Assembly (NCBI GenBank): GCA_964017145.1
Contig: OZ024847.1
Coordinates: 2,480,001 to 2,544,000 of the forward strand
Direction of reading: 5' to 3'
Length of the DNA: 64,000 nt
Source: Agrocybe praecox
Taxonomy: Eukaryota; Basidiomycota; Agaricomycetes; Agaricales; Agrocybaceae
In this document: positions 1 through 64,000 of the stretch, one piece after another
Numbering within the stretch: the first letter of the stretch is position 1
Layout of the letters: the number at the start of each line of letters is the position of its first letter
Translations under genes and position numbers: made by a program
Notes under the pieces: model-generated
Databases searched by the model: none
The model's input: the letters and a program-made list of their open reading frames with translations, nothing else
What the model was told of the DNA's origin: nothing

Positions 1-169
1 ACGAGCAATTCTTTGCTTGGAATGATAGATAATATACTTCCACCAGATACCCGATGTTGATTGGGCGTCATTAATTCACGTCTATCGTGCTGATATCAGT
101 AATCGTCAACGTTTTCCAGACGGACGTTGCTCTGGTGTGGTCTTCCATTGATGTACTTATCGCAGCCTT

Positions 170-341
170 TTAACAATGCATATTCTATTTTAACCTCATC
201 CGCGCAAGACGACAACTTCTTTACAACATATGAATCACCGTTTTTGACACCCCTCTTGCTCAACGGTACCCCCCATCATTTATAGATACTTCAGCCAGAA
301 GGAATTCCGGTGCTGGGCCATGAATATGCCTACAGATCACA
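170..341 (+). promoter_or_regulatory. Relic of a TPR-gene upstream region
   Basis: This stretch resembles the region 3800-3920 upstream of TPR1. It shares a CGCGCAAG...CTTCTTnACAAC block, then ACCGTTT, CCATCATT, GATACTTCA and a GGGCC block in the same order and orientation. No TPR coding exon follows. At about 341 the sequence switches to a segment duplicated from the RING locus. I read it as the surviving promoter side of a further TPR copy whose body was lost or replaced. The similarity is visible but imperfect, and no function is implied. Positions 1-169 hold nothing I recognise. Confidence 0.45.
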
Positions 342-890
342 TTATTGTTGCTGCTCGCGAATCCGGATTCGATCTTCGAACGTCGGAACGAAAGTAAGGG
401 AAAAAAGTTCGCGAATTTTTTTCTTGATTGATTGATTGGTTGGTTGGGCTATCGCACTTCGAAAACCCAACTTGCTTTGTTGTTTGGTTAATTTAGTTTC
501 GCTTGGGTCTTGTGTTGATCATTGATGTTTTTGTCGATGACGATGGAGGTGGCGGTAATGTGGAAGAAGGCAGAGACGACACCGACGGAGGATGACGATG
601 ACGATGATGGTGATATAAAGACGACGACGAAGGGTCTTATTTACTCATCACAGTATACTTTTTTGGGGGTTCGGAGGGCGAGCGTGATGTGGGGTAGGAG
701 AGCGAGTGTGGAAGGATAGGGAGGGAAGGGGGGGGCGAAAAGACGAAAAAGAAAAGAAAAAGGCAGCAAAATAACCGAAAGAAAAGAAAAGAAAATCCAG
801 TCGACCCGAATCTGTTCTGTTCATAGACGTCTCGTCCAAGTCCTACGTCTTCGAATAACCGGTCATCCTCGAATAAAACGACCAATCCCC
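342..890 (+). repeat. Duplicate of the 29925-30500 segment (RING 3' side)
   Basis: From the TTGTTGCTGCTCGCGAATCC block onward this matches 29925-30500 in the same orientation. Shared parts include the CGAACGTCGGAACGAAAGT block, the TTGATTGATT run, the GATGACGATG tract, the purine-rich AAAAGAAAAG tract and the ACCGGTC...CGAATAAAACG block. The sequence is low-complexity and I see no convincing coding region in it. Homology continues to about 935, where it jumps to sequence from about 32356 onward. Confidence 0.75.
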
Positions 891-1455
891 GGATGGATCT
901 TCCACGAGCAGAGCGAGCAAGCGACATCGATAAACAATGTATGCGTATGCGTACAAGGTATCCAGCGCTCGTGCTGCGCGTCATCATATTAGGCGGAGAT
1001 GGGGGAGTAGAGAGACGACAATGCTTGGGAGGGATGAGCGGGGCAGGCGTCTGCGTACGGTGTGTCGGTGTCTGGAGCGCAGGGAGGGTGTATTGGAGCG
1101 CAGGGAGGATGTATGGGACAAACCAGGCCCAGGCGTATGCGAGCGCGGTATAGAGTGCGGAAGTGCTGATGCAGAGGACAGTCCTGGGCTGGGATTGTGG
1201 GATCTCGGGGACGACACGCCAGGTGTGTGAGGTCTTGGGATTGTAGGTGCGGGCATATGGGAGCGAGTGGGTGATACGGGTGTGGAATGAGTGGGTCATA
1301 GAGGGGGTCATTGAGCGGGAGAATATGGATGCAAACCGGGTGTGCATGCCACTGAATCTGGACAGCGGCGAGGTGGTGCTTGAGCTCGTTGACGAGGGGA
1401 ACTCTCTCTGGGGCGTGCTGAACGGTACTGGCGATAGTGTTGGCGATGTTGGGGG
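891..1455 (-). pseudogene. Fragment of RING-gene terminal exon
   Basis: The minus strand matches the Ser/Pro-rich last exon of the RING gene (about 32356-33020). It retains recognisable peptide pieces such as RTQTPAPLIPPK, LSTPPSPP, MMTRSTS and SMTPSMTHS. The frame is broken by small indels, so SHTPG-type repeats are scattered over different frames. The RING domain, coiled coil and stop are absent. The break near 930-945 joins material homologous to 30540 directly to material homologous to 32356, a net loss of about 1.8 kb relative to the source. Homology ends at about 1455 and module R1 begins at once. It is a dead fragment. Confidence 0.75.
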
Positions 1456-2910
1456 TTATAATCCGAGCGGCACTGATGCGTGCTGTGTGTGTACGCTGGC
1501 GGCGATGTGGGTAGGTGCGTACGAGTTCCGTGCTGAAGCTGAGGACGACGTTGAACTATAACGTAGGGTACATGAGTAAGAACTTAAACTTACCACACAG
1601 CCTTTAACAAGCCTGACTTCCCATCGACCCTGTCCTCTAAATGAAATATCGACTGCGCTCAAGGACAATGACCCTCCGCATACTGTGACGAACCAACAGA
1701 AAAAGATTAGAGGGTGGCTCTAAGAGTCGGAGGGTAAACTTACGAAATTATGCATCTCTTTGCGCTCTTTTCCTTGTTTGCGCAGCCCGAAATTTCCGTC
1801 GTGCCCCATACCGCGATAATGAGAATGATCGAACTACGAAAGAAAATGAATCTGAAGGAATCTTGATTAGCGTATATGTGCATTCAAACCAGCAGTGGTG
1901 ATACCTAGATGGTATAACTTCATGGCAACCACACCGGTCATCGATACCCATTCGTCAAGATAAGGAGGGGAAAGCGGAGTCTGGAAGGGCGGATGGATAT
2001 GAGTGGGGTAGCAAAGCAAGGAGGAAAAAAGCCACTTACTGGTTGAGAAGTGTGCACAAGTAGAGCGTGGCAGCAGTTCCAAGTGGCTCATGAAGCGGCC
2101 TCGATTGCGTAATTTGAGATCAAGTACGGCGTTCTTGACCAAAGATGGAGCTGGTACGAAACGTACGAAACACGCAAAGGTTGGCGATGGGGAAAAGAGA
2201 ATAAATGCAAACATGGGAGTCACCAGTTGGTATGTTCTCAGAAAGTAAGACACTGGCTGTGGTATTGCAGGAGACAGTTCCACTGATTCGACTTCGAAGT
2301 GAGCGGAGAAATTCATGGAAGTCGGACTAATTTCGGAATGAACGATCACGCAACTTTATTCGGCTTATGCCGTTACGCGTCGAGTCGCGTCGTCAAGGCC
2401 GAGCCTTATCTGAGACAATTTTCTTCTTCCCTTCCACCACCACTTTAGCTCCTGCTTCGCCACACTTGTCCTGTTTAAACCTCGGCCTCGTCGTTCATCT
2501 CTGTTTGCGAGCCGATGTGCCTGATAAACTGACCTGAAGTATCCATGACCGGCGATGCCTTCTTCCTGCGCTCTGGGTCACACAAAGCGTTATTCCAGCA
2601 TTTACGTTTCTTATGCCTCACCCATTTCCTCACTTGGACGTGATGCTCAGCTGCTATCTGTGTTGTGAAATTGAGTATGCAAAAGACCTAGGTCAGCTCT
2701 CTGAGTCGACTGTATGTTTTACGACGGCCTTGAATGGTGATCAACGCTGCGACCGATGCCATCAGCGTATGTCCAAACTTGTCTCTATCCCGCTCCGAAC
2801 GCCCTAGATTCGAAACACTTATCAATCTCAATTTCCATTCATCCATAGTATCGTTCGTCTCTACGTGTCTCTTGAACTTTCTGACTGCCATCCTAGATGC
2901 ACTTGGATGG
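1456..2910 (-). repeat. Module R1, decayed multi-exon gene-like repeat
   Basis: This is the first of five members of an unidentified repeat; the others are near 8.8, 16.7, 50.1 and 58.6 kb. Read on the minus strand, homologous exon-like blocks are bounded by GT...AG, for example a donor GTAAGTGG near 2040 and acceptors ending in CCAG near 1985. One block encodes SVELSPAIPQP (about 2285-2250), which corresponds to SAELLPAILQP in R4. Another carries PYLDEWVSM (about 1975-1945). The upstream block containing TTACGCGTCG (about 2365) is shared by all members except the first half of R3. Stops and frame breaks prevent a full-length product. I do not recognise the protein. Confidence 0.6.
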
Positions 2911-4102
2911 CCGAAGTAAGTTTACACTATGTGTATTGGCCTTAATGCTTGTTCGTCCCTCTCTCTCTGCCCCCCACCTCCGACCCTATTTTATCTAGAC
3001 AACGAACGTCGTTTACTCTTCTCAACACCCAATCGTTCCACTTCTCTGATGAACAATGCACCGGCATGCATCGCGGTATCCCGTAGTTTAGTTAGCCTCA
3101 CACCCCGAAATCAAGAACGAGGGGAACTCCATTTCTATTTCCAAGTACTCAAAAGGAGATGAACACGTATCAGAAATGGTGGTATGTATCTTTAAATCTC
3201 AGTCACATCAACACGTCCTGATTCTCGTATTAATTTCCAATCTCTCATTTGCTCACTGAAATTCGTCTTTGAGACCCAAGCATCTCGTGGAAATTGTGCC
3301 GGAGGGGGATTTTCACAGATAGGCTGAAGCACCCAAATTTGACGCCGGGTTTCCCTTGTTGCTGCTACTCCAAGCAATCCGTCTTTTGCATTTTTTGACG
3401 GTATGAATGGAATTTATTGATTTGAGGTCTTGGTAAGACATCGTTAAATAGGCGTCTGTTCTTTGAGTTCAGTACTGAGAGATATCTGAAGAAAGGGCTC
3501 GGAATATTCTCAAGGGTAGAAAATATCGTAAAGGTAGTGTTAACACTTGGGTTCACAATGAATTGAGTAGGCGCTTAAATCGCGTATGCGTGATGTTATT
3601 CGAACTTAGTCACGAATCACGCGAATCGCGATAGCCCGGATAGAATTCCCATCAACGATAACGACAGTGCTCTTCTTTTCCCTTACAAGACATACCTCTA
3701 TGTGATGACTGCACTGCGCTGTGCATCACTATCATGGGCTCTGCAGTGATCTGAGGCTGATATATCTCTCACAGCCTCAGGCAGTGCGTATTTGCCACCA
3801 TACGCGCAAGGCCACAGCTTCTTCACAACTTGCGCATTATCATAACCGTTTCCACCATCATTGACGGATACTTCATTCATAATGGATTTTGGTGGAGGGC
3901 CGATACACTATGTACATGGCATGGGACAAGGTAAGTTGTTTTCGGAACATTGTTAATGACGGCGCTTGTAGTTTATTTATAACGGACAGATGGGCGCCAG
4001 GCAGTGCCGAACTGCAGTGCTGATATCCACTGGCAGTGAAACCATATAATCTCAAGCAACTTCTCACCTACCAGCAACCTTCCTTTCTTCGCTTTCCCTA
4101 CA
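2911..4102 (+). promoter_or_regulatory. TPR1 5' flank
   Basis: There is no gene here. The distal part (2920-3160) resembles 11150-11460 and 20100-20700, so it belongs to the duplicated unit. The proximal part begins with a CCCATCA(G/A)CG block at about 3650 and a CTCACAGCCTCAG block at about 3770. Both recur upstream of TPR3 and TPR4, and in weaker form upstream of TPR2. A TTTATTTATAAC stretch (about 3973) and a pyrimidine-rich leader precede the ATG. Conservation between paralogues may simply reflect recent duplication rather than regulation. Confidence 0.4.
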
Positions 4103-7100
4103 ATGACAGATCCATTATCCATTACTCTCGCCGCAGTCTCGTTTGCAACAGCACTCAAGGACATCATCGAACTCGCACAAACGCTCAATGACTCGTTTAA
4201 GAAGGTGTGAATTTACCATCGCCGCTGGGCGAAGGCTTCAAAGCTGATCATCACGTTCTTAGCCTGGTCGGAATATGCGAAGGGCAAAATCTCTGGCTGC
4301 GGAGACACTCAAAATCGTACAAGACCTCAAGTCATTCTATGACGGACATAAAGAGATTCTCGACAGTGCACCGGAGATGCAAAAGGCCATATCAAGACTT
4401 TCGGAGTGCGTGTTTATCATCATTAATCGGGCATTTTTATTCACATCTCCTGTAGGGAAATGCAAAGGGTACACGAGGAGTGCAAACCTATACTGCAAAT
4501 TCACTCTGTCTCGGACGGAGAACAACATACCTGGATAAAGCGGAAAGTTGGACCTTGGTGGAACCGGACCAGCCTGGAGGAGGCCATTGAAAATCTACGA
4601 GACGGCGCAAACAAATGCCGAAGTGATTTCATGGTACGAGAATAATCAATCCGCAGGCGGATGTGTGTTGATACGAGTTTTGAAGATGTTTTCCCTGTTG
4701 CGCATGGAAGCTGCTGTCACACATGGGTTTGCTCGCCTTCAACCCCCATCATCGCTTCCTCGAGTGTCGGATAATTATGTCCTCGCCTTCCAAGGTTCCA
4801 CTCCCGTCATATTATCCCATCTCCCCCCACATGTCAAATTAGCCGAACACCTTGTGTATAAGGAGGCTATCACCTTTCAAGTGGGCAAGATCGAGATTCT
4901 ATTCAAAATGGTCGCTTCTGGCGGATTCTATACCGAAGAAGAGCCAGATCAATTATATTTGCAACCTTTTGAGCTTGTCACACGCCTAAACCCTTCCTCG
5001 AAAGAGGAAATAGAAGATTTACAATTCCAAGTCTTTGCTGAGATTGCGAAAATACGCGAAAACTTAAAAGGCAGAAATAATGGACGATCCATCCAGGACG
5101 GCGCATGGGCGATGTCGGATTTATCTGTCTGGCTTGCCAACCTTGATATGCATCATGAATCTTTAGCAATGTCACGGTTTGCTGTAGACCTTTATAGGAT
5201 ACTCACCAAGACAAACGAAGACGTTTATGGACCCCACCTTGTGCATGCACTTTACCTCACATCGTACACGCTTGAGTACACTGGGGAGCATGTACAGGCC
5301 TACAAAGTAATCACAGAGGCTGTGACCCTTGGGCGTCGTCTCGTGGCCGCCAGTCCAACCTTTGATGCCCAAATGCAGCTTGCTCGATTGGTTCGCTACT
5401 GCTCGTATGTCGCGCGTCTGAATGAAGATTTGGAAAATGCCACCCGTGATGCAGAAGAAGCGGTACAAACCTACGAGCATCTAATTGGACAACCCACATC
5501 CGCGTTACAAATGGAAATAAACATCATTGACAACATCTACGGACCAACCGTTATGACATTGAAAGCCACGCGTGTTTACGACTTTGCTCATGCATTGGTA
5601 GAACTGCATTACAGTCTATCTTCAACCAGTAGGAAAGATGAATCAGTAAGAGCAGGAATTAGGGCGCTCGAGATATACAGTGTACTGGAGCAGAGACACA
5701 ATGACACCCATTTCAGTGTTTCAATAGCAGCTCTCTGTTACTCTCTCGCATCCGATGACAATCGGGACATAATTTCCATTGATCAATCTCTTTCCTACGC
5801 CCAAAACGCAGTGTCTCAATATGAGAAGGTCCTTCAACACACCGGAAATGTCGATGAGAACCTTCCTTTTTCCCTGGCAAGGCAAGCTAAGATTTTATCT
5901 GATTTGGGCCGTGTTGAGGAGGCATATGTGGTGTGCCAGAAACTTCAACAAATAGTTCAAAAGCATATTGAGGATTATCAACTCCATGCTAAATCACTTC
6001 TGCAACTAACACGAACTCTTTACCGTTGCAGGCGTTACGTGGAGGCAGCGTCGGTCGGGGAACAATTGGTTGCCATCTGCCAAGGATCACTTTTAAATTG
6101 GGATCTCTACAACGCCTACGCCTACACTTCTATGGCCTTTGAAGGGTCAGGAAACACTCTCAAGGCAGTACAAATTGCGGAGTCAGCAGTCAGCTATTAT
6201 CGCGTTCTAGCATTTCACGATTCTAAACACGTTGAATATCTTGCTGCCAGCTGTGACAGTCTGGCACGTCGACTTCGATCAGCGGCTGAGCACGAACGAG
6301 CCCTTAGTGAAGGACACGAAGCAATGAAGCTGTATAGCAGCTTGATTCAAAAAGACACTACCCATCTAGAGCCATACATGGAAACACTTCAACTAAATAT
6401 GGATATTGCCACACAGGCAAAGATGGAAATCCAGTGGTACCTGGAAAGAAGCCAAGAGGTCATTCAGTATTCTCGGGCACTGGTCAAGCAATTTCCCGAT
6501 CAAAAAATATTTCTTATTCGTCTCATGAGGAAGCACGCAAACCTGTTGGAATACCTCAACCAACTTGCAGAAGCCAGCACCACTATTGAAGAGACTTTTA
6601 GCTGGTTCGACATAGATTCAACTGAAGATGAAGAGTTGGCAGAACTGCACTTTGAAACACTTCTGGTTTCTGGCAGCCTTTTTTTCCATCAAGGTCATCT
6701 CGACAAGGCACTCAACGCCTATGACAAGGCGATCAGAGTTGGGAAACCCTTCGCGAACGGTCATTCTGTTGCCTACAATCTTCTCGTGGCAAAGATAGAA
6801 ACCCTCATGATCTTACATTTTATGGGACATGTTCCACTGGTGCTTGCCAGCATTGAAGACGGTCTTACGTTTGCTGCCGAACATGATTTGGAAGAGGCAT
6901 TTGCGTATGCCTGTTATTTGCAAAATGCGTCACTTGTCTACCGATCTAATGGAGACATCGATAAAGCGGTGTCGAACATGCGACGGTCGATCGACATTGT
7001 TAAAAATCAGAACAAAATTGCATTATTTCCATGGATTTTGTCTGATCTCCTTGCCGACGCCAGGGAGGAAGAAGAAGCTCTTACTGCTGCAAATGAATCC

Positions 7101-7586
7101 ATACGAGATTGCCAGAAGTACAAGGATCATTCCGAAACCATCTGGAGGGAATTCTATTTACAAGCGCAGTACAGTCTAGCCCTTCGTCTTTTCGCCAACA
7201 ACGACCTTGTTCAGGCACGAGAACTACTTCTCGAGGTCCGATCATTTTACCAACAACATTCACAGGCCAGAAATCTTTGGTTCATCAAGCTGGCTATAAC
7301 CCTATGGGCGTTAGGACACCTGGAGTGCGCATCAGGCCGACACGAAGAAGGCATCGCTGCAAGAACCGAACTCACCCAGTTGCGCAAACGACTTCGACTC
7401 ATATTTCCGCGTCTTGATGAATTTGTGGAGGTGGGATTGAAAAGGGAACGAAACTTTGCTGCGTGGAAGAACCTGCTCAAAAAGATCAATGTAACATGTG
7501 GACACCAGGATGAAGATGATATGATTGAAAGTACAGTAGTATCCCAGTTCGAAGATCTGGCAGTCTCGTCGGATGAGCCTTTATAG
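4103..7586 (+). CDS. TPR1: helical-bundle N-terminus plus TPR array protein
   Basis: The model has four exons, 4103-4204, 4263-4405, 4456-4633 and 4686-7586. Its introns of 58, 50 and 52 nt are all GT-AG, and the product is 1,107 aa. Exon 1 encodes an amphipathic helix (MTDPLSITLAAVSFATALKD). Exons 2-3 add further helices with conserved LAAETL, HKEILDSAP, RVHEEC and WIKRKVGPWW blocks. I infer that this resembles the HeLo/MLKL-like N-terminal bundles of fungal NLR-type proteins. From about residue 270 to 1075 tandem TPR-like helical pairs follow, for example SLARQAKILSDLGRVEEAY and GHLDKALNAYDKAI. I see no Walker A, NB-ARC or NACHT block. Unlike its paralogues it lacks the heptad stalk at the start of exon 4, going straight from MFSLLRMEA to AVTHG. 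The start was chosen because exon 1 is conserved in all four copies. Confidence 0.85.
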
Positions 7587-8090
7587 CTGTAATACGCACA
7601 GACTCTTGCTTTCCACTGGTCAAAAGACGCATATTTCACTTATACCTGCAGTCATACTTTTGTAGTACAACATTTGTATCTACCTCAACACACATAAAGT
7701 AATCAAAGGAATAAAGAAACATTTAACAAGGATCGAGAAATGTGTAGAGAGATGTTGGCTTTGAGCGCGTCGAAGTAATAAATCAACACGACAGGACAGG
7801 ACCAAATTGACCGATATTTAGACATTGAACGTTCTTAATATCCCAAGCATCATCAACGTTCAAGGTGCTCTGTGGCAATGGATAAGAATTCAGCGCGGTG
7901 TACTCGATACTATGATCGGACACGAGTTGAGACTCACTAGGAATACTCGATATACTTCCTGGTATTTAATATTTTTATTTGGGTCCATACTGCGCCAAAT
8001 GCAGGATACACGAAGATCGGGAAGTTAAGTAACCTTGAATGAAAATGTTCAGTGCATACACAAACTCAAACGGATATAGCGTACCATTAT
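7587..8090 (+). repeat. Conserved 3' flank shared by the TPR copies
   Basis: This flank is homologous to 15986-16560 downstream of TPR2, and in reverse to 61805-61220 downstream of the TPR5 stub. Shared landmarks include CCTGCAGTCATA, TTGTAGTACAACAT, GATCAACACG-type blocks, TTCCTGGTATTTAATATTTT and AACTCAAACGGATAT. The flank contains AATAAA-like signals (about 7714) and no gene. Homology stops at about 8090, where an unrelated GMC-type coding relic begins. Confidence 0.7.
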
Positions 8091-8094
8091 ATAC

Positions 8095-8219
8095 CTGACC
8101 ACTGACGACATTTCCACAATGCGCGAGGCCCTCAAAGGAGTCCGGCGTTTTGTATCCGCCCCGGCGTGGAAAGACTGTATAATAGGTTCATCCGGCGAAA
8201 GCTTTCAGTCTCGACGCAG
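8095..8219 (+). pseudogene. Relic exon of a GMC oxidoreductase C-terminal domain
   Basis: An open segment with the ATG at 8119 internal reads LTTDDISTMREALKGVRRF, followed by VSAPAWKDCIIG. The RRFVSAPAWxDxIIG signature is typical of the C-terminal substrate-binding domain of fungal GMC oxidoreductases such as aryl-alcohol oxidases. It ends at a plausible GTATGAG donor at 8220. Downstream frames do not give the expected remainder of the domain, nor its catalytic His segment, and nothing upstream encodes the FAD domain. It is therefore an isolated exon-sized remnant lying at a duplication boundary. The call rests on one motif. Confidence 0.45.
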
Positions 8220-8799
8220 GTATGAGCTTTCTCCGACAAAGGACCTTGATCCACGTCTGATGTTGAGGCGCATAGTATCTGTCCTGACTACTGTGAAAGA
8301 TCCGGCTCTGCCATCCCTCCTGGCCTCAGAGGCTTCGATACCACCACCATACCAGGGTCCAGCATACCTGTCTTGTCATCTCCACCTCTCGCTTTTCATC
8401 CAGCCCAGCCTCTTCGACCATCTCGAATCCCACTCGATAGAACTTAATGGGTTGTTCCGAAGCTTATAACACCATTTTCCCCCGAGCACGCTTCGCAAGG
8501 TATGCGCATGACCTCCGAAATCTCGATATACCTGCGACGGTGATTGCTATCACACAGCTTATTTATGAATCCATGATGGGTTGAGCACATTGTGCGATAC
8601 ACCATCATCGACTTTCGAACAAGAAATGTTTAATCTGATGACGGAGTAACATTTAAGTGCTGAAAATATAGCGTTCTGCAGGCGATAGCAGCGACATAGA
8701 ATTTCCAGGAACGTCACTGAAACCAAAGACATCAATTTTAGAGGGGTATAGAGTCTAAGACACAACTTACGAATTTTGAACCCAACCGAAACCTCGGTA
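8220..8799. other. Unassigned interval
   Basis: I see no supported gene here. Short open frames exist, but none shows a recognisable domain or partner exons. The interval lies between the GMC relic and module R2. Confidence 0.5.
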
Positions 8800-11140
8800 A
8801 GTGACCCTCCGACCTATCATGGCGTTCAAGGATGTCCCCCTGGATATGAAGGAGCTCTCTGTTAACGTTAAGCAGGACCTCAGCGCGACAGTTAAGCCCA
8901 AGGAGGGTACACCAGCTTCCTGCAACCGATTCAGTCGTACTTCGTCATCAATCTTCCTTCTCTTCTTGCAACTCGGTTAGAACTTTCTCGCATTTCAACT
9001 TGGCGGCCTATTCCTCACTAGCGCTGAGCATCCAGCTTCTTGAGATTTGTGCTAGTTCACGTGCTATCGCACGATACGTCCCTGCATAGGTAGTGTACAA
9101 GTAAAGGTCGCGTCTTCCCTCCCAACTCCTATAAGCAAATCACCGCTGCTGGTGCTGTGCCCTCCTGGCCTGACTCCATCGAGATCCAGGATGTTGAGGT
9201 AGCATCCTTGACATGTCGCAAGAGTATGTATTCGCCTTTTCGCCATCCAAAACCACTGGTCGTCTTCCACTGTCAATAACACGTCGGTGCTCAATTCTTT
9301 GCCCGCGAGACCCACTCGCATAAGTACAGTTTGCTAGGTATGCATAAACCCGCCGCGATTTGATGTGGAGGTTGATAAGCGCCGAGCTCGTTCCACGATT
9401 GTGTGCATCAAACGAGAAGTGTCATGTTCAAAGCTGGCCGCTACGCGGTCGATGGAGTAGCAGAACATGTCCGAATAGCATTGGAGCGTGCTGTGTATGT
9501 ACGATGGCGGGGATGTGGGTAGTTGTGCACGACATTCTTGCTGCAGCTGAAGACGTTAAGGTATAAGGTAGGGTATAGGAGTAAGAATGACAATTTACCA
9601 ACGCGGCCTGCAAGGTATTACATGCTCGAGTTCCCATCGATCATATTTTTGAAGTATCGAGTGCTCTCAAGAAATCGAAATCTCCGCACACGCTCTGACA
9701 ATGGACAGAAAGATATTCAGGACACGTTCAAGTCTATGAAATGGATGGGTGGACTCACCAAAATTTGCAAAGCTGTTGACGCCCTTGATCTCTTTCCCCT
9801 AGTCCCCAAATCCATCGTACCATAGACCGCGATGACGAGGATGGTAGAACTAGGAGGGTAAAGGAAACTGAAACAACGATTATAATTCAACACGAATGAT
9901 TCTTACAGTGTTTTTGCCAAGGTATCCATCCTGCCCAACCCATGTGATGGCCTAGCTTCACGAACCCCATACCCAGCGCATCAATTGACCGGTACCCGTT
10001 CGTCGAGATGGGGAGGAAGGAACTCTGGAAAGAGATAGATGTGAGCATAATGGCATATCAGAAAGAAGGCACGTACTGACATGGTATACGATCCATCCAT
10101 CATTAAGCGTCAGACATAGAAGATAGCAGTAGCTTGAAGTGCACAACGGAGCGGCCGACATGAGGAAACCTCTCTGAGATGATGAAAATGATGTGTAAGT
10201 GGAAGACATCCTATGAGATTTGTGTTAATCATTTCTCGCCGCGGAGATGGGAAGGGCTCACTTGATCGAGAACTTGGAATTCTCGGAATTCTCGGTCATG
10301 TACGACGTCCTTAATAGAAACTAGAATTGCTACAAAACAAGCAGACATAAATGACGCGTAAGGAAGAGTAGCTGGAAACATGGACTTACCAGGTTTGCAG
10401 GACCTGCGATATTTCAAGCGACAACTGCCAGCCGTCAACAGCCTAAAGTTCTGGCATCATCGAATTCGCAAACAGTGGGCTTCGTTTAAGAAGAAAAGTG
10501 CAAGAGCGAACACGGAAGACGGACTAATTTCGGGACGGATCACTTCAACGCCGAACGATCACGCGACTTCATTCGGATTTCTCCGTTTACGCGTCGCGTA
10601 GCCAAGGCCGAGCCTTATCTAAATCAATTTTCTTGTTTCTTTCCCTCCACCACCACCCACTTCCGCCCACTTGCTTCGTCACTGGTACTGTGCTGCAGAT
10701 GTCCTAAAATTTCAACTATCTAGTCCAAACTTTCCCTGTGACTCGATGGCACTGCGCGATGGAAAAGCAGTATGTATCCTCGGCCTGTAATCTTTATCTG
10801 CCTCCCCGCGCTCCCGCTCTTCCTTCAAGTTCTACGCTCCTTACGCCCCAACCATTTCCCCGCTTGGATGTGTTTCTAAGCTGCTATATATGCTGTACTT
10901 TTTCTAGCAGTTATGAAATCGAGTACGCCAAAGATAGAGTAGGCATAGGTGGGTTCTCGGAGTCAACTGTATATTTTACATTGACGCTGCGACCGATGCC
11001 ATCAGCGTACTCGTACGTCCAAACTTGTCTCCATCCCGCTCTGAACACTCTTAACTCGAAACACCTTCCAACCATTTCCATTCATCCATCCATAGCATCG
11101 TTCGTGTCTTCGTGTCTCTTGAACTTTCCGACCCCGTAGT
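8800..11140 (-). repeat. Module R2, decayed multi-exon gene-like repeat
   Basis: This is a second member of the module, read on the minus strand. It has exon-like blocks with GT-AG edges, including donors GTAAATTGTC (about 9597) and GTGAGTCCACC (about 9760). Conserved peptides include GLAGKE and DVLLTVEDDQWFWMAKRRI (about 9305-9230), matching TNTDVLSTMDEDRWF in R4. The TTCAACGCCGAACGATCACG...ACGCGTCGCGT block lies at 10548-10602. Frame breaks and stops leave no intact product. The family is unrecognised. Confidence 0.6.
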
Positions 11141-12399
11141 ATTGGGTCAGTGCAAATTGCTCGTCTCTACAGCATCACGCCGCTGGTGAAAGCATGGACG
11201 TCTGTTTCATTGCGTATTCTGTTAGGCAATACAAATCATGTGAGAAAACTACGTTTTTATAAAAGTCTTAGATTCAGAATAATGTATATTCCACATTCAG
11301 TCACTTTCTTCGCCGCCACTTCCTACTCCCTCTCATCTCAACGAGTGTTGTTCACCCTTGTTAACGTCCAATCATTGCGCCCACTCAATGAACAACGAAC
11401 CGTAGTTGATCCACCTATCGCCACCTCGTTGTGGAAGAACGGTATCTTGTAGGCCGTTCTTCACAACCCAAAATAAAGTAGAGAACTCAAATTGGATGTG
11501 GTTTTAGTTGTCATTGGTCCTTGAGTGCGAATCCCGGGGAAGGCGCTGAGGGAGCACCATATTTTGCCTTCTCTGAAGCCCACCATTCCGTCCCTTTCAC
11601 CAAACACCCCAACATATCTCTTTGTCGCTTCGAAAGAACAACGTTCGGCGTCGCTTCGTGGCGTCCTATATCTTGGTCTCACATTCCAAAACGAAAACTG
11701 GATACGGAGAATTCAAGGACTTCATTGCGACGTGAAGTGAATTTAAGTTCTTCTTAGTCCTCGACAGAACACACTGGTGTTTTGAATTCGCCATTGCTAA
11801 AGATAACACCAAGTAAGTAATATGTTTCGCGCAAGCTGGATCTTTGGAACTCGATTGCATTAACACTTACCGGGAATGTTTCTGAAAGGACAAACACGAT
11901 ATTTCGTTGCCGGGTGCATCAAAGCAACACGTTTAAGTATGTAGGACATCTTAGACTTTGAGTTTGCTGCCAAGAAGTATATAAGTGGGGTGCTCAGAAC
12001 GTTCTCAAGGTTACTGGTAATTCTTGTAAAGGTGAAAATAACCCAATGACTCTCGGCTCAATTGAAAAGCCGAAAGGTAGGCGCTAAGGGAACCGAATCG
12101 CGTCTCGGTGTTGGTATTCAATAATATCCACAGGATGTTCCCATCAGCGCTTTCTCTTTGCTTTGACCTACCTCAAGACATTTTTATACGATCTGCACTA
12201 TTCTGATGTGCCATGCTGCTAATATGACGTTCACAGCCTTCAGGTTAATTTTGGAGCATCGTGAGTGTCCACTCTTGTCTCTTGTTTATAACAAACAAAT
12301 GGGCGGTGTAGAATTGCAGTGCTTATATTGTGCATCATACAGTCTCAAACCGCTTTTGACTTACCAACAAGCTCCCTCCTTTTCTTCGATTGATGTGCA
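11141..12399 (+). promoter_or_regulatory. TPR2 5' flank
   Basis: There is no convincing gene here. The distal part (11160-11450) shares GGTGAAAGCATGGACGTCTG and neighbouring blocks with 20140-20200. The proximal part shares CCCATCAGCG (about 12138), ACGTTCACAGCCTTCAGG, TTTTGGAGCATCG and TTATAACAAACnAAnGGGCGG with TPR3. The blocks and spacing suggest a shared core promoter, but recent duplication alone could explain the similarity. Confidence 0.4.
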
Positions 12400-15300
12400 A
12401 TGGCAGATCCGCTATCTATTGCTCTCGCTGCGATCTCGCTTGCAACAGCGCTCAAGGACATTATCGAACTCGCACAAACGCTCAATGACTCGTTCAAGAA
12501 GGTGTGAAGGCAAAGTCACGGTTGGCAGAAGCCCTCAAAGCTGATTGTCTTATTCTTAGCCTGGTCGGAATATGCAAAGGGTAGAATCTCTGGCTGCAGA
12601 GACGCTCGGGATTGTAAAAGATCTCCAGAAGTTCTATGATGGGCATAAGGAGATCCTTGACAGTGCGCCGGATATGCAAGACGCCGTATTAAGGCTATTG
12701 AAGTACGTGTTTAATGTCGCTAATTGGGCATTTCTACTCACATCTCCTGTAGGGAAATAGAAAGGGTACACGAGGAATGCATACCTATATTACAAATACA
12801 CTCTGCCTCGGACGGAAAATTACATACCTGGATAAAGCGGAAAGTTGGACCTTGGTGGAAGCGGAATACCGTGGAGGAATCCATTCGGAGCCTGCGAGAT
12901 GGGGCAAACAAATGTCGAGGTGATTTCATGGTACGAGAATACTCAACAATAAGCCGGATATTTGCTGATATGAATATTAAAGATGTTCGCATTACTACGT
13001 ATTGAAGCCGCCACAGCACAGGTCCAGGCGACGACTGCTCAGGTCGAAGCCTCAACAGCTCAAACTCAAGCCTCTGCGATCCGAATCGAAGCCACCACAA
13101 CCGAAATCCGAGCTGCCGTCACACATGGGCTTGCTCGTCCTCGTGTACAACTGGCACTAAATCCCCAAGTTATGGACGACAGTTTCCTAGCATTCCTGGG
13201 TTCCACCCCCGTCATATTATCCCATCTCCCCCCTCATGTCAAATTAGCCGAACACCTTGTGTATAAGGAGGCCATCACCTGTCAAGTGGGCAAGATCAGG
13301 ATTTTATTCAAAATGTTCGCTTCTGGTGGATTCTATCCTGTAGAAGAGCCAGACAGCTCACATTTACAGTCTTGCAATCTTGTCACTCACTTAACGCCCT
13401 CCACGAAGGAAGAAATAGAAGATTTACAATTTGATGTGTTCGCTCAGATTGCAAAAATACGTGAAAACTTAAAAGGCAGAAATAATGGACAATCAATCCA
13501 GGGTGGCGCATGGGCAATGTTGGATTTATCTGTCTGGCTTTACAACCTCGACATGTACCATGAATCTTTAGCAATGTCGCGGTTTGCTGTAGACCTTTAT
13601 CGGACACTCAGCAAAACAAACGAAGATGTTTATGGGCCCCGCCTCGCGCATGCACTCTATCTCATGTCGTACACGCTTGGGGACACTGGGGAGCTTGTAC
13701 AGGCCTACAAAGCAATAACAGAGGCTGTGACCCTTGGGCGTCGTCTCGTGGCTGCCAGTCCAACTTTTGAAGCCCAAATGCAGCTTGCTAATTTGGTTCG
13801 CTACTCCTCGTATGTTGCGCGTAGGAATGGAGATTTGGAAAATGCCACCCGCGATGCAGAAGAAGCGGTACAAACCTACGAGCGTCTCATAGGAAACTCC
13901 ACATCCGCGTTACAAATGGACGTAAGCATCATGGACAAAAGGCGCGGACCAACCGTTATGACGTTGGAAGCCACGCGTGTCTGCGACTTTGCTCGTGCAT
14001 TGGTAGAGCTGCATTATAATCTATCTGCAACCAGTAGAAAAGATGAATCAGTAAGCGCAGGAATCAAGGCACTTGAATTATACAGTGCACTGGAGCAGAA
14101 GGCCAAGCACACTGGTTTCAGTCGTTTGATAGCAGATATCTGTCACTCTCTCGCCTCCATCGAGTATCGGGACGTAATCTCCATCGAGGAGGCTCTTTCC
14201 TATGCACAAAACGCGGTGCCTCAATATGAGAAGGTCCTTCAACACACCGGAAATGTCCCCCACAACCTTCCTTTTTCCCTGGCAAGGCAAGGCAAGATTT
14301 TATCAGACTTGGGCCGTGTTGAAGAGGCATATGTGGTGTGCCAGAAACTTGAACAAGTAGTTCAAAAGCATATTGAGGATCATCAGCTCCGTGCCAGATC
14401 ACTTCTGCAATTAACGCAAAATCTATTTCACTCGAAGCATTACATGGAGGCCGCGTTGATCGGGGAACAATTGGTTGCAACCTGCCGAGTGTCGCTTTTA
14501 AATGGGAGTCTCTACAACGCCTACATCTACACTTCTTTGGCCTTTGAGAGGTCAGGAAACACTCTCAAGGCAATACAAATTGCGGAATCGGCAGTCAGTT
14601 ATTGGCGTGTGTTGGCATTTCACGATTCTAAAAACGTCAAATTTCTCGCCGCCAGCGTTGACGATCTGGCAGGTCAACTTCTATCAGTGGCTGAACACGA
14701 ACAAGCCCTTAGTGAGGGACACGAAGCAATGAAGCTGTATAGCAGCTTGATTCAAAAAGACGCCACCCATCTGGAGTATTACATGAAAACCCTTCAACTA
14801 AATATGGATATTGCCACACAGGCAAAGATGGAAATCCAGTCCTTGGAAAGAAGCCAAGAGGTCATTCAATATTCTCGGGCACTGGTCAAGCAATTTCCCG
14901 ACCAACAAATATCCCTTATTCGTCTCATCTTGGATCACGCCAACATGTTGGAAAAATTTGACCAACTTGCAGAAGGCGGCGCTGCCATTGAAGAGGCTCT
15001 CAGCTGGTTTGACGCCCATCCATTACAAGATCCAGAATCAGTCAAATTGCAAACCTACGCACTTCTATATTCCTCCAGACTTCTTCTCAATCAAGGTCAT
15101 CTTGACAACGCATTAAGTGTCTATGACAAGACGATCAAGGTTGGGCAATCCTTTGCACACACGGATTCTGAAATTGCATCCAATATTCTCTGGGCGAAGG
15201 CTCTAACCCTTATGACATTTTACTTTATAGGACATGTTCCACTTGCGCTCGCCAAGATTGAAGATTGTCTTACGTTTGCTGCCGAACATGGTTTGGAAGA

Positions 15301-15985
15301 GGAACAGGTGTATACCTTTTACTTGGAAAATGCATTGCTTTTCTACCGATCCAGTGGCGACATCAATAAAGCGGTGTCCAACATGCGACGGTCGATCGAC
15401 ATTGATAGAGGTCATAACAGAATTCCATCTTCATGGATCTTGTCTGACCTCCTTGCCGACACCGGGGACGAAGAAGCTCTTACTGTTGCAAATGATGTCA
15501 CACAAGAACTAGAACAGTTGCAGTTTGAATTCATGACCACCCAAAAGGAGTTCTATGCACAGTCGCAATATACTCTGTCCCTACGTCTCTTCGCAAACAA
15601 CGATCTTGTTCGTGCCCGAGACCTGCTTCTCGAAGTTCGATTATTCTACCAACAACATTCCCAAACCAGAAATCTTTGGTTCATCAAACTGGCTATAACC
15701 ATATGGGCATTAGGACACCTAGAGTGCGCATCAGGCCAACACGAAGAAGGCATCGCTGCAAGAATTGAACTCACCGAGTTGCGTCAACGACTTCGACTCA
15801 TATTTCCCCGTCTTGATGAATTTGTGGAGGTGGGATTGAAAAGAGAACGAAACTTTGCCGCGTGGAAGAACCTCCTAAAAAAGATCAATCTAAAATGTGG
15901 ACACCAGGACGAAGGTGATACAATTGAAAGCGCAGTAATATCCCAGTTCAAAAATCTGGCAGTCTCGTCAGATGAGCCTGTATAG
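12400..15985 (+). CDS. TPR2: helical-bundle N-terminus, heptad stalk and TPR array
   Basis: The exons are 12400-12501, 12560-12702, 12753-12930 and 12983-15985. The introns are 58, 50 and 52 nt and the product is 1,141 aa. The exon phases are identical to TPR1. Residues 1-141 form the predicted helical bundle (MADPLSIALAAISLATALKD; HKEILDSAPDMQ; WIKRKVGPWW). From about residue 150 come five exact heptads of the type AxTAxxx (AATAQVQ, ATTAQVE, ASTAQTQ, ASAIRIE, ATTTEIR), a likely coiled-coil stalk. A conserved segment follows (LPPHVKLAEHLVYKEAI), then TPR-like pairs to about 1110 and an acidic tail ending DEPV. No NTP-binding motif is visible. It is the most complete copy and is apparently functional, with no stop or frame break. 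Confidence 0.87.
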
Positions 15986-16640
15986 CTGTAACATGCACAG
16001 ATTAGGTTTTACTTTGCTTTCCATTGGTTAAAAGGTGCATACTCCACGTATACCTGCAGTCATAGCTTTGTAGTACAACATGTGTATCTGACATCCAATG
16101 TAATGCTAATAGTCTCTACCTCTTGAACACATATAAAGCAATCAAAGGAAGAAGAAAATACTTGACAAGGATTGAGAAACATGTGGAGAAGTGTTGGCTT
16201 TGAGCACGTCGAGGCAATAAATCAACGCGACAGGACCAAATTGACCGAGATGTAGGATATGGTCAGAAACCCAGGTGCACCGTGAATATTCCAAGCATGC
16301 ATCAATATTCAAGGTGCTCTGTGGCAACGAATAAGAATTCAGCGCGGTATACTCGATATTACTATGACACGAGTCGCAACTCCCCAGGAATGCTCGATAT
16401 ACTTCCTGGTATTTAATATTTTTGTTCGGGTTTGTACTGCACCGAAGACAAGATACACGAAGATTGAGAAGTTAAGTAACCTTGAATAAAAATGTTTAGC
16501 ACATACACGAACTCAAACGGATATGGATAATGGCGTACCATCATCAGGATTATGAGGCTGAACCTATCAACCAGAGCCGGTTACCCAAGCGAAAAAATCT
16601 AGAAGGAAGAAGAGGTTGAAAAAGATACTACAACATGGAA
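15986..16640 (+). repeat. Conserved 3' flank of TPR2
   Basis: This is the longer form of the TPR 3' flank. It continues past the end of the TPR1 version, through ATGGCGTACCATCATCAGGA and AACCTATCAACCAGA, to about 16600. The same blocks occur in reverse at 61195-61260, beyond the TPR5 stub. No gene is present. Confidence 0.7.
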
Positions 16641-16689
16641 GATGTAAAATACGTACGACGAGTAGAGCAGACACCCTTTATTTCGTGCT

Positions 16690-19600
16690 TATAAGGTAAA
16701 GGTAGGTCCGTCGAGCACCCTCGCAATACATTTTAACTCGGCAACATGCTCCTCACTAGGCCTCGGTGAGGATCCAGCCTCTCGCTATTTGTCACTATTA
16801 CACGAAATATTGTGGCATAGATGGTGTAGTATGGGTAAATGTGTCGTGTTTGCTCCCAAGTCCTGTGGGCAACACATCGCCACTGGTACTGTGCCCTCCT
16901 GACCTGAGATCTAACCTCTTGAAATAGATCCTTGACCCATTGAAAATACATATATTCGCCTTTTCTCTGTCCAAAACCGCTGGTCTTTGTCCATTGTCGA
17001 TAGTACCGTGACATCAGGGTTCGTTCCTTTTCCCGCGAGACCCACTCGCCCGAGTACGCCCTGCTGGGTGTCCATATAGATTGGGACTTCTTCAGACGAG
17101 AGCTCGCTTCTACTAGGGCGATATGATGTGGAGTAGCTATGTACGCGTCCACATGTTCCTGAAGCGTGTTGTGTATGTGGGATGGCGGCAGGTACGTATG
17201 ACTTTCTTACTGAAGTTGAAGACATTAGCATAGAACGTAGGGAACGGGGGTAAGAATATAAACTTACGAGCACGGCACACAACGTATAACATACCCGTTC
17301 TGGCGATGGGTAGGAAGAGCTTAGAGACACGTTCAAAGCTGTGCAGTCGGTGGGTAGACTTACGACAATATACGGTCCCCGGTTTTTCCCAGTCCCCAGC
17401 ATGCATCGTACCCTATACGCAATGACTGGACTCAGAAGGTAAGCTAAGCCGGAATAAGGATAATTAATTGGGCATATATGCGTTGAAAATGAATGTTTCC
17501 TACACCGATGTCCAGGCCATCAAACCCAACATACTCATTCATCAATACCCACTCGTTGAGATGAGTCTAGAAGGCGGATAGATGTGAGTGACGTAGCATA
17601 TCAGAAAGAAAGAAGGCACGTACTGGTTGAGAGGAGACGGTTGTACGATAAAAATCGATGATACCAAAGTACCCAATTGAAAGACTTTCATGCCAAGACG
17701 AGATTCTCCAAGGTCCTCGGCAATGCCTTAAGCCATACGATGCAGGGTGACTATGAGCCTTCTCCGAGAAAGGACGTTGGTCCACCTTCGACTCGTCTGT
17801 GGCCAATTGCACCTGGCAGATGCAAAATAATGCAACAAGGTTCACGATTCTAGATGCCTGCTGTGCTTTACAGATGTCCTGTGTGTAGGAGTAGCAGGTA
17901 AAGACACTAGGGCCCTAAGAGTTAACAAAGAAACAATTAGCACATGTGCTCGATGGTTTCGGGTAACGGAAGCCATACATTATAACATAACAACCTTCTA
18001 ATGAAGCTATGTATCCCAAGGAAAACTAGCAACGTTGCACAACAAGACATCGAGGCACATGAAGCCGGGCCCGGGATATGGAGGATGGATCGACGACAAC
18101 CCAAGGAAGGTATGGCATTGTCTGGTTGCCTTGCATCCTTCAGTCTTGCGTCTTCTTCGATCGATTCATTCCCTCCACATCTTCTGCTCGCAACCCGCTT
18201 CTTTCAACTCGGCATCCTATAAACCACGCATCCTGGGTACTTGAGTGCTAGCTCAATGTTGTGGCATAGGCGATATACAAGGTCTTCACGCCCAACTCGT
18301 CAAGCAATCCACCGCCGTTGGCACCGTGCCCTCCTGACTCGAGATCTTGGAGTATGTTGAAAACGCCTGTCCACGACCGCCAATCGTCGTCCGCTGTCGA
18401 TATCATGCATGAGCCCATTTCTTATGCCCGCTCGACCCGCTCGCCTAAGCATACTTTGCTGAGCGTGAATATAGCCACCGCGATCTGATATAAACGCTGA
18501 ACTCGTTCAACGTTTGTATGTGTCAAAGGAGGAGCCAAAGAAGATGTGTCACGACGGGACCTGTTCAAACGCTGGCCTATATGCGGTCGATGAGGCAGTG
18601 GAGTACTTCTGTACATGTCCGAGCAGCTCTGTGGGTACGACTTTCTTACTAAAGTTGACGATGATGTTAACCAATAGCGCAGGATACAGAAATAAAAATG
18701 AAAACTTACCAACACGATACAAGTGTACTATATTCCCAAGCTCCCACCAACCATACCCTTTAGAGCCCTGATCAAAACCCGAGTATCGACCGCGTCCACG
18801 GATGTTCAACGTTCAACACCCAACACACCCGTTCGTCAAGATAAGGAGGGGAAAGGGAGTCTGGAAGGGCGGATAGATGTGAGTGAAGTAGCATTGCAAG
18901 GAGGAAAAAGGTCACTTACTGATCGCGAATACGGGCCTGTACGGTTCGAGCCTCACAAGTAGAGGGTGGTGATAACTTTCGAAGTGCCTTATTAAAGGGG
19001 CCACCATGGGCAACCAGTAAGTATATTCTCAGCAAACAAGCTGTGGTATTGCAGGCGACGATTGAATCGCTGATTCTCTGCCGGGCATTTTATGCGTTAA
19101 TCCTCCAATCCTGGAGGGAGGCCATTCCTTCAAAAGGAGGTGTGCCCTGGGTTTAGAAGAAACGTGCAAGCGTATGGAGAAAAAGACGGAGTAATTCCGG
19201 ATTCAAATTGGATCGTTTCACGCCGAACGGTCACGCGATTTCATTCGGCTTCTTCCGTTACGCGTCGCGTATCCAAGGCCGAACCTCGCCCGAGACGGTT
19301 TTCTTCTTTCTTTCCACCACCACCACTTCCGGCGTCTGCCCACCCGCTTCGTCACTCTTGTTCTGTTCTAGGTTCTTGAAAACTCACTGTCTGTCTTTTG
19401 GCTCACATAACCTGAGATCTGGTTGCATACTTACCCTTCACCGACCTGTCGGATTCGCTATCTCTGGTATCTTTTTCTCGGCTTTTGTCCAGACTTCGTA
19501 CACAACCTAACTGCTTTTCCCACGAGAAATTTTGTTTACAGATCCTTTTCACCCCGCTCAATATTTCCCGTGCGCATAAACGCGATGCAGGTTTCACCGA

Positions 19601-20100
19601 TTCTCGATCCATCATCAACACACCCTTCCGCTAACTGCTATTAACCGTCCGACAAAAACCCGGTTTTGCAATGCTTTATCTGCCTCTCGGTGCCTTATTT
19701 CTCAAGTCACAATGTTTGCTTTCCATTTTTACAAATGTTCAATAAAACATGACTCGCCCATTTCCTCGTTTGGTCGTGAAGCACGTCTGTACTTTTTCTA
19801 GTGAAATGAAACAGACAAGTATGGCAAAGTATCGAGTAGGCGTAAGTAGGGTGTCTTTCTACCAACCGTGATTGATACTGCGACCTATAAGACACATTCT
19901 ATCCAATTTGTCCCCAACCCGCTCGGAGGCCCCAAACGGCTTCAACTCAGACCCCCGTTTCAACATTCAGCATCCTTTTACATTCATCCATATTTTGATT
20001 AATGGCACCGTTCGTATCTTCGTTTCCTCTCCACTGTCTTATCCGCTATTCTGCCAATTTTCTCTTACTTTGGACGCTCTTGGATGGCCGAATTGAGTTC
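16690..20100 (-). repeat. Module R3, two tandem decayed copies
   Basis: Two module halves lie head-to-tail on the minus strand, at about 17850-16690 and about 20100-18000. Both contain the exon ending in a GTAAGTTT donor (about 17268 and about 18712) and the acceptor followed by KKV (I/V)(R/P)T. The first half preserves SRLKKSQSIWTPSRAYSGEW and RQWTKTSGF, which match R4. The second half contains the CGCCGAACGGTCACGCGATT...ACGCGTCGCGT block at 19222-19270. Stops interrupt both halves. The protein is unidentified. Confidence 0.58.
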
Positions 20101-21412
20101 GCACATCACGTATGCATTTGTTCTCTCTGAACAATAGGGCATCAGGCTGCCGGTGAAAGCATGGACGTCTGTGTCACTGTACATGGGCAAATTACTATTT
20201 CAAACACGTTTTGGCTTCACCATAACGGTGCAAAAAGGAATCTACGAGACCCCTCGCGAGCTTGCGAGAGCAAGCATCGAGCAATCTTCTCTTGATCTTA
20301 CCTCGATCGATTTTTTTTCGTCATTGTGACATATTCTCCTTCAAAACGATTGCCATGTAGTAAGTAGTACTGGAAGAATGTAAATAAAAGTTTTTTCTCT
20401 TAAAGGACACACGGTGCGCCCGCTTCTATGTGTAAATTAAGTCAAATATGATATATGACGGCTTGATCAAATTTCACTCCCAAAATAAGCATAAAGGTTT
20501 CATTCATGCAAATAGCTCGCAAGGGTCGCAGATTCTCGCAGAAAACACTGGATCTACATATAGTCCCTTCTTCCCCCCTACTTCCCACCCTTCTCGTCTC
20601 AACGATGAGCGTCACTTACCTTCTGTGATGTGCACCATTCCGTCTCCTACACTGGATATTGCAACCTAATATCTGCACATTGCTTCTTAGCATCCTCTAC
20701 GTTAGTCTCGCATCCCAAGTTGAAAAGTGAATATATTGTGATGTGATGTTAGTCGTTGACCCAGCACGATGGTGATTTGAAAGCGTCAATGTCGAGAAAA
20801 ACTGTTGTATTTCACACAAGCTGTATTAATCTCATTCGAATCTCAGTTGAATTGACACTTACCGAATTTCGAATTGATTCCCAGTCTCTCGTCTTCAAAC
20901 ACGTCCGAAAAGGTGGACATATTGGTGGACATCGTGGCAAAGGAGAATTGTCTCTCACGAGTTCAACGTCATGTTGTGCTTGTATTGTGCGTTAATTTCC
21001 TCCAACTCGATCATGAAGAATTTAACGCTGAGAAATTTGGGAAAGGAATGAACTCGGTGTTGCCTGTGTTGCCATGCATGTCGGATGCAACTGATAACGT
21101 CACAGGACGTTCCCATCAGCGATACCGACGTTTCTCTTTGTTTTCACCTGCCTTAAGACATTCTTTATACGATGGCCAGTGCATCACACTGTTGATGCCG
21201 AGCTCTGATACTATGACGTGCCGCCGATATAACGTTCACAGCCTCAGGTAATTTTGGAGCATCGTAAGTGTCTGCTCTTGTCTCTTCTTGTTATAACAAA
21301 CGAACGGGCGGTGCTGAACTACAGTGCTTATAGTCAGGATTGTACAACTTCAAGCGACTTTTTATCTAACAACAATTACTACCCCCATCCCTCTGTCTCC
21401 GATTTGCCAGGA
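20101..21412 (+). promoter_or_regulatory. TPR3 5' flank
   Basis: No gene is supported. The flank shares the GGTGAAAGCATGGACGTCTG block (about 20150) with TPR2's flank. Closer to the gene it shares CCCATCAGCG (about 21113), CTTTATACGATG, AACGTTCACAGCCTCAGG, TTTTGGAGCATCGT and TTATAACAAACGAACGGGCG. Confidence 0.4.
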
Positions 21413-24400
21413 ATGGCAGATCCATTATCTACTGCTCTCGCTGCGATCTCCCTTGCAACAGCGCTCAAGGACATTGTCGAACTTGCACTCGAGCTCAATG
21501 ACTCGTTCAAGAAGGTGGGAAATCACGGTCGCGGCTGGATGAGGGATTTGTGCTAATTATTTCATTCCTAGCCTGCTCGGAATATGCAAAGGGTGGTATC
21601 TCTGGCTGCGGAGACTCTCGAAGTCGTACAAGAGCTCCAGAAATTCTATAATGGGCACAGGGAGATTCTAGACAGTGCGCCGGATATGCAAAACGCCGTA
21701 CTAAGGCTTTTGAAGTGCGTGTTTAATATCATTAATTGGCAGTCTTTATTCACATCTCCTGTAGGGAAATGGAAAGGGTACACGAGGAGTGCATACCTAT
21801 ACTACAAATTCACTCTGCCTCGGACGGAAAACTGCGTACCTGGATAAGGCGGAAAGTTGTACCTTGGTGGAACCGGGATAGTCTGGAGAAGGTCATTCGG
21901 AACCTACGAGATGGGGCAAACAAATGCAGAAGTGATTTCATGGTACGTGAATGTTTAATACGCAGCTGGGTATGTGTTGACAGGAATATTAAAGATGTTT
22001 GCCTTACTACGTATTGAAGCTACGACGTCTCAGGTCCAAGCAGCCACTGCTCAAACTCAAGCCACTGCAGTCGAAATCCAGGCCACTACAATTGAGATCC
22101 GAGCTGCTGTAACACATGAGCTTGCTCGTCCTCGTGTACAACCACCACGTCTCCAAGTTATGGACAACAACGCCCTGGCCTTCCTGGGTTCCACGCTCGT
22201 CACATTATCCCAACTCCCCCCACATGTCAAATTAGCCGAACACCTTGTGTATAAGGAGGCTATAACCTTTCAAGTGGGCGGGATTGAAATTCTGTTCAAA
22301 ATGATCACTCCGGGCGAATTCTATCTAGTAGAAGAGCCGGATTGTGCACATTTACAGTATTTCACTCTTGCCACTCATCTAGAGCCTTCCACAAAAGAGG
22401 AAATACAGGATTTACAATTTGATGTGTTTGCTCAGATTGCAAAAATACGCGAAAACTTAAAAGGCAGAAATAATGGACGATCAATCCAGGACGGCGCATG
22501 GGCGATGTCGAAGTTATCTGTCTCTCTTTCCAGCCTCAATATGCATCATGAATCTTTAGCAATGGTGCGGTTTGCCGTAGACCTTTATCGGATACTCACC
22601 AAGACAAACGAGGATGTTTATGGACCACACTTTGCGCATGCACTTTACCTGCTGTCGTACAGGCTTGTGGACACTGGGGAGCTTGTACATGCCTACAAAG
22701 TAATCACAGAGGCTGTGACCCTTGGGCGTCGTCTCGTAGCTGCCAGTCCAACCTTTGAAACCCAAATCCAGCTTGCTGATCTGGTTCGCTGCTTCGCCTA
22801 TGTTGCACGTCTGAATGGAGATTTGGAAAATGCCACTCGCGATGCAGAAGAAGCGGTACAAGCCTACGAGCGCCTGATTGGACAACCCACATCCGTGTTA
22901 CAAATGGAAGTAAACATCATTGACAAAATGTGTGGACCAACCATTATGACGTTGGAGGCCACGCGCGTTTACGCCTTTGCTCATGCGTTGGAAGAGCTGC
23001 ATTACACTCTATCTTTAACTAATAGAAAAGATGAGTCAGTGAGCGCAGGAATCAAGGCACTCGAACTATACAGTGCACTGGAGTGGAGGGGCAATCACGC
23101 CTATTTCAGTGTTTCGATGGCACATCTTTGTTACTCTCTTGCATCCGATGACTATCGGGACGTAATCTCTGTCGAAGAGGCTCTTTATTTCACACAAAAA
23201 GCAGTGTCTCAACACGAGAAGGTCCTTCAACACACCGGAAATGTCCCCCGCAACCTTCCTTTTTCCCTGGCAAAGCAAGCCAAGATTCTATCAGATTTGG
23301 GCCGTGTTGAGGAGGCATATGTGGTGTGCCAGAACCTTGAACAAATAGTTCGAAAGCATATTGAGGATCGTCAGCTCCACGCCAAATCACTTCTGCAACT
23401 AACGCAAAATCTTTTCCATTGCAGGCGTTACGTGGAGGCAGCGTTGGTCGGGGAACAATTGGTTGCAACCTGCCGAGTATCACTCCTAAATTGGAATCTC
23501 TACAATGCCTACGCCTATACCTCTAGGGCCTTTGAAGAAACAGGAAACACTCTCAAGGCAGTACAAATTGCGCAGTCAGCAGTCAGCTATTGGCGCATTC
23601 TAGCATTTCACGATTCTAAAAACGTCAACTTTCTTGCTGCCAGCGTTGACAATCTGGCACGTCGACTTCTATCAGCGGCTGAGCACGAACGAGCCCTCAG
23701 TGAAGGACAAGAAGCAATGAATCTGTATAACAGCTTAGTTGAAAAAGATCCTTGTCTGGTGAAGCGTTACATGGAAGTTCTTCAACTAAATATGTACATT
23801 GCCGCACAGGCAAAGATGCAAATACAGTCCTTGGAGAGAAGCCGGCAGGTCATTCAATATTCTCGGGAGCTGGTTAAGCAATTCCCCGACCAACAAATAT
23901 CTCTTATTCGTCTCATCTCGGATCACGCCAACCTGTTGAGAAATCTTGACCAACTCGCAGAAGGTGGTGCTGCCATTGAAGAGGCTCTCAGTTGGTTTGA
24001 CGCCCACCCAGCCGAAGATCCGCAATCAATCAAATTGCACACTGACACACTTCTATATTCTGCCAGACTTCTTCTCGATCGAGGTCATCTTGACGAAGCA
24101 TTAAGTGCCTATGACAACGCGATCAGAGTCGGACAACCCCTCGCGAACACCTATTCTGTCGCCTCCAATCTTCTCTGGGCAAAGGCTGAGACCCTCATGA
24201 TATTATATACTATGGGAGATGTTCCACTTGCGCTCGCCAACATTGAAGATTGTCTGACGTTTGCTGCCAAACATGACTTGGAAGAGGATGGGGCGTATAC
24301 CTTTTACTTGGAAAAAGCATCGCTTATCTACCGATCGAGTGGCGACATCGATGAAGCGGTATCCAACATGCGACGGTCGATCGACATTGATAAAAATCAG

Positions 24401-24922
24401 AACAGAATCACATTATCTTCATGGATCTTCTCTGATCTCCTTGCCGACGCCGGGGAGGAAGAAAAGGCTCTTACTGCTGCAAATGAAACCATACAGCATT
24501 GCCAGAAGTGGAAAGATAATCCCCTAACCATCTTGAGGGAATTCTACGTACAGGCGCAGTACAGTTTGGCCTTACGTCTCTTTGCCACCAATGCTTTCGC
24601 TCGGGCACGAGAACTGTTTCTGGATGTCCGCTCATTTTACCGACAACATTCACAGACCAGAAATCTTTGGTTCATCCAGCTAGGTATAACGCTATGGGCG
24701 TTAGGCAACCTAGAGTGTGCATCAGGCCGACACGAAGCAGGTGTGGCCGCCAGGAACGAGTTTGATGAATTGCGCAAACGACTGCGCCTCATATTCCCAA
24801 GCCTCGATGATCTTGTGGAAGTGGGCTTGGCTCGCGAGAGAAGATTTCCAGCGTGGAATAATCTTCTTGAGAAACACAAGTTTATATGCGGACACCAAGA
24901 GAATTGTCTAGAGCCGTCATAA
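21413..24922 (+). CDS. TPR3: helical-bundle N-terminus, heptad stalk and TPR array, altered C-terminus
   Basis: The exons are 21413-21514, 21572-21714, 21765-21942 and 21995-24922. The introns are 57, 50 and 52 nt and the product is 1,116 aa. The N-terminal bundle is conserved (MADPLSTALAAISLATALKD; WIRRKVVPWW). Four heptads (ATTSQVQ, AATAQTQ, ATAVEIQ, ATTIEIR) form the stalk. TPR-like helical pairs run to about residue 1090. The C-terminus ends shortly after ICGHQ with ENCLEPS. TPR1 and TPR2 have about 20 more residues here, acidic and ending SSDEP(L/V), and their common 3' flank is missing downstream. Homology to the unit stops inside the last codons, so this gene marks the end of the left array. 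It is otherwise intact. Confidence 0.85.
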
Positions 24923-27900
24923 ACCTTTGTTATTTCCCTGGACTCGAGATCGAGAGAGTTCCACAAGTCTGCCTACACTTTTCAATGTTTTTGGCAAAAC
25001 AAAAAAAAGTTCAAGTACCGTTGTTCCATACTTCAGAGTTCATGAGAACACCCGTCGTTATTCGCAAGACTTAGAAAACTGAACCGGCAAGTCTCCGTTA
25101 TCGGCAGATGATGCGACTCCCGATGTGAAGCAAGGACATTTGCTCACAAAAGGATACTTGAGAATAAGAAGGCGCAAAGGACAGGAAACTCGACACATTA
25201 TATAACATAACTCACCAAGTGTATAAGCACTCAATAAAGGTATCGGAACCTGAAAGTACGCTGGCCAGAGTACTTTAAGAGTATGTCTCCACTATGATGA
25301 ACCTCAATAACCGTAGAAGACACAACGAGAATCAATCATGCCTTTCAGGAGTTGGGAGCCAGCTAAGAGTAGCCTCCATCCACGCGCAATAAAGGAGATA
25401 TCATACGATGGGACAAGACATAGAGATATATATAAGGCAAAATTCAATGCGCAGCGTGAGTAGCCATGTCAATCTTCAGCCATGGGTGACTGATATCTTG
25501 TGCAGATATGCTAGAGATCGCATAAAAGACGAACAGTTGAGCCAAATTAATGATGGTAGGTAACTAGTGGAAGGATAAAGAAACGAAAGAAACAGTCACC
25601 CGAAGACGCATAACGGATAATACCGAACTTACACGTGGCTGAGCAATCGGCGTCTCGGCATGCAATAAGAGGTCTGAATTTTTATTGAATTTGCCGAAAA
25701 TTGATAAATGATCTTTGTATAACTTTTATCCGTCTTTTAGATTGTTTGGCCACCGCGCGTGGGAGTACTCAATACCATAGATAAGAAATCAATACGGGTG
25801 CTCAGTGGACGGGCGTCTATTCGCTGTCATCAGCGTCAGGCTTCAGCGTCGCAAATCCGGACAAATTGGCATCGTAATTGAGCTACGGAGTGTGGAATAA
25901 GTCACGAAGACGGTATTTCTTTCAATTAGCACTGATTCGGGCATTTTTTTGGCTTTGGGAATGACTTATGAGTATATGAATGCTAAATTCGTCCCCACTC
26001 AGAAAGTCGAGTGAGATTTTATTTTGGGTTGCCTAGGGTGATAAAGTACGCGCCTCTTCAATGATTAAAACAGAATAACATTCTCTTCACACATCAATCA
26101 ATCTACAGTAATAGCTTGCTTCACTCGTGAACCGGTTCATCACCGCTGGTAAGTTCAAGAAATAATATTAAAACCACCCAGTGCTAACAGAGCCTTAAAA
26201 GGTCACTGTAGTACAAACGTATAATTAAGCTGCATGGTGTATCTTAAACACTAGCCTAGAGCCATGCAGCATCACTACTCAGACACGTTTTATTATGCTG
26301 CCCACTGCTTCTATTACCCCTATTTTGACTCCTAAGTTGATTCTGCTTTCCACCAGCGAGACATTCCGCGTTGTATGCACGCCGCCTTCCTCATACGGGT
26401 GTGTATTCAGGATGTGATATCGATCATGATGGGAAACACGTTGCGCTAATCTAATCTTACTCTCCTCCTTCCCCATAATCTATCCCAAGACAGACGCGGA
26501 ACCATCAAATTCTATTCTTCTTAGACTATCTTCCCCACAGTATGCCGCATTTCTCCTTTTCTTATAGACGTGGTGAGTGAGCATCATCATGCATCACGAT
26601 AGCCACGTAGAGCCTACTGAGTACTAGTAGGAACTAGCTTCTTTCGCACCGAGGTGGATCAGACTTGTTCTTCGTGCCCTTCGTGTTGAACTACCTAACG
26701 ATAATCATCGAGACTTGCGAAATACAAAGTTAAAGATGAGCGGCGAGGAGCAGAATTACCTCCCCGAACTCGCTGGTATTACAATTTCCGAAGCTGATCA
26801 CCTTATCTAGTGGTGGCAGGAGGTGATACTAGATATTACATGCACGTTCTCTACCCTGCTCTGCTACTTCAACCACCGTCACAGCGGCTTTATCACCTAT
26901 GCTTGTGTATCTGTCTCTCTTTACTTTATCACTCGCTCACTCACGATTGAATACATCAATGAAATAGTCCGACCCGGTGGCTCGTACCCTCATCTGCGGT
27001 ATAATATTCCCGTCATCGACACGGTACATTCTAGCTCATCTATTTCCGTCGGTCCTTTATTCAAGGTCCTCCGGTTCTTGTACCACACGCCTTGTGTATG
27101 TACGGACAAAGGAAAACCTATTTAGTTCTTCCCCGCACTTCTGAAGATAAGCCCTTTCACATAGTCTATGTTTAGCAAACCCTCGACAAAGTCGTCACCC
27201 ATGAATATTAAGCTGCCGTGGTGCCATGTTCCAATACAAAGGGATACATGATACAGTCCTTGTACATTAGTGCGTTCGTGCTCCTTATCTGCGAAACGTA
27301 AGTCTATATCCATTAATCCATTTTTTTCATGAAGTCGATGGGTATCTATACAGAACACAGATGTAATATTAAAATAAGAATAACGGCATTATTCGAATCG
27401 AAACCTGGTGCCCGAAACTTGGCGGGCCTCTATAGGCTTCTGGCATACACTCGACCGGACTTCTTATTACTCTATTACTGTTTCTCGTCTCGAATTCATA
27501 TAGCTATGTCATGTGGTTGTTTGTTAGTGTTATTTCTCTCCGACTCGTTCACCCGTCCACAAACCATAAGTCATCAGCTCAAGCTCAAGGTCCATTTTCT
27601 AAAGCCCAGCCAAGTCATTTCTATCCATTCATTCAGGAACCTGGACTCGTGCGATACCTAATAATTAGCTTTCGGGTCTACTGCGATGTACATAACCTGC
27701 ACAATACGCTCCCGCAGTGCGCACAACGGCGAGAAGCACAGAACGACCATCCATTAAACAAGCATCGTGCTCGCAAGACTTTCAGCTACTGCGCGGAGCG
27801 AGGTCAACATGCACGTAGCTGCAAGAGCTGCAGAAGCAGCAAACGCTAACTTGTCCTCCATGCCCATCTTAATCTATGAATAGATCCTTACGGTCTTCGA

Positions 27901-28860
27901 GACAATGGTTAATAGCGGGCTGTATATTATATCGACGCCACAAGCATATCATCAGTCCAGCCATATGACAAAGTCTCAGCCCCATACATCCATTATCACG
28001 AGTAGTTAGCTTCTTTTTAGAAGTGATCGTGCTTAATGAATGAATAGAAAGATCTAAGAAATAGGACAGGAGGGTTTGTGCCCTTTTTTCGTGTTATCAA
28101 AGGCTAATCCATATGGTTTATACTTATAAGAACGATGAGAGAATTATGAATCATGATGTTCGAATGAATGAATGAGTTCGGACACGCTAGATTAAAAAAA
28201 GAATTTGCCTGGAAGGAGTATACTTACCTGACGAAGGGGAAGTCCTCAAATTTCAAGCTCCATGTGTCTATTATATAGACAGATTCATGCATGTCAAGCA
28301 CTCCAGAATAAAAATGAACCCTTACTGAACTACACTGTCTGCCTAACTGCCAGCGAACCAACCGGCCAAAGAGAACGTTATTTCCGGCGAAATGAGAATT
28401 CCTAACTTCCTAAATGTCTTAATGTGCGTATTTAATCAAGAATCCTCATCGAAGCCCCGAAACCGCCGAAACATAGAATCTCGCATGCATCCTCCCCGTT
28501 CCTGCTGCACCTCTAACGTCCTTTCACCTTCACGGTGACGAAAGCGTTCACTTTTGGCCATACTCACGTGGGATTATTATCTAATCTAATCTTATCTAGG
28601 TACAGCCGCTGAAACGTGCATGTCAATCGCACGAGCCGACGTGGGGGTTTAAAAAAATCAACCTTGTGGATCCAGCGCTTTTAGCGCCTGGTTTCTTGAT
28701 GGTGCCTGGACCTGGCGCAGAGTATCGTACCCGCGTATTACTTATGCGTCCAAGTGTTGACCTCAGGAATTTTATCATTGCCGAAGTTCTTGGTTAAATT
28801 TCAACTCATTGAATCTCTCACACACGAAAAAGAAGCAATGACAAAATATATTACTATACT
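24923..28860. other. Gene-poor interval
   Basis: No gene, RNA or repeat could be supported over these 3.9 kb. Open frames are at most about 110 codons, have no recognisable domain, and do not link through plausible splice sites into a longer product. The region differs from the repeated unit of the left arm and marks the array boundary. Confidence 0.5.
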
Positions 28861-31600
28861 ACCTACTAATCCAAACAAGAAAAAGAAACCAATAGCAACA
28901 AATATCGAAATAAGGTACTTTCGGAATATATAGCACCCATAGGCGCCAAAAAAAAAAGAAGAGGAAAATGTGTCCAGGGGGCAGGGGTATCACCGGTAAT
29001 AATAGGAAATGACGACGATGACGAAGATCGATCATACATATACGATGTTAGAAAAAGAAGAAAGGGCATGTGGGGCATAGGCGAAAAGAAAGGGACATAG
29101 GAGAGGAAGGAAGTTGGAAAAAAGAAACCCCGGCATACGTATTACTTGGGTGGGTGAAGAAGTACTCCAAAATAATAGAAAAGCGTGATAACAACGTACG
29201 TGCGTACACGTACAAAGGGTGGGTTAATAAAAAAGCGATATATAAGATGAAATACGAAAATGAAGAAATGCGAAGAGAAACTGTGCTACAACGAGACGAG
29301 ACGAGACGAGACTGGAAACTAGAAAAATCTATAGGTGGTATCATATATATATAACAAGGACAAGCACCCGTAGGCGCTAAGAGGAAAAAGGAGTAAAAAA
29401 AGCGAAAAAAGACGATGGGACAGGGATGGATATGGATGACGGTGATAGATACATGAATACGTGGTGAGAGCACATCATATGAGCTCAACGCTCAGAATGG
29501 TATGGGTATGGATTGCACCAGGACGCAGAATATCGTCACTGATAGGCGTGGATGGATGGATGGGCAAAGGGTATATCGTGATCGACATCGACGAAATAAA
29601 TATATTTCATGTCTGGTCGTTTTTTTGGGGTCGTGTTCGTATATGACAAAAAAAGGGGTTCGTTACTGATTTATGGGTTTTGTGTGTGTTGTGGGTGAAT
29701 GCGTGCGTGCGCACAGGCTGCAGCTCGATCGAATAGTTGCTTGTTTGTTTGGTTGGTCGATCAAGCTACAGCCAGTCGGGGTCGTCGTCGTCGTCGACAA
29801 GATAAATTGGTGGTATAGAATGGATATTTTGATTTTTTTTGCTTCATTCTTGTCGACCCACTTCGCCTTCAAGTGTGCATGCACCACGCGTCAAAGTCAT
29901 GATATTTCTTGTTGTTATTATTGTTGCTGCTCGCGAATCCGCATCCGATCTTCGAACGTCGGAACGAAAGTGAGGAAAAAAAGTTCGCGAATTTTTCGAA
30001 TTTTTTTCTTGATTGATTTGGTTGGTCGGGCTATCGCACTTCGAAAACCCAACTCGCTTTTGTTGTTTGGTTGATTTGGTTTGGGTTTTGTGTTGATTAT
30101 TGATGTTTTTGTCGATGACGATGACGGCAATGACGATGGAGGTGGCGGTAATGTGGAAGAAGGCAGAGACGACACCGACGGAGGATGACGACAATGGTGA
30201 TGGTGATATAAAGACACCGACGCCGAAGACGACGAAGGGCTTAATTTACTGATAACAGTATTTTTTTTTGGGGGTGCGGAGGGTGAGCGTGATGTGAGGT
30301 AGGAGAGTAGGTGGAGGGATAGGGAGGCGAAAAAAGAAAGAAAAAAAAGGTAAGAAAAAGAAAAGAAAAAGGCACCAAAAAAGAAGAAAAAAAAGAAAAA
30401 CCAATCGGCCCGAATCCGTTCTGTTCATAGACATCTCGTTTCGTCTCGTCACGTCCAAGTCCTACGTCCTCTAATAACCGGTCCTCGAATAAAACGGCCA
30501 ATCCACGGACGGACGGATCTTCCACAAGAGCGAGCGAGCGTCATCGATAAACCAGAGCTAAGGAGCGTGGCGTCATCGATAAACCAAGGCGAAGGAGCGA
30601 GCGAGCGAACGACAGTGTCATCGATTATCCAGCACATCGCACATCGCATCACATCACATCCATCGATTCTTTCCGATACCGATGGACACGACGGGACGAA
30701 AATGCACTCAGCACCCATCCGAATCCCGACCCGAAAGAGAAAAGGAGCAGGCTTCGAAGGCACCGACCACCCGGAACGAGGAACGTCGACCAACGGCAGC
30801 GGTAAAGGATCGACGAGACGAGGGGCAGACCACCACCGATAGACACGTAGGTACGTGGGTGAACAAGTCCAGAGACCTTTGATTCGGTCCTTTCTTCCTT
30901 TCTTCTTTCTTGAAAACCTAAAAACATCTCCCAAATTCTATAATATCGAAAGAGCATTCCAATAAATAGCACAATAAAAATAGTCGAAAAGAGGGGAAAA
31001 AAAAATCAGCCTAAACCGTTCTTCCAGATAACAAGACAGAGCAAAAGTAAAAATATAAGAGCGATTATTAAAAGGGAGGAGGCATGAAGAAGCATAAACA
31101 TAGACATAGGAAGGGGTAGTGATAATGGTGCAAACGGAAATGGAGATGAAGGGTAGGACACGAAGAAGAAAAAAAGAGAAAAAAAAGTCGACATACGATA
31201 AAAAAAGCAAAGAAACGCGATACGATGCAGATGAGCTATAAAAGCCATGGATGGATCGAAATCGCAGTTATCTCGATTTTCCTTGAAATTAACGCATTGC
31301 AGTCGTTTTGGTGTTTCGTCGGTCGTGTTGGCGTTGCGTTTGTATGCTTTTGACCGACGAAGGTTACGTTATCAGACACGAATCATGTTTGAGGATGGTG
31401 GTGATAGTGGCAGAGACGGAGACGGAGGAGAGGGCGAAGGCAGAGACGAAGGTGTTGTCGATGCCGAAGACGGGGAGGAGGAAAGAGAAGAGAAGAAAGG
31501 ACGAGGAAGGGAGGGACACCAGCACAGCTGGATCAACGGGGGAAAAGAAGAAAGAAAGCTACCTACGAATTAACTAACTAACTAGAAAAACATATCCAGA
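28861..31600. other. Low-complexity, purine-rich interval downstream of the RING gene
   Basis: The plus strand is strongly purine-rich (AAAAAGAGAAAAAA-type tracts), with an ACGAG pentanucleotide run near 29292-29312 and GATGACGATG-like tracts near 30115-30240. The part 29925-30540 is the source or partner of the duplicated block at 342-935. No coding region is convincing. Any transcript would more likely be untranslated sequence of the minus-strand RING gene, but that cannot be shown here. Confidence 0.5.
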
Positions 31601-32209
31601 AATCCAACATAGCGCTAAAAGAAAAACGATCCAAACGATACTGAGACATGGCGAGAGAGAGAGTAATTAAAAGTAAATACGTAATGGTGAAGCACGTAGG
31701 TAAAGTATAAGACACAGTAACTAGCTAGGTACTATAAAATCATGGTAAATGCAGGTGACAATGAGACATAAGAGAAACAGAAACATGAGGACGTGGATGG
31801 ACTGGGAGGGAGAAGGGAAGTGGATGGGATGAAACGAGACATGGATCATGAAGAGAAAAAAAAGAGAAAGAAAAAAAATGAAAAACAGAAAAAAACGAGA
31901 CTGGGTAGGGAATCATGACGTAAGAAATATCATGGATGGATGGATGGATGGTTGGGGAATGATGTTGATGGAGAGAAAGGAAAAACGAGTCTATCATCAG
32001 AGAGAGGAAACGTAACCGGAAAGCAATGTATCAAAGCAGCAGGCAGGAGATAGGTAGGCAGGAAAGCGGACGATAGGGGAAGTCGTAGTGTTATGGATGG
32101 GGTATGGATGAATGGTATCCAAAAGAAAATGTCCGAAAAATGGATCTAGCAAATAAAAAAAACGTGGAAGAGGAAAATCCAGAAAGAGCCGCACGGAACA
32201 CCCTCCAAT
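31601..32209. other. RING-gene 3' flank with simple repeats
   Basis: There is no gene. A GGATGGATGGATGG run lies at about 31935-31953, with several GATGG-rich stretches around it. This is the immediate downstream side of the minus-strand RING gene. Confidence 0.45.
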
Positions 32210-34159
32210 CTAAGTAAACCGACTCATAAACCCACCAACCCTCGAAGGAGGCCTGACACTTGCACTCCTGTTCATGCCCATACCGAGCCCCAGCTTGTCC
32301 CTTCCATCACGCGCCGGATGGACGACAAAATCGTCATCCGCCGCATGCTGGTGCTGGTGCGTATGCCCATGCGTAGAAGGTATCCAACGCTCGTGCGCGT
32401 CTGCCTTTTCCTCGCTCGTGCTGCGGGTCATCATCTTAGGCGGAGACGGGGGAGTAGAGAGACGACGAGGCTTGGGAGGGATAAGCGGGGCAGGCGTCTG
32501 CGTGCGGTGTTGCATTGACGCGGAGGTGGGTGCGGGTGTAGCGTAGCGTGAGGGGATGGAAGGTACTGGAGGTGCACCATATACCGACGAGGACAAAGAC
32601 ACCGACGCAGATTGGTAGTGCGATGATGGTGTCGGTGTCTGAGAGCGCAGAGAGGGTGTATGAGAGCGCATGGAAGATGCATGGGACAAACCAGGCCCAG
32701 GTGTGTGCGAGCGCGGTATAGAATGTGGAAGAGCTGCTGCAGCTGCTGATGCAGAGGACAATCCTGGGCCAGGAGTGTGGGATCTCGGGGACACGCCAGG
32801 TGTGTGAGATCTTGGAATTGTCGGTGCGGGTGTATGGGAGCGAGTGGGTGACACGGGAGTGGAATGTGAGTGGGTCATGGAGGGGGTCATTGGGCGGGAA
32901 GACATGGATGCGGAGCGGATGTGCATGCCATTGAGTCTGGACAGCGGCGAGGTGGCGCCTGAGCTCGTTGACGATGGGAACTCTCTCTGTGGCGTGCTGA
33001 ACGGTGCTGGCGATGGTGTTGGCGATGTTGGGGCTGTCGTTGATTCAGGGACAGAAACGCCAAGCGTGGTAGCGAGAGCGCGCAATTGACCGACTTCCTG
33101 GCGTAATTGTTGGCATTCTTGGGCTTTCGTGTTGTACTGGGATCGCTAAAAATAAAACCATAAGTTCTTTGTCACTTTTTTTTTCATTCTTGTCGGGCAT
33201 GGACTTACGTATCTAAAGGCAGATATTAGTCACCGTAAAATGGAGAAGAGAGAGGATTACACACCTTCGGGACTCTGCTTCCAGTTTGTCGGTCTGTATT
33301 TCGAGATCTTCGATTTTATTTTTCATGTTGACTTCGGCAGCCTTGGAAGCCTTGCTCGCGTCCGAATGCGCGACATGATTCATGAGAATAGCGCGTAAGA
33401 GAGCAGCGCTGAGGAATAGCGATGAGGTCTGTCATGATTCGTTAGTAATCCGCTCGAGTCAAGCAACAGCGCAAAGTCCGGAGGAATGGACAAAAGGGGA
33501 AACTTGAAAAAAAAGTTTGTGGGCGTAGGGTTACGCACGTCTAAAAATATATGCGCATACATGAAAAAAAAAAAAAAAGCCCCCGCAACGAAGACGATAA
33601 TGGTATTGCCAGCGAGGGGGGGAATAACAATGGTAGCAGACACTCACCAGTTCATCCTTCTCCAGCTTCAACCACTCTTCGAGTTCCTTGTACAGAGAAG
33701 AAACCTCCTCAACGGAACATTTTTTGGCAGCAACCTTTGCGACTCTGTCTTCTAACCTGCGGACCTCAATTCTGACTTTGCCGCCTCCTCCGTTAAGCAG
33801 CTGTTGGGTTTTCCTTTGGAGCATTTCGGTGCTAAAGTCCGTGAGTGTTTCGATAGCAGGAACTCTTCGTGGGGTGCTCCATCCGGAAGTCGTGAAATCC
33901 ATACGAATGAGACGCGCGGAATCGGTGGTGAATTGTTCGCGACAGAAGGGGCATACAGGCGCAAGCCGAGGAGAGGTTTTCTCGACGATGGTTTCGCAAC
34001 AGCTTGCACAGAGGACATGGCCTGTAAAAAGCATGAATAAAATCGAGAAAACGAGTAAAAGGCATATTACGCACCACATGGAATAGAGTGTGGTAGTTTT
34101 TGAGGACCATATTCCTCTGCACAAACATCGCAAGCACATCCGGGGGCGAGAGTAAGCAT
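32210..34159 (-). CDS. RING-finger/coiled-coil protein, probable E3 ligase-like
   Basis: The model reads five exons on the minus strand, 34159-34075, 34021-33648, 33428-33265, 33212-33209 (4 nt) and 33145-32210, totalling 520 aa. Residues 10-55 form a C3HC4 RING: C10-x2-C13, C28-x-H30, C33-x2-C36, C52-x2-C55. A helical and coiled-coil region spans about 100-235 (LYKELEEWLKLEKDE; IEDLEIQTDKLEAESRR; QECQQLRQEVGQLRALA). The remainder is a Ser/Pro/Thr-rich, probably disordered tail with repeated SHTPG motifs. RING proteins generally bridge E2 enzymes and substrates; the substrate here is unknown. The ATG at 34159 lies nine codons before the RING, and an in-frame upstream extension is possible but proline-rich and less likely. 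Part of the last exon was duplicated at 891-1455. Confidence 0.82.
33209..33212 (-). other. 4-nt micro-exon (ATAC) of the RING gene
   Basis: Exon 3 ends in phase 2 (…CGA AG). The final exon must be read CGA TCC CAG to open its 312-codon frame. Splicing exon 3 directly to it shifts the frame. Between them, on the minus strand, CCTTTAG|ATAC|GTAAGTCC gives a perfect acceptor, four bases, and a strong donor. Those four bases restore the phase (AG+A, TAC). Confidence 0.75.
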
Positions 34160-34740
34160 TGCGCCTGAACTGAATTTTTTATGGAAAGAAATGGTGGGAG
34201 ACGCTGCAGCAAAGCAAAGAGGACTCAACGGGCGGGGTTGGAGGGGAGGAGGGAAAGGGCGGGAGGGGAGGGAGGGAGGTGGTGAGTACCAAGATGCTTT
34301 GAATGGGCGAAGGGGAGAAAAATGTCGACCAGAGTGAGGAATCATCAATAAATAGCTCGCGTTGATCTGTTATCCCGATTCGGACAATCAGCCAAACAAC
34401 ATGCTCCTTTAATTTCCTCAAGCGAACCGATTATATTTTCTGTTCACTCCGTAAAACCGAACCACCCATGGTTCGCTTCTAACCAGATAATCGCTTCTTA
34501 CCAGATAACAGTCTGAGGCTTCACAATACACAATGAACAATGCACAGAAATGCCCAAATCCCAAAAAGGCAATTTCCCGAGTCAAGTCCGCTCCCTCTGA
34601 AAAATTCCCACGCGGCGGTCGCTGAAACACGAGGCTCACTCCCATGATGCGGCTTTGACGTGGCTGGCCGGTCCAATCATACCCGCCTCTTCACCGTCTT
34701 TTTTTCGCAGAATTTCTGCCCCCTAAAAATTACTTCGTCC
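34160..34740 (-). promoter_or_regulatory. RING-gene upstream region
   Basis: This is the 5' flank of the minus-strand RING gene. On the coding strand it is pyrimidine-rich just upstream of the ATG (CCTCCCTCCCCTCCCG-type tract at about 34255-34285), a common feature of fungal leaders. No specific regulatory site is claimed. Confidence 0.35.
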
Positions 34741-37700
34741 GATGGTACATACTCTTGTAAGTTGTGCTTTAGCCTCTAATGTAACGCCACCGCCGTCCTT
34801 CACAAAAGCTAGTCCTGACTCCTCACACGCCGCCCATGTCCATTGTCTTGTCCATCCATCCATCCATCTATGTCTCCCGAAGACCGACTCGACGTTCCCA
34901 GGGTAAAAATGTGATAGTATCCTGCTTTCCCGACTTTCCATCCTTGCAAACTTACTTCACTCAAGTACTGAGCTCAACAAACTCAAGGGCCAAGGGCATA
35001 CAGATCGGAGTTATAGACATCACACCATCATTCCATCGCTACGCTACGTTACCCTTCATATGCTGCTACCGGCGGTACGTTGATAGAGTATAAATACCTT
35101 GCTCAGTAGCGCCATCACGCTAAAACTGTTCCCATCCTCAGAGAAAAAAATTTTGTCAGTAGGTTTGATCAGTTTAACTTTCGTGAGTGATGGTTTGAAC
35201 TGGGACATTGCTTTGCTGTTCTCGATATCAAGGAAAGTATAAAGTATGATATGACATAGCCGCTACTCATCGACTCGACTCAACTCACAGATACATCATA
35301 TCCATATGTTCACAGCAAGTATAACACACCTTTGTTTTTCTCAAACACGACAGAAAACATACATATGTTCCGTCATTCATTCATTCACCCGCTCTGTGCT
35401 ATGTATACATATACGCGCTCTGTCAAAATTCATTCCTCCATTCGTTCTGCGAATATGGTAGGTACGTAAGGATTAATTAAGTCATCCTCCTTCCTTTTTT
35501 CTTCTCTTTCACCCACATCCATCTACGACTCCGGTAAATATCTCACGCTCTTGTTTTTTTCTTTCATCCCTTTCATTCTCATTCTGTCATATTCTGTCGT
35601 CTACCACCTACATCGAGTCGCCTTCCACTAGGTATTCCTCCCTTATCACACACACATAACCACAAAACCGTACGCCCTTTCAGTAATACAAACAAACTTT
35701 CTCCGCGGTACGTCGAAAATTTTAGCGATGCCTCCTTCCCACTTATTCGCACCGACATTATCACTATCACTCTCAGCACAGCACACCAACTCAAACTCTT
35801 CCGCGACTCCGCTCATTAACGAAGCGCGTATCAGCGCGTATCATCCTCGCCTGCACTAAAAAAAATTAAAAATACTATCGCGTTAGCGTATGTACACCAC
35901 AATCCTTGGCATACTCTAGTACCTACCTACTCTTACCCTAACCCACTCGGCCGAGTCTATCCCATCCCATAAATAACCAAACTCTTATGTACGTACATAC
36001 ATCTACAAAAACGGCAAAATTTCCCATCCACGTTCACATAAAGATATCGCGTAGCCTAAGCGTACGTACACAACGGTATTTTCGAATTTTCGAAGAAAAA
36101 GTCGCCGTTCGGCTCGTGCGCCTCGAGGTTGGGCGGTGTGGACTTTTTTATTGGTTTTTGAATTTAGTTCCCGCGCAATGGCATGACCAAAGACTCGAGG
36201 ACGGCGCAATAAATAACTTTAACCTGCGTCAACTTGAACGTCAAGGTGATGTGTATTTGATATTGTCAAGGGTTTTTTTTCTCTCGTGTTGGGGTGACGA
36301 CATTGTAGGGTACCAACAAAAGCATCGAACCCCCACGAAAGGCGCATAATCGAATTGCAAGGCTTTATGCACATACACAATTATCTATCTTTGCACGCTC
36401 ATCTGTAATACCGTACTTGGCGCACCTAAGCCGCAAATATTCCCACTGACCGCACCCGAAGTGCGCATTACGAGATGGATGATGATTATTATCACCTTGC
36501 TCACTTCGCCGAGGTTCAAGTTTATAATCCCCAACCCAATCCGCACCCGCCTTCCCACACTCACTCATCACTCTACTCTACTTTAATCCATCCACTTCAT
36601 TCTCATTCCAAGTTACAAACAAACGGCTGAATAATCATAATCATATCCCCGACATCCCGAGTCCGGATCCCGACGTTCCCGCGCATGGTATAGTACGTAC
36701 GCCGTACGGCATGCCGCGCGTACTTTCTTTCTCCCTATAGTAAGTAATCTTATTAGGGCAAGTCCCTTCCGACTCAAAGTTCCTCCCGACCCGAAGAGAA
36801 ATGTATTTAGGAAATACTGCGGGAAGAAAAAGGAAAAGAAGGAAGGAAAGGAAGGGATTAATGCGTACGTACGTGGGTATCATTGATCCTACCGAGTACC
36901 TAGTAATGCTGAGCCTGATCCCTTGCAATAATGAAGGTCGGCGCTAATCCAGGTCCGTCTATCCGTCGTACATAGAACGCGTATGTGTACGCGTAAGCCC
37001 AAGTTGCTCGCTTGTTCGGTACTACGATGCGGATAATGTTAATTTACATGTGTAATAAAAGGGGTGTAACAGGTCCAAGCTGAGAGAGGTTGCACATAAC
37101 AGGGAACTTTCATCTCTTCTTTCTCATTCTCATTTCATTCACCTTAAAATTACTAATAGCAGTGGAGTCAACGGTTAGCGCCTTAGCCCGGTCAGGGTTG
37201 GTAACGTTACATACATACTTAAGTCCGCTTCAAACCGTGATGCCGATCGTGATGCGCCCTCCTGTTCAAATTTAATTTCATCGAACGTTCCATTCCGTTC
37301 TGCCTGTCGATGTGGTTGTGCGCACTCCGTCGGGAGTGGATTATTATAATTCATACCGACTGTGCCCGGTGAATGTGCTTTGCGCGCTGTATCAGCATTA
37401 CTACATATCATTATCGTTATCATTATCTACTATGACTCCCCCCAGTCCATTGCATCATTGACATCATCACCATCATCACCAAGAAACAATCTGTCGGGAT
37501 GTCGACGAAGCGCAAGCCAGAAACAGAATGGTTGTTTGTGCGGGACTCCAGGGTTGGTATCCATGCATGTATCCATTTAAATATACAATTGTCATCATGA
37601 TTTGCGAATGCACAATCACGGTATATATTTCTGTGCCCTCGTAAGTCGTGCATAGACCATGATTGGAGTCCGCAACGAAAGGCCAAGGCCGACTTAGACA

Positions 37701-40700
37701 TTATTGTCCATAGATAAATCCTTTGGCGCCCACTGAACGCCCCGATGGCTTGTTTTTATTTCCTTTTTAGTGTGCATTGTCTTTGTTTGGTTCGGTTGTC
37801 TGATTCTGACTCTATTCATGCCACTAACTACGAACCGATGTATACCACCCGCAGCGAACCATGTCTGATCGCACCATTTACAAACAATGCAGATGAACCA
37901 CCTTCCATTCCAGCTTGAGGCCGTCCGAGTCAACCAACGTAATAACAGCTGGGCCTCAGGCCTCATGCCACATACCCATAAACAAACATGTGAGTTCCCT
38001 AAGTAGGGAAACCTCCTCTTTTCCTAGTACTCGGGTCCGTTTCATATTCCTTTCGACAGGGCTCAAATGGTGAACAATTGATTAATCACCGATAGTAATT
38101 CTTCGGAAGCTTGACTCGACTCTGTCAGCGACTGAGGTTAGTAATAACGATGTAGGTTCAAATGAATCTGGAAGTTCGGTAAGTCAAACTCATGTGACGT
38201 CATGTACGTTTGTCATACTAGGTAAATACTAGAGGAGAACGCGCGTACCTACTATTACTAGGAAGTAAATATGCCAGATAGGTAAGTAAGTAAATGATGT
38301 ATGTAAGTAGGTGGGCTAAATATATACTAGTACATACATATACGTATGATAGATATATCCCTATCACTTTACTATCTAGTATACTACTACTATTTATGGA
38401 GGAACAGAGTCATAGCAGCTCCGAGTCTGCGTTGCATCCCGCATACTGGGAGCTGTGAGTCACTGGGAGATAGGTGGTTAGACGTAGACAAGGCATCATT
38501 GATTCAGCATGTCAGGTTCATACAAATATGAGTCGTTATTTTGCTAATTCCGGTAGTACATGACTGGCTAGCTGGCTGGAAAGAATGACTCGACGCGACG
38601 CGCGTAAATATATTGATAGTCGCTGACTCGCTCTCGGGCTTATCCAAGAATTAGAGATTCGTCAGTAGACGACGCGTGTACTGAGTAATAGATAGATTGG
38701 TATATATCTCTCTCTAAATCATTCATTTTTGCATGTCACTTTCGACTCAACTACTCACGAATCAGTTAATACAAATCCAACCCACTTTCATGCCATTTTT
38801 ACTTAACATGGAGACGGAGGTACGCAAAAACCCGAAAGGTAAGAATGTTAGCTGCGGAGTAGAATGCGGCTCCGAAGCTGTATCTGCATTCTCGGGAAGG
38901 GTTGAACTAGAAGAATATGTTACACATTATCACCGTATGCCCATGGCCACTGTACTAGGGCAGAACGCAGTGTGGAGCTGCCGTGATGCATGATGCCAAA
39001 CATGGTCTCGACGACTGCGCGATTGCAGTGCACAGAACGCGTTCAAGGTATCTGGCTTGCGTCAATGCGTTTTCATACGACTCAATAATCACAACGAGGC
39101 GAGCTAAATTCATCCATTCTAGGTGGCAGAACATGTCTCTCCTTCTCTTCCACATGGTTTAGCTGACAAAATACCTACCAGTGTTCAATACAGGGTTCTG
39201 CATGGTGTTGCGATTATTACAAGCTATATGCTGCGCAGTATTGCTACTGGCATGGTATTCACTCATGAATTTGACATGCTATGATGCTAACGGCGTTTCT
39301 AGGGTACAGGGCACAGGGAGAACTCCAACTGGCACTTGATAAATAAGCAACACTTGAATACTAAGGTAAACCATTATTGACTCAAGTGGCTCTGGCGCTT
39401 GTGACGCAATACTTAATGTGTGGATAACGGAAATTAAAAGCCCACGAACGTTTGATGCGGTCGAGCTCTGCTCCCTGTCCTTTGCCTTAGCTCATGAATT
39501 GAACTTCTAAACTCTATTCCTTATTGCCGATGATCCAGGTTTACGGCACCTATTAGTAGAGTGTCTAGTTTGATAGCAGGAAAGATAGATGATAGCATGT
39601 TGTGGACCTCTGAGACTCCGTCCATGATCGTGATGTTTTTTTCGTTCAGCCGTTCCATGAGATCTAGACATCATTACTTGTTTAGGATGCCAAAATTTAT
39701 ATGGAGAGCAACAAAATATATTAGTGGTGTTTTTCGCTTGCAAGAAGCTACGAGATTTCACTCAAGAACTCACCAAGTCAGCAAAGCATGGTCCAACGAC
39801 GCTTCTATTCAACGAATATACGCCTTTCAGTATCCTGTACATGAGAAACACAGCCATTAATGGCTTACATAGGCACACCCATGAGATGGATTGACCACGG
39901 GAATCATATCTCATCGACCAAATCAGAGGTTGATCCAAACAAGGTTCGAGGGCCGATTAACTTCGGGGACGTGGACCAAAATGGAAATTTTGCCATCGAT
40001 GGTGGTTTTGTTCGGGGTGAACGTCCCATATTTGATATGGGAGTTTTTCATTGGTGGGATACAGTCTAAGATGACAGGACATCGCCACCTCTTCCTTCTT
40101 TTGAAGGATCACGCACCATGTTTTAGCTCCTTGGAAGAGATCGACACTTAGTTTACGATTGTATGTGCTCAATAGAAGTACGACGTGTATGTATGGATCT
40201 CAACGAAATTGAAGGTTCAATTCTATCTAGTCCATCTCACGCGCGTGGTAATCGAAGGAATAATAATTGACTCGGCGCTTACTTCTATTCAGGGTCAAGG
40301 GTCGGGTACACGTGCCGGACGAATTGATACGCGAGCCGACGATCTCTTATGTCCGGTTCCGGAGAAGAACCTTTAGAGAGGGCGTGGGACAGCGCGTCAT
40401 CGGGATCGAGAGAAGCCTGATTTGAAGCCCACGTTCCGTGAAGCATTCCCGATTGTCTGATCCGCCAGATGGACATACGGATAAGGACTTGCGTCTGACA
40501 GTCGGTGGCGGGATACGGGCGTGTTATTTTGATCATTCGATTTTATCATACTTACATGAGTTAACCGACGACGACCCACACAGTTCGTGGACGATGTATG
40601 CTGAGAGTCATATATTCGGAAGTTCAAAACTGATTTTTCAATCCTCAAGAAATTTATCCTCAAGGGCCCCACATCTCTACTAGTCTCATAAAAGAGTGCC

Positions 40701-42088
40701 TGGGCCTTGATAGAGCAATATTTTTCTCTGGTTGAGGTTGGCGGATGTTTAATTTAGTATGACTGTATAGGGAACGCTAGCAGGCGAAACGTCCGAAAGC
40801 CCGACGTCCGTAAATGGGACCAAAAACGCGGCATAGTTTGCCATTACAAGGCCTGGAAATTGGGCTTTGTGTCAGACAGGCTTCTATCTAAGCGAGTCCA
40901 GGACAATCGTCGGCTTGATGTAAATGACCGCGTGTACGGGTACATAGCTCGGTTCGATTCGTGGCTATTTATAAATTGGAAGATAAGTACTACGAGTGAT
41001 ATGATGTATTTTACTTCTTAGCTAAACTTGCCTGGAGGTTTGGGGAAGGAACGACGAAAATAAGCGTGTTCCTAAACCTTCTGGTGCGATAGGCCTTTGT
41101 AAATTGGTAACATCTTGTCAACATGCATTCGGCCAATAAGAAGGATGTCGACATACAATGACGGCAGAGCACCAGAAATAAAAGGAATGCCGGGTTGATA
41201 TGAGCACATCTTATTTTGAGCATCATTTCTCTCACAAGCATCGAGGCTCATACAGGATTTATACCATTGAGTAACACATTCATATAGATAAGATTCTTCT
41301 ATCTCTCCAAAGTAAAACACGTTCCTCCCACCGATCAAGAGATTGGACAGCATAGAACTCGGGACTGAACCAGGCCTATAGTGCGTATCTCACCTGTATA
41401 CTTTAGCTGGCTGGTTTATCTCTGAGAGTCATTATTACATACTATGTATCACCTACACGTTCTTTAAGATTCATCTATGTACGTTCTTTGATGATATAAG
41501 CTCCAGTTCTTCGTTCCGGAAATGCCTCAGTCACACGATAGATAGGCTAGATAATTATAATCGGATAATATTATGTCCAATTTATCCACAAGCGATTCGC
41601 TGAAAAGATTCATTTCTCTATATAACAGTCTCAGCGTCGAGTCAGTTCATTATTCTAGTAGCTGTGGCCTGAGCGAAAAATCACGTTCAAGTTTAGGCCT
41701 AGTTACCTAGAAAGGAAAGAGCCATGTGGCTGCCTGCAGGCACCCGCCGCCGAGACCAAACACAGACGCAACGTGTATTGTGCGTGTCATCCCTTCTTGT
41801 ACTCTTCTCCCATGAAGAAATGCTTTCTGTGAGTATTATCGGCGCAGTTGCGCCTAAAAAAGGTGAAGATTCGGTGAATATAACTCAAGCCTTTCTGAAG
41901 GTCTGGCGATAACGGTATGGCGGCCTTAAACACGTAAAGGTCAGTTATGAACCATTTCTCGTCTTTGCAGCATCAATACAACAGGAACTAACTGAATTAC
42001 TGGTCGTGCGCGATCCAGCATGTTATTTGTCAACGAATGTGAAATATCTCGCGGGGCAAATGCACCGAATTGCAGAGAAATCCGAGGG
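34741..42088. other. Long gene-poor interval
   Basis: No gene is supported over these 7.3 kb. It has pyrimidine-rich tracts (35480-35800), a CCATC run at 34853-34868, and many GTAC/TACGTA-like tetranucleotides (35880-36060). The longest open frames are about 120 codons, without domains or joinable neighbours. A frame near 39891-40151 contains a hydrophobic stretch (VVLFGVNVPYLIWEFFIGG) that could be a membrane-protein relic, but upstream and downstream exons are not recognisable. The interval ends at the KDZ element. Confidence 0.45.
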
Positions 42089-42096
42089 CATTGAAC

Positions 42097-42134
42097 CCAC
42101 TGGGAGATAACGTCCCACGAGAATGATGGGATAA
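42097..42134 (+). repeat. KDZ left terminal inverted repeat
   Basis: The 38 bp starting CCACTGGGAGATAACG and ending TGATGGGATAA are the exact reverse complement of 48538-48575. Confidence 0.88.
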
Positions 42135-42306
42135 TTGTGATGCGTAGGCAACCTATTATGGACAGTCGGTACGTCGGTACGATGAGTAATTTGTGATTAG
42201 TCACGGTCGTACGTCATTTTCCGAATATAACATACCACTGGCCAGTGGCGAATCTGTAAATTTGCGCGCCTTTCCACACCCTCACACTACACCACACTTT
42301 GCAAAA

Positions 42307-44494
42307 ATGGACTTGGGAACTATATGCAGCACACTCAAGCATTATCCGTTCCTTCTTCGTCTCAAATACAAGACAATTTCTCAATTTCTCCGTTACTCAT
42401 CTTTTGCTCGGGGTCAGATAGAGGCCGAAACTGTCAATATTCATTTTCCTCCGGACCTAATCTCGCTCAGGCTACAAAAGATACTAGCGTCATGCATTGA
42501 TGAAGATATCAACATAATTCCGCAACTATGGTCAGCTTTTAAGGACGAAGTCTGGCACTCAATGAAGATTTCTGCAACACATGAAGAGATACAGAATTAT
42601 AACAAGTATAGTTTGTGCGCTGGAACCTGTGCGTAAATATTTTGTCTTTCTTTTCTCTAAAAGCTGATAATAATATAGCATACCGACATCTCTATCCACC
42701 TACGCGTGTCTGCTTATTTCCTAATTGCAGAAATTATCGCAATTCAAATTTTGTATCGACCCTTGTTGAGGCTAGCACATACCCAGCTACCTTATTTACA
42801 CTGCGTGAAGGCACACTACCTATTTACACCACATCATTATACTGTCGAGGTAGGTAAGCTATGATAACTGATCATACATCAACTTCTTTAATTTATTTTC
42901 AGGCTGTCATCGGCGATACCATCACAACTTCATTGTGCATGGCAGTTCCAATGCGCGAGAATACTACGGTGGAGTCCCTGAGGTCATTGAAGTGGCAGAA
43001 CACTTCTTTTTCGACCGGCCGCTGCTTGAATTCTTTGCTGTAGGCATGCTTTTTGGATGGTACGTTAATTCAAACATCAAATGATATCTTTTCTTAAAGA
43101 TATTTCTTAGGCTCTCCTCCCTCGCTTTGGCTCAAATCTTCAACCAGTCCCTATCCAATTTATACTCCGATGTTGTTAATAATCACCATGCGTTTCCACC
43201 TGTCATGCGTAATTTTCATGCAACAGAGCTCCCACATGGGTGGCTTAAATCTTCTATGACCCTACAGGATGTCCATGTATTAAATGGATTTTTTCTTTAC
43301 AGTGTCCTTCTCGATTACGCCGAGCGTGACCACCCACTTATTCTTGATCATGGTGGAGCTAGCCAGAGGGATCGACTTAAGGCCGTCCTTAAGGAACGCA
43401 ATGAGAGAATGAAAGGAACTGGACAGGAAGAGTATACGCATGCCTGCAAGGCATGCTTTTTTATTACGGAGGATGAAAACGGGCACAAAAGTATGTTTTA
43501 TTGATGTCAATATTTTCTATTACTCACATTCTTGTGCAGGTAAAATTCACCCTGCCGTGTGTGATGGCGTCTCTGTTGGCCACCCATGCTGCAGTTCTCA
43601 TGGTTGCTCCAACCCTCTCGAAAATAATAGGGCTCTGTACTGCAAGTTACATGAATCCAAGATCAACGAGTGTGCTGTACGAGGCTGTGAAAATCCGTGT
43701 GAACCGCAATTCTATACCTGTGCTATTTCTGAACACCGTACGCTCGAGAACAATTACTACAAAAATGACAGGGCAGTTTTCACGCTTCGCTCAAGACTAC
43801 AAGATGCTCACTCACTTGAGGCTGACGTGACAACAGAAGATGCCTCTATGGAAGATCCAACATGCGACAAAAAACTCGAGACTGGTAACCGCAAATTAAA
43901 AGCCACATTTGGAAGAAAGCGCTCACATAATGAGCAATTCATGATACGTCCCTGTGGTATTATTCTTTCGCGAGCCACATTATTTGGCTCCGAGGCTCTT
44001 ACTGCTGTTAAAGTAAATTTTTGCCCCGTTTATTCAAACCTCTGTTATTGATTTTTGTTTAGGAATTTATGAAGGCTACATTTCCAACACCAGAGTCTAC
44101 TCCCGAATTCTACGTGTACGACAACAACTGCCAAATGCACTCTCATTTAATGGCACAAAATGACGAGCATTTCCAAAACACAGCCATGCCCGTTGACGTA
44201 TTCCATTTCAAAAGCAAACATAAGGTCACAGACACGCATTGTCAGCAATATTGCAACCCAGCCGCATTTCCCGAACTTATGGACGGTGACAAATGGAAAA
44301 TCAACACATCGATATGCGAGCAAACAAATTCGTGGATAGTCAAATATCTTGCGATTTTACGTGACATGGAAGCTACAAGATTCTGTTTTTATTTGGATGA
44401 GATGGTCAAACGTCGTAATAGGTACAAGGTTAAGGAGCTTAAAGAAAAAGGGTATTGTCCATGGAATATCCCTGTATCCACTCTTTTTCCGTAG
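42307..44494 (+). CDS. KDZ transposase with CxC5 and CxC6 clusters
   Basis: The six exons are 42307-42628, 42679-42849, 42903-43059, 43111-43490, 43540-44012 and 44063-44494. The introns are 48-53 nt, the frame stays open throughout, and the product is 644 aa. A CxC5-type cluster is formed by C119, C124, C163 and C166 (YPPTRVCLFPNC…LYCRGC). A CxC2C pair lies at C329/C332. A CxC6-type cluster includes C360, C366, C378, H381, C388, C393 and C397. The candidate RNase H-fold triad is D352 (CDGVSVGHPCC), D521 (YVYDNNC) and E587 (CEQTN), with the conserved FHFKSKHK and CNPAAFPEL blocks between the last two. All are present, so this copy may be catalytically competent. It would cut at the terminal repeats. 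The ATG context (CAAAAATGG) supports the start. Confidence 0.85.
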
Positions 44495-44639
44495 TAGCTG
44501 AATTTGATGTACTTACATTGCAGTTTATAATTAGCTCCCTATCTCATCTCTGTACCACCACCACTCCACTGGCATCGCTTGCCAGACCAATGCAGAACGA
44601 AACGGAACAATCGAAAACGACGATGTTACGACGATGTTA

Positions 44640-45475
44640 GCAAGCTGCAATGTCACCCGAACGAACAAGACCACTGCAGGATGAAAAATCGACGAAACGA
44701 CGAGGTTACGGTGACGTTGACGACCTGTAGCGTCACCCGAACAAGACCAGACCACTGCCGGACGAAAACTCGACGAAACAACGAGGTTACGGCGACGTTG
44801 ACAAGCTAAAACGTCACCCAAACGATGTTAGACCGCTGCAGGACGAAAAGTCGACGAAAACTTGACGAAACAACGAGAAACAACGACGTTACGACGACGT
44901 TGTGTCATCCGAGCGATAACCAGGCCACTGCACGATGGAAACTCGACGAAACGATGGGAAACAGCGACGTTACGACAACGTGGCCAAGCTGCAACGTCAT
45001 CCGAACGGATAAGACACTTACAAGATACTGCAGGTCGAAAAATCGACCAAACGACGACGTTAGGACGACGTTGAACGCTGAAACGTCATCCAAACGAACA
45101 AGACCACTGCAGGATGAAGTGCAGGTCGAAAAATCGACCAATCGGCGACGTTACGACGAGGTTGAACGCTACAATGTCAACCGAACGATGTTACACCACT
45201 GCAGGTCGAAAAATCGGCGAAACGACGGGAAACGACGACGTTGACGGGCTGTAACATCATTCGAACTATACCGGACCATTGCAGGCCAAAACCTCGACGA
45301 AACGACGACATTACAACAACATTGACGTTACAACAACGTTGGCAAGCTGCAACGTCATCCGAGCAATACCAAACCACTGCAGTTCGAAAACTCGACGAAA
45401 CAACGAGAGATGACGACGTAACGTCGTCTGCACGAGGCAAGACCACTCGATAGATATTAGACATTCGACGAAACG
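44640..45475 (+). repeat. GACG-rich minisatellite inside the KDZ element
   Basis: About ten degenerate tandem units of roughly 75-100 bp lie between the two convergent genes. Each carries versions of CAACGTCATCCGAACGA, then ACCACTGCAGG, CGAAAAxTCGACGAAACGACG and TTACGACGACGTTG. Repetition creates spurious long open frames on both strands, which I do not call as genes. The strong CpG content is notable beside less CpG-rich flanks. Comparable internal tandem repeats may serve as transposase-binding arrays, but that is speculation. Confidence 0.8.
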
Positions 45476-45696
45476 ACGTGAGCCTGCACGAACACATTAG
45501 AAAGATGCTTGTTCGTAATCGTCGTCTGTCTAGCCTACTCCTCATGTGTATATTGACTATGTTTCGATGAAATCATTAATTGTGATTCAGAATTCATAAC
45601 TTTGTGTACTCAAAGCTTCGGAAGAACTTGGTTTTATTGAGTGGGGAGTGATATACTAACGAACTACTAGTCTACATATTAGTATAATTATGTGCC

Positions 45697-48180
45697 TTAC
45701 AAAGGCGAAAGTCCAAGGGCATGGCATAGGGGATTACACTTGCGATGATCGTGGATAAAATGCTGAACGCCCCAGTATTGTGAATTTCCGATGTAGTACT
45801 TCTCGTCTTCACTTTCGTTAGCATGGATCCTGTGAAACTCGCAGTCCACCACCAAAAGCGACCCGTTGTTTTGAATATATCCTATGGCATAATATATTAG
45901 ATGAGTTATGCCGAGAGACAGGGCATTACAAAAAATACCTTGAAAATTCCGAATGGAAATTTCGCCCTTGCTTTTCAGATACACGAAATGTTCGAGAGCA
46001 TCCATAGTCTCTGCAGCCTCCAGGTTGAATTGTCGAAGGTACATTGATGCTTGAATCCTGGTGCTGCTAAAATGAGTGCCTGATGCGTACTCTTGAGCTA
46101 CGTCTGTCCATAGATATTGGCGAGGAGCCTTCAATGGGTCAACAACTGCAAGAGCAAGCCACGTTCTAGCAAATTTAAAAGCTGGATATAAAGTTTCGGC
46201 ATCAAAAATGAGAAAGCAATAGTTAAAACGACTCACGATAAATATCAATAATGCCTTTTTGTGAAGCCTGCTCAAGAAACTCGTCTGCAAAAGTCATGCA
46301 TCGAACAAATCGTTGAGCATCCAATGAGACAGCAAGTTCTCGAGGGCAGACATCAGTTGGGGAAGGCCAGGCATCAGGCAAATGGAGTTTCTTGACAACA
46401 CGATCCATAACACTAAATTCAGCATTCCAGATCTATATGATTGCAAGTCAGTGTTCGAAGGAAAGAAAATAGTAAGAAATAGTACTCACCTTATGGATAG
46501 TACGACACTGTCCCGTAGAACTCGGAGTTGACTGGATATAGCATTTGATGGTATCGAAAGTATTCGTAACTTGGGTCGGTAAATTGTTCAACTCTACCTC
46601 ACGAAACTCTACAAAGAAAGTTTCGGCTTGTGCACGTATGTCATTTGCTTTGAGAACATCTACCAGTAGTTGACAAAAATAAAAACCTTCAGTGTATATT
46701 TTTTTTACAAAATTAACGGTGGTACTCACTTTGCTTCAGTACAGCCCAAGTTCCCTGAGTGGAGATGCCAGACGCAATGGATTTTTGTAGAATACCTGCT
46801 TCACGAGCTTGGCGGTAAACATCAAAGAATTTGTAGTTGGTCGATGCTTGACTAAACCCAGGGAAAAACCGTGGAAAGAGGTTCTTGAAGGTGTTGTTTT
46901 TGGGATCGAGTTCCATCTCCTGGCAAATTTTTTCGAATTGTTCTTTGGCCTCGCATACATAAAGATCAACCAATCGACGACTCTTCTCTTCTGCAGGTAA
47001 GGTGGATACAGATGGACGAGGTGGTGTGGATAATTGTTGCGGCTCTGCTTCAGTATCAGGTGAAGTCTGTCTTGCTTTTTTTGTGAGAGGGTGTGGTGAC
47101 AGAATGGCGCTGATTTGTTCTGATAGGCCTTGGTATAAAGAGACGTCCACCCGTCAATCTCGGACAATAAGAGGGCTTCCTGGTTTTACGCGTGCTGGAA
47201 TACTTGGATTGCTAAGGCCTATCCAATCCGGGGGAGAGCACGTAAGATCAAAATAAGCCAATGCATGCTCGGGAATGTGTGCCTTCGTGACCATCTCCAT
47301 AAAGCAAAACTCACGACGGAGAATACAGAGTTTCGGTGGCGAGTGAATTGGGATTGTAAATCGAATTGGCATTTTATTACCAGGCTATATACAGATAGTT
47401 AGCAGTGATTAGAGAATATTTGAGAGGAATGACATACATGAGAGAAAAAGAACAGTTCAATAGTATGCTCGGCATCGGATAACGTCTGAAGGACCGTGAC
47501 ATCTCTCTTTTTGAGCAGCTCCTGCTCGTTTTTTGAATCAACGCCATATTTCGTAGCTGTAAATTCCCGACCCCAGATTCGTCGAACATGAGTTTTCGTG
47601 GCATTGGCCTTGGGTGTGACTGGGACAGATGGAGAGGAAGGTGGCGATGAAGGAGTAGATGGTGCAGAAGCCATGGGACTGTAGCCTAAAGATGGCTTGT
47701 TGTGCGCTTTTTGACAGCCACCGTTAAGGTAACAATGTGCCTTGCACTGGCGCCGTGGACAGTCCTTGTTAGCTTGTCTCGGTTTATTAATCGAGACTTG
47801 CCTACACCCCGGGAATTCACAATCAAGCCGCACACCAGCTTCTTTCGCAGACGCAACAAGGGCTTGACTAAGTCGTAGCTCCTCTGGTATCCTCTCTTCA
47901 GGGTGTTTGGCACTACTGTGGTAATGATACCTCCAGCATGAAAGACACTAAAAAGATGATTAGGTGAATAAGCACATTCACATAATTTAGTGAACAAGCA
48001 CGGTACCTGCTGCATCCATCGTCCACGGTTGCTAATGTCAGTGGTTCCTTTACATAGCTGAAAGGATTGTCGAAGGGCACCAGAGCATGCTTTACAGGCA
48101 GCCTTCAGCTCATGATTGCCTGGACGCGGGTACACAGGCTCGATATTATCTTGAGCAGGTGAGCTCATGATGGTTTGCAT
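45697..48180 (-). CDS. Alpha-kinase-like protein with N-terminal cysteine cluster (transposon cargo)
   Basis: Supported minus-strand exons are 48180-48007, 47947-47438, 47384 to about 46730, 46659-46490, 46432-46237, 46182-45939 and 45881-45697. The N-terminus carries a cysteine cluster: CKACSGALRQSFQLC, RGRWMQQCLSC, CEFPGC, CPRRQC. It is followed by a Ser/Pro linker (TPSSPPSSPSVPVTP). The C-terminus has alpha-kinase hallmarks: ALEHFVYLKSKG, NFQG, LLVVDCEFH, and a zinc-site-like HRKCNPLCHALGL tail. Alpha-kinases phosphorylate Ser/Thr in helical substrates. The usual DxQG aspartate is Asn here (NFQG), which suggests weak or lost catalysis. An in-frame TGA at 47156-47154 interrupts exon 3 unless an extra intron (GT at 47189) removes it. 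The middle part is only partly resolved, so gene versus pseudogene is open. Confidence 0.62.
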
Positions 48181-48537
48181 TCACACAAAGGTCGGGAAAG
48201 AAAATTTATTTATTTATTTGCTGACATGTGGTGAATACAACGGGCAACGGGTACGATCGATGGAAATTTTATAAACCTGCAGCAAGTCGGGAAGATCAGT
48301 TTAAAGCAGCTATTGAGCAGCAGAATAGCGGAGAAAAAAGCTTACTATATGGCGGCAACTTGTGCTGAAACATAGTGGGCAGAGGACATAACAAACAATA
48401 AGAAATATAGAAAGGGATGCGAGCATGTGAATGACATGGACGAGGAGAAAGGAGAAAGATGTATGACGCAGTGCCACGCCCGCCAATGTTTGTAATCCCG
48501 CCTTTTGTTTGGTCCTAAAGGCTTCGGCACAGTCGGG

Positions 48538-48575
48538 TTATCCCATCATTCTCGTGGGACGTTATCTCCCAGTGG
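48538..48575 (-). repeat. KDZ right terminal inverted repeat
   Basis: This is the exact reverse complement of 42097-42134. It ends CTCCCAGTGG and is followed by the octamer GTTTGAAC. Confidence 0.88.
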
Positions 48576-48583
48576 GTTTGAAC

Positions 48584-50090
48584 TCTTGAGAAATCCTGCG
48601 GTGCGCCTCGAGGTTGTTATCGCTCGTTGATCTGTAATACCCTTTGCCCACCTTGAGAGGAACGCCCCTTTCTTCCCTCATACAATTTAAAGATCTTTGC
48701 CGTGGCATGTTCGGGAGAGTTCATAAGGAAAGCCAGTGCGTACGTTCTTTCAGAGTCATTTGGTCAACGGGGCCAAGCAAGGAACTCCACACATGGTACG
48801 CTACAGCAACGGGTGACTACTTCGCTGTGTCTGTACAGCGCCGCTCCTGACAAATACCCAGTGAAATCGCACCGTATTCCGACAGACTTTCGTAATTTGC
48901 GAAGAAGGCCATCGCTGCGTAAGCGAGGAGCTTAGGAATACTCTAGGGTAAAGGTGCGCACACGCAGATAACCCACCTACTGTCAACAGGTTCGCCATCA
49001 GCACCACAACGATGTAAGTATAAATACGAAGCGCTTCTTCTTAGAATCAAGCAAGTGCCGTAACGTCCTCATTATTGCAAGGATTATATCCATTTGACCT
49101 TACCCAGAGTCAATTACCCTCCACAATCTGCCTCGAGGTCAATGGTAGACTATTCTAGGCACTCGTAAAACACTATTTCTCCGTCGGGAACGCATATGTA
49201 TTAGCGTATAGGACCGAGTTGTGGGTGACGCCGACATCTGTTTTCCTTTTCCCGAAGTCCGACTTAGGGAATTTGCACTTTGCAAACCCTCTATGTAACA
49301 ATAATTCATATTATCTGGTGTTTGAAAATATTTCTTGGTATTGAGGATAAAATAATAGTCGAGATGACTTTGTATCCGAAAGCGATGAGCTTGTAGACAG
49401 AACAAATTGAGCGCTGGGCATTGAAAGACAAGAATTAGGCCAAGGGTCGGATTAATTTACTTACAAATGTGTGACCATTCGAAAAAATAAGTCATTACGA
49501 TTTTTGTTTCCCCGTCGTCAACCATCTGCATCCTCTAGAGTCATTAACTACTGACAATAGAGTCAAGTGAATAGGTAAAGTGAAGACAACATACAAATGT
49601 TGGGTAACTGTGATGGCAAGACGAATAGCAATGATAAAAAAGGTAACAGGTAAAACAAAAAACAAAAACAAAAGAAGTTGCGTGATAGTAGGTGACGCAA
49701 AAGCTGAGCAGACGTCGTGCTCGACTTTGAATCACGGAGTAGATGATGTCGCGTAGCTAAAGACGTACCAAAATATATGTCCCAGCAGACATTTGAAGCT
49801 GAGAATATATCTTGACTGTACAAAATAAGAGAATTAGGAAATACTGGACGAGGTATAGTACATGTAGCGGTAAGGTATTATCACACATACCGCAGGACAA
49901 TGCCAACAAAAGCTAAAAAAATTCGTACTGACGTTAAAGCATCACCGGTCGTGGATACTTCAGGTCATGCAATTGGGTCGCATCATTGGGTCGCAGGGAA
50001 AATCAGGTCCCAGTTAAAGACATTTGGAGCACGGAAATAGAGACAAAGCAGGTGCGTAAAAGTGGTGGTGGAAGTGAAGAAGAATACTCG
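48584..50090. other. Unassigned interval
   Basis: No gene is supported between the transposon and module R4. Only short open frames of low information content occur, including a Phe/Leu/Cys-rich one on the minus strand near 49560-49730 that reflects a purine-rich tract. Confidence 0.45.
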
Positions 50091-52830
50091 GTCTTAGCTA
50101 CGCGACGCGTAACGGAAGAAGCCAAATGAAGTCGCGTGACCGTTCGGCGTTGAAGCGATCCATTCCGGGCGGCGGGGACCGGAATTATTCCGTCTTGCTT
50201 TTTCGCTTGCACATACGATTGCGCCTGTTCGCTCTTCTTTTGAAACCAGGACACATACTTTCAAGAAAGCATCTCCTTTAATTGATGCTAGGATTGCAAC
50301 TTTCCCAACATGACATGACATGGCTGGCAGAGAATCAGCCGAGTTGTTACCTGCAATACTGCAGCCAGGATCTTACTCTCCGAAAATATACTCGCTGGTG
50401 AGTGCATATAAGCATTAACTCTTCTGTTTCGTATCATTTATCTCTGCTTGCTTCGTAGCAGCTCTAGGTTTGGTCAAGAACACCGTACTTTATCTCAAAT
50501 TTTGAGTACTCGATCGAGGCTTACCCATGTCCGTCCCTCCAACCGATACTTCGGATTTCTATAATACATATGCGATTCAGCACATCTATATGTATTTCCA
50601 GAGTCCCCTCCTCATTTTGACGGACGAGTGCCGATGAATTTATACGTTCGGCTTATTTCACCTTTGTCGGCTTGATACTTTACCTTGTTAACGCGGTATT
50701 GGGTATGACGGACCTTGGAACTGAGGGGAGAAAGTGAATAGCTTCAAGGACTCTGGATATTTTGGTGAGTCTACCCATTCATTTCATAGAGTTGACCTTG
50801 TGGCTGAGCTTTTTCTAAACATCGTCAGAGCGACCCGGAGATTTACACCCTGGACATCTTTAAGCGCAGTCGATACTTGGGTATAAGGGGCTCTTTAGGG
50901 TATGGTTTGTGGTAAATCGGAGTCTGTGTCGTGTTAGTAAGTTTGCATTTTTGTTCCTGTGTCCTACATCATAGGTTAACTTTTTCAGCTTCTGTAAGAA
51001 GGTCTTACGCACCTACCCCCACTGCCGCCATCGCACGCACACACAATGCCTTGCAGTGGCCGGTCGATATGTACAGGGCTACTCCACCATCATATCGACC
51101 TAGTAGAAGCGAGCTCCCTTCTGAAGAAGTCTCAACCTATATGCGAGATTGCGGTGGCTATATGCACACCCGGCGGGGTGTACTCGGGCAAGTGGTTCTC
51201 GTGTGCAAAGGAACGAACACCGACGTGCTATCGACAATGGACGAAGACCGGTGGTTTTATATGTAGAAGAACGGCGAATGTATGCGTTTCCAGCGCGTCA
51301 ATGATGCTACTTCAAGGTACTGAGCTTCACTGCGGTTCAGGTTAGGAGGGCACAGCACCAGCGGCGGGTTGCTTATCGGAGTTGGGAGGGAAGACGCGAC
51401 GTTTATTCATGTACCACTTCTGCCGGAACATCTCGTGCGATAGTGCGTGGCTAGCACGAATCGCATGAGGTGATATGATCTATCCTCCTACCCCCAGCTT
51501 CAGGTGCCTCAATAGTTCATACGTCGTGGTTGTCTAGGTAGCATGAACTATTCATCCCAAAAAGTACGTATGTTGCATCTTTCGTGGTGTGCTATGGCAC
51601 TCAAACCTCTCTGTCCTTCCAGAGTTTCTTCTTCTGCTCTTCCTTTCTCTCGATGGTTATATACCTGGTTTTACGATCTGGATGATTGCAATGTACACAA
51701 AATCCATTTCGAGCTCATATATGTACTTAATATTCTCCTTCAAGGTTAGCCCGATGTAGTTCAGAGGGTCGCGTTCGATACGATGGATGAGGTGGAGATT
51801 GTTGAATATAAGTAGTGCATTCTTGTGAGTTACCGACCTATCCTTCATCACAGAACCTCGGAAATTTTCATGATATTTGACACATTCTCGTTGCAGCTAG
51901 GCCTTTAATGTCTCGAAGAATATATGTGCGGAAGGCGTCGACTGGGTTCAAAAATTTGTATGTTCTCTGGCTCCTCGATCCTGGCCCCCGTAATCGAAGC
52001 TAACACGTACACTTCTAGTGGGAACCTCATACCTACCTACACGTACTGCGACAGTGAACATGCGATGCCAGCGTTTGCAGTTACATACCTTGCTCTATCA
52101 TTGGATTGACGTGGAGCAACCAATGTGTGTTTGATCGAACGACGTCACTTACATCTCAGTGAAAGTGAGTCATCCAATTGTGCTGATTTGTTCCTCGTGC
52201 TGATCTACTACCTCGCGTTAACAGAGTGCTGTTTGACATTCAAAACATGTCCCGTATCAAGGCTTCGGTCGGGAAATTTGTCAGTTGTTATTTTTTCTTT
52301 GATAATATATTTGTCTGTGAAAGTTGGCGTCTCTCCGTTGCCGCCAATTGCACATACAACACTACCATTTTGCTCGTAAAGCTCACTCCCTCATCAGATC
52401 AAAATTTTCAATCGTCGATCGTTTTGCATCACATACCCCGCTTAACGCCACGTACATACCAGTCGAAGAGGTTGTGGCCCATGCCGGTGTGATGATATCG
52501 GAGCGTCTGAGGACAGGCTGGCTGGCAGAGAATCGAGAGTCGGCTGCGTGCAAAGCTGGTGTCCGCGTTCTGGATTGGTGCAATTGGGCACAAATGAGCC
52601 GGGTATAAGGTCTTTTTCTGGAGAGCTCGAGAAGGCTTGCACCATATGACAGTATGGAGTTCTTCTCGCACCATTGACTCTGAGAAACACATAAAAATAC
52701 TTACCCCCTAAGGAGCATGAAGAGCATCCCAAGCAGCCTCCCGAACAAGATATCAATTTCACTCATTCTCGATAATCTGGGCTGTATGTAGGACTCGCCA
52801 CAACCCAGATGGTAGAACGCTCGCATTAGA
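50091..52830 (+). repeat. Module R4, best-preserved gene-like repeat copy
   Basis: This copy is on the plus strand. The order is: the block GACGCGTAACGGAAGAAGCC (about 50104); a first exon 50321-50397 (MAGRESAELLPAILQP… then GTGAGTGC); a block LVKNTVLYLKF (about 50470); and an exon after a TTTTTCAG acceptor near 50989. That exon encodes SVRRSYAPTPTAAIARTHNA, then SYRPSRSELPSEEV and TNTDVLSTMDEDRWFYM. A 3' part (52130-52830) is repeated at 60500-61170. Stops and shifts remain between exons. The protein family is unknown to me. Orientation is convergent with TPR4, the same relation as R2 to TPR1 and R3 to TPR2. Confidence 0.6.
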
Positions 52831-53467
52831 AAGAACGTTGCTGGCGCATTGGCCATGTGCGTAAGTGAATTTCTCCCCTATACCTGACGTGGGCTTTGAA
52901 ACGTTGACCAGTTGATCTCCAAAGGTCATGTTGAATTTGGTACACTACACTTGGAGCCAAAGACTAGCCAGGTATAAACAATCAGCAATTCAGCTCAAAC
53001 GATATTATTGTAAAAGAAACTTTACCTTCAAAAACGGTCCTGGACTCGGCTCGGAAGATATCTTGCAATTTGATGGACATGGACTGGTCTGCCAAATAAA
53101 GTGATAATATGTTCTGATTTAGAGATTTTAGGCAAATGTACTCTATTATCTTTGAACACCGTGCTACTAACTGCCTGCAAATCTGATTAACTTGTTAGGC
53201 AATGTCATATATGAGTTCTAGCATGGCGCGTGAAAGACGACTTGCTTCGAGCATGTCCTGCCTCAGTACATGTATTCTCGAAGGATAGAAACTGGCACAA
53301 TACTGGATATCAGATACAAATTTTGTACAGTATTATAGCTACTAATATATATAAAAGAAGAGTTCATCTAATTAACTCATGGAGAGCCAGAAGCAAAACG
53401 ATCAGAATGGACAATAATATAAAGGATGATTTTTCCGACAATAACAAAGTAAAACCTAGTCTGCGAG
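52831..53467 (-). repeat. TPR4 3' flank, diverged
   Basis: On the minus strand, GACTAGGTTTTACTTTG just after the stop resembles the TPR2 flank (GATTAGGTTTTACTTTG). ATTTGTATCTGATATCCA resembles the TPR2 block GTGTATCTGACATCCA. The rest is diverged or replaced. No gene is supported. Confidence 0.45.
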
Positions 53468-56400
53468 TCATATAGGTTCATCCGACGGAAGTCCTATATT
53501 TGCAAATTGGGATATTACTGCGCTTTCGAGTATATCGTCTTGGTCTTGGTGCCCGCACACAAGATTGATGTTTTTGAGGAGATTCTTCCACGCTGCAAAA
53601 TTTCGTTCCCTTTTCAACGCCACCTCCACAAGATCATCGAGGCTCGGGAATATGAGGCGCAGACGTTTGCGCAGGTCAGCGAGTTCGCTCCTGACGGCGA
53701 CACCTTCTTCGTGTCGGTCTGACGCGCACTCTAGGTTTCCTAACGCCCATAGGGTTATAGCCAGTTTGATGAACCAAAGATTCCAGGTTTGTGAATGTTG
53801 TTGGTAGAATAATCGGACGTCCAGGAGCAGTTCTCGTGCCTGATCCAGGTCGTTGTAGGCGAAGAGACGTAGGGAGAGACTGTATTGAGCTTGTGCATAG
53901 TATTCCTGGTTCCTGGTTTTGGAGGACTTCTTCCACCTCTCGCATGCTTGTATAGCCTCGTGTGCAGCAATAAGAGCCTCTTCCTCCCCAGCGTCAGCGA
54001 GCAGATCAGATAAAATCCACCAACGTGGAGTTGTGTTATGATATCTAAGAATGTCAATCGACTTTCGAATGTTGGATTCAGCATTATCGATGTTCCCACT
54101 GCATCGGTAGACAAGTGATGAATTAGTCAAATAAAAGGCATACCGCACGTCCTTCAAATCACGTTTCGCAGCAAACATGAGACAATCTTCAATCCTGTCG
54201 AGCGCAAGTGGAACTTGTCCCATAATATATAATATCATGAGGGTTTCAGTCCTTGCCCAGAGAAGTGAGGAGGCAACATAATGAGCGTTCGCGAAGGGTT
54301 GTCCAATCTTAATCGCCTTGTCATAGGCGATTAATGCCTTGTTAGGATGACCCTGATCGCAAAGAAGTCTGCCAGAAGCTACAAGTATGACGGTGTGCAG
54401 TCCAGCCGAATCTTCTTCTTCAGCTGGATGAGAGCCAAACCAAGTGAGAACCTCTTCAATAGCGGCACTGCCTTCTGCAAGTTGGTCAGAGTCTTCTAGC
54501 AGCTCTATGTGCTCCCGGAGGAGACGAATAAGAAACATTTGCCGGTCGGGAAATTGCTTGACCAGTGCCCGAGAATGTTGAATGACCTCTCGGCTCCGTT
54601 CCACAGACTTGGGTTCCATATAGCAAGATCCATATTCAGTTCAAGGATTTCCTTGTAGCCCTTCACCAAAAAGGGGTTTTGTTTAATCAAGCCGCTATAA
54701 AGCTTCATTGCTTCATGGCCTGCACCGAAGGCCCGTCCATAATCAGCCGCAGAACAAAGTCGACGTGCCAGATTGTCAAAGCTAGCAGCAAGAAATTTAA
54801 CGTTTTCAGAATCGTGAAATGCTAGCATGCGCCAATGGGTGACAGCTGATTCCGCAATTTGTACCGCCTTGAAAGTGTTTCCTTCGTGTTGAAAGGCGTT
54901 GGAAGTATACCAATAGACATTGTACAGATCCCAACCTATCAGCGAAGACCGGTAGGTTGCCAGTAATTGTTCCCCGACCGACACTGCCTCCACGTAACGC
55001 CTTGAATGGTAAAGAGATTCCATTAGATGCAAAAGTGATTTGGCACGGAGCTGATGATCCTCAATATGTTTTTGCACTATTTGTTCAAGTTTCTGGCATA
55101 CCACACCTGCCCCTTCAATGCGGTCCAAATCTGATAAAATCTTAGCGTACCTCGCCAGGGACAGAGGAAGGTTTCCAGGAACATTTCCAGTCAGTTGAAG
55201 TACTTTCTCGTACTGAGATGCCGATTGTTGTGCGTATGAAAGAGATTGATTGATGGACATTACGTCCCGATACTCGTCGGATGCAAGGGAGTGACAAAGA
55301 TATGCCATCCAAAGACTGACATCGGTGTAGTTGTGCCCAACCCTCTGATCTAGTGCACTGTATAGTTCGAGCGCCTTGATACATGCGCTTACTGATTCAT
55401 TTTTTCTACTGGTTGAAGACAGACTGCAATGCAGCTCCCCCAGTGCCTGAGCAAAATCGTTGATTTGTGTCCCGTCCAACGTCATAACGATTGGTCCACG
55501 CATTTCGTTTATGATGTTTACTTCCATTTGCAAGACAGATGTGGGTTGTCCAATTAGGCGCTCGTAGGTTTGCACCGCTTCTTCTGCATCGCGGGAGGCA
55601 TTTTCCAAATCTCCATTCAGACGCGCAACATAGGAGGAATAGCAAACCAAACGAGCAAGCTCGATTTGGGCTTCGAAGGTTGGATTGGCAACCACGAGAC
55701 GACGTCCAATGGTCACAGCCTCTGTTATTGCTTTGTACGCTAGGACATGGTCCCCAGTGTCTACACGACTGCACGATATGTGGTAAAGTGCATGCGCAAG
55801 GCGGGGTCCGTAAACATTACTGTTTGTCTTGCTGAGTATCCTGTAAAGGTCCATGGTAAACTGCGCCATTGTGAAAGATTCTTGATACATGTTGAGGATT
55901 GCAAGCATTGTACACAACTGCGACATTGCCCATGCACCGCGCTGGATCGACAATCCATTATTGTGTCGGCCTTGGATGCTATCTTGTATCTTCACTATGA
56001 GGGAGGAGATATTGGATTGTACATCTTCTATTTCCTCCTTGGTAACGGGCGTTAGAAAAATGACAGACCGAAAAGGTTTCAAATGTACACTATCCGGCTC
56101 TTCAACTGGATATGGTCCGCGAGAAGAGAGGGATTTGAATAGGGTGTCGATCTTGCCCACTTGAAGGGTGATATACTCCTTATACACAAGGTGTTCGGCT
56201 AATTTGACATGTGGGGGAAGTTGGGATAATATAAAGGGAGTGGAACCCAGGAAGGCTAGGACGTTGTCATCCGGCACGTGAGCGGTTGATGGTTGCAGAC
56301 GGGGGCTAGCAAACCCGGCATGCATAACAGCACCTCGTATTTCGATAGCGGTCGCCTCAATTCGGACCGCAGTGGCCTGAGTGTGAGCAGTAGCGGCTTG

Positions 56401-57036
56401 GACCTGAGACGTTGTAGCCTCAATACGTAGTAATGCATACATCTTTCAAGGTAAATATATTTCTGTCAACATATATCCAGCTGCGTATTGATTAATCTCG
56501 TACCATAAAATCACTTCGACATTTGTTTGCGCCATCTCGCAGATTTCGAATGGATTCCTCCACGCTATTCCGCTTCCACCATGGACCAACTTTCCGCTTT
56601 ATCCAGGTACGTAGTTTCCCGTCCGAGGCAGCGTGGACTTGTAGTATAGGTATGCACTTCTCGTGTACCGTTTCCATTTCCCTGCGGGGTATGTCAATCA
56701 AACGGCTCAATTAGTAATATTAAACACGCACTTCAATAGCCTTAGTACGGCGTCCTGCATATCCGGCACACTGTCTAGAACTTCTCTATGCGCATCGTAG
56801 AATTTCTTGAGCTCTTGTACGCTTCCGAGCGTCTCCGCAGCTAGAGATTCTGCTCTTTGCATATTTCGACCAGGCTAAGAACGAGATACTCTCAGCTTTA
56901 AGGCCTTCGTTCAGTTGCGATGGAGAATCCGCACCTTTTTAAACGAGTCATTAAGCTTTTGTGCGAGTTCGATAATGTCCTTGAGTGCTGTTGTGAGCGA
57001 GACTACGGCCAGAGTAATTGATAATGGATCTGCCAT
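53468..57036 (-). pseudogene. TPR4: inverted paralogue disrupted by a frameshift
   Basis: The minus-strand exons are 57036-56935, 56874-56732, 56681-56504 and 56442-53468, with the same phases as TPR1-3 and introns of 60, 50 and 61 nt. The N-terminal bundle (HKEVLDSVPDMQ-type block, WIKRKVGPWW), four heptads (ATTSQVQ, AATAHTQ, ATAVRIE, ATAIEIR) and TPR pairs are all recognisable. Near 54620 the frame breaks. Where TPR2 has a segment of 63 nt, from the AAT of NMDIA to the GTC of QEV, TPR4 has 53 nt. This net 10-nt loss removes most of the TQAKMEI-equivalent region and shifts the frame. Without it the remaining 383 codons would be open to the DEPI stop, so the lesion looks recent. A sequencing or assembly error is the main alternative. 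The truncated product would be about 786 aa. Confidence 0.8.
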
Positions 57037-58554
57037 CGTATGTACACGAATCGAAGAAAAGGATGGGGTTGTTGTTAGGTGAAAAGTCGCCTGAGATTAT
57101 ATGATTTCACTGAATATCAGCACTGCAGTTCAGCAATGCCCATCTGTCTGCTATAAATAACAGACTATTAGAGCGTTCATTCATGATCTTCCAAAATTAA
57201 CCTACCTGTGTACATGCAATGTAGCGCGCATTGACCATGCAGTCAAATCCATTATGGATGAAGTATCTGTAAACGATGGTGGACACGATTGAAAAATACA
57301 GGTGTCGAAATGAGAACTCGTAAGTTGTGAAGCGTTTGTGGTCTTCCGCGTACAAAGTTAAACATACTCTGCCTGAGGCTGTGAGAGAGATATCAGTCGC
57401 ACATCATCGCAGAACCATGATGCACAGCGTAGTGTAGTCATCGCATACAGATATGGTAGAGGAAAGGGAAAACGAAAAGGAACTGTCGTTAGCGCTGATG
57501 GGAATATCCTGTGACGACGTTACTAAATAACACCGGACGCGATTAATTTCAACGTTGCCGTTCAGTGAGCACCTACTTTCAGCTTTCCAGTTCGCTCCTT
57601 AATTCATCATGATCCCAAGTGTCATTAGGTTATAACCACCTTTACAAAACTCTATGTCCTGAGCCCTTTGTTCAAATATATCTGGGGATTGATCTCAAAT
57701 AACCAGGTTAACAGAAATCTATTTAACGACGGCCGTGTCTTACATAGATAGTGCCCAATGATCAATACATTCCTGTTCATACCGTCAAAATACGAAAGAC
57801 CCATTGCTTAGGATAGCAGCGACAAGGGAAAATCGGTGTCGAATTCGGGTGCTTCACCGTATCTGTGAAAATCCTCCTTCGGCACAATTTCCACGAGACG
57901 TCTGGGTTTCACCTAGCACGAGTACGAGTTTGAGCGAGCAAAGGAGAGATTGGAAATTGATTTGAAAATCAGTAAGTGTCAACGCAACTGAGATATATGC
58001 TACCTTTTCTGTTATGGCTTCATATCTTCTTTGAGTACTGTGAATATTGGACGATAGTCGCGGTGCTGTAAAAAGGGAGTAGTGACTCAAAAGCTTATGA
58101 AAAACATGGTAACTCGACGCTTTCTTTAGTAGTCGCGCCTTCAGATCACCACTCCGGCCTAGGACCAACGTTAACAAAAACGGACACCACCGCGTGTATG
58201 AATTAGCCAAAGACGCAATATTTCGTTCGATCGATATGAAAAATGAAGGGAGTTCGAGTTGAGAGCGTCCGTAGAGTATAGAGTCCACTCCGAGACCTGG
58301 ACTACGCAGTCACGTCTATTTTTCCAGTTTCATAGTTGAGCATCACGTCCAAGGGAGAAATGGGAGATGCGTAAGGAATGGAAAAAGGACGTTCGTGAGA
58401 ATACAGGGCGTCGTAACTCGAGAAATGGGGAGCATTGCAAGCCCAGGATTTGATGGGAGAGTACCATCGACTTGCAAAAAAAATTCAAACAAATACAGAA
58501 TGACGATGTCAGCAAGAAATGACTGAGGTGCGTGGAATCACCGTGAAAGGGAAG
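57037..58554 (-). promoter_or_regulatory. TPR4 5' flank
   Basis: On the minus strand this shares with TPR1 a CCCATCAGCGCTAACGACAG block (about 57505), a GATATCTCTCTCACAGCC block followed by TCAGGCAGAGTATG (about 57400), and a short TCATTCATG-like block near the gene. The flank is closer to TPR1's than to those of TPR2 and TPR3. The distal part (57600-58550) contains no supported gene. Confidence 0.4.
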
Positions 58555-61190
58555 AACGACGCGACGCGTAACGGAAGAAGCCGAATGAAGTCGCGTGACC
58601 GTTCGGCGTTGAAGCGACCCCTCTTCCACCTCAGAGAATTGGAGCTAGTGTTGCCGCGGTTCGACTCCGCTCGACTCCGCTCCGCTTTTGTGACTACGCG
58701 AGTCAATCAGCCGTTGAGCCGAGCGAAACCGCATCGCCACCAACTCGCTCAGCCCGACTTCCGCTCGCTTCCGCTTAAGTCGCGACTCCACAGTCCAAAA
58801 ATGGAAGTTCAAGTTTTTATGTACATTATACATTCAAGATCATAGTTTTAGCGAAATCCTACCTATTTCCACCCCAATATTCACCGGAAAGTCTTTCTAG
58901 AACTTCAATCTCCTCTTTTTTTCTGTGCTCCTACTGTGAAATCCAAGGGCGTATTCAATTCGGCAGTCACGCGTCACGCAGGCTCAGAATGTGCCGAAAT
59001 GTCACGGTAGTCACGGTGAAATTGGGAATGTGCTTCTGAGGTGCCCAGCATCTTTCCGTAATGCTATAGCAAGAAAATAATTTGAATGTAGAGGGAGTAT
59101 ATAGAGATACGGAAGCAAACGGCGTTGAAACGACGTGAAAGTGAACGAGGAGAATTCATGATTGCCTGGGATTTCCCGATTCGGCCCGAGTCGCGACTCA
59201 AGTCGCTTTGAAGTCGCCCATAGCGCGCTATCTTTGACTTGCAAGTCGTGGGAGTTGCCAAGTCGCACGTGCGACTCCGCTCGGCTCATTTCAGCTCCGC
59301 TCGACCGACTAGTCGCTGGGAGTCGAACCGCCGGCAACACTAATTGGAGCTTTCTCGAGGATAATATGCCTGGGAGAGAATCAGCCGAGCTATCGCTTGC
59401 AATATCGCAGCCCATTCATCTGGTGAGTCTATGCTCTCATATACTGTTCTTTTCCGCGTCATTAAATTCTGGTTGCTCATTCGCAGCTCTAGTTTCTCCC
59501 AAGGACGCATCCCCTAATCTCCCATTCTGAGTACTCTATTGTCACTTCAAGGATGTCCCACGTCAGCGCAGAGAGGCTTACCCACATCGGCTCCTCCGTC
59601 GAACATGTTGAACTGCTGCTTTCCTCTACCTGTGAAGCTCGTAGGATGGTCACTCGCGACCAGTACGTACGCTCTTTTCTTCTTGACATGTTATCCCACT
59701 CACATCTATCCGCCCTTTCAGACTCCCCCTCTTCTTCCTTTGAGGAATGGGTATCGATGCATGGGTGTGTTGGGTTTGATGGCCTGCCATCAATATCATT
59801 GTAAGAATATATTTTTTCTACACATATATGCGCTGGTTATGTATCATCAAGTTTAGCCTACCTTCTCAGTTCAATTTATCGCCTTGTTGTCGCGGTATAT
59901 CGTACGGTGGACATTCGGGGATGGGAAAAAGAGAGCATCAAGGACTCTGGATATTTCGGTGAGTCTACTCACCCATTCCATAGGGTTGAACGTGTCTCTG
60001 AGCTTTTTCTATCCATATCCAGATCGTACGCGGCATCTAAACTCTGAACATCGAAGAAGTAATTGCTCGAGGACGCGGAATCGGTTGCAGTGCCTTTGAG
60101 GCACGAAATACGTATGTTACATTTTCCATGATGTACCATCCTTTTCAACCTCTTCCTTCCAGAGTCCCTCGCTTGTGTAACCCTATCTAGTGGATAGGTT
60201 CATTCTCATATTCCCGATATTTTCGATGGACATAAAATTATTGCATTGTGCGCAATATCCGTTTTGAGTTCGTATATGCGCTGAAAATTTTCAAGGTTAC
60301 TTTACTTCCCAATTTCCATTTATCTTGTCGTTGGGGCAGTATGAACGGCATTAAATAAGCATCAGGGTGTTTCGTACGTTGCTGGTGAGTTAGCGACGCG
60401 TCTTATACGCCTGGGGGAACTGTTATCCATCTCCACAGAATACCTGGAACGTTGATGCTCTGCTTGGAATATTCTCGTGCAGCCGATCTTTTGACCATAC
60501 ACCACATCTCGCTGACGGTGAGTCATCTAATTGTGCTGATTTGATCCTGTCGCGCTGACCTACTCCCTCGTGTTAACAGGGTGCTGTTTGATACTCAGAA
60601 CATGTCACGTATCTTGTTTTTTTTTTTTTTTGAGAATATATCTGTCTGTAAAAGTTGGCGTCCCTACGTTGCCGCCAATGGCACATACAACACTACCATG
60701 TTGCTCGTAAAGCTCACTCCCTCATCAGATCAAAATTTTCAACTGTCGATCGTTATGCATCACATACTTTGCTTAACGCCATGTACATAGCAGTCGAAGA
60801 GGTTATGACCTATGGCGGTGTGATGGCATCGGAGCGTCCGAGGACAGGAAGGCTGGCAGAGAATCGAGAGTTGGCTGCGTGCAAACCTGGTGTCCGCGTT
60901 CTGGATTGGTGACAGATGGACCGGGTATAAGGAGAAGGCTTGTACCATATGACAGTATAGACTTCTTCTCGCACCATCGACTCTGAGAAACACATAGAAA
61001 TATGTACCTGCTAAGGAGCATGAAGAGCATCCCAAGAAGCCTCCTGAAGAATCAATTTCACTCAATTTCGATAATCTGGGCAGTATGTAGGACTCGCGAC
61101 AACCAAGATGGTAGAACGGCCGTATTAGAAGGAACTTCGTTGCTGGTACATGATGTACTTTCTTTTTCAACCTCTTCTTCCTTCTAGATT
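58555..61190 (+). repeat. Module R5, interrupted by a MITE
   Basis: This is the plus-strand module copy. It begins with the ACGCGACGCGTAACGGAAGA block (about 58558) shared with R4. It is split by the MITE at 58646-59342 and then resumes with the first exon MPGRESAELSLAISQP (about 59368-59422, donor GTGAGTCT). A block after a CCTTTCAG acceptor (about 59720) and a segment ending in a GTGAGTCTACTC donor (about 59958) follow. The last 670 bp (60500-61170) repeats 52130-52830, including SSDQNFQ and LAENRELAACKPGVRVLDW. There is no intact product. Confidence 0.6.
58646..59342. mobile_element. 697-bp hAT-like non-autonomous element (MITE)
   Basis: The ends are TAGTGTTGCCGCGGTTCGAC and, in reverse complement, TAGTGTTGCCGGCGGTTCGA: a 10-bp perfect terminal repeat extending to about 23 bp with one indel. 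It is flanked by a perfect 8-bp direct repeat ATTGGAGC (58638-58645 and 59343-59350). Eight-base target duplications and a (C/T)AGnGTTGCC-type terminus are typical of hAT elements. The subterminal regions are full of short GCGACTC/CGACTCCGC motifs in both orientations. It has no transposase. It split the region upstream of the first exon of module R5. Confidence 0.85.
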
Positions 61191-61194
61191 TTCC

Positions 61195-61804
61195 CGCATG
61201 CGTGACCGGTTCTGGTTGATAGGTTCAGCCTCATAATCCCGATGATGGTACGCCATTATCCATATCCGTTTGAGTTCGTGTATACGCTGAACATTTTTAT
61301 TCAAGGTTACTTAATTAACTTCCCAATCTTCGTGTACCTTGCCTTCGGTGCAGTACGGACCCGAACAAAAATATTGAATACCAGGAAGTATATCCTCAAT
61401 TGAAGCATTCCTGGTGAGTTGCAACCCGTTTCATAATATCGCATATACCGCGCTGAATTCTTATCCATCGACACAGAGCACCTTGAATGTCGATACTACA
61501 TACTTGGAATATTCACGGTGCATCCAAGTTTCTGACATCTGGGTCAATTCGGTCCTGTCGCATTGATTTATTACCTCGACGTGCTCAAAGCGAACATCTC
61601 TCCACACGTTTCTCGATCCAAGTTGTCAAGTGTTTCCTTCTGCCTTTGATTACTTTATGTGTGTTCAAGAGGTAGAGACTAGAATTGCATTGGATGTCAG
61701 ATACAAGTGTTGTACTACAAAACTATAACTGCAGGCATACGTGGAGTATGCACCTTTTAACCAATGGAAAGCAAAATAAAACCTAGTCTGTGACGGTGTT
61801 ACAG
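61195..61804 (-). repeat. TPR5 3' flank
   Basis: This is the reverse complement of the TPR2 3' flank (15986-16600), with the same blocks such as CCTGCAGTTATAGTTTTGTA and TTCCTGGTATTCAATATTTT. It shows that the stub at 61805-62060 came from a whole unit. Confidence 0.7.
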
Positions 61805-62060
61805 CTATACAGGCTCATCCGACGAGACTGCCAGATTTTAATTTTTCAAACTGGGATATTACTGCGCTTTCGATTATATCACCTTCGTCCTGGTGTCCAC
61901 ACGTTAAATTGATCTTTTTGAGGAGGTTCTTCCACGCTGCAAAATTTCGTTCTCTTTTCAACCCCACCTCCACAAATTCATCAAGACGCGGAAATATGAG
62001 TCGAAGTCGTTTTCGCAACTCGGCGAGTTCGGCTACTGCTAGTTGGATGTTCGACGACAT
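61805..62060 (-). pseudogene. TPR5: C-terminal stub
   Basis: The minus strand keeps only the last 70 or so codons of the TPR gene: LAELRKRLRLIFPRLDEF, VEVGLKRERNFAAWKNLLKK and CGHQDEGDIIESAVISQFE. After QFE a 7-nt insertion shifts the frame so it ends KSGSLVG instead of SSDEPV, whose stop would be at 61807-61805. Upstream of the LAEL block the sequence is unrelated to the family. This is a truncated remnant at the outer edge of the right arm. The short ATG-led open frame from 62060 is probably fortuitous. Confidence 0.82.
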
Positions 62061-62254
62061 AATGACTTTCTAGAGATGAACCGGTTAACTTTTAGGTCAG
62101 GTTTGGAATTCTCTCCACACCTAGAAATATATTGATCTGTGAACTTGTCTCCCTTGTCCTTCCTCAGAGCATTGGCCATTGATCGTAACCTTAAGCGCCC
62201 GTTCATAATGGGAATCGCGTCACTCCGGTACCGGTATCCAACATTAACCGGTCA

Positions 62255-62533
62255 ATGATTGACGTTTCACCTTTTTGGACCATGTTGTTTATTCATAACA
62301 CCGGCCAGGACCTCGCAGATGCAGTCATCGCTCCAAGGAGTACTCTTCTTAAATATCTACTAGGAACAGAACGAGGAAACACTCTAGCCTGCTTCGCTTC
62401 TGGAAATATATTTCTCATTTTGGGTCTGTTCTTGTACATGGTCTCCCCGCAATCCCGACCACAAGTTCTCACGGTCTCACACTATCTTCGTACGTACCCC
62501 CTTTCGATGGATGACTTCCATTCTAAGGACTGA
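62255..62533 (+). other. Small open frame with one hydrophobic stretch
   Basis: An ATG-led frame of 92 codons contains a possible membrane segment (LACFASGNIFLILGLFLYM). No family is recognised, no joinable exons are seen, and there is no repeat relation to other parts of the window. It lies 180 bp before the next gene. It may be fortuitous. Confidence 0.2.
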
Positions 62534-62714
62534 GAGTAGCGTGGACGAATTTTGGGACAGACCAACCGTACTAGTCCTGATTTAGTCCCTTCAAACAATT
62601 ATCTTTGGCACTGAAAGCTTTAAAGCTCCAACCCAACTCCAACTCGATCCAAACTTCCCCACCTTCACCTCGATCATTGTAGTTGCAAATTGTCGTCGTT
62701 ATTTTCTCACGCCA

Positions 62715-63522
62715 ATGTCAGAGGAAGGGTCGCTTCGCTCAAATTTATCCGTAACTCACATCAACGCTTCTCAAGATTCCCTATTTGTCTATAAATTCGA
62801 AGGGAAACGCCTCGTCGCGACTCGTCAAACATGTTACCAAGTTTGTCTGGCCTTGTTCCAGCATGATTCCCCACACTATTTCTCATCACATTGTACACCT
62901 AGGACGCGGCAGACCTATGTCGGAGGATCTTCCCGACCATCTCAATGAATAGCGCAATCGGGTTTTATACCAAAGATCTAGACGTATGTGACGAGGAATT
63001 GATTCAAATCTCCGAAGTGGCATGGGCGGACGCTGTGCCTCTGCTCAAATCAATCACCGTGAGAGAAATGAAAGAAGCGAAGGTGGTTCCGATGAAAACA
63101 GAAGTCGTGCTCGACTCGGTGGCAGGTGGTACGCACACAGATCTCTGCCTTGACGAAATTAAACATATTTAAAAAGAATTGATATCCCGATTCCCACAGT
63201 CTTTGAAAACTCGAGTAGTGTGCATCCGCATTCCGACGCCCATCTGTCGAATATCAATTTGGATATGCTTCCATCTGGGTCGAGGCCCAGTAATATGGCT
63301 CACATGAAGTACAAAGAGCATAAAAGGGGCAAGGGCCGTCCTCCCAAAAAATCTGTGCTAGCAAAAACATCCAGTATACCCGTCTCCGACGCTGACTCCG
63401 ACTCCTTGGAAAGGACCTTCAGACGTTCTACTCGTGAACGCCTTCCCCCGAAACGAGGCCTGGAATTCCTTGCCGATCCAAATCCGAATCCAAAGGCCAA
63501 AATGTTCAAGTATGTAAACTAA
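62715..63522 (+). CDS. Hypothetical protein with GRP (AT-hook-like) motif
   Basis: The model has three exons, 62715-62840, 62903-63128 and 63200-63522, with introns of 62 and 71 nt (GT-AG). The frame is fully open for 224 aa. The N-terminal 110 residues look like a compact alpha/beta domain: FVYKFEGKRLVATRQTCYQ, then DAADLCRRIFPTI, then GFYTKDLDVCDEELIQIS and EVAWADAVPLLKSITV. The alternating strand/helix pattern is suggestive of a ubiquitin-like fold, but that is inference. The C-terminal half is basic and disordered with a KRGKGRPPKKS motif, resembling an AT-hook core (GRP flanked by Lys/Arg), then RRSTRERLPPKRG. This suggests DNA or chromatin binding. No homologue is named. The gene lies outside the duplicated arms and appears intact. 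Confidence 0.7.
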
Positions 63523-64000
63523 ATGAATGTATGAATATTTCATGAATATTAAACAGCTTGTGACTGATGATTTACAATCGTAGTAGGCTCTCGTATGTGT
63601 GGGTAATGGAAATGGGGTGACTGATAGCCCGAATTCACTAATGTAAAAGCATAGCCTAATCACGTTTGATCTTAATATATACATTCACACCATCGGCTCT
63701 ATTATTCGGCTCTTCTTGGTTTTCGTTCTTATTGGAACGGACTTCGATACTTGTGCTCCGTCATCTGCAATTTACTTCAACTGATGCGGTTGTTGCCTAA
63801 TTCATGGGCTGCATGTAATAACTTAATATATGACGGGTCTTCACACCCTCCGAGTCAGTGCCAAAAAGACGCACTTTTATGGTGCTACTAAAACCTGCAT
63901 TTTTCAGATTTTGAGAGTCCCCGCCCTTTGCATGGATGCGGGGCCGGACCGTGCCCCCTAACTTCTTAAGCGCCCATGACATTGATTGGAATCACGTTAT
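63523..64000. other. Unassigned right edge
   Basis: No gene, RNA or repeat is recognised in the last 480 bases. A GC-rich stretch near 63918-63955 has no visible feature. Confidence 0.45.

What the first reader, a model, noticed from the sequence alone, without database searches (positions are those of the whole stretch)
4103..57036. Paralogous proteins joining a HeLo/MLKL-like helical bundle directly to a TPR array, without an NTPase
Seen: four copies plus a stub, with identical exon phases and a short amphipathic N-terminal bundle encoded by three small exons. In two of the three intact copies, and in TPR4, a heptad stalk follows. Then come about 800 residues of TPR-like repeats. No Walker A or NB-ARC/NACHT block lies between. 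Known: fungal NLR-type STAND proteins couple HeLo-like death-fold domains to an NTPase and to TPR, WD or ANK repeats. Inference: these could be NTPase-less receptors or executors in self/non-self recognition or regulated cell death, expanded as a birth-and-death cluster.
Basis: partly seen in the sequence, partly recalled or inferred. Interest (0 to 1): 0.75.

Follow-up and report, generated by a model that had tools for sequence, protein, structure and literature searches.

The report
Receptor-like mushroom TPR family without NTPase
A mushroom-type fungus carries at least 62 related gene copies, some broken and most on one large contig, for proteins that join a small helical bundle straight to a long repeat domain whose inner groove changes unusually fast, which looks like a recognition repertoire built without the usual molecular switch.

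Summary
The window carries three intact genes and one frame-broken copy with the same four-exon layout, plus a 3' stub. Each joins a short helical domain directly to an all-helical TPR array. No NACHT, NB-ARC or Walker A was found, and a full-length model of a Galerina homologue has no beta strand. The finding is larger than the window: the genome holds at least 62 loci, 55 on one contig. Of 43 loci fetched whole, 41 give the same gene model and 34 of those are intact. Across 31 paralogues the N-terminal domain is constrained (omega 0.27), while TPR groove positions 2, 5, 9, 12 and 13 diversify (pooled omega 1.77 over 14 repeats; weaker over all 17). The same positions are unusually variable in Agrocybe pediades. 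The stalk is 5+7n residues long in all 37 copies the pattern matched. This is the anatomy of a receptor repertoire. The N-terminal bundle is predicted as a four-helix bundle, but kinship with HeLo/MLKL stays unproven: one of 29 copies gives a sub-threshold SesA match. Most likely these are NTPase-less receptors that signal through, or kill by, their N-terminal bundle. Groove recognition is well supported; the executor step is inferred.

The parts
4103..4633 (+). TPR1 exons 1-3 (4103-4204, 4263-4405, 4456-4633): N-terminal helical bundle
   Evidence: lengths 102/143/178 nt shared by 40 of 41 modelled loci
4686..7586 (+). TPR1 exon 4: no heptads in the stalk (n=0), connector, TPR array; intact
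12400..12930 (+). TPR2 exons 1-3 (12400-12501, 12560-12702, 12753-12930): N-terminal bundle
12983..15985 (+). TPR2 exon 4: stalk with n=5 heptads, connector, TPR array; intact
21413..21942 (+). TPR3 exons 1-3 (21413-21514, 21572-21714, 21765-21942): N-terminal bundle
21995..24922 (+). TPR3 exon 4: stalk with n=4 heptads, connector, TPR array; intact
56504..57036 (-). TPR4 exons 1-3 (56935-57036, 56732-56874, 56504-56681): N-terminal bundle
53468..56442 (-). TPR4 exon 4 (stalk n=4), frame-broken: one frame ends at 54505, the rest reads in another frame 53468-54640
   Evidence: locus L055
61843..62039 (-). stub: C-terminal ~60 codons of a further copy
   Evidence: (I18, I19, D11)
60619..61314 (-). 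3' flank belonging to the stub, like the 3' flanks of TPR2 and TPR4
   Evidence: (D8, I21)

Best explanation
These are intracellular receptors made as one chain without an NTPase. The TPR superhelix binds variable protein or peptide ligands (non-self, pathogen or partner-strain molecules) in its concave groove; that groove is the part under diversifying selection. The conserved connector and a heptad stalk couple it to a conserved N-terminal four-helix bundle. Ligand binding is proposed to release or cluster the bundles through the stalk. The bundles then either insert into a membrane, as the MLKL and HeLo bundles do, or nucleate another effector. Shown by computation: architecture, absence of a recognisable NTPase, expansion and decay, conserved bundle, diversifying groove, whole-heptad stalk lengths. 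Inferred: the ligand, clustering, membrane action, cell death.
For: Omega by region over 31 paralogues: N-domain 0.27, connector 0.47, TPR A helices 0.87, B helices 0.53. Groove positions 2, 5, 9, 12, 13 over 14 repeats: pooled omega 1.77, 2dlnL 43.9 against omega=1; exposed B-helix positions 0.44. Ten sister pairs (chosen from the tree, counted without it): 1.29 against 0.24 for exposed B and 0.22 for the N-domain. Among all 278,256 five-position sets the groove set ranks 8th by pN (14 repeats) and 26th (17 repeats). In Agrocybe pediades it ranks 65th by amino-acid diversity (17 paralogues). At least 62 loci, 55 on contig C8; 34 intact and 7 broken of 41 modelled; recent pairs at 98.6-99.2% protein identity. 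Stalk length 5+7n in all 37 copies the pattern matched, of 41. Four-helix N-domain; all-helical full-length model with TPR solenoids as fold matches.
Against: HeLo/MLKL kinship is not shown: SesA match in 1 of 29 N-domains, below cut-off. The 50-row fold tables list FAT, talin, chemoreceptor and designed bundles, and Foldseek had no match at E 0.001 or better. The bundle model is only moderately confident (pLDDT 75.9). With all 17 repeats pN/pS of the groove set falls to 1.00 in sister pairs; A exceeds B in 14 of 17 repeats, reversed in the last three. Groove dN exceeds dS in 8 of the 10 sister pairs, not in L057/L067 or L037/L047. Other exposed A-helix positions reach 1.20, not different from 1. 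Gene conversion among tandem copies can distort tree-based fits. Whole-heptad changes are also what slippage in a 21-bp repeat would give. No expression, ligand or strain data.
Confidence: 0.55

Rival explanations
1. Sensor or decoy subunits: the TPR array recognises ligands, and the N-terminal bundle pairs with the bundle of a separate NACHT-type NLR or other executor, which does the killing.
For: The genome has a very large NACHT set (150 scored of 376 candidates, all 150 over cut-off), 146 of the 150 on other contigs. The bundle is strongly conserved (omega 0.27), as a shared docking surface would be.
Against: No NACHT gene carrying this N-domain was found: searches returned only relatives whose listed Pfam domains are TPRs, though their word-based sensitivity is low. 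One search did return a NACHT-TPR protein of Coprinopsis marcescibilis (P0040), but at 26% identity over 16% of the query and with another N-terminus by eye. Of the 150 listed NACHT hits none lies in C8 2.01-2.69 Mb; two lie within 0.78-1.17 Mb (1.086 and 1.109 Mb).
Confidence: 0.25
2. Adaptor or scaffold family: expanded TPR proteins binding many endogenous clients (trafficking, ubiquitin or RNA complexes), with no role in recognition of non-self.
For: Full-length fold matches are housekeeping TPR scaffolds such as Ski3, IFT-A, OGT and APC/C.
Against: Adaptors for fixed clients would be under purifying selection at groove positions; here these diversify. At least 62 copies, with 7 of 41 modelled ones broken, is unlike a housekeeping family.
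Confidence: 0.12
3. Relaxed, redundant family: expansion by tandem duplication, with elevated omega from relaxed constraint rather than positive selection, and no sharp function.
For: 7 of 41 modelled copies are broken; omega over whole TPR halves is below 1 (0.71 and 0.60); groove pN/pS is 1.00 over all 17 repeats.
Against: Relaxation does not give omega above 1 at one surface (1.77; 1.29 in sister pairs, both over 14 repeats) while buried A positions stay at 0.55 and exposed B positions at 0.44.
Confidence: 0.08

Closest known systems
Fungal NLR/STAND proteins with TPR repeats (NACHT or NB-ARC plus TPR; PMC4986451, passages read)
   Same: N-terminal domain and C-terminal TPR array; TPR positions under positive selection on the concave side, as that paper reports for a Podospora NLR; expansions of paralogues
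   Different: No NTPase between them in the proteins here
MLKL (four-helix bundle, brace, pseudokinase; PMC12881547, passages read; the brace is recalled)
   Same: A bundle linked by a helical connector to a C-terminal regulatory domain, with no oligomerising NTPase
   Different: The regulatory domain is a variable TPR superhelix, the gene is a multi-copy family, and no sequence or fold search here tied the bundle to MLKL
Basidiomycete MLKL-like N-termini (BaMLKL) and SesA/HeLo-like domains of fungal NLRs (PMC9815663, passages read)
   Same: Four-helix bundle at the N-terminus; the divergent copy L069 matches Pfam SesA over nearly its whole length at E 8.8e-5
   Different: Below Pfam's cut-off and in 1 of 29 N-domains only; no NOD follows
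Uncharacterised TPR proteins of Galerina marginata, Psilocybe cyanescens and Agrocybe pediades
   Same: Homologues with the same N-domain and only TPRs among their listed Pfam domains (Galerina P0029, P0044, P0046; Psilocybe P0045; Agrocybe P0014-P0028, P0030-P0032, P0049)
   Different: 24-40% identical to the two copies compared; the heptad stalk is not seen, by eye, in the Galerina sequences

Membership tests
Fungal NLR/STAND protein | central NTPase (NACHT, NB-ARC or AAA) | tested here: not met
   No Pfam NTPase at E up to 1 in TPR1 or TPR3; no Walker A in 45 models; no beta strand in the homologue's model
Fungal NLR/STAND protein | C-terminal WD, ANK or TPR repeat sensor | tested here: met
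   Pfam TPR matches, about 17 helix pairs, TPR fold matches
Fungal NLR/STAND protein | repeat sensor under diversifying selection at ligand-facing sites | tested here: met
   over 14 repeats; over all 17 repeats pN/pS is 1.00
HeLo/HELL/SesA/MLKL bundle | N-terminal four-helix bundle | tested here: met
   Helices 4-33, 38-62, 71-93, 102-157 in the Galerina homologue, pLDDT 75.9
HeLo/HELL/SesA/MLKL bundle | profile match to the family | tested here: inconclusive
   SesA in 1 of 29 N-domains, 23.1-23.4 bits against cut-off 26.3; no SesA hit in a six-frame search of the genome, which cannot see across introns
HeLo/HELL/SesA/MLKL bundle | specific structural match to solved HeLo or MLKL | tested here: inconclusive
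   Four-helix bundles of many unrelated kinds fill the tables
HeLo/HELL/SesA/MLKL bundle | membrane targeting and cell killing | not testable with these tools
   needs expression
TPR protein | tandem helix-turn-helix repeats with Pfam TPR match | tested here: met

The most novel reading that the evidence does not exclude
An NLR-scale recognition repertoire that works without any nucleotide switch: single-chain receptor-executors in which a hypervariable TPR groove takes the place of MLKL's pseudokinase, and a phase-locked stalk of 0-6 heptads transmits binding or sets oligomerisation of a membrane-active four-helix bundle. On one contig of this genome it has grown to at least 55 loci, and Agrocybe pediades has a clustered expansion too.
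Probability: 0.35. Interest if true: 0.87.

Novelty: new variant of a known kind. Interest (0 to 1): 0.7.

Why it matters
As far as I know, surveys of fungal immune receptors such as PMC4986451 and PMC9815663 collect proteins by their NTPase, so a family without one would be missed. If this family recognises non-self, basidiomycetes have a second large receptor repertoire, and the NTPase is not essential to couple a repeat sensor to a helical effector. It gives groove codons and stalk lengths that can be tested directly, and candidates for the poorly known genes behind somatic incompatibility in mushrooms.

Tried and rejected
Pfam on the N-domain gave mostly weak coiled-coil noise. SesA is the only hit with a family logic. 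In one search only 25 of 49 families are listed, so a single SesA match weaker than about E 0.015 could be hidden; one search listed matches up to E 0.02 only and held 9 of the 10 N-models (L077 was left out). PDB by sequence gave no meaningful relative (the best hits are chemoreceptor coiled coils at E 0.004). MLKL and HeLo were not in the 50 rows shown by either fold search. A Pfam SesA search of the whole genome found nothing.

A partner gene in the duplicated unit was looked for: homology between the intergenic stretches is confined to patches of up to about 1 kb at promoters, 3' flanks and scattered pieces, so no partner gene was recognised. Conserved promoter blocks exist across 41 copies, but they are loose and were not pursued.

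Per-position omega fits returned starting values (1.000/1.000) for 10 of 38 positions and 12 of 34; those single positions are not interpreted. Outside the groove set positions 1, 6, 8, 10, 18, 30 and 33 also exceeded 1 (30 and 33 barely), and position 20 gave 5.6, before the register was mended, and no fit. The restriction to the first 14 repeats was made after seeing that the last three reverse, so 17-repeat results are given too. The repeat register of repeats 4, 7 and 13 was corrected by hand. Dropped before the codon analysis: L069 (divergent), L033 and L068 (near-identical twins) and the 7 broken copies; 20 of the 62 loci were not fetched whole. One fetched locus, L071, is not among the 62 but comes; it and L070 gave no model. 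P0014 (a tandem fusion) and P0049 were left out of the Agrocybe test.

Papers: PMC9815663, PMC4986451 and PMC12881547 were read as passages only; the rest as search listings. That no paper describes this family rests alone.
Full report
What is there. The window lies in a 59.2 Mb genome (C8:2480001-2544000); homologues point to a mushroom related to Galerina, Psilocybe and Agrocybe. Four genes share one layout: exons of 102, 143 and 178 nt, short introns of 50-61 nt in the same phases, then one exon of about 2.9-3.0 kb. TPR1, TPR2 and TPR3 are intact (1107, 1141, 1116 aa). TPR4 is frame-broken in exon 4. A fifth copy is reduced to its last ~60 codons at 61843-62039.

The family is genome-wide. 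A search with the first 300 residues of TPR3 exon 4 gives 65 matches at E up to 1e-8, which I merge by hand into 62 loci, broken and fragmentary ones included; 55 are on contig C8, at 0.78-1.17, 2.01-2.69 and 2.88-3.16 Mb. Of 11 further loci I fetched the N-domain stretch. Of the 43, 41 gave the four-exon model, 40 with exactly 102/143/178 nt; of the 11, 10 gave the N-domain model. Of the 41, 34 are open to more than 950 aa in exon 4 and 7 are broken. Near-identical pairs (L033/L037 99.2%, L067/L068 98.6% protein identity) show recent births. The exon-3 matches at 2.087, 2.092 and 2.104 Mb recur at 2.203, 2.213 and 2.189 Mb with equal scores and identities, and two of the latter three (L046, L050) are broken. 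This is birth and death in progress.

No NTPase. Pfam's only matches over their cut-offs in TPR1 and TPR3 are TPR families, and no Walker A pattern occurs in 45 models. The AlphaFold2 model of the Galerina homologue P0029 (36-row alignment, mean pLDDT 80.6) has no strand at all: an N-terminal helical part, a helical connector at about 197-270, then about 17 TPR helix pairs. Its fold matches are TPR scaffolds. The pLDDT is low (37-46) over residues 141-190, so the junction itself is not well modelled.

N-terminal domain. Modelled alone (Galerina P0029, 17 rows, pLDDT 75.9) it is a bundle of helices 4-33, 38-62, 71-93 and 102-157, the last running past the end of exon 3 towards the stalk position, with a short helix 64-67. 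Fold searches show a four-helix bundle but not which kind. The divergent copy L069 matches Pfam SesA, the N-terminal domain of NACHT and P-loop NTPases, over residues 10-130 at E 8.8e-5 (6.9e-5 when trimmed), below the cut-off. The other 28 N-domains scanned show no such match in the listings (one search's list is cut). I treat HeLo/MLKL kinship as plausible and unproven.

Selection. On 31 intact paralogues and one tree, omega is 0.27 for the N-domain, 0.47 for the connector, 0.87 for TPR A helices and 0.53 for B helices. A exceeds B in 14 of 17 repeats, and B exceeds A in the last three. I took the groove positions 2, 5, 9, 12 and 13 from general knowledge of TPR structure (recalled). Over 14 repeats their pooled omega is 1.77, against 1.20 for other exposed A positions (not different from 1), 0.55 for buried A positions and 0.44 for exposed B positions. 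Ten sister pairs, chosen from the tree but counted without it, give 1.29, against 0.24 for exposed B and 0.22 for the N-domain; groove dN exceeds dS in 8 of the 10. Of all 278,256 sets of five motif positions, 8 reach the groove set's nonsynonymous divergence over 14 repeats and 26 over 17, itself counted; by ratio the counts are 35 and 51. With all 17 repeats pN/pS is 1.00, so the claim of omega above 1 rests on the first 14. In Agrocybe pediades, at protein level, the groove set ranks 65th of 278,256 (17 paralogues, two assemblies mixed) and 276th using the 10 proteins with one assembly's locus tags. So the pattern recurs in a second genus. The 2014 survey of fungal NLRs reports positive selection on the concave side of a Podospora NLR's TPRs (PMC4986451, passages); here it appears in proteins without a NOD.

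Stalk. From the start of exon 4 to the EIRAAV motif the distance is 12, 19, 26, 33, 40 or 47 residues, always 5+7n, in the 37 of 41 copies where the pattern was found. Of the other four, by eye, TPR1 reads as n=0, L063 as 26, L066 has a one-residue deletion just after, and L069 lacks the stalk. Whole-heptad variation fits a coiled coil that must keep its register, and also slippage in a 21-bp repeat; the two are not exclusive. Stalk omega is 0.28, like the bundle.

How it probably works. Constant N-terminal bundle, stalk of variable whole-heptad length, conserved connector, hypervariable groove: this is how a receptor repertoire looks. With no nucleotide switch, activation would have to come from release or clustering of bundles on ligand binding, as in MLKL, where the pseudokinase domain unleashes a four-helix bundle (PMC12881547, passages). 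The executor step is inferred. A sensor that hands the signal to separate NLRs is the main rival; the genome has a very large NACHT set (four of the 150 listed hits on C8, two of them within 0.78-1.17 Mb), and 11 NB-ARC matches, none on C8.

Compared with what is known. It shares layout and selection with fungal TPR NLRs but fails their defining NTPase test, so it is not filed as an NLR. It works like one at the sensor end. PMC9815663 describes the Goodbye/HeLo/MLKL-like domains as the most frequent superfamily of basidiomycete NLR N-termini (passages). My paper searches found no account of this NTPase-less family, but most subscription papers are not held.

Limits.

Noticed in passing
window exon 4 starts (4686, 12983, 21995, 56442) and paralogues: The alanine-rich stalk after the bundle varies only in whole heptads (5+7n residues) across the 37 of 41 copies that the pattern matched.
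   Followed up: yes
43413-44051 (+): CxC6 cysteine cluster associated with KDZ transposases (Pfam E 1e-22), so a KDZ-type element seems to sit between the copies.
   Followed up: partly
45697-46293 (-): Open frame with an alpha-kinase family match (E 4.7e-6); the nearby frame 47399-47947 has a cysteine-rich stretch. Possibly one degraded gene.
   Followed up: no
33531-34178 (-): RING-finger-like frame (C3HC4, E 4e-4, below cut-off) beside a serine/proline-rich frame at 32210-33145.
   Followed up: no
637-1455 (-) and 32210-33145 (-): Two serine/proline-rich reading frames share a duplicated stretch (1288-1454 with 32867-33033, 90% identical).
   Followed up: no
L033, L048, L049 against L037, L050, L046 (C8 2.087-2.108 and 2.188-2.217 Mb): What looks like a recent segmental duplication of three family genes; two of the second block's three copies carry early stops.
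   Followed up: partly
   Followed up: partly
genome G000: Very large NACHT (NPHP3_N, PF24883) repertoire: 150 scored of 376 candidates, all 150 over cut-off, with groups on contigs C1, C2, C3, C6 and C7.
   Followed up: no
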